A DNA stretch of 37,951 nt. Source: Lachnospiraceae bacterium (lineage in GTDB: Bacteria; Bacillota; Clostridia; Lachnospirales; Lachnospiraceae). Below are positions 1-37,951 of this stretch, in pieces; within the stretch, counting starts at the first letter, position 1, and each line of letters begins with the position of its first letter. Under the pieces are notes generated by a model. That model made no database searches. It was not told the origin of the DNA and worked only from the letters and a program-made list of their open reading frames with translations. The stretch lies in the NCBI GenBank assembly GCA_021770245.1, contig JAETRI010000033.1, positions 1-37,951 of the forward strand, in the 5' to 3' direction. The translations under genes were made by a program, and so were the position numbers.

Positions 1-240
1 AGTTTGCGTATAGAGGATGATGTAAAGAAAAAAGCAGAGCAGGCTTGTGCTGATATAGGGATGTCTTTATCAACTGCTATTAATATTTACTTAAAAAAGC
101 TGGGAAGAGAAAAGCGCATACCATTTGAAGTATCCGTGGATCCGTTTTATTCACAGGAGAATATGACCAGACTCAGAGATTCAGTGGCACAAATGGAAGC
201 TACAGGTGGAACGGTACATGAGGTGAACTTTGATGATTAA
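1..240 (+). CDS. RelB/DinJ-family antitoxin, 5' end cut by window
   Basis: Antitoxin of a type II toxin-antitoxin pair. It should bind and neutralise the adjacent YoeB-type mRNA interferase and repress their shared promoter as a ribbon-helix-helix dimer. The visible N-terminus (RIEDDVKKKAEQ, then a stretch ending in LSTAINIYLKKL) is the RelB/DinJ DNA-binding segment, and the acidic C-terminal half is the toxin-binding part. Family members usually start about 8-10 residues earlier, so the true start probably lies upstream of the window; the TTG at position 4 is unlikely to be the start. Its stop overlaps the start codon of the toxin frame (ATGATTAA at 233-240), the classic translational coupling of these pairs. 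Family assignment is firm and the start is unknown. Confidence 0.85.
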   Translation, partial: SLRIEDDVKKKAEQACADIGMSLSTAINIYLKKLGREKRIPFEVSVDPFYSQENMTRLRDSVAQMEATGGTVHEVNFDD

Positions 241-496
241 GTCGTGATCTGACGCGGCATGGGAAGATTTTGAATATTGGATGAAGCAGGACAAGAAAAC
301 GTTAAGGCGGATTCTTCAGTTACTGAAGGATATTGATCGGAATGGATATGATGGAATAGGTAAGCCGGAAAGGTTAAGTGGCGATTTGGCAGCCTATTGG
401 AGCAGGCGGATAGATGATGCGAATCGTATTGTTTATCGGATAGAAGATAATACGATAAAGATTGTCCAATGTGGTTCTCATTATAGAGATAAGTAA
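233..496 (+). pseudogene. yoeB: YoeB/Txe-family toxin with in-frame stop at codon 5
   Basis: Ribosome-dependent mRNA interferase partner of the upstream antitoxin. From ATG 233 the frame reads M-I-K-S-stop-S-D-A-A-W-E-D-F-E-Y-W and then an intact YoeB body (residues from 281 on). YoeB proteins carry Trp at the position of the stop (IxSWSxxxW), so TGG has probably become TGA at 245-247. All recognisable active-site features remain: the Glu in GKPERL, the Arg residues of YWSRRI and NRIVY, and the C-terminal SHY. The next in-frame ATG, 281, would give 71 residues lacking the first beta strand and part of helix 1, and no SD lies directly before it. The antitoxin is intact. Either the toxin is dead or it depends on UGA readthrough; I favour inactivation. 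Confidence 0.8.
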
Positions 497-595
497 GGAC
501 GGCAGCATTTTGGCAACAGAAAATCAGCAAGCCATAATAATTGCTGTAATTGATGTAAAAATGGGCGTCTATTTGCATAATTTCAATGCTGTTTT

Positions 596-628
596 GCCCG
601 TCCGCATTTTTGTGGGCGGGCTTTTTTT
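596..628 (+). terminator. Rho-independent terminator of the toxin-antitoxin operon
   Basis: A GC-rich stem, GCCCGTCC pairing with GGGCGGGC around a short AT loop, is followed by seven T residues. It lies 100 bases after the toxin stop. Confidence 0.8.
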
Positions 629-689
629 ACGCCTTTCGGTCTCCTTAAGAAAACTTTAAACCAAATTAAAAAAGGGCACAGTGTAAAAA

Positions 690-1253
690 TCATTCTGCTG
701 AGTCTGATGCACCATAGGAAAATCCTGCAACGGCAGCATTGCTGTATTTTTCAAAAGCAGCATAATATTCTTCTTCTGAAAGAGTCGTTGTTTCATCTTC
801 TTTTTCCATGGTATAAGTGGCATTTCCATTCTCATCAAATTGCTCATAAATTCCTTCTGCCAGCTTAAGCGTACCGGATTTCTCAACCTCAAAACGCTGC
901 ATACCGTGGCCGGAAGCCGCATAGATGCCTGTTTCATCATAGGAAACGGGATATGCCGTTCCCATACTCTCTATGGTTCCTATGTTTTTCACTTCGTTGT
1001 CCACCGGATAATACACGTCACATGCAATCGTAACCTGTTTCCCGGTGCCGTCATCATACACCTGTGACGTAACAAGTAAAACCGGCAGAGGAGTATTCGT
1101 ATTGATAATTACAAAAAGTTCATTGTCCTCCAGGCCGCCAATGGTTTCCTCATAAACATCAGTATCATCTTCATTCTCTTTTCCACATGCGCATAATGAC
1201 AGGATGGGCATACATAAAATGAAACATGAAACAGCCTTTTTTACTTTAAACAT
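690..1253 (-). CDS. Putative lipoprotein downstream of an XRE regulator
   Basis: A 187-residue secreted protein. A lysine-containing N-terminus (MFKVKKA) leads into a hydrophobic segment ending in a lipobox (LSLCAC), giving a predicted lipidated Cys at about residue 22. An acidic linker rich in E, N and D follows, so the mature protein should be tethered to the outer membrane face. The rest has no motif I recognise. I chose ATG 1253 because GGAG precedes it at the right distance (revcomp GGAGACTGAAAAA) and because the signal peptide then begins correctly; a longer frame to 1289 would put 12 charged residues in front of it. It starts just after the stop of the XRE gene and is surely co-transcribed with it. 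Confidence 0.75.
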   Translation of the reverse strand: MFKVKKAVSCFILCMPILSLCACGKENEDDTDVYEETIGGLEDNELFVIINTNTPLPVLLVTSQVYDDGTGKQVTIACDVYYPVDNEVKNIGTIESMGTAYPVSYDETGIYAASGHGMQRFEVEKSGTLKLAEGIYEQFDENGNATYTMEKEDETTTLSEEEYYAAFEKYSNAAVAGFSYGASDSAE

Positions 1254-1257
1254 TTTT

Positions 1258-1779
1258 TCAGTCTCCTTTTTTTCTGTTTTGGGTAACATAGCTTATGAAC
1301 AGTACCATTCCGATTGCACCTGTAACCATAGATGGTATCATTAACCGCGTATAATCAATAGGGGCATTGGCATATTGCCCTGTTGCGATATATCGGTACA
1401 GCATATACTGGGTACTGAGCGTTGTGCTTTGCAAAGCAATTACATAAGCGAAATTTAATAAGCTGACCATAACAAAAATCAGCCCGCCAATGAGTAACAG
1501 CGTCATTTTTCTGTTATGAAGATTTATTTTCATCAAATCCTCCAAAGTTATCTGTCCGTCATTTCGGTTTGTCACACTTGTTTCCGCCTCCTTGAGTAGA
1601 TCATCTAACGACACATGAAAAATCCTGCTTATTTTAACGATGCTTTCCAAATCGGGAGAAGTGATGTCTGACTCCCATTTGGAGATTGTCTGTCTGGACA
1701 CGTTAATTTTCTCTGCTAATTGTTCCTGTGTCATTCCTGAAAGTTTTCTTAATTGGTTGAGCTTATTTCCAATTATCAT
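1258..1779 (-). CDS. XRE-family regulator with two C-terminal membrane segments
   Basis: A 173-residue protein. Residues 5-60 form a Cro/CI-type helix-turn-helix; the recognition part reads MTQEQLAEKINVSRQTISKW. A linker follows, then two hydrophobic segments (about 92-115 and 147-167), so it is a membrane-anchored DNA-binding protein. This architecture is frequent in Firmicutes, where such proteins control small envelope-stress operons. SD AAAGGAGG precedes ATG 1779 by 8 bases. It is the first gene of a two-gene operon with the lipoprotein at 690-1253, which suggests that the lipoprotein acts in the same envelope response. That role is inference from context; the DNA-binding call is secure. 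Confidence 0.85.
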   Translation of the reverse strand: MIIGNKLNQLRKLSGMTQEQLAEKINVSRQTISKWESDITSPDLESIVKISRIFHVSLDDLLKEAETSVTNRNDGQITLEDLMKINLHNRKMTLLLIGGLIFVMVSLLNFAYVIALQSTTLSTQYMLYRYIATGQYANAPIDYTRLMIPSMVTGAIGMVLFISYVTQNRKKGD

Positions 1780-1934
1780 TTTCCTTGTCCTCCTTTAAGC
1801 GCGATTTTAAATAATTTTCGTGTTTTTTTCTATCACCGTATCTTTGCATTTGCGCTCAATATGGTGACATGAAGGTAAATTGTGTGATTTTTGAAATGCC
1901 AAAGTTGTTTTACATCCACTCTGCAGCGCACTTT

Positions 1935-2121
1935 CTCGCCGCGGACAGACAGATCATCGGCAACGGCTGCCAACATATTTGCCGGGGATGCCGTACCGTA
2001 TTCCCGGAATACGATCCCCGGAATGTCAGAGAAAACGCCGGAATATTGACAAGGAAAAGGGCAAGGACAAAAGCAAAAAAGAAAGAAGATATTTTGATAG
2101 ATATTTTCCAAATGTTTTCAT
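1935..2121 (-). pseudogene. Remnant of a VanS-like sensor histidine kinase, N-terminal part only
   Basis: Starting at ATG 2121 the frame reads MKTFGKYLSKYLLSF, a typical beginning of clostridial membrane histidine kinases. After the T-rich run the sense continues in another frame (ALFLVNIPAFSLTF) and then in a third (GIVFREYGTASPANMLAAVA), so at least two frameshifts break it. Everything after the first extracytoplasmic segment is gone: no HAMP, H-box or ATPase domain. The remnant starts 3 bases after the stop of the response-regulator remnant upstream, the normal layout of a VanR/VanS-type operon. The 3' limit is approximate. It cannot be functional. Confidence 0.7.
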
Positions 2122-2124
2122 CGG

Positions 2125-2455
2125 TTATTTCCTCGTAAGCGGCTTATATCCCAGCCCCTTGATGGTCAGCAGGGAAACCGGCTTTGACGGGTCTGCCTCG
2201 ATCTTTTCCCTGATGCGCCGTCCATGTGCGTATCTGTTCCATCATGGAAAAACCGTCGCCGTCCGGGAGCATTACATCCAAAACCGCCAGATCGGGTTTC
2301 TGTGCTTTGGCGGCGGCAATTCCCTCTTTCCTGTTGAGGGCAGTAACAAGATATCGAAAGCCCTCATCCGCTAAAATTGCTGTTACCATTTTCAAAAGCT
2401 CCGGCTCGTCATCCGCCGGCAGGATCTTTTTGCCGTGTGAAAATGTATTGTCTAT
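2125..2455 (-). pseudogene. Remnant of an OmpR-family response regulator with internal deletion
   Basis: The receiver domain is recognisable: KKILPADDEPELL (acidic pocket), then AVLDVMLPDGDGF with the phosphoacceptor Asp. Soon after EQIRTW the sequence jumps, out of frame, to the last strand of a winged-helix domain (RIREKIEADPSK, then LLTIKGLGYKPLTRK and TAA at 2125-2127). Half the receiver and most of the DNA-binding domain are therefore deleted. The expected start also seems lost: a good SD (GGAGG at 2463-2467) sits 7 bases before ATA at 2453-2455, where ATG is expected. Together with the kinase remnant this is a dead two-component system. Confidence 0.75.
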
Positions 2456-2583
2456 CGTGGCACCTCCCTGATTTAACAGCTTGATTATAACATACGCGGT
2501 ATGGATTATAAATGGAATACTGCAGGCCGGGGAATAAGATGAATATATTTGGGACACCGGATCCCCGGTCTTTTGGCTGAACT

Positions 2584-2650
2584 TTCCTTACAAATTTGTA
2601 GGGAGAGTGTAATCTTGTTGTAAGATTCCTCTGTTATAATTGAGCCTGTC
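2584..2650 (+). promoter_or_regulatory. Promoter with tandem TGTAA operator in front of the response-regulator pseudogene
   Basis: TGTAG, TGTAA and TGTAA repeats lie about 11 bases apart, that is one helical turn, directly upstream of a -10 box (TATAAT at about 2635-2640). The first repeat is also half of the palindrome CTTACAAATTTGTAG. Such direct repeats are typical OmpR-family binding sites. A nearly identical box lies at 3435-3500 before the ABC transporter. Confidence 0.7.
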
Positions 2651-2718
2651 AAAATAAAAGGAAATATGAACTGAGAATCATCGGAAAGTATCATAATAGG
2701 TTTTGAGAGGTGCGGAAA

Positions 2719-3409
2719 ATGAAACGGTTGTTTTTACTGAAGGATGATCTGAGCTTAATCAACGGACTTTCCTTTGCAATTAAAAAGCAGGGATATAAAT
2801 ATAGATGTTGCCCGTACCATGGTAGAAGCGGATGACTTATGGACAGAAGGAAGATATGACCTGGCTATTCTGGACGTATCTCTTCCAGATGGCTCCGGCT
2901 GTGAGTTTTGCGGGAAACTGCGCCGGACTTCAAGAATCCCCATCATGTTTCTTACTGCATCTGATGAAGAAACGGATATTATCATGGGGCTTGACATTGG
3001 CGGTGACGATTACATTACAAAACCCCTCAAATTGGCGGTGTTCCTGTCGAGAATCAACGCACTGCTGCGCAGGAGCGAAAATTTCAATACTGCCGTTACG
3101 GAACTACACTCTAACGATATCAATATAAACCTCTTGAAAGGTGAGGTTTATAAACAGGGCAGGCAGCTTGACCTGACAGCCAGCGAATATAAACTGTTGT
3201 GCTTATTTCTGGAAAACCCGGATCAGATCCTTTCCCCGGAACAGATTTTAGGAAAGCTGTGGGATTGCGATGAAAGCTATATAGACAACAATTCCCTTAC
3301 CGTATATATCCGCAGGCTCCGTACAAAGATTGAGGATAATCCGGGAGAACCAAAACGGATCATCACGGTGCGGGGCATGGGTTATAAATGGAATACGGCA
3401 TTGTATTGA
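2719..3409 (+). pseudogene. OmpR-family response regulator broken by a frameshift near its N-terminus
   Basis: From ATG 2719 the frame reads MKRLFLLKDDLSLINGLSF and continues to QGYKY, then runs out of frame. The sense resumes one base shifted as NIDVARTMVEADDLW, so one extra A in the run at about 2793-2800 breaks codon 27. The remaining receiver (LAILDVSLPDGSG with the phosphoacceptor Asp, and the GGDDYITKP switch region) and the complete winged-helix domain (ending VRGMGYKWN) look intact. At the acidic pocket the usual Glu-Asp is Lys-Asp (LLKDD), a second sign of decay. A TTG at 2774 in the downstream frame could start a shorter product lacking beta-1, which would not fold as a normal receiver. 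It probably controlled the ABC transporter that follows. Confidence 0.8.
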
Positions 3410-3434
3410 AAAACACCGGAGCCGTTTTTCATTT

Positions 3435-3503
3435 CCCTACAGAATTGTAGGAAAACTGTAATGTTGCTGTAGGATTCCTCTGTTATAGTTGAGCTTATCA
3501 AAA
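3435..3503 (+). promoter_or_regulatory. Second copy of the response-regulator operator/promoter, before the ABC transporter
   Basis: It aligns almost base for base with 2584-2650: a CTACAGAATTGTAG palindrome, TGTAA and TGTAG repeats at 11-base steps, GATTCCTCTGTTATA, then TTGAGC. The -10 is TATAGT. The transcript would run into the ABC gene at 3525, whose SD is GAAGGAGG. Confidence 0.7.
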
Positions 3504-3524
3504 CAGAAGGAGGCATTTTTATAA

Positions 3525-3960
3525 ATGGATTTATTAAAAGTCAATGATATTAGTAAAACATATGGAAGCGGCGGAGCAGCGGTACACGCTTTAAGAAATG
3601 TCAGTTTTTCCGTTCCAAAGGGCGAGTATGTGGCAATCGTCGGGGAATCCGGATCCGGCAAAAGCCCGATCGAAAATATCTGGAAGAACTGCATTCCGTA
3701 CTTAACCTGAAGGAACGGCGCAGTCATCTGCCCAGCCAGTTGTCCGGCGGACAGCAGCAGCGTGTGGCAATCGGACGCGCCCTGATTACCCGTCCTGCCC
3801 TGATTTTTGCGGACGAGCCCACCGGGAATCTCGACACGCAGAACAGCAGAGAGGTGATTGCCCTGCTGAAAAAAGCTTCAAGAAAGTATGAACAGACGAT
3901 TGTTATGATTACCCACAGCCGCAGCATTGCGCAGACCGGGTGCTGAAAGTATCGGACGGT
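3525..3960 (+). pseudogene. ABC transporter ATPase (MacB/LolD type), internal deletion and frameshift
   Basis: The N-terminus through Walker A is present (LLKVNDISKTYGSGG, then VGESGSGKS). Directly after Walker A the sequence jumps out of frame to the segment just before the signature motif; about 60-80 residues, including the Q-loop, are missing. The second part reads [15 protein letters not shown] (signature), [13 protein letters not shown] (Walker B) and IVMITHS (switch His). Near 3930 another frame change leads to [11 protein letters not shown], the usual end of this family. The gene cannot make an active ATPase. It originally encoded the energising subunit of an exporter for lipid-like molecules or peptides, with its FtsX-type permease directly downstream. 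Confidence 0.85.
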
Positions 3961-4691
3961 GTGGAAAATATTTTTGCAAGGCGAAGTATCTTTGAGGTTC
4001 CGGCCAGGTTAGGAAAAGAAGGCTTACCTCAGACGGTGGATTTGTTCTCCTTTGATGATTTTGACTTGGATGCATTGAAAAAGGACGGCAGACTACGAAA
4101 GGGGAGCGGCCTCGCCAAAGTCTATGGGAATACCGACTCTGTGCTGGTAATCTGCGATCCAAACGCCCCACTCCAGAAGGGAGATATCATTCAGGTGGAC
4201 GGCGAAAATCTGACCGTGGCGGGTATACTGAAATCTGACTTGTTCAGCGAAGACGGCCTCTCCCATGGCAGAGTTTCCGTCATTGCCTCCGGCGAAACCT
4301 TTGTTCGGATGACCGGCATAACCGCCTATTCTGTTGTGATGGTGCAGACTGCGGGCGATGTGACAGATGAGGATGTTGCCGCCATAAGCGGAGTACTGGA
4401 CGAAGGCACTGCTCTCCGGGATGAGCGTGCGCTGCGAACTTCCGGTACTTATACCGCTTTTGTTCTGTGCGTCTATGGCTTTTTGGCGATTATCGCTATA
4501 GTTACGCTGCTGAACATTATGAACAGCATCTCCATGAGCGTATCTGCCAGGAGCAGGCAGTATGGGCACTGCCCGTTTCCCGTCTACTTATCGTTTTGGC
4601 ATTTGTTATGGCAGCAACACTGGCCGCCATCCATGCCCCAGCCAAGCGGATGCGGGAGATGGCAGTGACGGAGACCATCAATGAATTATAA
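3961..4691 (+). pseudogene. FtsX/MacB-type ABC permease, 5' deletion and C-terminal deletion
   Basis: This remnant is fused in frame to the tail of the ATPase remnant, so its own start and first membrane segment are gone. The readable part is the extracytoplasmic MacB-type domain (about [12 protein letters not shown] to AVLDEGTAL) and one membrane helix (YTAFVLCVYGFLAIIAIVTL) ending in NIMNSISMSVSARSRQYG. The frame then breaks; after a deletion of two membrane helices the final helix and terminus reappear one frame over (RLLIVLAFVMAATLAAI, then REMAVTETINEL and TAA). The ending is diagnostic for FtsX-like permeases of the vex/MacB kind. Confidence 0.8.
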
Positions 4692-4788
4692 AAGACAGGT
4701 CTGAGAAACGGACAAAATGTGTACAGCCTTGAAAGGTTTCGGGGACTGTGCGCACTATTTTAAATATGAACGCGAAAGGAAAGACAAT

Positions 4789-5340
4789 ATGATGCGAAAA
4801 TTAGTTTCTGTGGTGGTATCTATCCTGCTGTTGACTGGCCTTGCCGGATGCGGTATTGATCTGGCAGTCGGAATGGTAAAAGAACTTAACGACAATGAAG
4901 ATGGCATTCGTCGGGAACTCGGTGAATTATGGGACAGCTTCTTAGAGGAAGCAAACGAATGGTCAGAATCCTTTGCAACCCATTCTATAACGGATGACCA
5001 GGATTTAATTGGAAATCGGGAAAAAGGCGTTGATAATTATGTTGGGACATATGAAGCCGATTATAGTGAATTTGATGGAGAGGAATACATTTTTGGCGGC
5101 ACGTCACTTAAACGGGAAAACGGAAGTGATTTGTGCGCAATTTATTCTCTCACGATTCAATCCGGTGAAGCCCGGTTATACCGTATGGATGGCTGCAATG
5201 AGATCCTCCTTGCGGATCTTTCAAAAGAAGGAAAATACGAATTTACGATCCATGCCGGGAAAAATTTTATTGTTCTGCAAGGCACACAATTTACTGGAAG
5301 TTTGATGCTGACAGTTAGCCCGGAAGACGGGGAGGAATGA
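4789..5340 (+). CDS. Putative lipoprotein
   Basis: A 183-residue protein with a lipoprotein signal peptide: MMRKL, a hydrophobic run (VVVSILLLTG) and the lipobox LAGC. The mature part begins acidic and amphipathic and ends in a beta-rich domain (YVGTYEADYSEFDGEEYIFGG, then short strands to LTVSPEDGEE). I do not recognise the family; clostridial lipoproteins with a similar C-terminal domain often sit next to two-component/ABC operons. Start 4789 has an AAAGGAAAG SD; an ATG at 4792 is equally possible. A frame extending upstream to 4717 lacks an SD and would bury the signal peptide. Unlike its upstream neighbours it appears intact. Confidence 0.65.
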   Translation: MMRKLVSVVVSILLLTGLAGCGIDLAVGMVKELNDNEDGIRRELGELWDSFLEEANEWSESFATHSITDDQDLIGNREKGVDNYVGTYEADYSEFDGEEYIFGGTSLKRENGSDLCAIYSLTIQSGEARLYRMDGCNEILLADLSKEGKYEFTIHAGKNFIVLQGTQFTGSLMLTVSPEDGEE

Positions 5341-5343
5341 TAG

Positions 5344-5595
5344 GATTTTCTGTCTTCCGCATGGCGCAAGTCAGATGGGCCTCCCATACCCGCCACCGAT
5401 GACGGGTATGGGGTACACACTTTAAAAACAGTTTTCGAAGAACTTGAGGCTCTTGGACTGTCGACACCTGTTCCAAAACCTGAACCAAAGAAACGCGGCC
5501 GCAAGCCGAAGCCAAAGGAACAGGTGGAAAATAAACCCAGGCATCCCAGGGGACGTCCAAGAAAGAACATTAACCCGTCTGCCGGAAATCTATAG
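5344..5595 (+). pseudogene. C-terminal fragment of a basic AT-hook-like protein
   Basis: Directly after the lipoprotein stop, and in the same frame, an open stretch of 83 codons begins after TGA-TAG and ends at TAG 5593-5595. It has no usual start codon. The reading is clearly protein-like: SAWRKSDGPPIPATDDGYG, then TLKTVFEELEALGL, then a proline/lysine/arginine tail with KKRGRKPKPK and RGRPRK, the AT-hook type of minor-groove binder. Such tails occur on DNA-handling proteins of conjugative elements, but I cannot name the parent. It is best read as the 3' end of a gene whose front was deleted, which fits the decayed state of the whole 1.8-5.6 kb stretch. Confidence 0.55.
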
Positions 5596-5612
5596 TCCGG
5601 CAGATTGGGTAT
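5579..5612 (+). terminator. Possible terminator hairpin
   Basis: An 8-bp stem, CTGCCGGA pairing with TCCGGCAG, overlaps the end of the AT-hook fragment. The following sequence is AT-rich but the T run comes only about 15 bases later, so termination is uncertain. Confidence 0.4.
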
Positions 5613-5671
5613 ATCATATTTTTTAAAAGTGTGGCAAGGATGGTATACAATACAAGTCAAAAGGAGCAAAA

Positions 5672-6124
5672 ATGTATCACATAAAAGACGACGTAAGAGC
5701 AATAAAGTCAGCGGAACTTCTGTATGAAGGTTTAGAACGGTGCATGAAGAAAAGAGAGTTTGATAAAATTACAGTTGTAGATATTACAAAAGAATCTACC
5801 GTAAGCCGTGCTACGTTTTATCGGAATTTCGATTTGGTTATTGATATTTTATATTGGAAATGTAATCAACTTTTTCAAAAGGTTCTCAGTGATTATGTTG
5901 CCAGTAAACCTGATTTGAATCAACCCAATAGCCTGATTTTATTTGTATTTCATTTCTGGATGGAACATTCAGAACTACTTGAACTGTTGATATACCAGCG
6001 TAGGTCAGATATCATCTCAAACGCCTTTGTTGAAAATGCGGACATTGTCATGGAATATATCCGAGAGAAAATTCAGATACCAAAAATTAATACAAATTTT
6101 ATCAATGCAATATTCCGCTATTGA
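5672..6124 (+). CDS. TetR-family transcriptional regulator, short C-terminus
   Basis: A 150-residue protein. Residues 10-60 form a TetR helix-turn-helix (KITVVDITKESTVSRATFYRNF). The ligand-binding half is helical but ends at NAIFRY, about 30-40 residues short of most relatives, just where the dimerising last helices should be. SD AAAGGAG precedes ATG 5672 by 7 bases, and TATACAAT upstream may be the -10. A good terminator follows at 6209, so it is probably a single-gene unit. No obvious target gene adjoins it: the upstream gene is a fragment and the downstream gene has its own riboswitch. It may be recently truncated. Confidence 0.75.
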   Translation: MYHIKDDVRAIKSAELLYEGLERCMKKREFDKITVVDITKESTVSRATFYRNFDLVIDILYWKCNQLFQKVLSDYVASKPDLNQPNSLILFVFHFWMEHSELLELLIYQRRSDIISNAFVENADIVMEYIREKIQIPKINTNFINAIFRY

Positions 6125-6208
6125 TAACAGTAAAATTATAGATTAGTTCATTTATGACTTTGTTGGGTAAATTTTGAAAATTACAGCCAGAATCGAAAAT
6201 GTGTTTTT

Positions 6209-6243
6209 AATCCCCCTCTTTTTGTGCAGAGGGGGATTTTTGT
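6209..6243 (+). terminator. Rho-independent terminator
   Basis: Perfect 11-bp stem AATCCCCCTCT/AGAGGGGGATT, 8-base loop, then TTTT. It ends the TetR transcript. From here to 6490 I see no convincing gene. Confidence 0.85.
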
Positions 6244-6493
6244 CATTCCGAATTCATCCCTTGACAATGTGGAAAAGATTTCCACTCCCTTGATGAGATG
6301 CGGGGCTCCAAATTGGCAATTAGCTAATGGGGATAATTTATGAAAAGTACAAAAAAGGTCCAGTTACAGTGTACCGGATGATACGTCAAGCAGGGCATGA
6401 TGAGTGGGCACGGCAAATGCATGAATGGGTGGGTTACTTTTTTGTGACTGGGTTATAAAAAAGTGCGTACTTTTTTCCCCCAAAATAACCCGA

Positions 6494-6597
6494 TATAATA
6501 AAATTGCGAACCGGAAAGGGGATAAGCCGGAAGAGAAGCCTGCGGCATGTGGTTCCGCCTGCGGAGCCGGTGATAAGTAGTCAGGATACCGGCTTCG
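6494..6597 (+). promoter_or_regulatory. B12-box (cobalamin-like) riboswitch aptamer with its promoter
   Basis: The stretch 6579-6594 reads AGTCAGGATACCGGC, a close match to the conserved B12 box of cobalamin riboswitches. A closing P1 stem is visible: CGAACCGG at 6507-6514 pairs with CCGG-C-TTCG at 6589-6597 with one bulged C. Between them lie AAAGGGGATAAGCCGG and further GC stems, as expected for the core, though the usual GGTG/CCACTG elements are divergent. A -10 box TATAAT at 6494-6499 places the RNA start right at P1. A terminator at 6606-6643 follows directly and would be the expression platform for the radical SAM gene. Aptamer class (AdoCbl or other) cannot be told. Confidence 0.6.
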
Positions 6598-6605
6598 AAG
6601 CATTT

Positions 6606-6643
6606 CCCGGCAGTCCGCGGTTGGGCGGATTGCCGGGGATTTT
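6606..6643 (+). terminator. Regulatory terminator of the riboswitch
   Basis: A 13-bp stem, CCCGGCAGTCCGC with GCGGATTGCCGGG (one G-T pair), is followed by GGATTTTTG. It lies between the B12 box and the SD of the radical SAM gene, so it probably acts as an attenuator rather than an end. Confidence 0.65.
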
Positions 6644-6705
6644 TGAAAGATTTTCACCTTTTGGGGTTTTGCATAGAAAGATTTGTTGAAAGAGAGGGAG
6701 AATCC

Positions 6706-7779
6706 ATGAAAGAATACTTTGCCTTTCAGTGGCATATCACAGATGACTGTGATCAGAGATGCAGGCACTGTTATATTTTTTCCGAAAACAACTGCAAGAA
6801 ACCGGATTCTTGTAACTGGGAACAGATGCAGGAGATTGTGGCGAACTGTGAGGATTTCTGTGAGATGTACCACAGGCTTCCCTATTTCTATATTACAGGA
6901 GGTGATCCGATTCTGCATCCGGATTTCTGGAAACTGCTTGCATTGCTGAAAGGGAAAAGCATTCCATTTGCGATTTTGGGTAATCCGTTCCATTTAGATG
7001 ACGGGGTCTGTAAGAAGCTGAAAGAATATGGCTGCCAAAAGTACCAGCTTTCCGTTGACGGGATGAGGGAGACCCATGACTGGTTTCGCAAGCCCGGTTC
7101 CTTTGATATTACATTGGAGAAGATCGGCTGCCTGAAGCGGGCGGGCATCCGGGCGGTAGTCATGACTACGGTATCCGGCACGAATATCAAGGAAATTCCG
7201 GATATCATTGACACGGTAGTGGCGCATAAGGCGGATGTGTTCGCATTTGCCAGATACTGCCCTACCAGTGAGGAAAAGGATACGGGGATAACCCCTGTGG
7301 AGTACAGGAAGCTTCTGACTGTCTGCGATAAGAAGTTCAAAGAGTATGAAGCCGCCGGGTGTGAGACCTATTTTAACAAAAAGGATCATCTGTGGACGCT
7401 GTACGAGTATGAGACCGGAGAGTTTAAGATCCCGGAGGATGCCGAGGAAGGCATGATCTATGGGGGATGCAACTGCGGCAACTGCCATATGACCATCCTG
7501 CCCACGGGGGATGTGTACGCCTGCCGAAGGGTGCTAAGCAGTAAGGTGGGAAACGTCTTCGAGGACAGGCTGGCGGATGTGTGGGTCTGCCAGATGGAGA
7601 AGTACCGTGAGTATGACAGGTTTAAGAAATGTTCCAAATGTGAATTGAAGGCATGGTGCCGGGGATGCCCGGCGGTGGCAAGCGGAGCCCACAGCATCCA
7701 GGGGATGCCGGGTGACTTTTATGATGCTGATCCGCAGTGCTGGAAAGAGGTTCCGGGGGATGAAGATAGTCATTCTTAA
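6706..7779 (+). CDS. Radical SAM/SPASM protein, peptide-maturase type
   Basis: A 357-residue enzyme. It should use a 4Fe-4S cluster and S-adenosylmethionine to make a radical and modify a peptide or protein. The radical SAM motif is CDQRCRHC (C15, C19, C22), followed by the TGGDP motif. The C-terminal SPASM domain carries many cysteines in the usual order (GGCNCGNC, DVYACRR, then CSKCELKAWCRGCP and a last Cys near DPQC), enough for two auxiliary clusters. The beginning FQWHITDDCDQRC reminds me of the ACGX-type SPASM family; this is from memory. No precursor peptide with repeats is visible nearby. GAGGGAG precedes ATG 6706; an upstream extension to 6643 would overlap the terminator and is rejected. 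Expression is probably under the B12-box element. Confidence 0.85.
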   Translation: MKEYFAFQWHITDDCDQRCRHCYIFSENNCKKPDSCNWEQMQEIVANCEDFCEMYHRLPYFYITGGDPILHPDFWKLLALLKGKSIPFAILGNPFHLDDGVCKKLKEYGCQKYQLSVDGMRETHDWFRKPGSFDITLEKIGCLKRAGIRAVVMTTVSGTNIKEIPDIIDTVVAHKADVFAFARYCPTSEEKDTGITPVEYRKLLTVCDKKFKEYEAAGCETYFNKKDHLWTLYEYETGEFKIPEDAEEGMIYGGCNCGNCHMTILPTGDVYACRRVLSSKVGNVFEDRLADVWVCQMEKYREYDRFKKCSKCELKAWCRGCPAVASGAHSIQGMPGDFYDADPQCWKEVPGDEDSHS

Positions 7780-8001
7780 TGACGTGACACCTGCCGGGCA
7801 GGTTGTATTATCAGAGGCAGAAAAATTTAATATGGAAGCAGCTGTCCCTGGGCGGTAACGGCGGCCATATTTATCGTTTATTTCCGCGTAGCAGCGAGCA
7901 AAATGGACATAGAAAATGTAAAAAGGAGTATACAAGGGAAAAGGGATTGGCTTTTTGGGGCTGGCATCAGCGGAGCGGCCGGAGCGGTATCTTGGAGTGA
8001 A

Positions 8002-8021
8002 ATAGGGATGCGTATCCCTAT
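8002..8021. terminator. Hairpin between convergent genes
   Basis: ATAGGGATGCGTATCCCTAT, an 8-bp perfect stem with a 4-base loop, lies between the radical SAM gene and the TetR gene read from the other side. T runs are poor on both sides, so it is a weak bidirectional terminator at best. Bases 7780-8001 hold only unconvincing short frames. Confidence 0.35.
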
Positions 8022-8038
8022 GGAAATAAATGTTAAGG

Positions 8039-8572
8039 CTAATTTTGCATTGCATCATAGACAATGGAAGAAATAATTTTTTCCCCTATCTTTATCATTT
8101 CTTCAGGAGATTCTTCAAATCCGTTCAAAATCCACGCATTCAGAATACCAAAAAGGCCATATTTGAAAAAAGCATTGGCATACTGCTGTTCTTTGGCTTC
8201 TCTGTGCTCTGTAAAGATAGCGTCGAAAGCCGAAAGCAGTGTTTGTGACAGCCCTGCTTCATACGCAAGGAGAAACCATTCTCTATTAGCATAATTGAAT
8301 TCGAAAAAGGCTTCCGCATTTTCAAGAGCAAAACCAGTTGTCATCCGAAGCCCGGATTCTTCCGCCCATCTCTCCCAACACATTTTTAGCTTATAAATGA
8401 TCAATTCTTCTTTGCTTTTGAAATGACGGAAATAAGTGGCTCTCCCAACACCAGCCTTTTTGGTGATCTCGCTGATTGTTATTTTGCTGTACTCTTTTTC
8501 TTTCATTAATGCGATCAGAGAATCTGCCATGCATTCCAGCAGGAATTCCGTAGACTCATTCCTTCGACTCAC
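8039..8572 (-). CDS. TetR-family regulator divergent from 3-hydroxyacyl-CoA dehydrogenase
   Basis: A 177-residue protein with a TetR helix-turn-helix near residues 20-60 (KITISEITKKAGVGRATYFR) and a helical ligand domain of the TetR_C Firmicute type (FLLAYEAGLSQTLLSAF, then NAWILNGFEESPEEM). I chose GTG 8572 (MSRRNEST) because GGAG stands 9 bases before it; a frame reaching 8641 would run through the operator and promoter. It is divergent from the dehydrogenase gene, and GATAC/GTATC palindromes fill the gap, so it most likely represses both itself and the dehydrogenase, with an acyl-CoA or related molecule as possible inducer. The inducer is a guess from context. Confidence 0.85.
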   Translation of the reverse strand: MSRRNESTEFLLECMADSLIALMKEKEYSKITISEITKKAGVGRATYFRHFKSKEELIIYKLKMCWERWAEESGLRMTTGFALENAEAFFEFNYANREWFLLAYEAGLSQTLLSAFDAIFTEHREAKEQQYANAFFKYGLFGILNAWILNGFEESPEEMIKIGEKIISSIVYDAMQN

Positions 8573-8592
8573 TATATATATCTCCTCTCTAA

Positions 8593-8617
8593 GATACTTT
8601 TTTGCCGCAAAAGTATC
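8593..8617. promoter_or_regulatory. Palindromic operator 1 of the TetR regulator
   Basis: GATACTTTT and AAAAGTATC face each other across 7 bases. The site lies just upstream of the TetR start codon (8572) and its SD, placed to control the regulator itself. Confidence 0.65.
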
Positions 8618-8634
8618 AATACTGCCTCTTTGAA

Positions 8635-8687
8635 TTGACACTGCAATGAAACACTGTTAATATCTAAAATAAAGATACAAAAGTATC
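8635..8687 (+). promoter_or_regulatory. Promoter of the dehydrogenase with operator 2
   Basis: TTGACA at 8635-8640, 17 bases, then TAATAT at 8658-8663 forms a strong sigma-A promoter. Eleven bases later the palindrome GATAC-AAAA-GTATC (8674-8687) repeats the half-sites of operator 1, so bound repressor would block the start of transcription. Confidence 0.75.
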
Positions 8688-8722
8688 ATTAATAGGTCAA
8701 GATGCAGAAAGTGAGAATCGTT

Positions 8723-9679
8723 ATGAGCTATAAGAAAATCGTAGTAGCAGGCGGTGGTGTACTTGGCAGTCAGATTGCCTTTCAGAGTGCTTATTGTGGA
8801 TTTGATGTAACAATTTGGCTTAGATCTGAAGGTTCCATCGGCCGTACCCAGCCAAAGCTTGATTATCTGAAGAAAACCTATCTGGATACCATCGAAAATA
8901 TGGAAAACGGGGAAGGCCCTTGGGCTGCAGGTATTGCGGATGGAGACACCTTTGATAAAAAGGAATGCATTGCAAAGGTTGAGCACGCCTATTCCGGTCT
9001 GAAGCTGGAGCTGGATATGAAAAAAGCGGTGGAGGATGCAGATCTGGTCATTGAATCCATGGCGGAAAATGAGAAAGATAAGATAGAATTTTATCAAAAG
9101 CTGGCTCCGTGCCTTCCGGCAAAGACTGTCATTGCTACCAATTCTTCTACCTTACTTCCTTCTGTTTTCGCAAAATATACCGGAAGACCTGACAAATATC
9201 TATCTCTTCATTTTGCCAATTCTATCTGGCAGAACAATACAGCGGAGATCATGGCTCAGGATAAGACCGATTCCCGGTATTTTGATGAACTGATTGAATT
9301 CAGCAACGAGATCCGAATGATTGCGCTGCCGGTCCGCAAGGAAAAAAATGGTTACCTGTTAAACTCTATGCTGGTTCCTTTTCTTCTAAGCGGCCTTGAT
9401 CTCTATGTGGCAGGGGTTTCCGATCCACATAGTATTGATATTGCATGGACACGTGGTACCGGCGCTCCCAAGGGACCTTTCCAGATCATCGATACGGTTG
9501 GGCTTACTACCGCGTATAATATCGTTATGCAATATCAGAAGGTACCCGGACTCCTAAGCCCGCTCCTGAAGAAAATGATGATGCCATACAATTTCAAAGA
9601 AATGGCGGCCGTATTAAAAAAATACATTGATGAAGGCAAGTTAGGGATGTCTTCTGGAGAAGGATTCTATAAATATTAA
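8723..9679 (+). CDS. 3-hydroxyacyl-CoA dehydrogenase family protein
   Basis: NAD-dependent oxidoreductase of the beta-hydroxyacyl-CoA dehydrogenase superfamily; the expected reaction is reversible oxidation of a 3-hydroxyacyl-CoA to the 3-ketoacyl-CoA in the cytoplasm. The N-terminal Rossmann fold shows VVAGGGVLGSQIA. The middle carries ATNSST (conserved Ser) and LHFANSI with the catalytic His; typical members have HFFNP there, so the substrate may differ. The C-terminal helical domain has IIDTVGLTTAYNI. About 318 residues, normal length. ATG 8723 (MSYKKI) fits relatives, but ATG 8702, seven codons upstream with AGG before it, is possible. It stands alone, without thiolase or crotonase neighbours, under the divergent TetR regulator. 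Confidence 0.85.
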   Translation: MSYKKIVVAGGGVLGSQIAFQSAYCGFDVTIWLRSEGSIGRTQPKLDYLKKTYLDTIENMENGEGPWAAGIADGDTFDKKECIAKVEHAYSGLKLELDMKKAVEDADLVIESMAENEKDKIEFYQKLAPCLPAKTVIATNSSTLLPSVFAKYTGRPDKYLSLHFANSIWQNNTAEIMAQDKTDSRYFDELIEFSNEIRMIALPVRKEKNGYLLNSMLVPFLLSGLDLYVAGVSDPHSIDIAWTRGTGAPKGPFQIIDTVGLTTAYNIVMQYQKVPGLLSPLLKKMMMPYNFKEMAAVLKKYIDEGKLGMSSGEGFYKY

Positions 9680-9712
9680 AAAAGGTTCGATTATGGCAAT
9701 AGGAAACAGAGA

Positions 9713-9750
9713 GCCGGGAAGCCGCATAAACAGCGGACTTCCCGGCCTTT
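9713..9750 (+). terminator. Hairpin after the dehydrogenase
   Basis: GCCGGGAAG-C-CGC pairs with GCGG-A-CTTCCCGGC around a 7-base loop, 34 bases after the stop codon; only a short T run follows. Confidence 0.55.
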
Positions 9751-9782
9751 GACAGGGAGTATGATTGTACGCTCCTCTGACA

Positions 9783-9820
9783 GCAGGACAAACGCATGAA
9801 TGGCCCTGTGGCCGCATCCG
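9783..9820 (+). repeat. Module F repeat, partial copy
   Basis: GGACAAACGCATGAATGGCC is the core of a repeat found in both orientations at 19233, 22299-22375, 28609-28690, 31846-31998, 36115 and 37640-37713. No gene is present in 9680-10130 apart from the hairpins and repeats listed. Confidence 0.65.
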
Positions 9821-9860
9821 AATGAGAAAATAAACAATAGATAAGTGATATTAAATTCGA

Positions 9861-9893
9861 AAGGCTATCCAATCAAACGGATAGCCCTTTTTC
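9861..9893 (+). terminator. Rho-independent terminator
   Basis: Perfect stem GGCTATCC/GGATAGCC, 8-base loop, followed by CTTTTTC. Confidence 0.8.
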
Positions 9894-9946
9894 AATTCCC
9901 GGACCAATTTTTCCCCAATATTCTCGGTCATATTTGCGGCGCTGCC

Positions 9947-10031
9947 TAGATTGAAAAAATAAGCCCGATGGCTTCTTTTCAACCGCAATTTGTGCCGCAG
10001 GCGGCCCTAATACGAATCGCAGGGGATACGG
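9947..10031 (+). repeat. Interspersed palindromic element, modules A-B
   Basis: Module A is a long AT-rich hairpin (GATTGAAAAAATAAGCC, loop, GGCTTCTTTTCAACC). Module B (TTTGTGCCGCAGGCGGCC) and the tail AATCGCAGG follow in fixed order. The same pair recurs at 23086, 23891, 33147 and, in changed sequence but the same folds, at 32111, 36591 and 37744. Confidence 0.75.
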
Positions 10032-10132
10032 CATGAAAGAATTAATATTTCCCAAACAAAATCTAAATGTTATAAAAACATTCAACAGGTATGATGCATC
10101 TATCAATAACAAACAAAAAGGAGAATAACAGT

Positions 10133-10405
10133 ATGGCAAAATCAAAGCTCGTGGAGGCAAATGAAAAAATCGCAGAGGGAGTAGTCGGCGGCTACAAAAG
10201 GATCGAAGAAGGGGTGGTCGGCGGTTACAAGAAGATTGAGGAAGGGGCAGTGGGAGGCTTCAATAAGATTGCCGATAAGTTTGTGGACAATTTTCTTACG
10301 AAAGAGGGGGAGCCGGTAGAAGAGGCAAAGGAACGGATTGCGGCAGAACAGAAGGAAAGAGAAAAAAAGAATATTGCCAAACGGGAGAAACAGGAGCAGA
10401 AGTAG
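10133..10405 (+). CDS. Small protein with 11-residue repeats
   Basis: A 90-residue protein whose first half is three imperfect 11-residue repeats of the type KI-x-EGVVGGY-K (about residues 11-44), followed by KFVDNFLTKEGEPVEEAKERI and a highly charged lysine/glutamate tail. Eleven-residue periodicity makes an amphipathic helix that can lie on a membrane or lipid surface; that role is inference. I recall similar small proteins in Firmicutes without a known function. SD AAAAGGAG stands 8 bases before ATG 10133; the frame extends upstream to 10091 but without an SD. It precedes a small membrane protein gene and may share its transcript. Confidence 0.75.
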   Translation: MAKSKLVEANEKIAEGVVGGYKRIEEGVVGGYKKIEEGAVGGFNKIADKFVDNFLTKEGEPVEEAKERIAAEQKEREKKNIAKREKQEQK

Positions 10406-10482
10406 GAAGCAGCAGCAAAAGAGAGGCGACGGAAGACAGAAGTCTCCGGACCGGAGGAGAGAAGAAAGGCAGGATTTGCATT

Positions 10483-10851
10483 ATGAAAAAGAGTACGTTT
10501 GCAGCGATGATTTTGGGAACTGTCGGAGGGATTTTATTTGCACTGGGAATGTGTATGGCTTTGATACCGGAGTGGAACGCGTTTCGGCCGGGCATTATTA
10601 TGGGAGTAATCGGGGCGGCCGTGCTGCTGGCTACGGTGTTTGTGTGGAGGAGAATGGAGAACAAGGCTCCGGTCAAGCTGTCCGGTAAGACAATCGGCGC
10701 AATACTGATCGGCGTCGTCGGGGCACTGCTGTTGGGCGTTGGCATGTGTCTGACAATGGTCTGGAGCAATATGGCAGTCGGCATCATAGTCGGCATTGTG
10801 GGAATCATGGCTCTCCTTTGCCTGATTCCTTTTATCAAAGGATTGAAGTAA
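10483..10851 (+). CDS. Small four-helix membrane protein with internal duplication
   Basis: A 122-residue integral membrane protein with four hydrophobic segments (about 5-27, 37-54, 70-90, 95-117). The halves resemble each other: FAAMILGTVGGILFALGMCMAL against GAILIGVVGALLLGVGMCLTM, then a W and a second helix rich in GIIxGVIG/GIIVGIVG, so it arose by duplication of a two-helix unit. I do not recognise a named family. The preceding SD is weak (GGCAGGATTTGC). It lies 77 bases after the 11-residue-repeat protein, and a two-gene envelope operon is plausible. Confidence 0.7.
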   Translation: MKKSTFAAMILGTVGGILFALGMCMALIPEWNAFRPGIIMGVIGAAVLLATVFVWRRMENKAPVKLSGKTIGAILIGVVGALLLGVGMCLTMVWSNMAVGIIVGIVGIMALLCLIPFIKGLK

Positions 10852-10959
10852 CAGGAAGGGAGACAGTAGGAATGCAGCATAGAAAAAGGGGCGGCTTGAA
10901 GGCGGCCTCTTTTTTGAGTCTGCCGGTTTATCAATCCGGATAAAGCCCCGCTCCTGATT

Positions 10960-11100
10960 CGGCAGAAGTGCAGGCGCCCAAATCCGAATTGCAGGCGCGA
11001 AATCGTATTCGTGAATTTTGTATCTCACCGCCGCAGAGAACGCGGCATGTCGATAGGGGCAGACCGCCCTGTCGCGTAAACGCTCCGGAATGGGGATTAA
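10960..11100 (+). repeat. Interspersed palindromic element, modules C-D-E
   Basis: A degenerate C part (AATTGCAGGCGCGAAATCG), then D at 11028-11050 (CCGCAGAGAACGCGGCATG), then E at 11057-11100 (core GTCGCGTAAACGCTCCGGAA followed by TGGGGATTA). The D-E order also occurs on the minus strand at 21961-22037. It ends about 87 bases before the start of the next operon. Confidence 0.7.
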
Positions 11101-11103
11101 TAT

Positions 11104-11157
11104 AACTTTAACAAAACAGAAACAAAACTGAAATGAAGACATGATATATGTTAAAAT
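11104..11157 (+). promoter_or_regulatory. Probable response-regulator binding site and promoter
   Basis: ACAAAAC occurs at 11111-11117 and 11122-11128, exactly 11 bases apart, with a weaker third repeat (GAAATGA) one turn later. TAAAAT at about 11152-11157 can serve as -10. Eleven-base direct repeats in front of an operon holding its own OmpR-type regulator suggest autoregulation. Confidence 0.5.
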
Positions 11158-11186
11158 AATAAAGTACGAAAGCGTGGAGATACGGC

Positions 11187-12113
11187 ATGGACAGGGAACG
11201 GGTGAAAAAAAGATTGAAAAAAATATTCGGGAAAGTTTTCTTTCTGCCGCCCGTTCCCACTCTGCTGATTTCCGTTCCGGCTTATGCGCTCGTTATTTAT
11301 GTGCTGGCGGAAGAAGACGTGGAGCCGGCCATGGCATATGCAGCGTATTTCCTGTCGGCATACGCATTGATTATTACGGTAACAGGAATTGCGGGTTTCG
11401 TGCGTTTTGTGCGTCAGGGAGTGAATCAACATCCCTTTATAAAGAAAATGCTGAATGTTCCGCTGATCAGCAAATATCTGAAGGAAGCGACGTTCCGGGC
11501 AGAGGCATCTTTGTATCAGGGATTTTTTATTAATCTCTTATATGCAGGCGTAAAGCTGTTTTCGGGGATCCTTTACGGATCCGTTTGGTTTCTGACGCTG
11601 GCGGCATATTATATCCTGCTTGCCCTCATGCGTGCCTCGCTTCTTCATTATGTAAGGAAGGATGGGAAAAGCAAGGTTTCCGAATGGCGCAGGTATCGGT
11701 TATGCGGGATTATTCTATTGTTTATGAATGTCGCATTGGCGGGCATCATTCTTTTGGTGGTATACGAGAACAGCGGGTTTGAATATCCGGGGGTGCTGAT
11801 CTACGTCATGGCGATGTACACATTTTATGCGGCGATCACGGCTGTCCGGAATGTGATAAAGTTCGGGAGATACGGGAGCCCTGTGATGTCTGCGGCAAAG
11901 GTGATCAGTCTGACGGCAGCGCTGGTATCCATGCTCTCCCTGACGACAGCCATGCTGACCCAGTTCGACGCTGCAGGCGGCCCTGTGTTCCGCCGGGTCA
12001 TGACGGCCTCCACAGGAGCGGGGATAAGCGTCATTGTGCTTGGAATGGCGGTTTTTATGATCGTAAGGTCAACGAAGCAGATGAGACATATCAGGCAGGA
12101 AAAGGAGATGTAG
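11187..12113 (+). CDS. Polytopic membrane protein encoded with a two-component system
   Basis: A 308-residue protein with a basic cytoplasmic N-terminus (MDRERVKKRLKKIFGK) and about eight hydrophobic segments spread to residue 290 (first VPTLLISVPAYALVIYVLA, last AGISVIVLGMAVFMIV), ending in a charged tail. No catalytic or transport signature is visible. It starts the operon, lies 3 bases before the response regulator, and the operon ends with another membrane protein of unknown role, so it probably acts in the sensing or in the response of this system. SD GGAG precedes ATG 11187 by 8 bases. Confidence 0.75.
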   Translation: MDRERVKKRLKKIFGKVFFLPPVPTLLISVPAYALVIYVLAEEDVEPAMAYAAYFLSAYALIITVTGIAGFVRFVRQGVNQHPFIKKMLNVPLISKYLKEATFRAEASLYQGFFINLLYAGVKLFSGILYGSVWFLTLAAYYILLALMRASLLHYVRKDGKSKVSEWRRYRLCGIILLFMNVALAGIILLVVYENSGFEYPGVLIYVMAMYTFYAAITAVRNVIKFGRYGSPVMSAAKVISLTAALVSMLSLTTAMLTQFDAAGGPVFRRVMTASTGAGISVIVLGMAVFMIVRSTKQMRHIRQEKEM

Positions 12114-12116
12114 CAT

Positions 12117-12788
12117 ATGATTCATATTCTTATAGTGGAAGATGACCCAAAACTGACCCAGATTGTATGTACTTACCTAAACGACAGCGGGTTCCGTGCA
12201 AAGGGATGTCTGGGCGCAAAGGAAGCTTATGAGGAGATGTATAACCATATCTATGATTTGATTATTTCTGACATTATGATGCCTGAGATTGACGGCTTTG
12301 AATTTGCCCGGACGGTCAGGGAGGTGAACAGGACAATCCCTATCCTGTTTATGTCGGCAAAGGATGACCTGCCTTCCAAACAGAAGGGGTTCCGGCTCGG
12401 GATTGACGATTACATGGTAAAGCCCATTGAACTGGATGAGCTTCTTTGGCGCATAAGGGCGCTTTTGCGCAGGGCGAATATTGAGACGGAAAGGAAGATA
12501 ACCGTGGGAAATCTGGTACTGGATGCGGACGGAATGAGCGCGGAAATCGACGGGGAGGAAATCGGTCTTACCACGAGGGAGTTTAACATCATTTACAAGC
12601 TTCTGTCATATCCGAAAAAGACGTTTTCGAGAGCGCAGCTCATGGATGAGTTCTGGAGCGTGGAAAGCGATGCGAGCCTGCGTGCGGTGGATGTGTATGT
12701 GACCAAGCTGCGGGATAAGCTCTCTGCCTGTGACGGGTTTCAGATCGTGACGGTGAGGGGGCTGGGATATAAGGCGGTGCTGCAATGA
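12117..12788 (+). CDS. OmpR-family response regulator
   Basis: A 223-residue cytoplasmic DNA-binding response regulator. The receiver domain shows the acidic pocket (IVEDD, E8-D9), phosphoacceptor D52 (IISDIMMPEIDG), the conserved Ser (FMSAKDD) and the Lys of DDYMVKP. The winged-helix domain fills residues about 128-222 (LTTREFNIIYKLLSYP, then DVYVTKLRDKL and VRGLGYKA). It is intact, unlike the two regulator remnants at 2-3.4 kb. Its last codons overlap the kinase start by ATGA, so the two are translationally coupled. Likely targets are its own operon (11-base repeats at 11111-11128) and perhaps other envelope genes. Confidence 0.92.
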   Translation: MIHILIVEDDPKLTQIVCTYLNDSGFRAKGCLGAKEAYEEMYNHIYDLIISDIMMPEIDGFEFARTVREVNRTIPILFMSAKDDLPSKQKGFRLGIDDYMVKPIELDELLWRIRALLRRANIETERKITVGNLVLDADGMSAEIDGEEIGLTTREFNIIYKLLSYPKKTFSRAQLMDEFWSVESDASLRAVDVYVTKLRDKLSACDGFQIVTVRGLGYKAVLQ

Positions 12789-13891
12789 AAATAAAAGAGA
12801 ACCTCTTTCCGCCGTCCCTGTTTGCCATTTATTTGGGAACTCTGTTCCTGATGTCCGGTATCCACACCGGATTGCTTGTGTTTATGAACAGGGCGCACTT
12901 CGGTGAACTGGCGCAGACAATGATTCCCATGGGATATTGGGGGATCGTGGCAGTGGGGCTTACCCTGTTCACAAGGCAGAAAATGAGGAGTACCTATGAA
13001 GAGCCTCTGCATAAAATGGCGGAAGCCACCAGGAAGGTGTCGGAGGGGGACTTTTCCGTATATGTTCCCACGATCCATACGGCGGATAAATTGGATTATC
13101 TGGACGTTATGATCCTTGATTTTAATAAGATGGTGGAGGAGCTGGGAAGCATCGAGACGTTGAAGACGGATTTTATTTCCAACGTGTCCCATGAGATGAA
13201 AACGCCGATCGCCATTATCAAAAATTACGCGGAGCTGCTTTCGGCAGACCGGATCGAGGACGGACAGAGAAAAGAGTATGCGCGATCCGTGGAAAACGCC
13301 GCCACGAGGCTTTCCGAGCTGATCAGTAATATCCTGAAACTGAACAAACTGGAGAACCAGAAGATCGTGTCGGAAATGAAAAACTATGATATATGTAGGC
13401 AGCTGTGCGAATGCATTCTGCAGTTTGAGGATATGTGGGATGAAAAAGAAATCGAACTGGAAACGGAAATCGAGGATGCGGCAATGGTAAAGGCGGATGA
13501 AAGTCTTATGGAACTGGTGTGGAATAACCTGATCAGCAATGCGATCAAGTTTACGGAGCCGGGAGGACGCGTTACGGTCCACCAGACATCGGACGGGGAT
13601 TGCATCAGGATAGCGGTGGCTGATACGGGCTGCGGCATGAGCAGGGAGAGTATGGACCGTATTTTCGATAAGTTTTACCAGGGAGATACATCCCATTCAA
13701 GAGAAGGAAACGGTCTTGGCCTCGCACTGGTAAAGCGTGTGCTGGAACTGATGGACGGGGATATCCAGGTCATCAGCGAGGAGGGAGCGGGAAGCACCTT
13801 TACGGTCACGCTGCCTGCGGCAGGCGGTCCCAATAGTTTTGACGGCAGACCGCCCCGTCGCGTAAACGCTTTGGAACGGGGATTCGAATGA
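12785..13891 (+). CDS. Membrane sensor histidine kinase with a repeat-encoded C-terminal tail
   Basis: A 368-residue kinase that should phosphorylate the preceding regulator. Two membrane helices (about 11-33 and 48-64) enclose a very short outer loop, so it probably senses within the membrane or through a partner, as intramembrane-sensing kinases do. A HAMP-like linker precedes the H-box VSHEMKTP (H136), then N-box NNLISNAIKF, G1 DTGCGM, F-box IFDKFYQG and G2 GLGLAL. The domain ends at FTVTLPA. The last about 20 residues (SFDGRPPRRVNALERGFE) are encoded by interspersed module E and are not a kinase feature; the same peptide is encoded by a mini-ORF at 21951-22016. The stop overlaps an ATG (ATGA) at 13888. 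Confidence 0.92.
   Translation: MKIKENLFPPSLFAIYLGTLFLMSGIHTGLLVFMNRAHFGELAQTMIPMGYWGIVAVGLTLFTRQKMRSTYEEPLHKMAEATRKVSEGDFSVYVPTIHTADKLDYLDVMILDFNKMVEELGSIETLKTDFISNVSHEMKTPIAIIKNYAELLSADRIEDGQRKEYARSVENAATRLSELISNILKLNKLENQKIVSEMKNYDICRQLCECILQFEDMWDEKEIELETEIEDAAMVKADESLMELVWNNLISNAIKFTEPGGRVTVHQTSDGDCIRIAVADTGCGMSRESMDRIFDKFYQGDTSHSREGNGLGLALVKRVLELMDGDIQVISEEGAGSTFTVTLPAAGGPNSFDGRPPRRVNALERGFE
13841..13887 (+). repeat. Module E repeat inside the 3' end of the kinase gene
   Basis: GGCAGACCGCCCCGTCGCG, then TAAACGCTTTGGAACGGGG, is the module E seen at 11057-11100, 21961-21999 (minus) and 32182-32250. Here it is coding sequence, supplies the kinase stop, and leads into the next gene. Confidence 0.8.
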
Positions 13892-13914
13892 GGAGCAAAA
13901 GGAGGCGCGGGGAC

Positions 13915-14469
13915 ATGGACGGCACAGGCAGACAGCAAAAAAATTATGTGGGATATGAATACAAAGAAATCGTTACGGACAGCAGCAGACTGTCCTTTCT
14001 CCTTGACGGATATGAAAACTTCGGCTGGGAGGAAGACGGCAGCCAGACGGACGGTGGCACGGCCGGAAACCCGCCTCTGCGGCAGCGGGCGGTGCTTCGG
14101 ATGAAGCGGAACCGGAAGATTGTCAATAAAGTGGAGCTCACAAGGCTTGAGAGAAATTTTGAGGCATGCGTGAATGAGATTGGGAAACTGGAAAAGGCGA
14201 AGACCTCTGCAGCGACAATGTATTCGATCATCCTTGGCGTTATCGGGACAGCGTTCATGGCAGGCTCGGTTTTTGCTGTGACGGCACAGCCGCCCTGTTA
14301 TGTTTTGTGCATCCTGCTTGCCGTGCCGGGATTCCTGGGATGGACTTTTCCGTATTTCCTTTATAAGAAGATTGCAGGAAGGCAGACAGAAAAGATTACC
14401 CCTCTGATTGAAGCAAAATATGATGAGGTATATGAAATATGCGAAAAGGGGAACAAGCTGTTATATTAA
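13915..14469 (+). CDS. Membrane protein closing the two-component operon
   Basis: A 184-residue protein. The first 100 residues are soluble and charged, with NYVGYEYKEIVTD, a low-complexity acidic stretch and a helical segment (LTRLERNFEACVNEIGKLEKA) that may be a short coiled coil. Two membrane helices follow (about 105-125 and 130-153), then a cytoplasmic tail (ITPLIEAKYDEVYEICEKGN). I do not know its function. AAAGGAGG stands 9 bases before ATG 13915, better than the ATG at 13888 that overlaps the kinase stop; the earlier start would add nine residues, mostly arginine and lysine. A hairpin after its stop serves both this gene and the convergent hybrid kinase. Confidence 0.7.
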   Translation: MDGTGRQQKNYVGYEYKEIVTDSSRLSFLLDGYENFGWEEDGSQTDGGTAGNPPLRQRAVLRMKRNRKIVNKVELTRLERNFEACVNEIGKLEKAKTSAATMYSIILGVIGTAFMAGSVFAVTAQPPCYVLCILLAVPGFLGWTFPYFLYKKIAGRQTEKITPLIEAKYDEVYEICEKGNKLLY

Positions 14470-14475
14470 GGGCCG

Positions 14476-14525
14476 GACAGGGGGGCCGCCGAGGCCGCAG
14501 CCGCAGGACCACCCTGGCCCCTGTC
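14476..14525. terminator. Shared hairpin between convergent genes
   Basis: GACAGGGG-GG-CC at 14476-14487 pairs with GGCCCCTGTC at 14516-14525, enclosing a GC-rich loop. It overlaps the hybrid kinase stop. T runs are short, so strength is uncertain. Confidence 0.5.
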
Positions 14526-17500
14526 AGCTTAAATACTTGCCCAATACCTTCAAAAAGAGCGAAATATCAAGAGGCTTGGCAATATGGGCATTCATACCGT
14601 TTTTCAAAGCGGTTTCCTTGTCCTCCTCCATGGCATTGGCTGTCATCGCAATGATGGGAAGGGTCTTTACATCCTCCCTGGGCAGGCCCCGGATGGTGCG
14701 CGTGGCTTCATAACCGTCCATCACCGGCATCTGCACGTCCATGAGGACGGCGTCATAGTAATATTCCTGCGACCGCCGGACCATGTCCACCGCATCGGTG
14801 CCGTCCGGAGCGGATTCCACCGTGAAACCGGTTTCCGAAAGGATGTCTTCTGCGATTTCCCGGTTAAGCTCGTTGTCCTCCACCAAAAGGATCCGCTTAT
14901 TGGCGAAGTGTGTCTCCGTCCAAGAGGGGGCGTCATCCTCCTTTTCGACGAGGTGGTTGGCAGCCAGCAGGGCGGACTTCAGATCGGACATGAACAGCGG
15001 TTTGGCACAGAAGGCAGTGACCCCTGCCTGCCTGGCCTCTTCCTCAATGTCCGTCCAATCATAGGCGGTGAGGATGATGATGGGAGCTTCATGGCCGATA
15101 GCGGCACGGATGCGCCGGCAGGTTTCGATCCCGCTCATTTCCGGCATCTGCCAGTCAACGATATAGGTATGGTAGGAATCACCTTCGTTATAGGCGCTTT
15201 TGGCCCGGTAGACCGCTTCCCTGCCGGAGGTAGTCCATTCCGACCGCAATCCGATCTGCTTGAGCATCCGGCTCACGCTTTCGCAGCTGTCGCAGTCGTC
15301 GTCCACAATGAGAGCCCGCAGACCCTCCAGCTCCTTGATCTGAGCCGTATTTTTCTCCACGTCCTGAAGCTTCAGGCTCAGTTCTACCTTGAATTCGCTG
15401 CCTTTTCCCTTTTCGCTTTGGACGGTAATGGTTCCGCCCATCATCTCTACGATGTTCTTGGTGATAGCCATACCCAGGCCCGTGCCCTGGATACCGGTTT
15501 TCGTGGTGCTGGCTTCCCGTTCAAAGGGTTCGAAGATGTGTTCTACAAAATCCGGGGCCATACCGATGCCGTTGTCCTTGACCAGGAAGACATAATCTCC
15601 GTATCCCCGATGGAAGGTGCTTTCCTGCCGGATGCGGAAGCTCACCGTACCTCCCGCAGGGGTATACTTTACGGCGTTGCTCAGCAGGTTCACAAAGACC
15701 TGGCTCAGCTTCAGGGAATCGGCGATAACGTCTTCGTTATTCACGTCGAAGGTATCGATAAACAGCTCCAGCTGTTTGGCCTTTACCTGGGGCTGGATGA
15801 TGTTCACCAGGTTATGGGTCAGCTCCGAGATGTTGCATTCCTGTTCCTTGATTTGAACCTTTCCGCTCTCGATGCGGCTCATATCCAGAATGTCATTGAT
15901 CAGGCTGAGGAGATGGTTGCTGGAGGAAAGAACCTTTTGGAGGCAGTCCTTTACCTGCTCCTTGTTGTCGATATGGCTCGTCGCGATGGTCGTGAAGCCA
16001 ATGATGGCGTTCATCGGGGTACGGATATCATGGGACATATTGGATAGAAAGGTGGTTTTGGCCTGGTTGGCCCTTTGTGCCTGCATCAGCGCATCCTGAA
16101 GGGCCTGGGTCTGCTCCCGCTGTTTCCGTACCTGGGAGGTAATGTCCTTGGACACGACCATGACCATGATGTCTCCGGAAGTGTCCTCCCGGGTCATGAT
16201 AAAGGATTGACGCACACACATGGGACGGTCGGCCTCTGCCAGGCTCCAGTAATCCACGTTAATCTCCCTCTCACCCTGCTCAAAGCGCCGCTGGAGTTCA
16301 TCTAAACGGACCGCATTGCTGTATTCCTCCAGCGATTCCGCCATAATGAAGGCTTTCCACTTTTCGAAGCATTCCGAAGCGGGGCAGGGAGCTGCCAGAC
16401 CGACTTTTTCCAGCAGGGAGACCTGGCGTCCTCCGATCATACAGGTGACGTCATGGTCGATGAGGTCCCGGGTGAGATTAAACTCATAGGTACAGAAAGC
16501 GGTGGAGGTGATGGCGATCCGATACTGCCGCTCCTTACGGTTCATGACGGAAAGCTCCTTTTTGTTCTGCAGCTCCCGCTGCTTGAGCTCCGTAATATTC
16601 TGCCGGACAAACAGGAGCCGGATGGCCTGCCCGTCTTCCCGCTGGAGGCATACCGCAATTAAATGCTCCCAATTCTCTTCCCCGTTTCGGCTGACATGGC
16701 ATTCATAGGTGAAAGTGTCCTGCTCCGAAAGGATCTTTGTGATGGAATCGCTTCCGAAGGTCTGCCGGAAACGTTCTTTCCCTTCTTCCCCGATGATATC
16801 CTGCGCATGGATCCGTATGATCTCGTCGTAGGACCCCTCCATTGCCAGGCTGCTGCTCAAAGGCCGGATCCCGGCCATATAGGAATAGCTGTTGTTTTTC
16901 AGATCCACCGTGAGATAGCGGGAGGAAAAGAGCGTATTCAGGCCGTCCAGCACATAGCCGAACTGGATATTCTGCTTCTCCAGCATTTTCCTTCTCCTCC
17001 GGCTCTGGAACAGCAGGACGAAGATATAGACGGCAAACAGGCAGATCAGAATAACCTGCAGGACCATACCGGTGTGGTTGGCTTCCCGGATCATAGATTG
17101 TGTGACACGCTGTGGGAAGGCCTGGACAAGGATGTATTCGCTGCTAGGGATATGGAACACGCACAGGTTGTCCGTCAGGCTGCCCGGGCCGCAGAGGAAG
17201 CCGGTGCTTGGCGCATCGCTTTGGAAAGCTTCCCGGACGACCTCGGCGGTCGCGGCGTCGATACTGCCGGAATGCAGCAGCAGGTCGGACAGGGGCAGGT
17301 CGTGGCGGCCGCCGTCCGAGCTGGCGATGATATTCCCGTCCCGTGTGCATAAAAAGGAGTCCACCGGTTCGCCGAAATAACTGGTGGTCAGCATGTCCCG
17401 GAGATAATCTTCCGCAAAATATAATCCCAGCAGCATTCCGATGATCTCGCCGTCTCGCTCCACAGGGGCGTAAAAAACGGCCATCACCTGATCGTTTGGC

Positions 17501-17919
17501 TCGGCTCTTACCATTTCCAGGCCGCTTTCTCCCCGCATGCCTCTGGCAAAATAAGCTTTGTCCGAACTGTCGCTGGTTTGCCCGTCCGAGGCCAGGTTCA
17601 GCCCGGCAGCGTTGATAAAGTGGATGGCGTCAAAGGATGCGTGTTCCTCCATCCCCCTGAGCAGCTCGGCGGTAATTTCCGAACGGCCCTGGCCGGTGCC
17701 AAGCAGATAGGCATAGTTGCGTATCCTCAGAAGGGCATTGGTGAACTCGCTCTGGATCCACTGGGCTGTCTGGCTTCCGGAATCCATGGCGTAATTCAGG
17801 TTTTGCCTTTCGATCCGCCGGTTGTTTGCGGTGGAATACCAGGAAAACAACAGGCAGACTGCCGCCAAAAGAACACAGATATACAATATGTTTTGCCAGG
17901 TTTTCTTTGTCGTGTGCAT
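14524..17919 (-). CDS. Hybrid sensor histidine kinase: Cache sensor, PAS, HisKA, ATPase, two receivers
   Basis: A 1131-residue membrane phosphorelay protein. Order: membrane helix 1 (about 10-28), extracytoplasmic Cache-type sensor domain (about 40-270), membrane helix 2 (285-305), two PAS-like regions (about 320-445 and 465-595), HisKA with H-box SNMSHDIRTPMN (H630), ATPase (N-box LLSNAVKY, DNGIGM, GTGLGMA), receiver 1 (IVDDD; D922 in VDWQMPEMSG) and receiver 2 (LVEDN; D1061 in LMDVQMPVMDG). It should bind a small molecule outside and pass phosphate through its own receivers; no Hpt domain is present, so a partner is needed. ATG 17919 follows AAGGAG by 7 bases; the open frame to 18102 runs through the promoter. 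The LacI gene lies upstream in the same direction. Confidence 0.93.
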   Translation of the reverse strand: MHTTKKTWQNILYICVLLAAVCLLFSWYSTANNRRIERQNLNYAMDSGSQTAQWIQSEFTNALLRIRNYAYLLGTGQGRSEITAELLRGMEEHASFDAIHFINAAGLNLASDGQTSDSSDKAYFARGMRGESGLEMVRAEPNDQVMAVFYAPVERDGEIIGMLLGLYFAEDYLRDMLTTSYFGEPVDSFLCTRDGNIIASSDGGRHDLPLSDLLLHSGSIDAATAEVVREAFQSDAPSTGFLCGPGSLTDNLCVFHIPSSEYILVQAFPQRVTQSMIREANHTGMVLQVILICLFAVYIFVLLFQSRRRRKMLEKQNIQFGYVLDGLNTLFSSRYLTVDLKNNSYSYMAGIRPLSSSLAMEGSYDEIIRIHAQDIIGEEGKERFRQTFGSDSITKILSEQDTFTYECHVSRNGEENWEHLIAVCLQREDGQAIRLLFVRQNITELKQRELQNKKELSVMNRKERQYRIAITSTAFCTYEFNLTRDLIDHDVTCMIGGRQVSLLEKVGLAAPCPASECFEKWKAFIMAESLEEYSNAVRLDELQRRFEQGEREINVDYWSLAEADRPMCVRQSFIMTREDTSGDIMVMVVSKDITSQVRKQREQTQALQDALMQAQRANQAKTTFLSNMSHDIRTPMNAIIGFTTIATSHIDNKEQVKDCLQKVLSSSNHLLSLINDILDMSRIESGKVQIKEQECNISELTHNLVNIIQPQVKAKQLELFIDTFDVNNEDVIADSLKLSQVFVNLLSNAVKYTPAGGTVSFRIRQESTFHRGYGDYVFLVKDNGIGMAPDFVEHIFEPFEREASTTKTGIQGTGLGMAITKNIVEMMGGTITVQSEKGKGSEFKVELSLKLQDVEKNTAQIKELEGLRALIVDDDCDSCESVSRMLKQIGLRSEWTTSGREAVYRAKSAYNEGDSYHTYIVDWQMPEMSGIETCRRIRAAIGHEAPIIILTAYDWTDIEEEARQAGVTAFCAKPLFMSDLKSALLAANHLVEKEDDAPSWTETHFANKRILLVEDNELNREIAEDILSETGFTVESAPDGTDAVDMVRRSQEYYYDAVLMDVQMPVMDGYEATRTIRGLPREDVKTLPIIAMTANAMEEDKETALKNGMNAHIAKPLDISLFLKVLGKYLS

Positions 17920-17971
17920 AGAAATCTCCTTATGTCCGTATCCCGACTTGTGTATGGATCCTGCTGTTTCC

Positions 17972-17999
17972 ATTGTACCAGAAAACAGGAAAAGTACAA
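17972..17999 (-). promoter_or_regulatory. Promoter of the hybrid kinase
   Basis: Read on the minus strand: TTGTAC, 16 bases, TACAAT. The 5' leader before ATG 17919 is about 45 bases. Confidence 0.6.
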
Positions 18000-18061
18000 T
18001 ATGCGCCGCATAAAGAAAGCAATTTTCCAAAGAGCCTGCTTTGCCGGTTGGGCGATTCCTC

Positions 18062-18100
18062 ATCGTGCCGCCGCAAAGGGCGCGGCATGGAAGGATTGGC
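18062..18100 (+). repeat. Module D repeat in antisense position
   Basis: GCCGCAAAGGGCGCGGCATG followed by GAAGGATTGGC. It is the module that elsewhere ends at start codons (27421, 33272), but here it points into the 3' end of the LacI gene on the other strand, so this copy has no gene to serve. Confidence 0.7.
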
Positions 18101-18111
18101 ATCTTCCGGCG

Positions 18112-19122
18112 TTAACGGCATTCCCACCCGGTACTGTCCCGGGGGACGAGATGCACCGGAGTTAGGATATTCTGAAAAAACCCGGGCTCCTGCTTCATGC
18201 GCTTTAGCAGCCGGACCGCCATACGGGCCCGATACGCGCCGTCCTGCCTTACGGAGGTGAGGGCCGGCGTAACCTGTCTGCAGACAGCGCTGTCGTCAAA
18301 GCCGGCGATGGAGATATCATCAGGCACCCGGATGCCGGAGCTTTGCAGAAACTGCATCAGCTCTGCCGCATAGGGGTCGGATACGGCGAAAACGGCGCTG
18401 TACCGGCGCAGCTGCGAAAGACGGCCGCGGTAAAAACGCTCCCGCTCTTCCCTTCTCATAGGAATCTGTAGAAAATCCGCCCTAAGTCCCAGGCCTTCGC
18501 ACAGACCCTCATAGCGTTCCAGATCCATACAAGTCCGATTGTCCGACACGCACAGAACCCTTCGGTGCCCCAGGGAACGGAAATGCTGCCCCACCTGCCG
18601 TCCTCCGTCGCGGTCGTCGATTTGGATATTGCAGATCCGTCCCTCGTTTTTAAAATACCCGTCGTAGACCACCAGGGGAATATGGATTCTGTCCCGGAGC
18701 TTCTGATATTCGTCCGCACAGAAGGACAGAATGATTATTCCCTCCATATTCCACATGGAGGCGAACTTCTCCGCTTCCATGATGTCGTGGGCTTTTTTGA
18801 TCATTAAAAAATAGTTGTTTTTCTCGATTTCGTCGGATAAATCGTTCAGGGAAGCGGAAATGAAGGGGTCCGTCATCAAATGCCCTTCATATTTTTCGTG
18901 ATCTTTGATAACCACGCCGATGATGCGGGAATCGTTCCGGGCCAGCAGGGTTGCCGCCATGTTGGGAATATAACCCCGCTCCTCCAGCTTTTCCTGTACC
19001 CGCGCCACGGTACGGTCGGAGATCTTCTTCGTCTTTCCGTGTATCACATTGGATACGGTGGCCGTACTGACGCCCAGTTCGGTGGCAATATCGATGATCC
19101 TCACTTTATCCTCTGCCCACAT
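18112..19122 (-). CDS. LacI/GalR-family transcriptional regulator
   Basis: A 336-residue repressor-type protein. The N-terminal helix-turn-helix reads IIDIATELGVSTATVSNVI, followed by the hinge (ARVQEKLEERGYIPNMAA). The rest is a periplasmic-binding-protein-like effector domain with GVVIKDHE, the IIILSF strand and DDISIAGFDD near the C-terminus, the signature of sugar-responsive family members. ATG 19122 (MWAEDKVRI) has AGGA 8 bases upstream; the longer frame to 19191 overlaps the promoter. No sugar transporter or glycosidase lies next to it. The downstream co-directional gene is the hybrid sensor kinase, a pairing sometimes seen in gut Firmicutes for carbohydrate response, but the effector is unknown. 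Confidence 0.9.
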   Translation of the reverse strand: MWAEDKVRIIDIATELGVSTATVSNVIHGKTKKISDRTVARVQEKLEERGYIPNMAATLLARNDSRIIGVVIKDHEKYEGHLMTDPFISASLNDLSDEIEKNNYFLMIKKAHDIMEAEKFASMWNMEGIIILSFCADEYQKLRDRIHIPLVVYDGYFKNEGRICNIQIDDRDGGRQVGQHFRSLGHRRVLCVSDNRTCMDLERYEGLCEGLGLRADFLQIPMRREERERFYRGRLSQLRRYSAVFAVSDPYAAELMQFLQSSGIRVPDDISIAGFDDSAVCRQVTPALTSVRQDGAYRARMAVRLLKRMKQEPGFFQNILTPVHLVPRDSTGWECR

Positions 19123-19181
19123 GCTGCGTATCCTGCCTTTCCGTTTCGCGGTTTGGGAAACCGTTCTTTGCGCTGGGTAAA

Positions 19182-19210
19182 AGTATAACACCCGGGAGAA
19201 GTCCTTTCAA
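19182..19210 (-). promoter_or_regulatory. Promoter of the LacI gene
   Basis: Minus strand TTGAAA (19205-19210), 17 bases, TATACT (19182-19187). Confidence 0.65.
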
Positions 19211-19303
19211 GCTCAGGGTAGGCCGGGATCACGCCAAACGCAGGAACGGCCCTGTGCCCGAACGGCACCCCGCAGGATTTTTCAATCTATCACATCAATT
19301 CAA

Positions 19304-19332
19304 TTGGAGAATCCGGCCTTTTCTGTTATGAT
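19304..19332 (+). promoter_or_regulatory. Promoter of the GNAT gene
   Basis: TTGGAG, 17 bases, TATGAT. A partial module F (19233-19260, AAACGCAGGAACGGCCCTG) lies between this promoter and the divergent LacI promoter. Confidence 0.55.
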
Positions 19333-19431
19333 GGAAGCAAAGAACGCTCGGCCGTACGCATCCGAAAAAAGGCGGGGATTTCAGATGCGGACGGGAGAGG
19401 GGAACCGGGTATCAAACAGGGAGGTATGGGA

Positions 19432-20196
19432 ATGATAGTCAAAGCGGAAAATACCGCTCAAACGCAGCGTCTGTTTGCGGGATGGGAGGAAACCATGATC
19501 TGGTCCTGCCTGCAGGGTGTGATGGGTGAGATTTATGCGCCGGAGGGAGAGGATCCGCCGTGCGCCATGGCCATTCTGGGGGATTTCTGTTTTTATGCGG
19601 GAAAACCGGAGGACGAATTGGTCCTGTTCAGGCCGGAAAACAAAAAGGGACAGAAGTTCCTGATCATGACTCCGCAGAATGAGGGATGGGCGGAGCGGAT
19701 AGAACGCTGCTACGGAGAAAAGGTGCGAAAGGTATCCCGGTACGCGTTCCGGAAAGAGACGGACTGTTTTGACAGACGGAAGCTTCTGGAAATGACAGAG
19801 AGGCTTCCTGAGGGATACAGCCTGCAGAGGATAGACGAAAGACTCTATGACCTCTGCAGGAAGCAGGACTGGAGCAGGGATCTGGTTTCCCAGTATCCGG
19901 ATTATGAAGCCTATCGGAAATACGGCCTGGGCGTCGCAGTGCTCAGGGACGAAGAACCGGTTTCCGGGGCATCCTCCTACACCAGCTATCGGGGCGGAAT
20001 CGAAATCGAAATCGATACCCATATACGGTATCGCAGGAAGGGGCTGGCTTCGGCCTGCGGGGCCGGGCTGATTCTGGAATGCCTGGCCAGGGGGCTGTAT
20101 CCCAGCTGGGATGCTCAGAATCTGTGGTCGGCCGCTCTGGCGGAAAAGCTGGGATATCGTTACAGCCATACTTACACGGCCTATGAGACGGTGTAA
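19432..20196 (+). CDS. GNAT-family N-acetyltransferase
   Basis: A 254-residue acetyl-CoA-dependent transferase. The C-terminal half carries the fold: strands GLGVAVLRDEEPVSGASSY and GGIEIEIDTHIRYRRKGLAS, the latter with the R-x-K-G-x-A acetyl-CoA pyrophosphate loop, then a helix and the final strand (AEKLGYRYSHTYTAYE). The N-terminal half (FAGWEETMIWSCLQGVMGEIY, then GDFCFYAGKP) matches the two-domain Firmicute group often annotated GNAT acetyltransferase. The substrate cannot be inferred. SD AGGGAGG lies 7 bases before ATG 19432, whereas ATG 19426 is 1 base from it, so 19432 is the start. It is a single-gene unit convergent with the superoxide reductase gene. Confidence 0.85.
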   Translation: MIVKAENTAQTQRLFAGWEETMIWSCLQGVMGEIYAPEGEDPPCAMAILGDFCFYAGKPEDELVLFRPENKKGQKFLIMTPQNEGWAERIERCYGEKVRKVSRYAFRKETDCFDRRKLLEMTERLPEGYSLQRIDERLYDLCRKQDWSRDLVSQYPDYEAYRKYGLGVAVLRDEEPVSGASSYTSYRGGIEIEIDTHIRYRRKGLASACGAGLILECLARGLYPSWDAQNLWSAALAEKLGYRYSHTYTAYETV

Positions 20197-20214
20197 AGGG
20201 GACGGATCGGTTTC

Positions 20215-20604
20215 TCAGATCTGGGTCTTCCAGAATCCGTGAAGGTTGCAGTAGGCATAGGCTGCCTTCGGAGAATCGCCCTCCTCCAGGGTAAAATGTG
20301 CCACGGGTTCTCCGTCCGGGGAAAGGGCGGCGCGCAGGGTATATCCGTTTTTGGTGCTAAGGCTTACCCAGGCGATATGATGTTCGTTTCCCATGGGATG
20401 AAAAGCGCTGCCCACCTTCACGGTTATCTGTCTGCCGTTTATCTCGACCACGGGCAGATGCTTTTCCGCCGCGCCGTCAGTGGTGTTGGGAGAGAGAATC
20501 TCAAAGGGCCTGCAGGTATCGGGGAGTGCGCCGTTCGGGACGCCGCCCAGGGCCTCCAGGATGACAGTATGGTTCTGGTCTGTTAGATAAATCGGTTCGT
20601 TCAT
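20215..20604 (-). CDS. Superoxide reductase (neelaredoxin/desulfoferrodoxin family), degenerate N-terminal domain
   Basis: A 129-residue non-heme iron enzyme reducing superoxide to hydrogen peroxide without making oxygen, the usual defence of anaerobes. All ligands of the catalytic centre are present: EKHLPVV (catalytic Glu-Lys and first His), HPMGNEHHIAW (two His) and YCNLHGFW (Cys and His). The N-terminal part (about residues 1-40) aligns in position with the desulforedoxin domain of clostridial relatives but keeps only one cysteine (PDTCRPFEIL) instead of four, so it cannot hold the second iron. The enzyme should therefore work as a one-iron type. GGAGG stands 7 bases before ATG 20604. It lies upstream of nothing co-directional and is probably monocistronic. 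Confidence 0.9.
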   Translation of the reverse strand: MNEPIYLTDQNHTVILEALGGVPNGALPDTCRPFEILSPNTTDGAAEKHLPVVEINGRQITVKVGSAFHPMGNEHHIAWVSLSTKNGYTLRAALSPDGEPVAHFTLEEGDSPKAAYAYCNLHGFWKTQI

Positions 20605-20757
20605 AAAAAATCCTCCATTTTCCGCGGTAAAACAAGCGGCTTGTGTCTGTGCGCCCCGGCAGGCATTTCCGTGGCTATCGTATCCGGCGGAAAGCCGCCC
20701 GCGTCCGCGCGCGTGTTCAAACTTCATGGGGATCAGTATGCCCGAAAAGCGGGAAAC

Positions 20758-21954
20758 TCATGTATGACGTTTTATAACTTCCTCGATAAACGCGCAGGCC
20801 TGCGCTGCGCCTTTGCAGGCCTTTAGATCCTGCCCTGCCCGGCGGGCGCATCCGGCATAAGAGGGATCGGACAAAAGCGTCATGACGGCCTGCCGGATCC
20901 GTTTGGCTGATGCATGCTTCACACGGATGCCGGCCCCCAGCTGCCGCACGCGCAGGGCCACGGCGGACTCTTCGGAATGCTGGGGGAAGAGGAGCATGGG
21001 AACGCCGTAGAAAAGGCTTTCATTGACGCTGTTCATCCCACAGTGGGTGATAAATACGTCGGCCTGGGAAAGCACCTTCGGTTGATCTACAAAAGGAAAG
21101 GCGAATACGTTGGAGGGAAGTTCTCCCAGCAGGGAAAGATCCGTGTTTCTGCCTGCGGACAGAAGAACGTCGCACTCCAGTTCCCAAAGCCCCCGGATAC
21201 ACTGCCGGTAAAACCGGACATTGTTGTTCAGAACCGTTCCCAGGGCGACATAGACCAGGGGACGTTTGGGGGCGGAGGGCCGGGAAGCGGACGCGCCGGA
21301 AAAAGCAGGCTCGTTCAGACAGGCGGGGCCGACAAAGACATACCGGTCGGAAAAGGTTTCCGCCATGGGCTGGAACTGCCGGGATGTGTAGACGATGGTA
21401 TCCGTTTCGTTGTCGTTTTCAAGGATGGACAGGAGGCTGGCGGAATCATATCCGTGCTGCTTTAGAAGCTGCATTTTCCCGTTAATGCGGGGGATGCCGA
21501 GAAGCATACGGAACATTTCCCCGGGACCTCTTTTCATCAGACGGGCCGTATGACGGTTAAAGGCCATGGTGGTGGTGGAACAGACCAGAGGGATCCGATA
21601 TCTCTTGGCAAAAAGCTTCCCCCAGAAACAGACGGAATCCGAGACGATGCAGTCCGGCCGGAAGGCTTTGATATCGTTTTCCACCAGTTCCTCCAGACGG
21701 AGCGTGGTATCCGCGACCATTTCCACAAGGGAGGCGAAATCCCTGCCCACCCTGCGGTCCAGATCTTTCGGGGCCGGCGGAAGGAATTCTTCACAGGAGA
21801 CGTAACAGGCTCCGGCCTCCCGGATCTTGTCGGCAAATTCGGGGAAAGAGTAATAACGTACCTTGTGCCCTCCGGCGACGAGCCCGCGCACCACGGGAAT
21901 CGTGGGGGTCGTATGGCCGTATGCCGGGATGCAGAAAAACATAATATTGCTCAT
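20758..21954 (-). CDS. GT1-family glycosyltransferase (macrolide/flavonoid UGT type)
   Basis: A 398-residue GT-B fold enzyme that should move a sugar from a nucleotide sugar to a small hydrophobic acceptor. N-terminal domain: FFCIPAYGHTTPTIPVVRGL with the catalytic His in the GH motif, then KAFRPDCIVSDSVCFWG. C-terminal donor-binding domain: VYVALGTVLNNN, FVDQPKVLSQADVFITHCGMNSVNES (HCGxNS signature) and GVPMLLFPQHSEES. This type includes macrolide-inactivating and antibiotic- or lipid-glycosylating enzymes; which one cannot be told. ATG 21954 overlaps the stop of a 21-codon leader ORF (ATGA) and takes its SD (GGAG) from interspersed module E. The AbrB regulator lies just upstream in the same direction. 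Confidence 0.88.
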   Translation of the reverse strand: MSNIMFFCIPAYGHTTPTIPVVRGLVAGGHKVRYYSFPEFADKIREAGACYVSCEEFLPPAPKDLDRRVGRDFASLVEMVADTTLRLEELVENDIKAFRPDCIVSDSVCFWGKLFAKRYRIPLVCSTTTMAFNRHTARLMKRGPGEMFRMLLGIPRINGKMQLLKQHGYDSASLLSILENDNETDTIVYTSRQFQPMAETFSDRYVFVGPACLNEPAFSGASASRPSAPKRPLVYVALGTVLNNNVRFYRQCIRGLWELECDVLLSAGRNTDLSLLGELPSNVFAFPFVDQPKVLSQADVFITHCGMNSVNESLFYGVPMLLFPQHSEESAVALRVRQLGAGIRVKHASAKRIRQAVMTLLSDPSYAGCARRAGQDLKACKGAAQACAFIEEVIKRHT

Positions 21955-22016
21955 AAAAATCTCCATTCCGGAGCGCTTACGCGACGAGGCGATCTGCCAT
22001 CAAAGCTATCTGACAT
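21951..22016 (-). CDS. 21-residue leader peptide coupled to the glycosyltransferase, encoded by modules D-E
   Basis: ATG 22014-22016 starts directly after the D hairpin stem; AGGA in the loop stands 6 bases before it. The frame reads M-S-D, then SFDGRSPRRVSAPEWRFL and TGA at 21951-21953, which overlaps the ATG of the glycosyltransferase by four bases (ATGA). The histidine kinase at 12785-13891 ends in the nearly identical peptide SFDGRPPRRVNALERGFE, also followed by an ATGA overlap. Translation of this mini-ORF would carry ribosomes onto the glycosyltransferase start. Whether the peptide itself matters is unknown; the coupling is inferred from the overlap. Confidence 0.5.
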   Translation of the reverse strand: MSDSFDGRSPRRVSAPEWRFL

Positions 22017-22037
22017 GCCGCGTCCTGTGCGGCTCCT
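21961..22037 (-). repeat. Interspersed element, modules D-E
   Basis: On the minus strand: CCGCACAGGACGCGGCATG (D) then GGCAGATCGCCTCGTCGCG and TAAGCGCTCCGGAATGGAG (E). It fills the whole gap between the AbrB gene and the glycosyltransferase. Confidence 0.8.
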
Positions 22038-22051
22038 TGATGCGGAACTTG

Positions 22052-22264
22052 TCAGGTGGGCTCTTCGTCCGAAAAGATCTCTTCCATATATCGTGCAAAC
22101 GTGCTTTTAGGGGGAATGGCGATCCCCCTTTTCTCGTCCGCCAGCAGGATTAACGTATCGCCCGGATGAATGTCGAAGATTTCCCGAGCCTGTTTGGGTA
22201 TGACAAACTGCCCCTTCTCACCGACGGTTACGGTCCATGCATATTTTCCCTTGGGTCCGTTCAT
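22052..22264 (-). CDS. AbrB/SpoVT-type transcriptional regulator
   Basis: A 70-residue protein consisting of one swapped-hairpin AbrB DNA-binding domain (WTVTVGEKGQFVIPKQAREI, then FDIHPGDTLILLADEKRGIAI) and a short C-terminal helix (FARYMEEIF). It resembles stand-alone clostridial AbrB regulators rather than MazE antitoxins, since no toxin gene adjoins it. GAAGGAGG precedes ATG 22264 by 6 bases. It is first in an operon with the glycosyltransferase. The promoter region 22476-22524 contains a palindrome that fits autorepression. Its likely job is control of itself and the transferase. Confidence 0.85.
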   Translation of the reverse strand: MNGPKGKYAWTVTVGEKGQFVIPKQAREIFDIHPGDTLILLADEKRGIAIPPKSTFARYMEEIFSDEEPT

Positions 22265-22298
22265 GAATGTCCTCCTTCTACAGGGTAAATGCATGTAC

Positions 22299-22375
22299 GA
22301 CCCTGCACCCTTGCCGTGCCGGGGCCGGGCAGGGCCGCAGCAAAGGTGCAAGGGCATTCATGCGTTTGTCCTGTT
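22299..22375 (-). repeat. Module F repeat
   Basis: Minus strand GGACAAACGCATGAATGCCC, a CCCTGCCCGGCC stretch and flanking TGCACC-type complementary pieces. It sits in the leader of the AbrB operon. Confidence 0.6.
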
Positions 22376-22475
22376 CCTTCTAACTCCCATCTGCCCGCCT
22401 CGGCGGGCATTCAAATCAGGCTAAGGAAACTTTCGTTTCCTGTGAAATCGAAGATTTTACGCTGCTGTCTCATAA

Positions 22476-22524
22476 AAGTATGATTTATTATACTTATCAT
22501 ACTTCACAATCCCCAAAGAGTCAA
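22476..22524 (-). promoter_or_regulatory. Promoter of the AbrB-glycosyltransferase operon with a palindromic operator
   Basis: Minus strand TTGACT (22519-22524), 17 bases, TATGAT (22496-22501). The -10 is inside a perfect 9-bp inverted repeat, AAGTATGAT (22476-22484) and ATCATACTT (22496-22504), separated by 11 bases, a natural operator for AbrB autorepression. Bases 22525-22750 hold no gene that I can see. Confidence 0.7.
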
Positions 22525-22753
22525 GGGCCGGACCGGTTTTTTCTTTGTAAAAAATGACACGGTATCAGTTTAGCCCCTCCCGCGGGCTCCCGGACGATGG
22601 GCGCAGAGAGGGATCCTTTCGGAAGCCCGCTGCTCCTTTGGGCCGTTTCTGAAACCGCCGTGCCCGGCTTCGGATCTTGCGCATCCGCAAGGAAGGCTGC
22701 CGGATGGAATTTTCGGCATAGGCAAACTAAAGAAAACTTTTTGCAAAATATAC

Positions 22754-22782
22754 TTGACATAAAGACAACTAAGATGTATTTT
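22754..22782 (+). promoter_or_regulatory. Promoter of the XRE regulator
   Basis: TTGACA (22754-22759), 17 bases, TATTTT (22777-22782). Confidence 0.65.
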
Positions 22783-22825
22783 ATGGACAGAAAATACGAC
22801 ACAAAAAGAGATGGGAGGACTGCCG

Positions 22826-23035
22826 TTGAAGAATATACGGATGAAAGTGGCCAGGGTGGAAAGGGATCTGTCTCAGGAACAGCTTGCGGAAGCGGTGGGC
22901 GTGACGAGACAGACCATAGGGATGATTGAGGCCGGAAAATTCAACCCCTCCCTGCAGCTGTGTATTAATATCTGCAGGGCATTGGGAAAGACGCTGGACG
23001 ATCTGTTTTGGGAAGAGGCGTTTTTTGAGGAGTAA
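22826..23035 (+). CDS. Small XRE-family regulator (YozG-like)
   Basis: A 69-residue protein that is essentially one Cro/CI-type helix-turn-helix: DLSQEQLAEAVGVTRQTIGM with the following helix IEAGKFNPSLQLCINICRAL and a short acidic tail (LDDLFWEEAFFEE). I chose TTG 22826 (MKNIRMKVARVERDL) because GGGAGG stands 8 bases before it and the family starts with this kind of sequence; ATG 22811 would add five residues. Regulators of this group are usually co-transcribed with a small multi-pass membrane protein, which is exactly what follows at 23225. Here an interspersed A-B-C repeat has inserted between the two genes. Confidence 0.82.
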   Translation: MKNIRMKVARVERDLSQEQLAEAVGVTRQTIGMIEAGKFNPSLQLCINICRALGKTLDDLFWEEAFFEE

Positions 23036-23085
23036 CTCCCCGGCTTACGGATCCGCAGGCCCGCTTTGGCAGGAAAATGAGAACA

Positions 23086-23200
23086 GATTGAACAATAAGC
23101 CTGATGGCTTATTATTCAATCACAGTGTGTGCCGCAGGCGGCTCAAAGTAAATCGCAGATGAGAAATCGCAGACCGTTCGATTTCGCGTCTCTTGCCCGT
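23086..23200 (+). repeat. Interspersed element, modules A-B-C, inside an operon
   Basis: A: GATTGAACAATAAGCC, loop, GGCTTATTATTCAATC (note the paired change C-G to keep the stem). B: GTGTGCCGCAGGCGGCTC. C: AATCGCAGATGAGAAATCGC followed by a partial complementary arm. It ends 25 bases before the next start codon. Confidence 0.8.
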
Positions 23201-23224
23201 ACAGGCGGGCGGAAAGGAGTAAAG

Positions 23225-23704
23225 ATGATTCGAAAGAAATGGGATGAAAGACAGAAGACGGATATGCTGCGCGCCGAGCATTATGCTTTTCGGACGATGT
23301 GGTGGATTCTGGCAGCGGGCCTGACCTATCAGGGATATATCCTCGCGGCCCCTTTTTCGGAAATGAAATGGGAACTGGCGGCCTTTGCGGCCGGCAGCGT
23401 AGTGGCCCTGACGCTGTCCATGCGAAAGGGGATGTGGGACAGCAGGATCAAATTTACCGTTCCAAACTGCCTGCGGCTCAGTGCCGTCTTTACCGCGGCA
23501 TTCGGTGCCTTATACGCCATAGGCAAATACAGACAGTACGAGGCCTGCAGGGAAGACGTGGCAGGCGTGCTTCTGCCGATTACGCTCGTCTTTTGCGCGG
23601 CCGTTTTTGTCCTGTGCTTTTTGACATTGTATCTGACAGGGAGTTATACCAGCAGGCGGGAGAAAAAGATCGAAAAGGAACTGGGGATGGAGGAGGAAGA
23701 GTAG
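23225..23704 (+). CDS. Four-helix membrane protein paired with the XRE regulator
   Basis: A 159-residue protein: a charged N-terminus (MIRKKWDERQKTDMLRAEHY), four hydrophobic segments (about 25-45, 50-66, 88-106, 118-140) and a charged C-terminal coiled tail (SRREKKIEKELGMEEEE). It resembles the DUF3796/DUF6773-type membrane proteins found behind YozG-like regulators; this is from recall of the genomic pattern. Function unknown, possibly envelope sensing for the regulator. AAAGGAG stands 6 bases before ATG 23225; a frame running upstream to 23129 goes through the repeat and is rejected. Confidence 0.78.
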   Translation: MIRKKWDERQKTDMLRAEHYAFRTMWWILAAGLTYQGYILAAPFSEMKWELAAFAAGSVVALTLSMRKGMWDSRIKFTVPNCLRLSAVFTAAFGALYAIGKYRQYEACREDVAGVLLPITLVFCAAVFVLCFLTLYLTGSYTSRREKKIEKELGMEEEE

Positions 23705-23890
23705 ACGGGAAGGCGTGCTGGAAGTGGGTATGAGACATATTCAATTTGCCATAGAAGAAAAAATCTTTTTCGCTTTTTATTTCACTCAAACTATTATACA
23801 GGCGTTTCCCTTTCCGAGTGGCTTACAGAGAAAAATTTTGACCCTTTATTTCCTATTTTGGAATAATGTATCTGATAGAAGAAAGAGGCC

Positions 23891-23972
23891 TAGATTGAAA
23901 AATAAGCCCGATGGCTTATTTTTTAATCGCAATTTGTGCCGCAGGCGGCCCAAATGGAATCGCAGATGGGAG
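23891..23972 (+). repeat. Interspersed element, modules A-B
   Basis: A: GATTGAAAAATAAGCC, loop, GGCTTATTTTTTAATC; B: TTTGTGCCGCAGGCGGCCC; tail GGAATCGCAG. It ends at the SD of the MFS fragment (GGGAGCAAATATG). Bases 23705-23890 hold nothing else. Confidence 0.8.
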
Positions 23973-23977
23973 CAAAT

Positions 23978-24211
23978 ATGAACAAACTTTTCAAACGCGA
24001 TTTTACAATGGTTGTTATCGGCCAGATAATCTCACTTTTCGGCAACGCCATACTGCGGTTTGCTTTGCCGCTCTGCCTGCTTCGCGAGACGGATTCTGCG
24101 TCTCTATTCGGAGCGGTAACAGCCTGCGCATTTATTCCAATGGTGATTTTTTGGCAGTTTCGATGTACTCCAAAAAGGTTTTTGCGATTCTTGAAAAGGA
24201 ATCCACCGTAA
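23978..24211 (+). pseudogene. N-terminal fragment of an MFS transporter
   Basis: It reads MNKLFKRDFTMVVIGQIISLFGNAILRF and continues into a second helix (SLFGAVTACAFIPMVIF), the standard start of macrolide-efflux-like MFS proteins. After VIF, where the loop between helices 2 and 3 should follow, the sequence changes to WQFRCTPKRFLRFLKRNPP and stops. About 320 residues are missing, so it is a deletion relic. The 3' flank (24212-24310) has no readable transporter sequence. Confidence 0.8.
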
Positions 24212-24317
24212 AATAAAATGCTAAAAGTATGCCGGAAGATAATCATGAAGATAATCATAGGGAAGCAATCTAAAACGCCTCTGCTGCCGTCTGCCGACGT
24301 TTGGCGAAAACAAGGGA

Positions 24318-24346
24318 TTGACTATCGGCCGTCGCAGTGTTAGTAT
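24318..24346 (+). promoter_or_regulatory. Promoter in front of the 66-bp tandem array
   Basis: TTGACT (24318-24323), 17 bases, TAGTAT (24341-24346). A transcript from here would contain the hairpin array and could reach the AspRS gene 760 bases later. Confidence 0.55.
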
Positions 24347-24373
24347 AGACCAAAATAAAGAATACGGACAGAT

Positions 24374-24540
24374 GGGAGCAAGGTTGAAAGGAAAGCGCTT
24401 TCAACCTCCCTGATTTGAGTGCGTGCTTCGCACACAGGCGGGAGCAAGGTTGAAAGGAAAGCGCTTTCAACCTCCCTGATTTGAGTGCGTGCTTCGCACG
24501 CAGGCGGGAGCAAGGTTGAAAGGAAAGCGCTTTCAACCGG
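24374..24540 (+). repeat. Tandem array, 66-bp unit, two and a half copies
   Basis: Units start with GGGAGCAAGG at 24374, 24440 and 24506. Each holds two hairpins: GGTTGAAAG/CTTTCAACC (module A-like) and GCGTGC-TTC-GCACGC. The copies differ at single bases (CACACAGG against CACGCAGG). The third copy passes directly into a B module. Confidence 0.85.
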
Positions 24541-24635
24541 CATTTGTGCCGCAGGAGCCCCAAATGGAATCACGGACATGAAATTGCATACGCGATTTCA
24601 CGCCGCGGTGCCGCAAAGGGCGCGGCACGAAAGGG
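24541..24635 (+). repeat. Interspersed element, modules B-C-D
   Basis: CATTTGTGCCGCAGGAGCCC (B), AATCACGG with a GAAATTGCATACGCGATTTC hairpin (C) and GCCGCAAAGGGCGCGGCACG (D, with ACG in place of ATG). It continues the tandem array without a gap. Confidence 0.7.
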
Positions 24636-24641
24636 AATAAA

Positions 24642-24713
24642 ATGAAGAAAGCCATAATTGCCGTACAACCGCACAGGGACGATGATCGTCAGCGTTTGTG
24701 CCTGCAGTGTTAG
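24642..24713 (+). CDS. Possible 23-residue leader peptide
   Basis: ATG 24642 follows AAAGGG by 7 bases and reads MKKAIIAVQPHRDDDRQRLC to a TAG at 24711-24713. It lies just after a D module. It may be a leader peptide or the front of a lost gene; there is no homology evidence. Confidence 0.25.
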   Translation: MKKAIIAVQPHRDDDRQRLCLQC

Positions 24714-24714
24714 G

Positions 24715-24850
24715 GTGTATCCGTACCTCTTTCGGTAACGGATATAGAAACACACAGGTACAGGCGCTTTTCGTGTCGTACCTGTGTGGGAGGGATTGTC
24801 GATGGCCGAATCCACACAGAAGGGTGGAGGAGGCTTTTTTTATTGGCAGA
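24715..24850 (+). ncRNA. Candidate structured leader RNA upstream of AspRS
   Basis: Three stems follow each other: TATCCGTACC with GGTAACGGATA, then ACACAGGTAC with GTACCTGTGT (perfect 10 bp around a 17-base loop), then GCC-TCCAC with GTGGA-GGC followed by TTTTTTT, an intrinsic terminator. That is the layout of a terminated leader or small RNA. I cannot match it to a known riboswitch; the T-box core is absent. A short frame at 24897 and a CCGCCGG/CCGGCGG hairpin at about 25066-25090 fill the rest of the gap to 25110. Confidence 0.4.
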
Positions 24851-25110
24851 AAGCCACAGGGTTTCAAGGGCGGCGCCCGGGAAAGGATGTGATAGCATGC
24901 GACATACAGACGATGTCCATATGGATTTCTCCGTTTTTCATCGTATCTGAAACCGCTTTTGCCCAGAACTGCGGCATGGCCGGAACCGGTAGAGCACAGG
25001 GGCCGGCATGTTCCCTGCGATCGGCATTTTGGCGGTTTTAAAAGCGGCTGCCCTAAAACCTGCCGCCGGCTTTTTTCCCGGCGGTCTTGAAAAAAACGGA
25101 GTAATTATAT

Positions 25111-26469
25111 ATGATGAAAGAAAACGGTTCCACAACCTATCCTTTTGAAACGATCCCGATTTCCGCACTGTCCGCAGTCCCGGGGAAGGAGGAGCCGGGC
25201 GCGCATATCGGTGAGGAGATCACTTTGTGCGGCAGCATCCATAAAATCAGGAGAATGAGCGGCTTTGCCTTTGTGATCCTGCGCACCTCCCGCGACCTGT
25301 TCCAGTGCGTTCTGTCTCCGGAGTTTTGCAGCGTCCCGACGGACGGGCTCAAGGAAGAGATGTGCGTACGGATCCGGGCTTTGGTGGCAAAGGAGGCGCG
25401 TTCCCGTACCGGCTGGGAGCTAAGGCTGACCGCTGTGGAGATCCTTTCCCGGCCGGCTATGGAGCTGCCGGTCGTGGTTAATCAAAAGAGGATGACGGCC
25501 TCCCTGGAAACCATGCTGGATCACCGCCCGGTGGCTTTAAGGAACGAAAAGGAGCGGGCCGTCTTCCGCCTGCAGCACGGGCTTTGCCGCGCCTTCCGCG
25601 CCTTCCTGGAAAACCAGGGATTTACGGAAATCCACACGCCCAAGCTGGTGAGCCAAGGAGCGGAGGGCGGAGCCAATATTTTCCGCCTGGATTATTTCGG
25701 AAAGGAAGCATACCTGGCGCAGAGCCCGCAGTTCTATAAACAGATGATGACAGGGGTTTACGAGCGGGTGTTTGAGATCGGGCCGGTTTTCCGGGCGGAA
25801 AAACACGATACGGCAAGACATCTGAACGAGTATACCAGTGTGGATTTTGAGATGGGGTATATAAGCGGTTTTGAGGAGATCTGCCGGATGGAGGCGGCCA
25901 TGATCCGCTATGCGCTGGAAACGCTGGAGGAGGAATACGAGAAGGAACTGGCGCTGCTCTCCGTAAAGCTGCCCAGGGTGCGGGAAATCCCTTCCATCCG
26001 TTTTCACGCGGCAAAGGAGCTGGTGGCAGAGCATTTCGGCAGGCCGGTCTGCGAGAAGGAGGATCTGGAGCCCGAGGAAGAGAAGCTTCTGTCGCAGCTG
26101 GTGTGGGAAGAGACGGGCAGCGATTTCGTCTTTGTCACCCACTATCCCTCATCCAAAAGGCCTTTTTATGCCATGGAGGATCCGGCGCATCCGGAAGTGA
26201 CCCTGAGCTTTGACCTGCTGTTCCGGGGGCTGGAAGTGACCACCGGGGGACAGCGGATTCACGATTATGCCGCACAGCTGGCGAAAATGGAGCAAAGGGG
26301 AATGGATCCTTCCCTGTTTGCGGGTTATCTGGAAATGCATCGGGCGGGAATGCCGCCCCATGGAGGCCTGGGGCTTGGTCTGGAACGGTTTACGGCCAGG
26401 CTGCTGGAACTGGATAACGTGCGCCGCGCCTGCCTCTTCCCCAGGGATATCCACAGGATCATGCCGTAA
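25111..26469 (+). CDS. aspS: Aspartate--tRNA ligase, archaeal/non-discriminating type
   Basis: A 452-residue class II synthetase. An N-terminal OB-fold anticodon-binding domain (about 35-125, TLCGSIHKIRRMSGFAFVIL) precedes the catalytic core: QGAEGGANIFRLDYFG and LAQSPQFYKQMM, motif 2 (FRAEKHDTARHLNEYTSVDF) and motif 3 (GGLGLGLERF), with GGQRIHDY binding ATP/aspartate. The short length and absence of the large bacterial insertion mark the archaeal type, known in some clostridia as a second, often non-discriminating AspRS charging tRNA(Asn) for GatCAB. GatCAB is not in this window, so the specificity is inference. ATG 25111 follows GGAG by 9 bases. A long, hairpin-rich leader precedes it. Confidence 0.9.
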   Translation: MMKENGSTTYPFETIPISALSAVPGKEEPGAHIGEEITLCGSIHKIRRMSGFAFVILRTSRDLFQCVLSPEFCSVPTDGLKEEMCVRIRALVAKEARSRTGWELRLTAVEILSRPAMELPVVVNQKRMTASLETMLDHRPVALRNEKERAVFRLQHGLCRAFRAFLENQGFTEIHTPKLVSQGAEGGANIFRLDYFGKEAYLAQSPQFYKQMMTGVYERVFEIGPVFRAEKHDTARHLNEYTSVDFEMGYISGFEEICRMEAAMIRYALETLEEEYEKELALLSVKLPRVREIPSIRFHAAKELVAEHFGRPVCEKEDLEPEEEKLLSQLVWEETGSDFVFVTHYPSSKRPFYAMEDPAHPEVTLSFDLLFRGLEVTTGGQRIHDYAAQLAKMEQRGMDPSLFAGYLEMHRAGMPPHGGLGLGLERFTARLLELDNVRRACLFPRDIHRIMP

Positions 26470-26517
26470 GGCGGCGCAGGACTGCGATAAAATGTAAGAT
26501 ATAATTCCCTGATCCGT

Positions 26518-26580
26518 GTGCGTGCTTTGCACGCGGAGGGGAACAAGATTGGAATGTGTGCTTTGCGCGCCGAGGGGAGA
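26518..26580 (+). repeat. Degenerate copy of the 66-bp hairpin unit
   Basis: GTGCGTGCTTTGCACGCGGA then GGGGAACAAGATTGGAATG, a repeat of the GCGTGC/GCACGC hairpin and GGGAGCAAGGTTG start seen at 24374-24540. It is duplicated once more in weaker form (GTGTGCTTTGCGCGCCGAGG) and ends at the SD of the next gene. Confidence 0.6.
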
Positions 26581-26585
26581 AGAAT

Positions 26586-27374
26586 ATGAAAATAACCTGG
26601 ATGGGAACGGCTTCGATTCGGATCGAGGCCGACGGAGAGGCCCTTTTGTTCGATCCGTTCGTGGAATTGGCGGGAGCAGGCAACCCCAATACGTTGGACG
26701 ATTTCCTTTCCGATACGGATATCTGTATCACCCATGGGCATGTGGATCATCTGTTCTTCGTACCGGAACTGGTGGAAAGGGCGGACGCCACCGTATACTG
26801 TACCCGGGCGGCGGCCCGCACGCTGGAAAAATATCTGGAGGACGGAGGAAATCTTGTACTCGTCTCCCCCGGCATGCGCTGGCGGCTGGGACGGATGCGG
26901 ATCACCGTGCATCGGGGAGCGCATCTTCCGTTTTCCCTGCGTCTGGCCGGAGAAAGGCTTCGGAGGTGGAGGCGCCCGGGGCATCGGGCGTTAACCTGTC
27001 TGAGAAACCTGCTGTTTCTGGCCCGGGCTCACCCACGCTTCCCGGAAAAGGGGGAGACGGTGGTTTACGAAATAGAGGCGGAGGGAAAAAGGATCCTGCT
27101 TTTGGGGAGTATGGCACTGGACGAAAAAACCGTATATCCGGAACAGGTGGATCTGCTGATCCTGCCTTACCAGGGAGGAAGGGACGCCGTGGAGAGGGCC
27201 TGCGAAATCATCGAAAGACTCCGTCCGCAAAATATCCTTCTGAGCCACTTTGACGATGCGTTCCCGCCGGTCTCCGAAGAGATGAATACCGGGCGGCTGC
27301 GGGCCCGGCTGGAGGCGCAGTATCCCGGGATCCGGGTGGTTCGACCGAGGGCCGGGAAAACGGTGCATTTCTGA
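26586..27374 (+). CDS. Metallo-beta-lactamase-fold hydrolase
   Basis: A 262-residue protein of the UlaG/RNase Z-like branch. It begins MKITWMGTASIRIEADGEAL and carries the metal motif THGHVDH (HxHxDH) near residue 50-57. Further candidate ligands are the His of RGAHLPFS, the Asp of VDLLILPYQGG and the His of LLSHFDD. A basic insert (GERLRRWRRPGHRALTCLRN) between the halves may contact a negatively charged substrate. The reaction is unknown; relatives hydrolyse phosphodiesters or lactones. GGGGAGAAG precedes ATG 26586 by 3-7 bases; the upstream extension to 26556 runs into the hairpin repeat. Confidence 0.82.
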   Translation: MKITWMGTASIRIEADGEALLFDPFVELAGAGNPNTLDDFLSDTDICITHGHVDHLFFVPELVERADATVYCTRAAARTLEKYLEDGGNLVLVSPGMRWRLGRMRITVHRGAHLPFSLRLAGERLRRWRRPGHRALTCLRNLLFLARAHPRFPEKGETVVYEIEAEGKRILLLGSMALDEKTVYPEQVDLLILPYQGGRDAVERACEIIERLRPQNILLSHFDDAFPPVSEEMNTGRLRARLEAQYPGIRVVRPRAGKTVHF

Positions 27375-27420
27375 CCCCTCCGGATGCCGTCCCCCTTTTC
27401 GGTCAGAAAAAGGAGGAAAA

Positions 27421-27456
27421 ACGGCGCAGAAGACGCGGCATGAAAGGATTAGCGTA
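27421..27456 (+). repeat. Module D repeat ending at the acyltransferase start
   Basis: GCGCAGAAGACGCGGCATG followed by AAAGGATTAGCGTA and the ATG of the next gene. Its own ATG opens a five-codon ORF (M-K-G-L-A) whose TAA overlaps that ATG (TAATG). AAAGGA doubles as SD of the acyltransferase. Confidence 0.65.
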
Positions 27457-28533
27457 ATGGCCAAAAAACGGGTTCAATATCTGGATATTGTAAAAGCGGT
27501 TTCCATCTTCCTCATTGTGTTCGTTCATTTTGTCCTGCTTTCGGAGACAATCCCTGCGAACTTTTGCATGATGGCCTGTCTGGCGGGTGTTCCCATGTTT
27601 TTCATGGTAAACGGCGCCCTTCTTTTTTCCAGGCCTCTGGATCTTGGGAAACACATAAAAAAGACGCTCATGGTCTATCTGGTCCTGGTCGTATGGCGGC
27701 TTTTCTACCTGCCCATTGTCGGCCCGGCCTGCCAGGTGGAGGTGCTGTCCTTCGGAAAAGGAAGGCTTTTGGCCTATCTGTTCGCCTTCGGGAACCTGGA
27801 GGGGCTTCAGATCGGGCATCTGTGGTTCATGGAAGCGCTCCTGGCCGTATATGTGGTCTTTCCCCTCTTTCGGATCGCCTTTGACCGGGATGGGGGGGAC
27901 GGGCTTCTTCTTTTCTTCGCTGTTTACGCTCTGACGATGACCAACGGAATGACGGGGCTGCGGGTGGCGCTGGACGCCCTGGCAGGAGCCGGTATTGCGG
28001 CCGGACTCGACACGGCGGGGCTGGAGGTACTCAATCCCTTCGGGATGTATGCCAATATGCTGGGTTTTTTCCTGCTGGGGGCCTGGATCCATCTGTCCTG
28101 GGCCGGGGGAAGGAACAGAAAGAAATGGAGGCTGCCGGGGCTGGCCGCGGGCCTTTTGGGGCTTACGGGAATGTGGGCCGTGAAATGGTATACCAGCGGC
28201 AGCCCGGCCTGGGACGGGAGTTACCTGGATCAGGGCTATCGGCATATCCCCGTTATTTTCATGGCCGTCGGCTTTTTCCTCTTTTTCAGAAGCCTTACGA
28301 TCCGCAATCCGTTCGCGGCCAGGCTGGTGGAGGCCATAGCCTCCCGGACGCTGGGGATCTATTATCTGCACTGGATCTTCGGCTGGCTCTTTGTTCCCCG
28401 CCTCGCCCTGGTATTTTCCGGCTACAATGTGGGAACCAATATCCTGCGGACCTTTGCGCAGCTGATTCCGGCGTTCGCGCTGACTCTTCTGCTGGAGCGG
28501 ATTCCCGTGGTAAGGCATCTGGTGACGGGATAA
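27457..28533 (+). CDS. Acyltransferase 3 family membrane protein
   Basis: A 358-residue integral membrane enzyme of the OafA/NodX type, which moves acyl groups (often acetyl) from the cytoplasm onto sugars of surface polymers. It begins QYLDIVKAVSIFLIVFVHF, the typical first helix with the catalytic His, followed by about nine further hydrophobic segments; PMFFMVNGALLF and GHLWFMEALLAVYVVFPLF are family landmarks. The last helices (LGIYYLHWIFGWLFVPRLAL) match as well. The acceptor is unknown. It lies upstream of a nucleotidyltransferase and GalE, which make sugar nucleotides, so surface-polysaccharide modification is a reasonable guess. The start is coupled to a module D mini-ORF. Confidence 0.88.
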   Translation: MAKKRVQYLDIVKAVSIFLIVFVHFVLLSETIPANFCMMACLAGVPMFFMVNGALLFSRPLDLGKHIKKTLMVYLVLVVWRLFYLPIVGPACQVEVLSFGKGRLLAYLFAFGNLEGLQIGHLWFMEALLAVYVVFPLFRIAFDRDGGDGLLLFFAVYALTMTNGMTGLRVALDALAGAGIAAGLDTAGLEVLNPFGMYANMLGFFLLGAWIHLSWAGGRNRKKWRLPGLAAGLLGLTGMWAVKWYTSGSPAWDGSYLDQGYRHIPVIFMAVGFFLFFRSLTIRNPFAARLVEAIASRTLGIYYLHWIFGWLFVPRLALVFSGYNVGTNILRTFAQLIPAFALTLLLERIPVVRHLVTG

Positions 28534-28608
28534 AACGGACAGGGGCGCCTGCCCGTATCCTTTCCGGCCAAAGCACGGCGGGTGCGCTCAGTGCCGGCGT
28601 TTTTGGAT

Positions 28609-28690
28609 GGTCCCCTCTGTGATCATCACGCGCCGCTGGGACGGGCAGAGGTGGCGCAGAGGCCGCAGAGCCGTTCATGCGTTTGTCGTG
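28609..28690 (-). repeat. Module F repeat, nearly full copy
   Basis: Minus strand GACAAACGCATGAACGGCTC, CTGCCCGTCCCAGCGGCG and CGTGATGATCAC, then GGGGACC; it aligns along about 75 bases with 37640-37713 and 31921-31998. It lies just before the promoter of the next operon. Confidence 0.75.
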
Positions 28691-28713
28691 GATAAACAAT
28701 CCGCGGTCAAGGT

Positions 28714-28742
28714 TTGCTTATCCGAAGGGCTTGTGGTATAAT
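28714..28742 (+). promoter_or_regulatory. Promoter of the nucleotidyltransferase-galE operon
   Basis: TTGCTT (28714-28719), 17 bases, TATAAT (28737-28742). Confidence 0.7.
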
Positions 28743-28802
28743 GAGCGTCAGCAAGGGGCTAAAGAATGGAAAGCCGCCCATGGCGGCAGAATGAGAGGGA
28801 AA

Positions 28803-29720
28803 ATGGACAAACCGGTATTGGTGATCCTGGCAGCAGGAATGGGCAGCCGCTACGGCGGCTTGAAGCAGATCGACCCGGTGGACGATCAGGGACAGAAAAT
28901 CATTGATTTCTCCATGTATGATGCGCACCGGGCGGGCTTTGAAAAAGTGGTATTCATTATCAAAAAGGAGAATGAAAAGGATTTCCGGGAATGCGTGGGC
29001 GATAAGGTCAGCAGGCATATGGAAGTGGAATACGTGTTCCAGGAGCTGGGAGATGTCCCGGAGGGGTTCCGGATCCCGGAGGGCAGGGTGAAGCCCTGGG
29101 GAACCGCCCATGCTATCCTGTGCTGCAGACAGGTGGTGAAGGGTCCTTTTGCCGTGATCAATGCGGACGATTACTATGGGAAGAGCGCCTTCTCTACGCT
29201 GTACGAATTTCTGACCACCCATGAGGACGACGAGAAGCATCGTTATGCGATGATCGGCTATGAGCTGAAGAATACGCTGACGGAAAACGGCTCGGTGGCC
29301 AGGGGATGCTGTGTGACGGACGAAAGGGGCTTCCTTCAGACCATTGCGGAGCGTACGAAGATTGTAAAGACGCAGGACGGGGCGGCCTATACGGAGGACG
29401 ACGGAGCGACCTGGGTGCCGCTTTCCCTGGAAACGCCGGTGTCCATGAACATGTGGGGCTTTTCCGCGAGCATCCTGGACGAGCTGGAGACGGCCGTAAA
29501 ACGCTTCTTCGCGGAGGATGTGGAGAAAAATCCGCTGAAAGCGGAATGTTTCCTTCCCATCGAAGTGGGCAGGCTGCTGGAGCAGGGAAAGGCCACCGTG
29601 GAGGTCCTGCCCTCCCGGGATAAATGGTTCGGTGTGACCTATAGGGAGGATAAGCCCTTTGTGATGGAGTCCATCGCCCGCTTAAAGGCGGAGGGAGTCT
29701 ATCCGGATGTCTTGTGGTAA
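28803..29720 (+). CDS. Sugar-phosphate nucleotidyltransferase family protein
   Basis: A 305-residue protein with the NTP-transferase signature AAGMGSRYGGLKQID (G-x-G-x-R...K) near residue 10-24, PWGTAHAILCCR (base binding), and VINADDYYG (metal-binding Asp). Such proteins form NDP-sugars from NTP and sugar phosphate, although this branch lacks the exact GalU/RmlA signatures, so the substrate is open. ATG 28803 fits relatives (MDKPVLVILAAG). The hairpin just upstream (GCCGCC-CAT-GGCGGC) and AGAATGAGAGGGAAA also offer an in-frame ATG at 28791 that would add M-R-G-K; the same ambiguity occurs at 36697-36709. GalE follows 60 bases later, so the two likely serve sugar-nucleotide supply. Confidence 0.85.
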   Translation: MDKPVLVILAAGMGSRYGGLKQIDPVDDQGQKIIDFSMYDAHRAGFEKVVFIIKKENEKDFRECVGDKVSRHMEVEYVFQELGDVPEGFRIPEGRVKPWGTAHAILCCRQVVKGPFAVINADDYYGKSAFSTLYEFLTTHEDDEKHRYAMIGYELKNTLTENGSVARGCCVTDERGFLQTIAERTKIVKTQDGAAYTEDDGATWVPLSLETPVSMNMWGFSASILDELETAVKRFFAEDVEKNPLKAECFLPIEVGRLLEQGKATVEVLPSRDKWFGVTYREDKPFVMESIARLKAEGVYPDVLW

Positions 29721-29780
29721 CCGGTGCCGGTGCATCGGGGTATGAGATGCCGCAGGCGGCGGCAGGATTAGGAGGCAGTT

Positions 29781-30797
29781 ATGGCAATTTTGGTGACGGG
29801 CGGAGCCGGATATATCGGCAGCCATACGGTGGTGGAGCTGCAGAACGCGGGCTATGAAGTGGTGGTTGTGGATAATCTGTGCAATTCCAGCGAGAAATCC
29901 TTAAAACGGGTGGAGGCGATTACGGGAAAGAAGGTTCCCTTTTATCGGGCGGATATCCTGGACCGTGGCGCCCTGCAGGAAATATTCGAGAAAGAAAAGA
30001 TCGATTCCTGTATCCACTTCGCCGGGCTCAAGGCGGTGGGGGAATCTGTGTCCAAGCCCTGGGAGTATTATGAGAACAATATCGCGGGAACCCTGACCTT
30101 GGTGGATGTGATGCGCAAAAACGGGGTGAAGAATATCATTTTCTCCTCCTCCGCCACCGTATACGGCGATCCCGCAATGATCCCCATTACGGAGGAGTGT
30201 CCCAAGGGACAGTGCACCAATCCCTACGGCTGGACCAAATCCATGCTGGAGCAGATCCTTTCCGATATCCAGAAGGCGGATCCGGAGTGGAACGTGGTGC
30301 TGCTGCGCTACTTCAATCCCATCGGCGCCCATAAGAGCGGCACGATCGGGGAGAATCCCAATGGCATTCCCAACAATCTGATGCCCTACATCACGCAGGT
30401 CGCGGTGGGAAAGCTGAAACAGCTCAATGTATTCGGGAACGATTACGATACGCCTGACGGAACCGGTGTGAGGGACTATATCCATGTGGTGGATCTGGCG
30501 AAGGGCCATGTGAAGGCTCTTAAGAAAATAGAGGATAAATCCGGCCTGAGCATCTATAACCTGGGGACAGGAAAGGGATACAGCGTGCTGGATATCGTGA
30601 ACAATTTTGAAGAAGCCACCGGGGTGAAGATCCCCTATGAAATCAAGGAGCGCCGTCCCGGGGACATTGCGACCTGCTATTCCGATGCGACAAAGGCGGA
30701 AAAAGAGCTGGGATGGAAGGCGGAATACGGGATCAGGGAAATGTGTGCCGACTCCTGGAGATGGCAGTCCCAGAACCCGAACGGATACGCGGACTGA
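29781..30797 (+). CDS. galE: UDP-glucose 4-epimerase
   Basis: A 338-residue SDR-type enzyme interconverting UDP-glucose and UDP-galactose with bound NAD, for the Leloir pathway and for polysaccharide precursors. It shows the NAD motif [22 protein letters not shown], the catalytic Ser of FSSSATVYG and [11 protein letters not shown] with the Y-x-x-x-K pair; [11 protein letters not shown] and the C-terminal RRPGD-x-A are GalE hallmarks. Length is normal. GGAGG lies 5 bases before ATG 29781, itself preceded by a GCCGCAGGCGGCGGCAGGAT hairpin of the D type. It is probably transcribed with the nucleotidyltransferase, and ends at a very strong terminator. Confidence 0.95.
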
Positions 30798-30859
30798 CAA
30801 AGGTACTGCCGCCAAACGCGGCCCCGGGATATGGCCGGGATAGAAGGAAATAAACAAAA

Positions 30860-30958
30860 GCTGCCGCAGAATGGATCAATACCGCGGCAGACAGCCATGG
30901 CGTAAGTACGCACCGGCTGTCTGCCGCGGGAACCGTCCATTTTGCGGCAGCCCTTTTT
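30860..30958. terminator. Long bidirectional terminator between galE and the SDR gene
   Basis: Nested perfect arms: GCTGCCGCA with TGCGGCAGC outside, and CCGCGGCAGACAGCC with GGCTGTCTGCCGCGG inside, plus AATGGA/TCCATT between. Ends in CCCTTTTTAT on the plus strand and CTTTTG on the other, so both genes can use it. Confidence 0.85.
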
Positions 30959-30994
30959 ATGCCCGTTTCCGGGCGGACAGACCGTCCGGGAGGG

Positions 30995-31759
30995 TTACAG
31001 CGTGCTTCCGAAATCGGAGATCAGAGCCTGTCCGGTGATGGCGCGGGATTCGTCGCTCGCCAGGAAGAGCAGGATGTTCGCCACGTCCTCCGGCATGCAG
31101 GGCGGTACGCGCAGATCGGAATGCTTGCCCATCTGTCCGAACATGTCCGCGTCCAAGTTGGCCGGATTCATATCCGCCACCATGGGCGTTACGATGGTGC
31201 CGGGGCAGACGGCGTTACAGCGGATCCCCATGCCTGCAAAACGCAGGGCCGTATGGCGGGTGATCCCTATGATAGCGGCCTTAGAGGCCACATAGGCGGC
31301 ACCGCCGCAGCCCATCACGCCTGCGATGGAAGCCACGTTTACGATGGAACCCGATCCTGCCTTTGCCATTTCCGCGCTGGCTTCCCTCATGCAGTACATG
31401 GTACCCTTGGTGTTGGTGTCGATGATCCGGTCCATATCCTCATCCACCACCCGGTCGATGGGCTTTAAGCCGGATTCCAGTATCCCCGCATTGTTTACCA
31501 GCACGTCGATTTTACCGAAAGCCTCCAGAGTTTTGGCGATCAGGTTCTTCGCGTCCTCCGGCTTGGAAATATCTGTGACAACGCTGAGGACTTCCCCGCC
31601 TGCCTCTTTAATCTTGGCGGCCACTTCCTCAAGCTGTGCCTGACGGCGCGCGCTGATCACCACCTTCGCGCCCTCCTTTGCGAACAGCAGGGCGGTGGCG
31701 GCCCCTACACCGGAATTCCCTCCGGTGACCACGGCGACTTTACCTTCTAAACGTCCCAT
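30995..31759 (-). CDS. Short-chain dehydrogenase/reductase
   Basis: A 254-residue classical SDR. Cofactor motif TGGNSGVG (residues 12-19), NNAG in IDVLVNNAGIL, catalytic Ser in IVNVASIAG and the Y-x-x-x-K in AAYVASKAA, then PGTIVTPM. The Arg residues after strand 2 (SARRQAQ) hint at NADP(H) rather than NAD. Known relatives in gut clostridia include hydroxysteroid and 3-oxoacyl reductases; the sequence does not decide. AGGAGG stands 7 bases before ATG 31759. It is a single gene, convergent with galE. Confidence 0.92.
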   Translation of the reverse strand: MGRLEGKVAVVTGGNSGVGAATALLFAKEGAKVVISARRQAQLEEVAAKIKEAGGEVLSVVTDISKPEDAKNLIAKTLEAFGKIDVLVNNAGILESGLKPIDRVVDEDMDRIIDTNTKGTMYCMREASAEMAKAGSGSIVNVASIAGVMGCGGAAYVASKAAIIGITRHTALRFAGMGIRCNAVCPGTIVTPMVADMNPANLDADMFGQMGKHSDLRVPPCMPEDVANILLFLASDESRAITGQALISDFGSTL

Positions 31760-31845
31760 AATATTACCTCCTGAGATTGAAATGTTTTATAGCTATACGG
31801 TATCATTTTCCTAATTTTTTGTCAATCCGTTCCTTTTCGCGGCAC

Positions 31846-31998
31846 GGCAGACGCAGGAATGGCAGGCACAGGCGGCAGGAGCAAGAGCGGCCCGTCAGCC
31901 CGACTCGCCCCCTTTTTCGCGGCACGGCAGACGCATGAAAGGCCCTGCGGCCCCTGAGCCACCCCTGCCCGGCTCGCCCCGCGTGATGATCCATCGGG
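31846..31998 (+). repeat. Module F repeat, one partial and one full copy in tandem
   Basis: CGCGGCACGGCAGACGCA occurs at about 31840 and again at 31918; the second copy continues with GAAAGGCCCTGCGGCCCC, CCCCTGCCCGGC and CGTGATGATCCATCGGGG. Aligns with 28609-28690 (minus) and 37640-37713. Confidence 0.7.
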
Positions 31999-32110
31999 GC
32001 TCGTAAAGATGCACAAAGAAAGCGTCTGATTTTTGTCACGGGTTACGCGTTTAACCCTTGCCTGTTTATCCTGAACCGTTTTATCATAATTACAACTGCT
32101 GAGACGAAGA

Positions 32111-32250
32111 TCGGTTGAAAAATGCCCTGCGGCCTTTTTTCAACCCGGCAGTTTGTGCCGGAGCGTCACAAATTGTTATGATGGCAGACGGGAATTTTCT
32201 TCCGTAAATGCTCGTCGCCCGTCGCGAAAACGCTCCGGAATGTGAGGTTA
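32111..32250 (+). repeat. Interspersed element, modules A-B-E, divergent copy
   Basis: A: GGTTGAAAAATGCCC, loop, GGCCTTTTTTCAACC, a stem whose bases differ from other copies on both sides at once. B: TTTGTGCCGGAGCGTCACAA. E: GTCGCGAAAACGCTCCGGAA at 32221-32240. The E frame is open through to the acetyltransferase gene (RRENAPECEVK in that frame). Confidence 0.7.
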
Positions 32251-32287
32251 AGATTAAAATTTTCAATCTTACGGATTTGGGCCTATT

Positions 32288-32313
32288 CCCGTTTTGGGAA
32301 GACCCAAAACGGG
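32288..32313 (+). other. Perfect hairpin in the leader of the acetyltransferase
   Basis: CCCGTTTTGGG and CCCAAAACGGG around AAGA, 20 bases before the start codon. No T run follows, so it is not a terminator; it may influence ribosome access to GGGGAG. A smaller hairpin AAGATT/AATCTT lies at 32249-32270. Confidence 0.6.
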
Positions 32314-32333
32314 AAAGGCATGGGGAGAAAAAT

Positions 32334-33146
32334 ATGGAAAAAAGGGCTCTGGTAACTCCGGAGGATATGAAAACCGCTTTCAGGGAGGCAGGCGTCCAAA
32401 AAGGCCAGGCGATCATGGTGCATACATCGCTGAGCAGCCTGGGCTATGTGTGCGGTGGCGCACAGACGGTTATTGAAGCATTGATTGGGAGTGTCGGTGA
32501 TGAGGGTACGATTATGATGCCGACACAGTCATGGAAAAATTTAGATCCCGCGGCAGGCGTCTATTGGCAGGAACCGGAGGAATGGTGGCCTGTGATACGT
32601 GAATACATACCTGCTTATGACAAACGGATTACGCCGACAAATACGATGGGCGCCGTAGCGGAAATGTTCCGTCAATGGCCGGGGACACTTAGAAGCGATC
32701 ATCCCGCAAGATCGGTAGCGGCATGGGGACGTTATGCACGGTTTTTGACAGAAAACCATGACCTGTCCGATATTTTTGGTGACAGTTCGCCTGTCGGCAG
32801 GCTGTATGAGCTTGACGGGTATGTTCTGCTGATCGGCGTTGGTTATGACAAGAACACCTCCCTTCATCTGGCGGATGCAAGGGCCGAATATCCAAACAAG
32901 CATACGGTTATAGAAAGCAGCGCCGTACAGTTTGACGGGCAGCGGGTATGGAAATCCTATGAAACATTGGCCGTAGACGGAGAGGATTTTCAGGCAATCG
33001 GAGAGGCGTTTGAGCGGACGGGGCAGGTGCGGCAGGTACCCTTAGGAAACGGTATCCTTTCCATGATGCGCCAAAGGGCATTGGTAGATTTTGCCGTGAA
33101 GTGGATAGAAGAAAACAGAAAGCCTATGGACGACGGGAGACCTTAG
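32334..33146 (+). CDS. AAC(3)-family N-acetyltransferase
   Basis: A 270-residue protein of the antibiotic N-acetyltransferase (AAC(3)/YokD) family, whose known members acetylate the 3-amino group of aminoglycosides from acetyl-CoA. Landmarks: MVHTSLSSLGYVCGGAQTVI, GTIMMPTQSW, PTNTMGAVAEMFRQWPG, RSDHPARSVAAWG and the active-site region DSSPVGRLYELDGYVLLIGVGYDKNTSLHLAD. The family also holds housekeeping-like members in Firmicutes without proven resistance, so calling it a resistance gene would go too far. GGGGAG precedes ATG 32334. The open frame reaches back to 32208 through module E and hairpins; that extension is probably not protein. Confidence 0.88.
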   Translation: MEKRALVTPEDMKTAFREAGVQKGQAIMVHTSLSSLGYVCGGAQTVIEALIGSVGDEGTIMMPTQSWKNLDPAAGVYWQEPEEWWPVIREYIPAYDKRITPTNTMGAVAEMFRQWPGTLRSDHPARSVAAWGRYARFLTENHDLSDIFGDSSPVGRLYELDGYVLLIGVGYDKNTSLHLADARAEYPNKHTVIESSAVQFDGQRVWKSYETLAVDGEDFQAIGEAFERTGQVRQVPLGNGILSMMRQRALVDFAVKWIEENRKPMDDGRP

Positions 33147-33303
33147 ATTGAAAAATAAGCCTGACGGCTTATTTTTCAATCGATATTTGTGCCGCAGGCG
33201 GCACAAAACGAATCGCAGATGAGAAATCGCATCCGCGATTTCTCAGACATGAATCAAAGATTCATGTTGCACTGCCGCAAAGGACGCGGCATGGAGGATT
33301 AGC
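33147..33303 (+). repeat. Interspersed element, complete A-B-C-D series
   Basis: A: GATTGAAAAATAAGCC, loop, GGCTTATTTTTCAATC. B: TTTGTGCCGCAGGCGGCACA. C: AATCGCAGATGAGAAATCGC with GCGATTTCTC as its return arm, then ATGAATC/GATTCAT. D: GCCGCAAAGGACGCGGCATG. It fills the whole gap: it begins where the acetyltransferase stops and ends at the transporter start. D's ATG opens M-E-D-stop, with TAG one base before the ATG at 33304. Confidence 0.85.
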
Positions 33304-34518
33304 ATGGATAAAAGTTATAACCGGACACTGTATGCCTGTTTTACCGGATGTATTGTGCAGGCGATCGTAAACAATTTCGTCCCGCTTCTTTTTCTGACTT
33401 TCCATAGCGCGTATGGCATTCCGATGACACAGATTACACTGCTCATCACATTTAATTTTGGCTTACAGCTGTTAGTGGATATTCTGTCGGTAGCCTTTGT
33501 CGACAGGATAGGCTATCGTGCATCCATGGTGATTGCCCATATCTGTGCAGCGGCAGGCCTCATATTCCTGGCCGTCCTGCCTGACATGTTCGGAAACGCG
33601 TTCCCGGGGCTTCTGATTTCCGTTGCCGTATATGCCGTGGGCGGCGGACTGCTGGAGGTATTGGTCAGCCCTATCGTAGAAGCCTGTCCCACAGAAAATA
33701 AGGAGAAAGCCATGAGCCTGCTGCATTCCTTTTACTGTTGGGGGCATATGGCGGTCGTGCTTGTATCGACGGCCTTTTTTTACCTGTTTGGCATAGAAAA
33801 CTGGAAGATGATGGCTTGCATTTGGGCGGTTATCCCTTTTGCCAATATGATTCTGTTCACAAAGGTACCTATCGCTTCTTTGATAGAGGAAGGGGAAAAG
33901 GGGCTGACAATCGGACAGCTTTTTCGCAGGAAGATATTCTGGGTGCTGATGATCATGATGGTGTGTGCCGGAGCAAGCGAACAGGCAGTCAGCCAGTGGG
34001 CATCCGCCTTCGCGGAAACAGGGCTGCACGTTGGCAAGACAATAGGGGATCTGGCGGGACCGATGCTGTTCGCATTTTTGATGGGGAGTGCCAGAGCCTT
34101 CTACGGAAAATACGGAGAACGGATTGATTTGGACCATTTTATGATCGGCAGCAGTATTTTGTGCGTCATTGCATATCTATGCATTTCGCTTGTGCCAAGC
34201 CCGATCGTTGGTTTTATCGGCTGTGCCCTGTGCGGCCTGTCCGTCGGCATCATGTGGCCGGGGATATTCAGCAAGGCTGCGGCTTGGGATGCCAAAGGCG
34301 GCACCGCCATGTTTGCGTTACTTGCATTAGCGGGGGATGTTGGATGTGCGGGGGGACCTACCGTAGTCGGAATGGTTTCCGGTGCTTTAGACAATAATCT
34401 TAAAATGGGTATTCTGACAGGAATGATATTTCCTGTACTTTTATTGACAGGGATATATCTGTGCCGGACATGGAATAGAAAGGCGCAGACCTGCTCCCCG
34501 GGGAGAACTTTCCGCTAA
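33304..34518 (+). CDS. MFS transporter
   Basis: A 404-residue 12-helix permease. First helices TLYACFTGCIVQAIVNNFVPLLF; loop 2-3 motif DRIGYRASMVIAH (the MFS A-motif region), and a second half starting near FWVLMIMMVCAGASEQ. The overall type resembles sugar/fucose-permease-like MFS proteins (AMSLLHSFYCWGHMAVV and GLSVGIMWPGIFS), so a small-molecule proton symporter or exporter is likely, substrate unknown. The downstream end is marked by a good terminator. The start is set by module D, whose GGAGGAT serves as SD; ATG 33304 is the only sensible start. Confidence 0.88.
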   Translation: MDKSYNRTLYACFTGCIVQAIVNNFVPLLFLTFHSAYGIPMTQITLLITFNFGLQLLVDILSVAFVDRIGYRASMVIAHICAAAGLIFLAVLPDMFGNAFPGLLISVAVYAVGGGLLEVLVSPIVEACPTENKEKAMSLLHSFYCWGHMAVVLVSTAFFYLFGIENWKMMACIWAVIPFANMILFTKVPIASLIEEGEKGLTIGQLFRRKIFWVLMIMMVCAGASEQAVSQWASAFAETGLHVGKTIGDLAGPMLFAFLMGSARAFYGKYGERIDLDHFMIGSSILCVIAYLCISLVPSPIVGFIGCALCGLSVGIMWPGIFSKAAAWDAKGGTAMFALLALAGDVGCAGGPTVVGMVSGALDNNLKMGILTGMIFPVLLLTGIYLCRTWNRKAQTCSPGRTFR

Positions 34519-34541
34519 AAGGCCGGGGGAGAGGCCTTTTT
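34517..34541 (+). terminator. Rho-independent terminator of the MFS gene
   Basis: AAAAGGCC, 8-base loop, GGCCTTTTT. It overlaps the stop codon region. Confidence 0.8.
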
Positions 34542-34580
34542 GGCGGATCGGTTTACGGTAAGATTTGCGGAAAACCCGCT

Positions 34581-35231
34581 TCAGGCCACGTAGCGGAACA
34601 TGAAGATGAAGTGGCAGATGCTTCCGCCCATGACGAAAAGATGGAAAATCTCATGGGAACCGAAATATCTGTGCCGGGAATTGAACAGAGGGAGCTTTAG
34701 CGCATAAATGACGCCGCCTGCGGTATAGATCAGTCCTCCAGCCAGAAGCCAGAGGAACGCAGCCCGGGGAAGCGTATCCCAAAGCTGTCCGAACACTCCC
34801 AGGCAGGCCCATCCCATGGCTATATATATAACGGAAGAAAACCATTTCGGGCAGGTGATCCATACCGCTTTTACGGCCATGCCGAGAATAGCGATACCCC
34901 AGACCACGGCCAGAAGGGTATATCCGGAACGGCCGCCCAGCACCACCAGACATACGGGCGTATAGGAGCCGGCGATCAATACGAAGATCATCATATGATC
35001 CAGCTTGCGGAAAAAGCGCAGGATGCGTCCGTCCGCATTGACGGTATGATAGGTGGCGCTGGCACCGTATAAAAGGATCATGCTGAGGATGAAGACGGCC
35101 ATCGCCGTCATGATGGTTTTCTGGCCGGATAAAACGGCCTTTATAAGAAGCGGGGTGGATGCCAGGATTGCCAGCATCATGCCGATAAAATGTGTGATTG
35201 CGCTTCCGGGTTCTCTGATTGTCACTGTCAT
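34581..35231 (-). CDS. Hemolysin III / PAQR-family membrane protein
   Basis: A 216-residue seven-helix protein. It contains the family landmarks: ITHFIGMMLAIL with an N-terminal His, SATYHTVN (S-x-x-x-H) after helix 2, LDHMMIFVLIAGSYTP, and near the end GSHEIFHLFVMGGSICHFIFM with two His that with the earlier ones hold a zinc ion. Bacterial members (YqfA/TrhA) influence membrane fatty-acid balance; the hemolysin name is historical. GGAGG stands 7 bases before ATG 35231. It is a single gene with a leader of about 110 AT-rich bases. Confidence 0.9.
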   Translation of the reverse strand: MTVTIREPGSAITHFIGMMLAILASTPLLIKAVLSGQKTIMTAMAVFILSMILLYGASATYHTVNADGRILRFFRKLDHMMIFVLIAGSYTPVCLVVLGGRSGYTLLAVVWGIAILGMAVKAVWITCPKWFSSVIYIAMGWACLGVFGQLWDTLPRAAFLWLLAGGLIYTAGGVIYALKLPLFNSRHRYFGSHEIFHLFVMGGSICHFIFMFRYVA

Positions 35232-35344
35232 AAGCTACCTCCATACCGCGGTTTTTGCGTTACTGTGACTTGAATGCAAAAATTATAATATGTAAAAATA
35301 ATAATATATAATATGGTATTAAAAACCACTTGTTGCATATGACA

Positions 35345-35373
35345 ATACTACACCTTATCATTTTCTGTGTCAA
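35345..35373 (-). promoter_or_regulatory. Promoter of the hemolysin III gene
   Basis: Minus strand TTGACA (35368-35373), 17 bases, TAGTAT (35345-35350). Confidence 0.7.
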
Positions 35374-35487
35374 CGAAAAATATTCTTAAGAAAATCCGGA
35401 TCCTTCCTGTGCGCCCAGCGTCCGGAAGCCTGCGGGGGATGAAATACTGCATTTTTCATGCCTTCGCCGGGACACCTTCCGGACATG

Positions 35488-35525
35488 AAAAGGGCTGCCG
35501 CACCGTTTCGGTACGGCAGCCCTTT
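35488..35525. terminator. Bidirectional terminator
   Basis: AAAGGGCTGCCG with CGGCAGCCCTTT, plus CCG/CGG inside, and a TTTC loop. It serves the small gene read from the right. Bases 35526-35697 show only a short coding-looking stretch noted separately. Confidence 0.75.
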
Positions 35526-35697
35526 GGCAGCAGGCTTTATGATATGCATTGCGGCCCTTTTATTACCGCTTATATGGCTTACGGGGAACCGGCGGCCTCC
35601 CATTTCCCGGGCTGATAGGAAGCGCAGATCCGCTCGATCTGCCTTAGGCCCACATTTAGAGTCTCTAATCCGCCTTTTGCACAGCGCAGATGCGGCC

Positions 35698-35964
35698 TTA
35701 ATCCTCTTCAATCACCTGTATTTCCAGATAATCAAAATCAATCTGCTCTATGAAGTTATCCTGGTGAAAACGCGCTTTGTTATGGCGTTTGAATTCATTG
35801 ACGGTGGCATCCAGCCAGATGGGTTTTCCCAGATCAAACCGGATGCAGATCTCATCCAGAGCGTGAAAAACCTTATGTGTGCGCGTGTCCCGGGAATCGT
35901 CACAGATGACGGTATCCCGTAGCATACGGTTTTCTTTCCATATTTTGGCCCATAAACGAAACAT
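35698..35964 (-). CDS. Conserved small protein of unknown function
   Basis: An 88-residue soluble protein, beginning MFRLWAKIWKENRMLRDTVI and ending in a charged strand-like region (FIEQIDFDYLEIQVIEED). CDDSRDTRTHKVFHALDEI and FDLGKPIWLDATVNEFKRH are evenly mixed helix/strand sequence with conserved-looking polar residues. I recall near-identical short proteins in many Lachnospiraceae genomes, without an assigned function. GGAGG stands 8 bases before ATG 35964, so I prefer it to ATG 35970, which is only 2 bases from the SD. Single gene, followed by a strong terminator. Confidence 0.72.
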   Translation of the reverse strand: MFRLWAKIWKENRMLRDTVICDDSRDTRTHKVFHALDEICIRFDLGKPIWLDATVNEFKRHNKARFHQDNFIEQIDFDYLEIQVIEED

Positions 35965-36401
35965 GGTCATTTCCTCCTCTTCTTCGCTCCTGCGAACAGA
36001 TCCGCGGGCGCCGGCATCTGCTCCAAAGTATAGCGGATTTGGATGACGAAGTAAAGAATGTTATGCGATAAGGCCCATCAGACGCATAGGCGGAAAAGCA
36101 GATACGATACGGTTTCGTTCCTGCGTTTGTCCTGATCCGCCCCCTAAAGGAGTAATGGCTTATGGACGGAATTTTTGTGGCAAATTGTTATAAAAGAGAG
36201 AAAGGAATCGGAAGAACGAGATTATATTTTGTGTGATCTTACAAAAAGAAAAGGGAAGGAATAAAATTTTTGTAAAACATACACATTGCACATTCATATG
36301 TGCTATAATAACAATGGCAGGGGAAAGAAAACCCGTCCGAAATCAAAATTTATGGAACTGAAGGATGTGCAGATTTGCAGGGGAACTTCCAAACTTGCTG
36401 T

Positions 36402-36590
36402 TGGCGGCATATCGCAAGCTTCGTTTGCGATATGCAGAGGGTGAAGTTTGAAACTTTGTTTCAAACTCTTTATTGGCGGCAGTATCGCAAGCTCCGCTTG
36501 CGATATGCAGAGGGTGAAGTTTGAAACTTTGTTTCAAACTCTTTATTGGCGGCAGTATCGCAAGCTCCGCTTGCGATATGCAAAGGGTGA
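36402..36590 (+). repeat. Tandem array, 73-bp unit, about two and a half copies
   Basis: ATCGCAAGC recurs at 36411, 36484 and 36557 (period 73). Each unit has a hairpin ATATCGCAAG/TTGCGATAT and a second one GTTTGAAAC/GTTTCAAAC. The third unit runs into an A-B element. The first copy differs at several bases, the later two are almost identical. Bases 35965-36400 contain a partial module F (about 36115-36135, minus) but no gene. Confidence 0.85.
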
Positions 36591-36640
36591 AGATTGAAAA
36601 TGAAAAATTTTCAATCCGGGATTTGTGCCGGATAACATGG
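36591..36640 (+). repeat. Interspersed element, modules A-B, shortened
   Basis: GATTGAAAATGAAAAATTTTCAATC (stem GATTGAAAA/TTTTCAATC) is followed by GGGATTTGTGCCGGAT. It joins the 73-bp array directly, as the 66-bp array joins a B module at 24540. Confidence 0.7.
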
Positions 36641-36708
36641 AAGCGTTACCTTATGCATAAAATCCCCTGAATGGAATGCCGCCTGGCGGCGGCAGAATGA
36701 GAGGAAAA

Positions 36709-37353
36709 ATGGAATTTGTACCGGATAAGGAAAACCAGGTGGACAGCTGGCAGGAGGTTACCCTGGTCTATCATGCAGCTCTGAAGCAGATCCATACGAA
36801 GCTGGATATCCTCAACGATGAATTCCAGCATGTACACCGCTATAATCCGATTGAACATATTAAATACCGTATGAAAACGTCGGAGAGCATTGTGAAGAAA
36901 CTCAAAAGACATGGTTACGAGTCCACCATTGAGAACATGGTAAAATATGTGAACGATATTGCAGGCATTCGGGTAATCTGTTCTTTTACGTCAGATATTT
37001 ATCGGATAGCGGATATGATCAGGAATCAAAACGATATCCGGATTATTGCAATTAAGGATTACATCAAGCATCCCAAGCCCAGCGGCTACAAGAGCTATCA
37101 TATGCTGGTCTCCACCCCGGTTTTCCTGTCGGACCGGATTGTCGATGTGAAGGTGGAAATCCAGATACGAACGGTGGCCATGGATTTCTGGGCAAGCCTG
37201 GAGCACAAAATCAATTATAAATTTGAAGGAAAGGCGCCTGAATATATTCGGGCCGAACTGGTAGAATGCGCGAGGATGGTTGCGGAACTGGACGCGAGAA
37301 TGCTGGCGCTGAATGAGGAAATCAGGGATATCAACGAAGCGTGGGATGCATAA
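36709..37353 (+). CDS. Small alarmone synthetase, RelQ/YjbM-like GTP pyrophosphokinase
   Basis: A 214-residue single-domain (p)ppGpp synthetase that transfers pyrophosphate from ATP to GDP/GTP, without the hydrolase and regulatory domains of Rel. The RelA/SpoT synthetase core is intact: KYRMKTSESIVKKLKRHGYE, NDIAGIRVICSF, IKHPKPSGYKSYHMLV and VEIQIRTVAMDFWASLEHKI (catalytic Glu). C-terminal helices permit the tetramer typical of RelQ. I place the start at ATG 36709 (MEFVPDKE); AGAGG precedes it by 4 bases, and an in-frame ATG at 36697 would add M-R-G-K exactly as at 28791. A hairpin GCCGCC/GGCGGC lies just upstream. Single gene with two terminators after it. Confidence 0.93.
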   Translation: MEFVPDKENQVDSWQEVTLVYHAALKQIHTKLDILNDEFQHVHRYNPIEHIKYRMKTSESIVKKLKRHGYESTIENMVKYVNDIAGIRVICSFTSDIYRIADMIRNQNDIRIIAIKDYIKHPKPSGYKSYHMLVSTPVFLSDRIVDVKVEIQIRTVAMDFWASLEHKINYKFEGKAPEYIRAELVECARMVAELDARMLALNEEIRDINEAWDA

Positions 37354-37382
37354 ACGTGAATCATAAACAGGCGGAATAAAAC

Positions 37383-37420
37383 TCCCGGAGCGCCGGTCCA
37401 TCGGCCGCTCCGGGAATGCT
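37383..37420 (+). terminator. Terminator after the alarmone synthetase
   Basis: TCCCGGAGCG with CGCTCCGGGA, extended by CCG/CGG inside, then ATGCTTT. Confidence 0.7.
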
Positions 37421-37444
37421 TTGTCCCGCCTGAAAATGAGGAGT

Positions 37445-37472
37445 GCCCCGGCACTAAAAGCACCGGGGCTAT
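37445..37472. terminator. Second hairpin
   Basis: GCCCCGG with CCGGGGC and an 11-base loop, flanked by CTATT; a backup terminator. Confidence 0.5.
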
Positions 37473-37639
37473 TATGAAAAAATTTATCTATGTCTCTCAT
37501 CTGTTTTGTTAAGGAAAGTATAACAACTAAATATGAATAAAATATGAATAAGATGTAAAATCATAGTTAATCATTCCAAAAAGAGGAGGCTTTTCCGTTA
37601 AAAGCAGGACAAAATACACAAAAGAAGGCATCGATTCCG

Positions 37640-37713
37640 CAGGACAAACACATGAACAGCCCTGCACCGCCCCTGCCCGTCCCCACGGCGTGTGATGATC
37701 CATCGGGGACCCG
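37640..37713 (+). repeat. Module F repeat, full copy
   Basis: GGACAAACACATGAACAGCC, CTGCCCGTCCCCACGGCG, TGATGATCCATCGGGGACC. AGAGGAGG at about 37583 precedes it but no open frame follows. Confidence 0.75.
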
Positions 37714-37743
37714 CTTTCGCTCAGCCAAAAACGCAGCGGTACT

Positions 37744-37805
37744 AGATAGAAAAATGACCTACGGTCATTTTTCTATCGGGAATTTGTGCTATCGCACAAA
37801 GTTCC
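37744..37805 (+). repeat. Interspersed element, modules A-B, strongly divergent copy
   Basis: A: GATAGAAAAATGACC, loop TAC, GGTCATTTTTCTATC, a perfect 15-bp stem of different sequence from other copies. B: GAATTTGTGC-TATC-GCACAAAGTTC. Both stems are preserved by paired changes. Confidence 0.8.
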
Positions 37806-37838
37806 CTTTGTACTGAAAGCCGCCATAAGGGGCGTGCT

Positions 37839-37951
37839 CGCTAAGTGCCCAATGTGGTCAACTTAAGGCCATGGGCGCTCCCTGCCGGGCGCCCGAGGCT
37901 GCAGGCGGGAGAGCGCCCGAGGTCTTAAGTTGACCACATTGCGCTAAGTGC
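37839..37951. repeat. Inverted repeat flanked by a 10-bp direct repeat at the window edge
   Basis: CGCTAAGTGC at 37839-37848 recurs at 37942-37951. Between them an 18-bp perfect inverted repeat, CAATGTGGTCAACTTAAG (37850-37867) and its complement (37924-37941), surrounds a second nested stem (GGGCGCTC/GAGCGCCC). It could be a small non-autonomous mobile element with a target duplication, or one unit of a 103-bp tandem array continuing past the window. Confidence 0.7.

Follow-up and report, generated by a model that had tools for sequence, protein, structure and literature searches.

Modular cassettes in the window

The window, a 37,951-nt stretch of DNA from a Lachnospiraceae bacterium, carries recurrent cassettes at the places named in the original prediction; its repeats were recovered without hand-picking and again with profile models, confirming that the cassettes are real. 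Six modules (A to F) had been read as one family. Modules A to E stand as pieces of two related element types, type 1 (A-B-C-D) and type 2 (A-B-variable stem-E), of which D and E are the right ends, but F (GGACAAACGCATGAA) is a separate, unrelated repeat that occurs in neither type.

A complete type-1 element lies on the plus strand at 33143..33303 (profile match to 33307), with hairpin A at 33146-33181, hairpin B at 33186-33207, C1 at 33221-33244, C2 at 33247-33267, D at 33274-33290 and a Shine-Dalgarno (SD) sequence, GGAGG, at 33293-33297, before the gene ATG at 33304. As predicted, this copy (33143-33303) fills the whole intergenic gap, from the end of the upstream frame at 33146 to the ATG at 33304. 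A near-complete type-2 element on the plus strand (32108..32252; A, B loop CCGGAGCGT, right end CGCTCCGGAATG) has no start codon directly 3' of it. On the minus strand, a type-2 right half (module E, 21952..22012) ends at the start codon at 21954 of a 398-codon frame and has an inner ATG (21966) in that same reading frame; it is overlapped by a D-type right end (22001..22035, minus strand).

The remaining copies are all on the plus strand. Type-1 sequence is represented by an A-B-C copy with an altered right end (23080..23193; gene ATG at 23225), an A-B copy (23888..23977; profile match 23888-24004; gene ATG at 23978), a B-to-D copy 3' of a tandem array (24531..24635) and a further A-B copy (9947..10034). 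Profile matches also identified a degraded C-D at 10970..11054, a type-2 right end (E) at 11064..11103 and two weak A-B remnants (36585..36648 and 37741..37806, E about 4e-4 each). A type-2 right half at 13832..13890 overlaps the 3' end of an upstream open frame and meets a gene ATG at 13888, and D-type right ends lie at 18055..18097 and at 27422..27456, the latter followed by an ATG at 27457. The start codons at 21954 (minus strand), 23225, 23978 and 33304 thus adjoin cassettes, as had been claimed, and 27457 adjoins a D half. That cassettes end at start codons is true often, but not always: those at 9947, 10960, 24541, 32111 and 37744 do not run directly into a gene start, and the match at 36591 is without a recognisable right end, a 225-codon frame starting at 36676, some 28 nt beyond.

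Anatomy, copy number and distribution

The type-1 repeat spans ~163 nt and type 2 ~130-150 nt. The element starts with hairpin A, which opens with NN-NTG, and continues with hairpin B (loop CCGGAGCG) and, 3' of it, a variable stem; a 3' strand, CGCTCCGG, is complementary to the B loop and is followed by AATGGAG, the SD. Judged by eye, the terminal inverted repeats typical of BOX elements and MITEs are absent, the left end NN-NTGAAAAAT and the right end CGGAATGGAG not being complementary. Modular build and many copies are shared with BOX-type repeats.

A search of the window's own genome with a 171-nt query, in which 40 of 265 first-look candidates were scored, gave 41 long matches including the window copy (about 110-171 nt, 81-100% identity), far above chance. 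Type 2 is present in 35 of 397 sampled Lachnospiraceae genomes, and copies reach tens per genome in some species. The type-1 query had no plasmid matches, and the exact B 21-mer was absent from viral contigs. Among phages, three unannotated faecal records match one third of the type-1 query.

Insertion between the Shine-Dalgarno sequence and the start codon

Insertion polymorphism at orthologous sites was shown by seven sites with base-resolved empty orthologues, the clearest of which has flanks that are 99% identical. At six of the seven the element lies between the native SD and the start codon, and at one (L290) the native SD was lost and replaced by the element. Statistics over 57 copies indicate a target duplication of ~4 nt, a trait of BOX elements and MITEs: the left and right sides agree more often than shuffled pairs do, chiefly at positions 6-8 after the A of ATGGAG. 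Among the resolved sites the duplication is clear in three (L036, L296, L294), ambiguous in L307 and L290 and invisible in L299 and L300. Other relatives show split matches at L290 and L300, with 65-100 nt between the flanks, corresponding to another insert in the same place, and orthologues of the L197 site that lack A-B carry right-end-like sequence; sites are reused, and therefore not every difference represents one clean gain. Contiguous low-identity matches at L239, as well as at L289, L295 and L296 in further genomes, may be additional empty sites and were left uncounted.

The right side of the element is closely tied to gene starts, as assessed with simple open-frame rules rather than a gene caller. 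Of 121 places examined, 105 have a right end that was recognised and 16 do not; an open frame follows the element in 101 of these 105 copies, with a distance of exactly 12 nt from GGA to the gene start in 79 of the 105. Of 72 elements, 62 have a GGAG-to-ATG spacing of exactly 6 nt, vs 29 of 208 native genes, among which every spacing class from 5 to 10 holds 16-36 genes. At 20 of 20 further sites in two relatives, picked by element match (three sites occur in both genomes, which leaves 17 different genes), the right-end ATG opens a frame of at least 60 codons. In the window's own genome a gene start lies within about 36 nt of the right end in 35 of 52 type-1 copies, whereas on the outward 5' side 8 of the 52 have one, so the start-codon rule holds there for only about two thirds of these copies; a random-position control (1705 of 4000 pass) says nothing here because random positions fall inside genes. 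The absence of an orientation or distance bias to start codons had been set beforehand as grounds for abandoning the original prediction, and the bias is present. Ten picked downstream genes belong to ten different Pfam families, and core genes, e.g., a methionyl-tRNA synthetase, are among the insertion targets.

The left flank carries a second SD within its last 10 nt in 119 of 170 copies, compared to 15-26 of 170 in each of nine windows farther 5'. GGAG is present in 91 copies, and in 65 of these its spacing to NTG is 5-7, though the TG of this NTG was imposed by the search pattern itself. Apparently, the old SD is left to a tiny upstream reading frame: the native SD would now drive the NTG of hairpin A as the start of a short frame that may stop after hairpin B or continue. 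This upstream frame could be a by-product, because TGAAAAATAAG itself places stops in the other two frames. The original prediction had neither the left-hand SD nor the probable upstream frame, and it also lacked the pseudoknot described below.

These patterns probably stem from a Lachnospiraceae family of short, non-autonomous mobile elements that usually insert, in sense orientation, into the few nucleotides separating SD and start codon. They are best read as mobile translation-initiation leaders that are non-autonomous and probably contain an upstream frame. The earlier proposal of mobile leaders adopted as 5' UTRs gains support from the insertion polymorphism, the SD-ATG placement, the sense orientation, the element-borne SD and the unrelated downstream genes.

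A probable pseudoknot next to the new Shine-Dalgarno sequence

Covariation between the B loop and the strand that precedes the new SD is indicative of a pseudoknot. Across 31 distinct loop/strand pairs, 6.84 of 8 positions are paired vs 6.55 +/- 0.07 after shuffling, a value reached by 0 of 2000 shuffles, and slid registers give 2.8-3.7. This covariation was observed in type 2, type-1 copies pairing at only 5-6 of 8 positions in the same register. Loop variation is under-sampled in one locus set because its loci were fetched by the exact B 21-mer. Predicted energies are -18.8 kcal/mol for the loop/strand duplex, taken as two separate strands, and -4.9 kcal/mol for an anti-SD hairpin. We propose that a pseudoknot forms in the leader transcript immediately before the new SD, that a competing CUCC/GGAG hairpin can mask this SD, and that ribosomes on the upstream frame might melt hairpin B and so tune initiation of the gene.

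Whether the element actively targets the translation-initiation region is, in our judgement, evenly balanced. Under this proposal it would set its own start codon at the distance from the native SD that the gene's start codon used to have, and its own SD at a fixed 6 nt before the gene ATG, be translated through and so remain non-disruptive, and have rewired tens of unrelated genes onto one pseudoknot-plus-upstream-frame module. If true, this would be a bacterial mobile element that targets ribosome-binding sites while the gene stays translatable, and whole regulatory 5' leaders would spread between unrelated genes in this way. The origin of new translational control would become testable, as would the questions of what could recognise an SD/start-codon region, be it as DNA or as mRNA, and why core genes such as that for methionyl-tRNA synthetase tolerate such insertions.

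How the elements spread

A mobilising enzyme is presumably supplied in trans. As candidate movers, Y1/RAYT transposases had 0 matches in the window's own genome (96% complete), and Y1 transposase was absent in 7 of 13 genomes of the genus (some of them incomplete), all seven of which match the element query. A retron (Ec107-like) reverse transcriptase (RT) first looked linked to the element within the genus, but does not track it. By alignment the RTs of G004, G005, G006 and G009 are kin (74-82% identity), and G003, G008 and G010, outside that comparison, have RT matches of the same extent. The RT is also present in three genomes without an element match (G001, G002 and G012, with 20 of 22, 18 of 18 and 20 of 27 candidates scored, respectively), and is absent in the element-bearing G011. 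Outside the genus it was found (E<=1e-15) in one of 19 element-bearing genomes, G291, at 32% identity. The non-coding stretch upstream of the RT showed no kinship with the element by eye.

Movement may instead involve no dedicated transposase: template switching, or recombination over short homologies, between the SD regions of different genes could copy the cassette, which has SD-like sequence on both sides. The seven genus genomes that combine an element match with a missing Y1 transposase fit such a route, as do right junctions that sometimes carry the deviant SD of the target on both sides (L296, GGCAGGAGGAAG; L245, AAGGAGGAAA). However, efficient recombination usually takes more homology than 6-10 bp, the two sides are unlike in most copies (10 of 57 agree at >=9 of 10 positions, where 3.7 are expected) and the fixed ends suggest enzyme-defined termini, making this route unlikely in our view. 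Distinctly unlikely, too, is blind insertion of ordinary BOX- or REP-like small repeats, with selection keeping those whose SD fits the start codon. It would accommodate the 17 of 52 type-1 copies away from starts in the window's own genome and the degraded halves that are common in the window, but not readily the native SD kept just left of the element in 119 of 170 copies, the element spacing (62 of 72 at 6) that is much narrower than in native genes, or the gene starts at all 20 of the sites picked by element match. A cis-regulatory RNA (riboswitch or ribosomal-protein leader) that was inherited vertically and duplicated together with its genes is highly improbable: the covarying pseudoknot 5' of the SD does recall several translational riboswitches, but the ten downstream genes examined are unrelated, some species hold tens of copies per genome, and the element is missing from orthologous genes at the seven resolved sites, empty sites that refute this origin if the copies have no function or ligand in common.

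Relation to known systems

We found no prior description of such an element in one open-access literature library. Non-autonomous elements of the IS200/IS605 type have hairpins near their ends and no terminal inverted repeats, and resemble our mobile leaders in both respects, but the element-bearing genus genomes without Y1 transposase (7 of 13, some genomes incomplete) set the two apart. REP sequences and REPINs are palindromic intergenic repeats in many copies, a likeness that extends to the elements described here. The RepRanger paper (PMC12306157) discusses E. coli REPs by their distance from the upstream stop codon. Unlike REPs, the present elements lie at start codons, and the window's own genome is without a Y1 transposase. 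BOX elements of Streptococcus pneumoniae are likewise interspersed repeats that are short and modular, are predicted to form strong RNA structure and have short target duplications (Croucher 2011, PMC3049150); they have terminal inverted repeats and are over-represented between convergent genes (Table 1 there). Unlike BOX, the present element sits between SD and start codon, bears its own SD and has no terminal inverted repeats that we could see.

Rfam searches of the window returned nothing at gathering scores and nothing relevant at a looser limit. The TD-2 RNA (RF03162) has two long hairpins in succession that look like A and B, but identity with TD-2 was rejected, as elements in 5 of 24 scanned loci score 38-46 bits (best 46.1) against a cut-off of 48.7, and these sub-threshold matches are on the opposite strand; no paper on TD-2 was found in that open-access library. 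The preQ1, SAM-V and SAM/SAH riboswitches have a translational pseudoknot next to the SD. The leaders described here share this arrangement but differ in being mobile, present in many copies and attached to unrelated genes, and the element offers a compact natural test case for the coupling of a short upstream frame, a pseudoknot and an SD.

Structure and distribution of the element

The original prediction held that short hairpin cassettes of the window may be mobile leaders adopted before genes, and this reading now stands more strongly than when first stated; both polymorphic insertion and placement between a Shine-Dalgarno sequence and its ATG were observed. An unguided repeat search and profile models recovered every repeat that had been named, each in its place, and the full A-B-C-D copy (33143-33303, plus strand) does span the gap from a frame ending at 33146 to the next gene's ATG at 33304. 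The window's own genome (4.28 Mb, 237 contigs) holds at least 41 long matches to the A-B-C-D query, 81-100% identical and with the window's own copy among them, in a search that scored 40 of 265 first-look candidates and also returned short matches, nearly all single hairpins on the opposite strand. Thirty aligned copies of this type (type 1) have sharp ends and unrelated flanks, running from a left end (T)AG-RTTGAAAAATAAGCC through hairpins A and B, C1, C2 and hairpin D to a Shine-Dalgarno, with GCGGCATGGAGGATTAG as the common right end among others. Relatives carry a related type 2, with hairpin A GTGTGAAAAATAAGCYYGATRGCTTATTTTTCACAC (or GATTG..CAATC) and hairpin B TTTGTGCCGGAGCGTCACAAA, followed by a variable stem and CGTCGC..ACGCTCCGGAATGGAGATTANNATG; pieces of both types are present in the window. 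Six modules had been grouped as one family, which holds for D and E, the right ends of types 1 and 2, but not for F, a repeat family of its own.

An exact scan with a 21-nt word from hairpin B found it in at least 119 stretches of named genomes, with titles among the matches listed mostly Lachnospiraceae, Acetatifactor, Roseburia, Lachnospira and Eisenbergiella, and a few other labels. Allowing two mismatches, the word occurred in 35 of 397 family genomes (own genome counted) and 33 of 334 genera, at up to 44 places in the richest genome and with no match for a reversed-pattern control, counts that miss other loop variants such as those of comparison genome G011, which has type-1-like copies and no match to the word. 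In a phylum sample, it was found in one of 398 genomes, the window's own, and the reversed control also matched once. Seven matches to the type-1 query came from G031, a genome of another family in the same order; viral contigs gave no exact match to the word and plasmids no type-1 match.

Insertion polymorphism and target duplication

At one site (L036), contig 2 of genome G007 is filled and contig 27 of G008 empty, with flanks 99% identical. The empty site reads ..GACAGGGAGGAAGAATGGCAG and the filled site ..GACAGGGAGGAAGATTGAAAA (element) CGGCATGGAGGGAAGAATGGCAG, with the native Shine-Dalgarno left of the element, the start codon right of it, and GGAA (or GGAAGA) on both sides. Base-resolved empty orthologues were obtained at six of 14 further sites, L307 (three genomes), L290 (four), L294 (six), L296 (one), L299 (one) and L300 (two), and the element lies between the native Shine-Dalgarno and ATG at five of these, the exception being L290, where the native Shine-Dalgarno is gone from the filled site. 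Seven of 19 typed sites were thus resolved, the rest giving split, no or low-identity matches. The case for gain is strongest at L036, L307, L294 and L296. A simple one-gain history is opposed by L290 and L300, where other relatives carry some other insert of 65-100 nt between the same flanks, by orthologues of the L197 site that lack A-B and still have right-end-like sequence before the ATG, and by the left flank of L298, itself an element end; insertion sites are used repeatedly.

Left and right decamers of the 57 copies with usable ends (out of 76) agreed at 0.575 vs 0.502 ± 0.014 in shuffled pairings (0 of 1,000 reached this value). The excess lies mainly at positions 6-8, after the conserved ATGGAG (0.54, 0.39 and 0.70 vs 0.38, 0.26 and 0.40 shuffled), is small at positions 4 and 9 and nil elsewhere, and the register shifted by one base was also above its null (0.456 vs 0.419). 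Its location right after ATGGAG assigns ATGGAG to the element and marks the following bases as duplicated target. Duplication is clear at L036, L296 and L294, ambiguous at L307 and L290 and not visible at L299 and L300. Longer deviant stretches are repeated on both sides of L296 and L245, where the right junction may resolve within ATGGAG/Shine-Dalgarno homology. The fewer clear duplications and the reused sites bear on details of the mechanism.

Placement at gene starts

That cassettes often end at start codons proved true of most right-ended copies in relatives, and more weakly so in the own genome. Among the matches listed, a right end was recognized at 105 of 121 places of the hairpin B word; 101 of these 105 copies have a start codon 5-31 nt on, with a frame of at least 50 codons or open to the contig end, and in 79 of the 105 it stands exactly 12 nt after ..GGA. 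With the gene's ATG at that 12-nt spacing, the ATG inside the type-2 element (ATGGAGATTANN) shares its reading frame and may be an alternative start. GGAG-to-ATG spacing is exactly 6 nt in 62, and 5 nt in 4, of the 72 elements that fit a stricter pattern among the 121 places listed, vs a spacing of 6 in 29 of 208 element-free genes with GGAG at the same loci, whose commonest class is 7 (36 genes). All 20 further sites in G007 and G008, selected by element match and representing 17 genes because three are common to both genomes, run into an ATG that opens 60 codons or more. Ten hand-picked downstream genes belong to ten different Pfam families, including methionyl-tRNA synthetase, HrcA, ScpA and a metal ATPase. 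In the own genome, a gene start lies within about 36 nt of the right end in 35/52 type-1 and 13/15 type-2 copies, and on the outward 5' side in 8/52 and 3/15; a random-position control (1,705 of 4,000 scoring) carries no information because its positions fall inside genes.

The left side and predicted masking

Of 170 copies, 119 have GGAG, GAGG, AGGA or GGGG within the 10 nt that precede hairpin A, vs 15-26 of 170 for nine ten-base windows further upstream, and 65 of the 91 copies with GGAG place it 5-7 nt from an NTG at base 3 of hairpin A. This NTG is TTG in 94, GTG in 65, ATG in 8 and CTG in 3 of the 170 copies, which are related rather than independent events and were retrieved with a pattern that imposed TG, not N. 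Its frame extends without a stop beyond the gene start in 43 of 122 copies, vs 1 and 5 for the other two frames; in the remaining copies the NTG frame meets a stop, at a median of 68 nt, close to where hairpin B ends. The NTG and the gene start share a frame in 37 of the 122, 15 of these being open throughout. Because the hairpin sequence itself places stops in the other two frames, the open NTG frame favors an upstream coding frame without proving it, and both its translation and a regulatory effect of the element are putative.

Across 188 of 249 aligned rows, the 8-base loop of hairpin B and the 8-base strand preceding (A/C)ATGGAG occur in 31 distinct combinations. Loop and strand, a predicted pseudoknot, pair at 6.84 of 8 positions vs 6.55 ± 0.07 when shuffled (0 of 2,000 reached this), and slid registers pair at 2.8-3.7. 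The shuffled value is raised because a single loop sequence served to retrieve most of the loci. Two-sided variants include TCTGAGCG/CGCTCAGA and CCGAAGCA/TGCTTCGG, beside CCGGAGCG/CGCTCCGG; type-1 rows reach only 5-6 of 8 pairs when aligned this way. A predicted hairpin, CUCC-GGAAU-GGAG (computed at -4.9 kcal/mol), would mask the element's new Shine-Dalgarno in competition with the loop/strand pairing (-18.8 kcal/mol, computed as two free strands).

Relation to known systems and candidate movers

The element's mode of action would resemble that of translational pseudoknot leaders, with a BOX-like non-autonomous repeat as the carrier. Identity with BOX itself was rejected, as no terminal inverted repeats were seen in the element and BOX, according to section 6 of PMC3049150, is over-represented between convergent genes. 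The RNA family TD-2 (RF03162) was likewise rejected, as five of 24 loci scored 38-46 bits, below the 48.7 cut-off and on the opposite strand, and REPIN because no RAYT, its cognate Y1 transposase, was found. The own genome has no Y1 transposase, and neither have seven of 13 genomes of the genus, some of them incomplete, all seven matching the element query. A search of one open-access literature collection returned no published description of such an element, and PMC2864571 does not mention TD-1 or TD-2.

A retron-type reverse transcriptase (PADLOC Ec107-like) seemed linked to the element within the genus. It was dismissed as mover, since it occurs in G001, G002 and G012, all without an element match, and outside the genus in one of 19 searched element-bearing genomes (E ≤ 1e-15; 32% identity). 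In loci L355-L358 (genomes G009, G006, G005 and G004), a conserved non-coding stretch lies upstream of this gene (L358:1050-1330; 176-248 nt aligned), and G004 and G006 share the same gene downstream.

Other features of the window and loci

Module F (CAGGACAAACGCATGAA..) lies at window 9784, 19230, 22281, 22349 (minus), 28661 (minus), 31834, 31914 and 37640, with longer flanks shared by some copies (28642-28690 and 31923-31971, 86% complementary). Hairpin units of 66 nt and 73 nt, repeated in tandem, immediately precede cassette remnants (24368-24565 and 36410-36628). A T-box-like leader in a fetched locus (L032:2326-2595) scored 77 bits, under the Rfam cut-off of 93. G+C content is 40-47% in window 1-10000 vs 48-58% further on, and the first part is perhaps of different origin. 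Two 80-nt stretches (2583-2662 and 3432-3511) are 83% identical, possibly as shared promoter regions, and at the contig end a 34-nt inverted repeat, its arms separated by 30 nt (37847-37944), might be the end of a mobile element.
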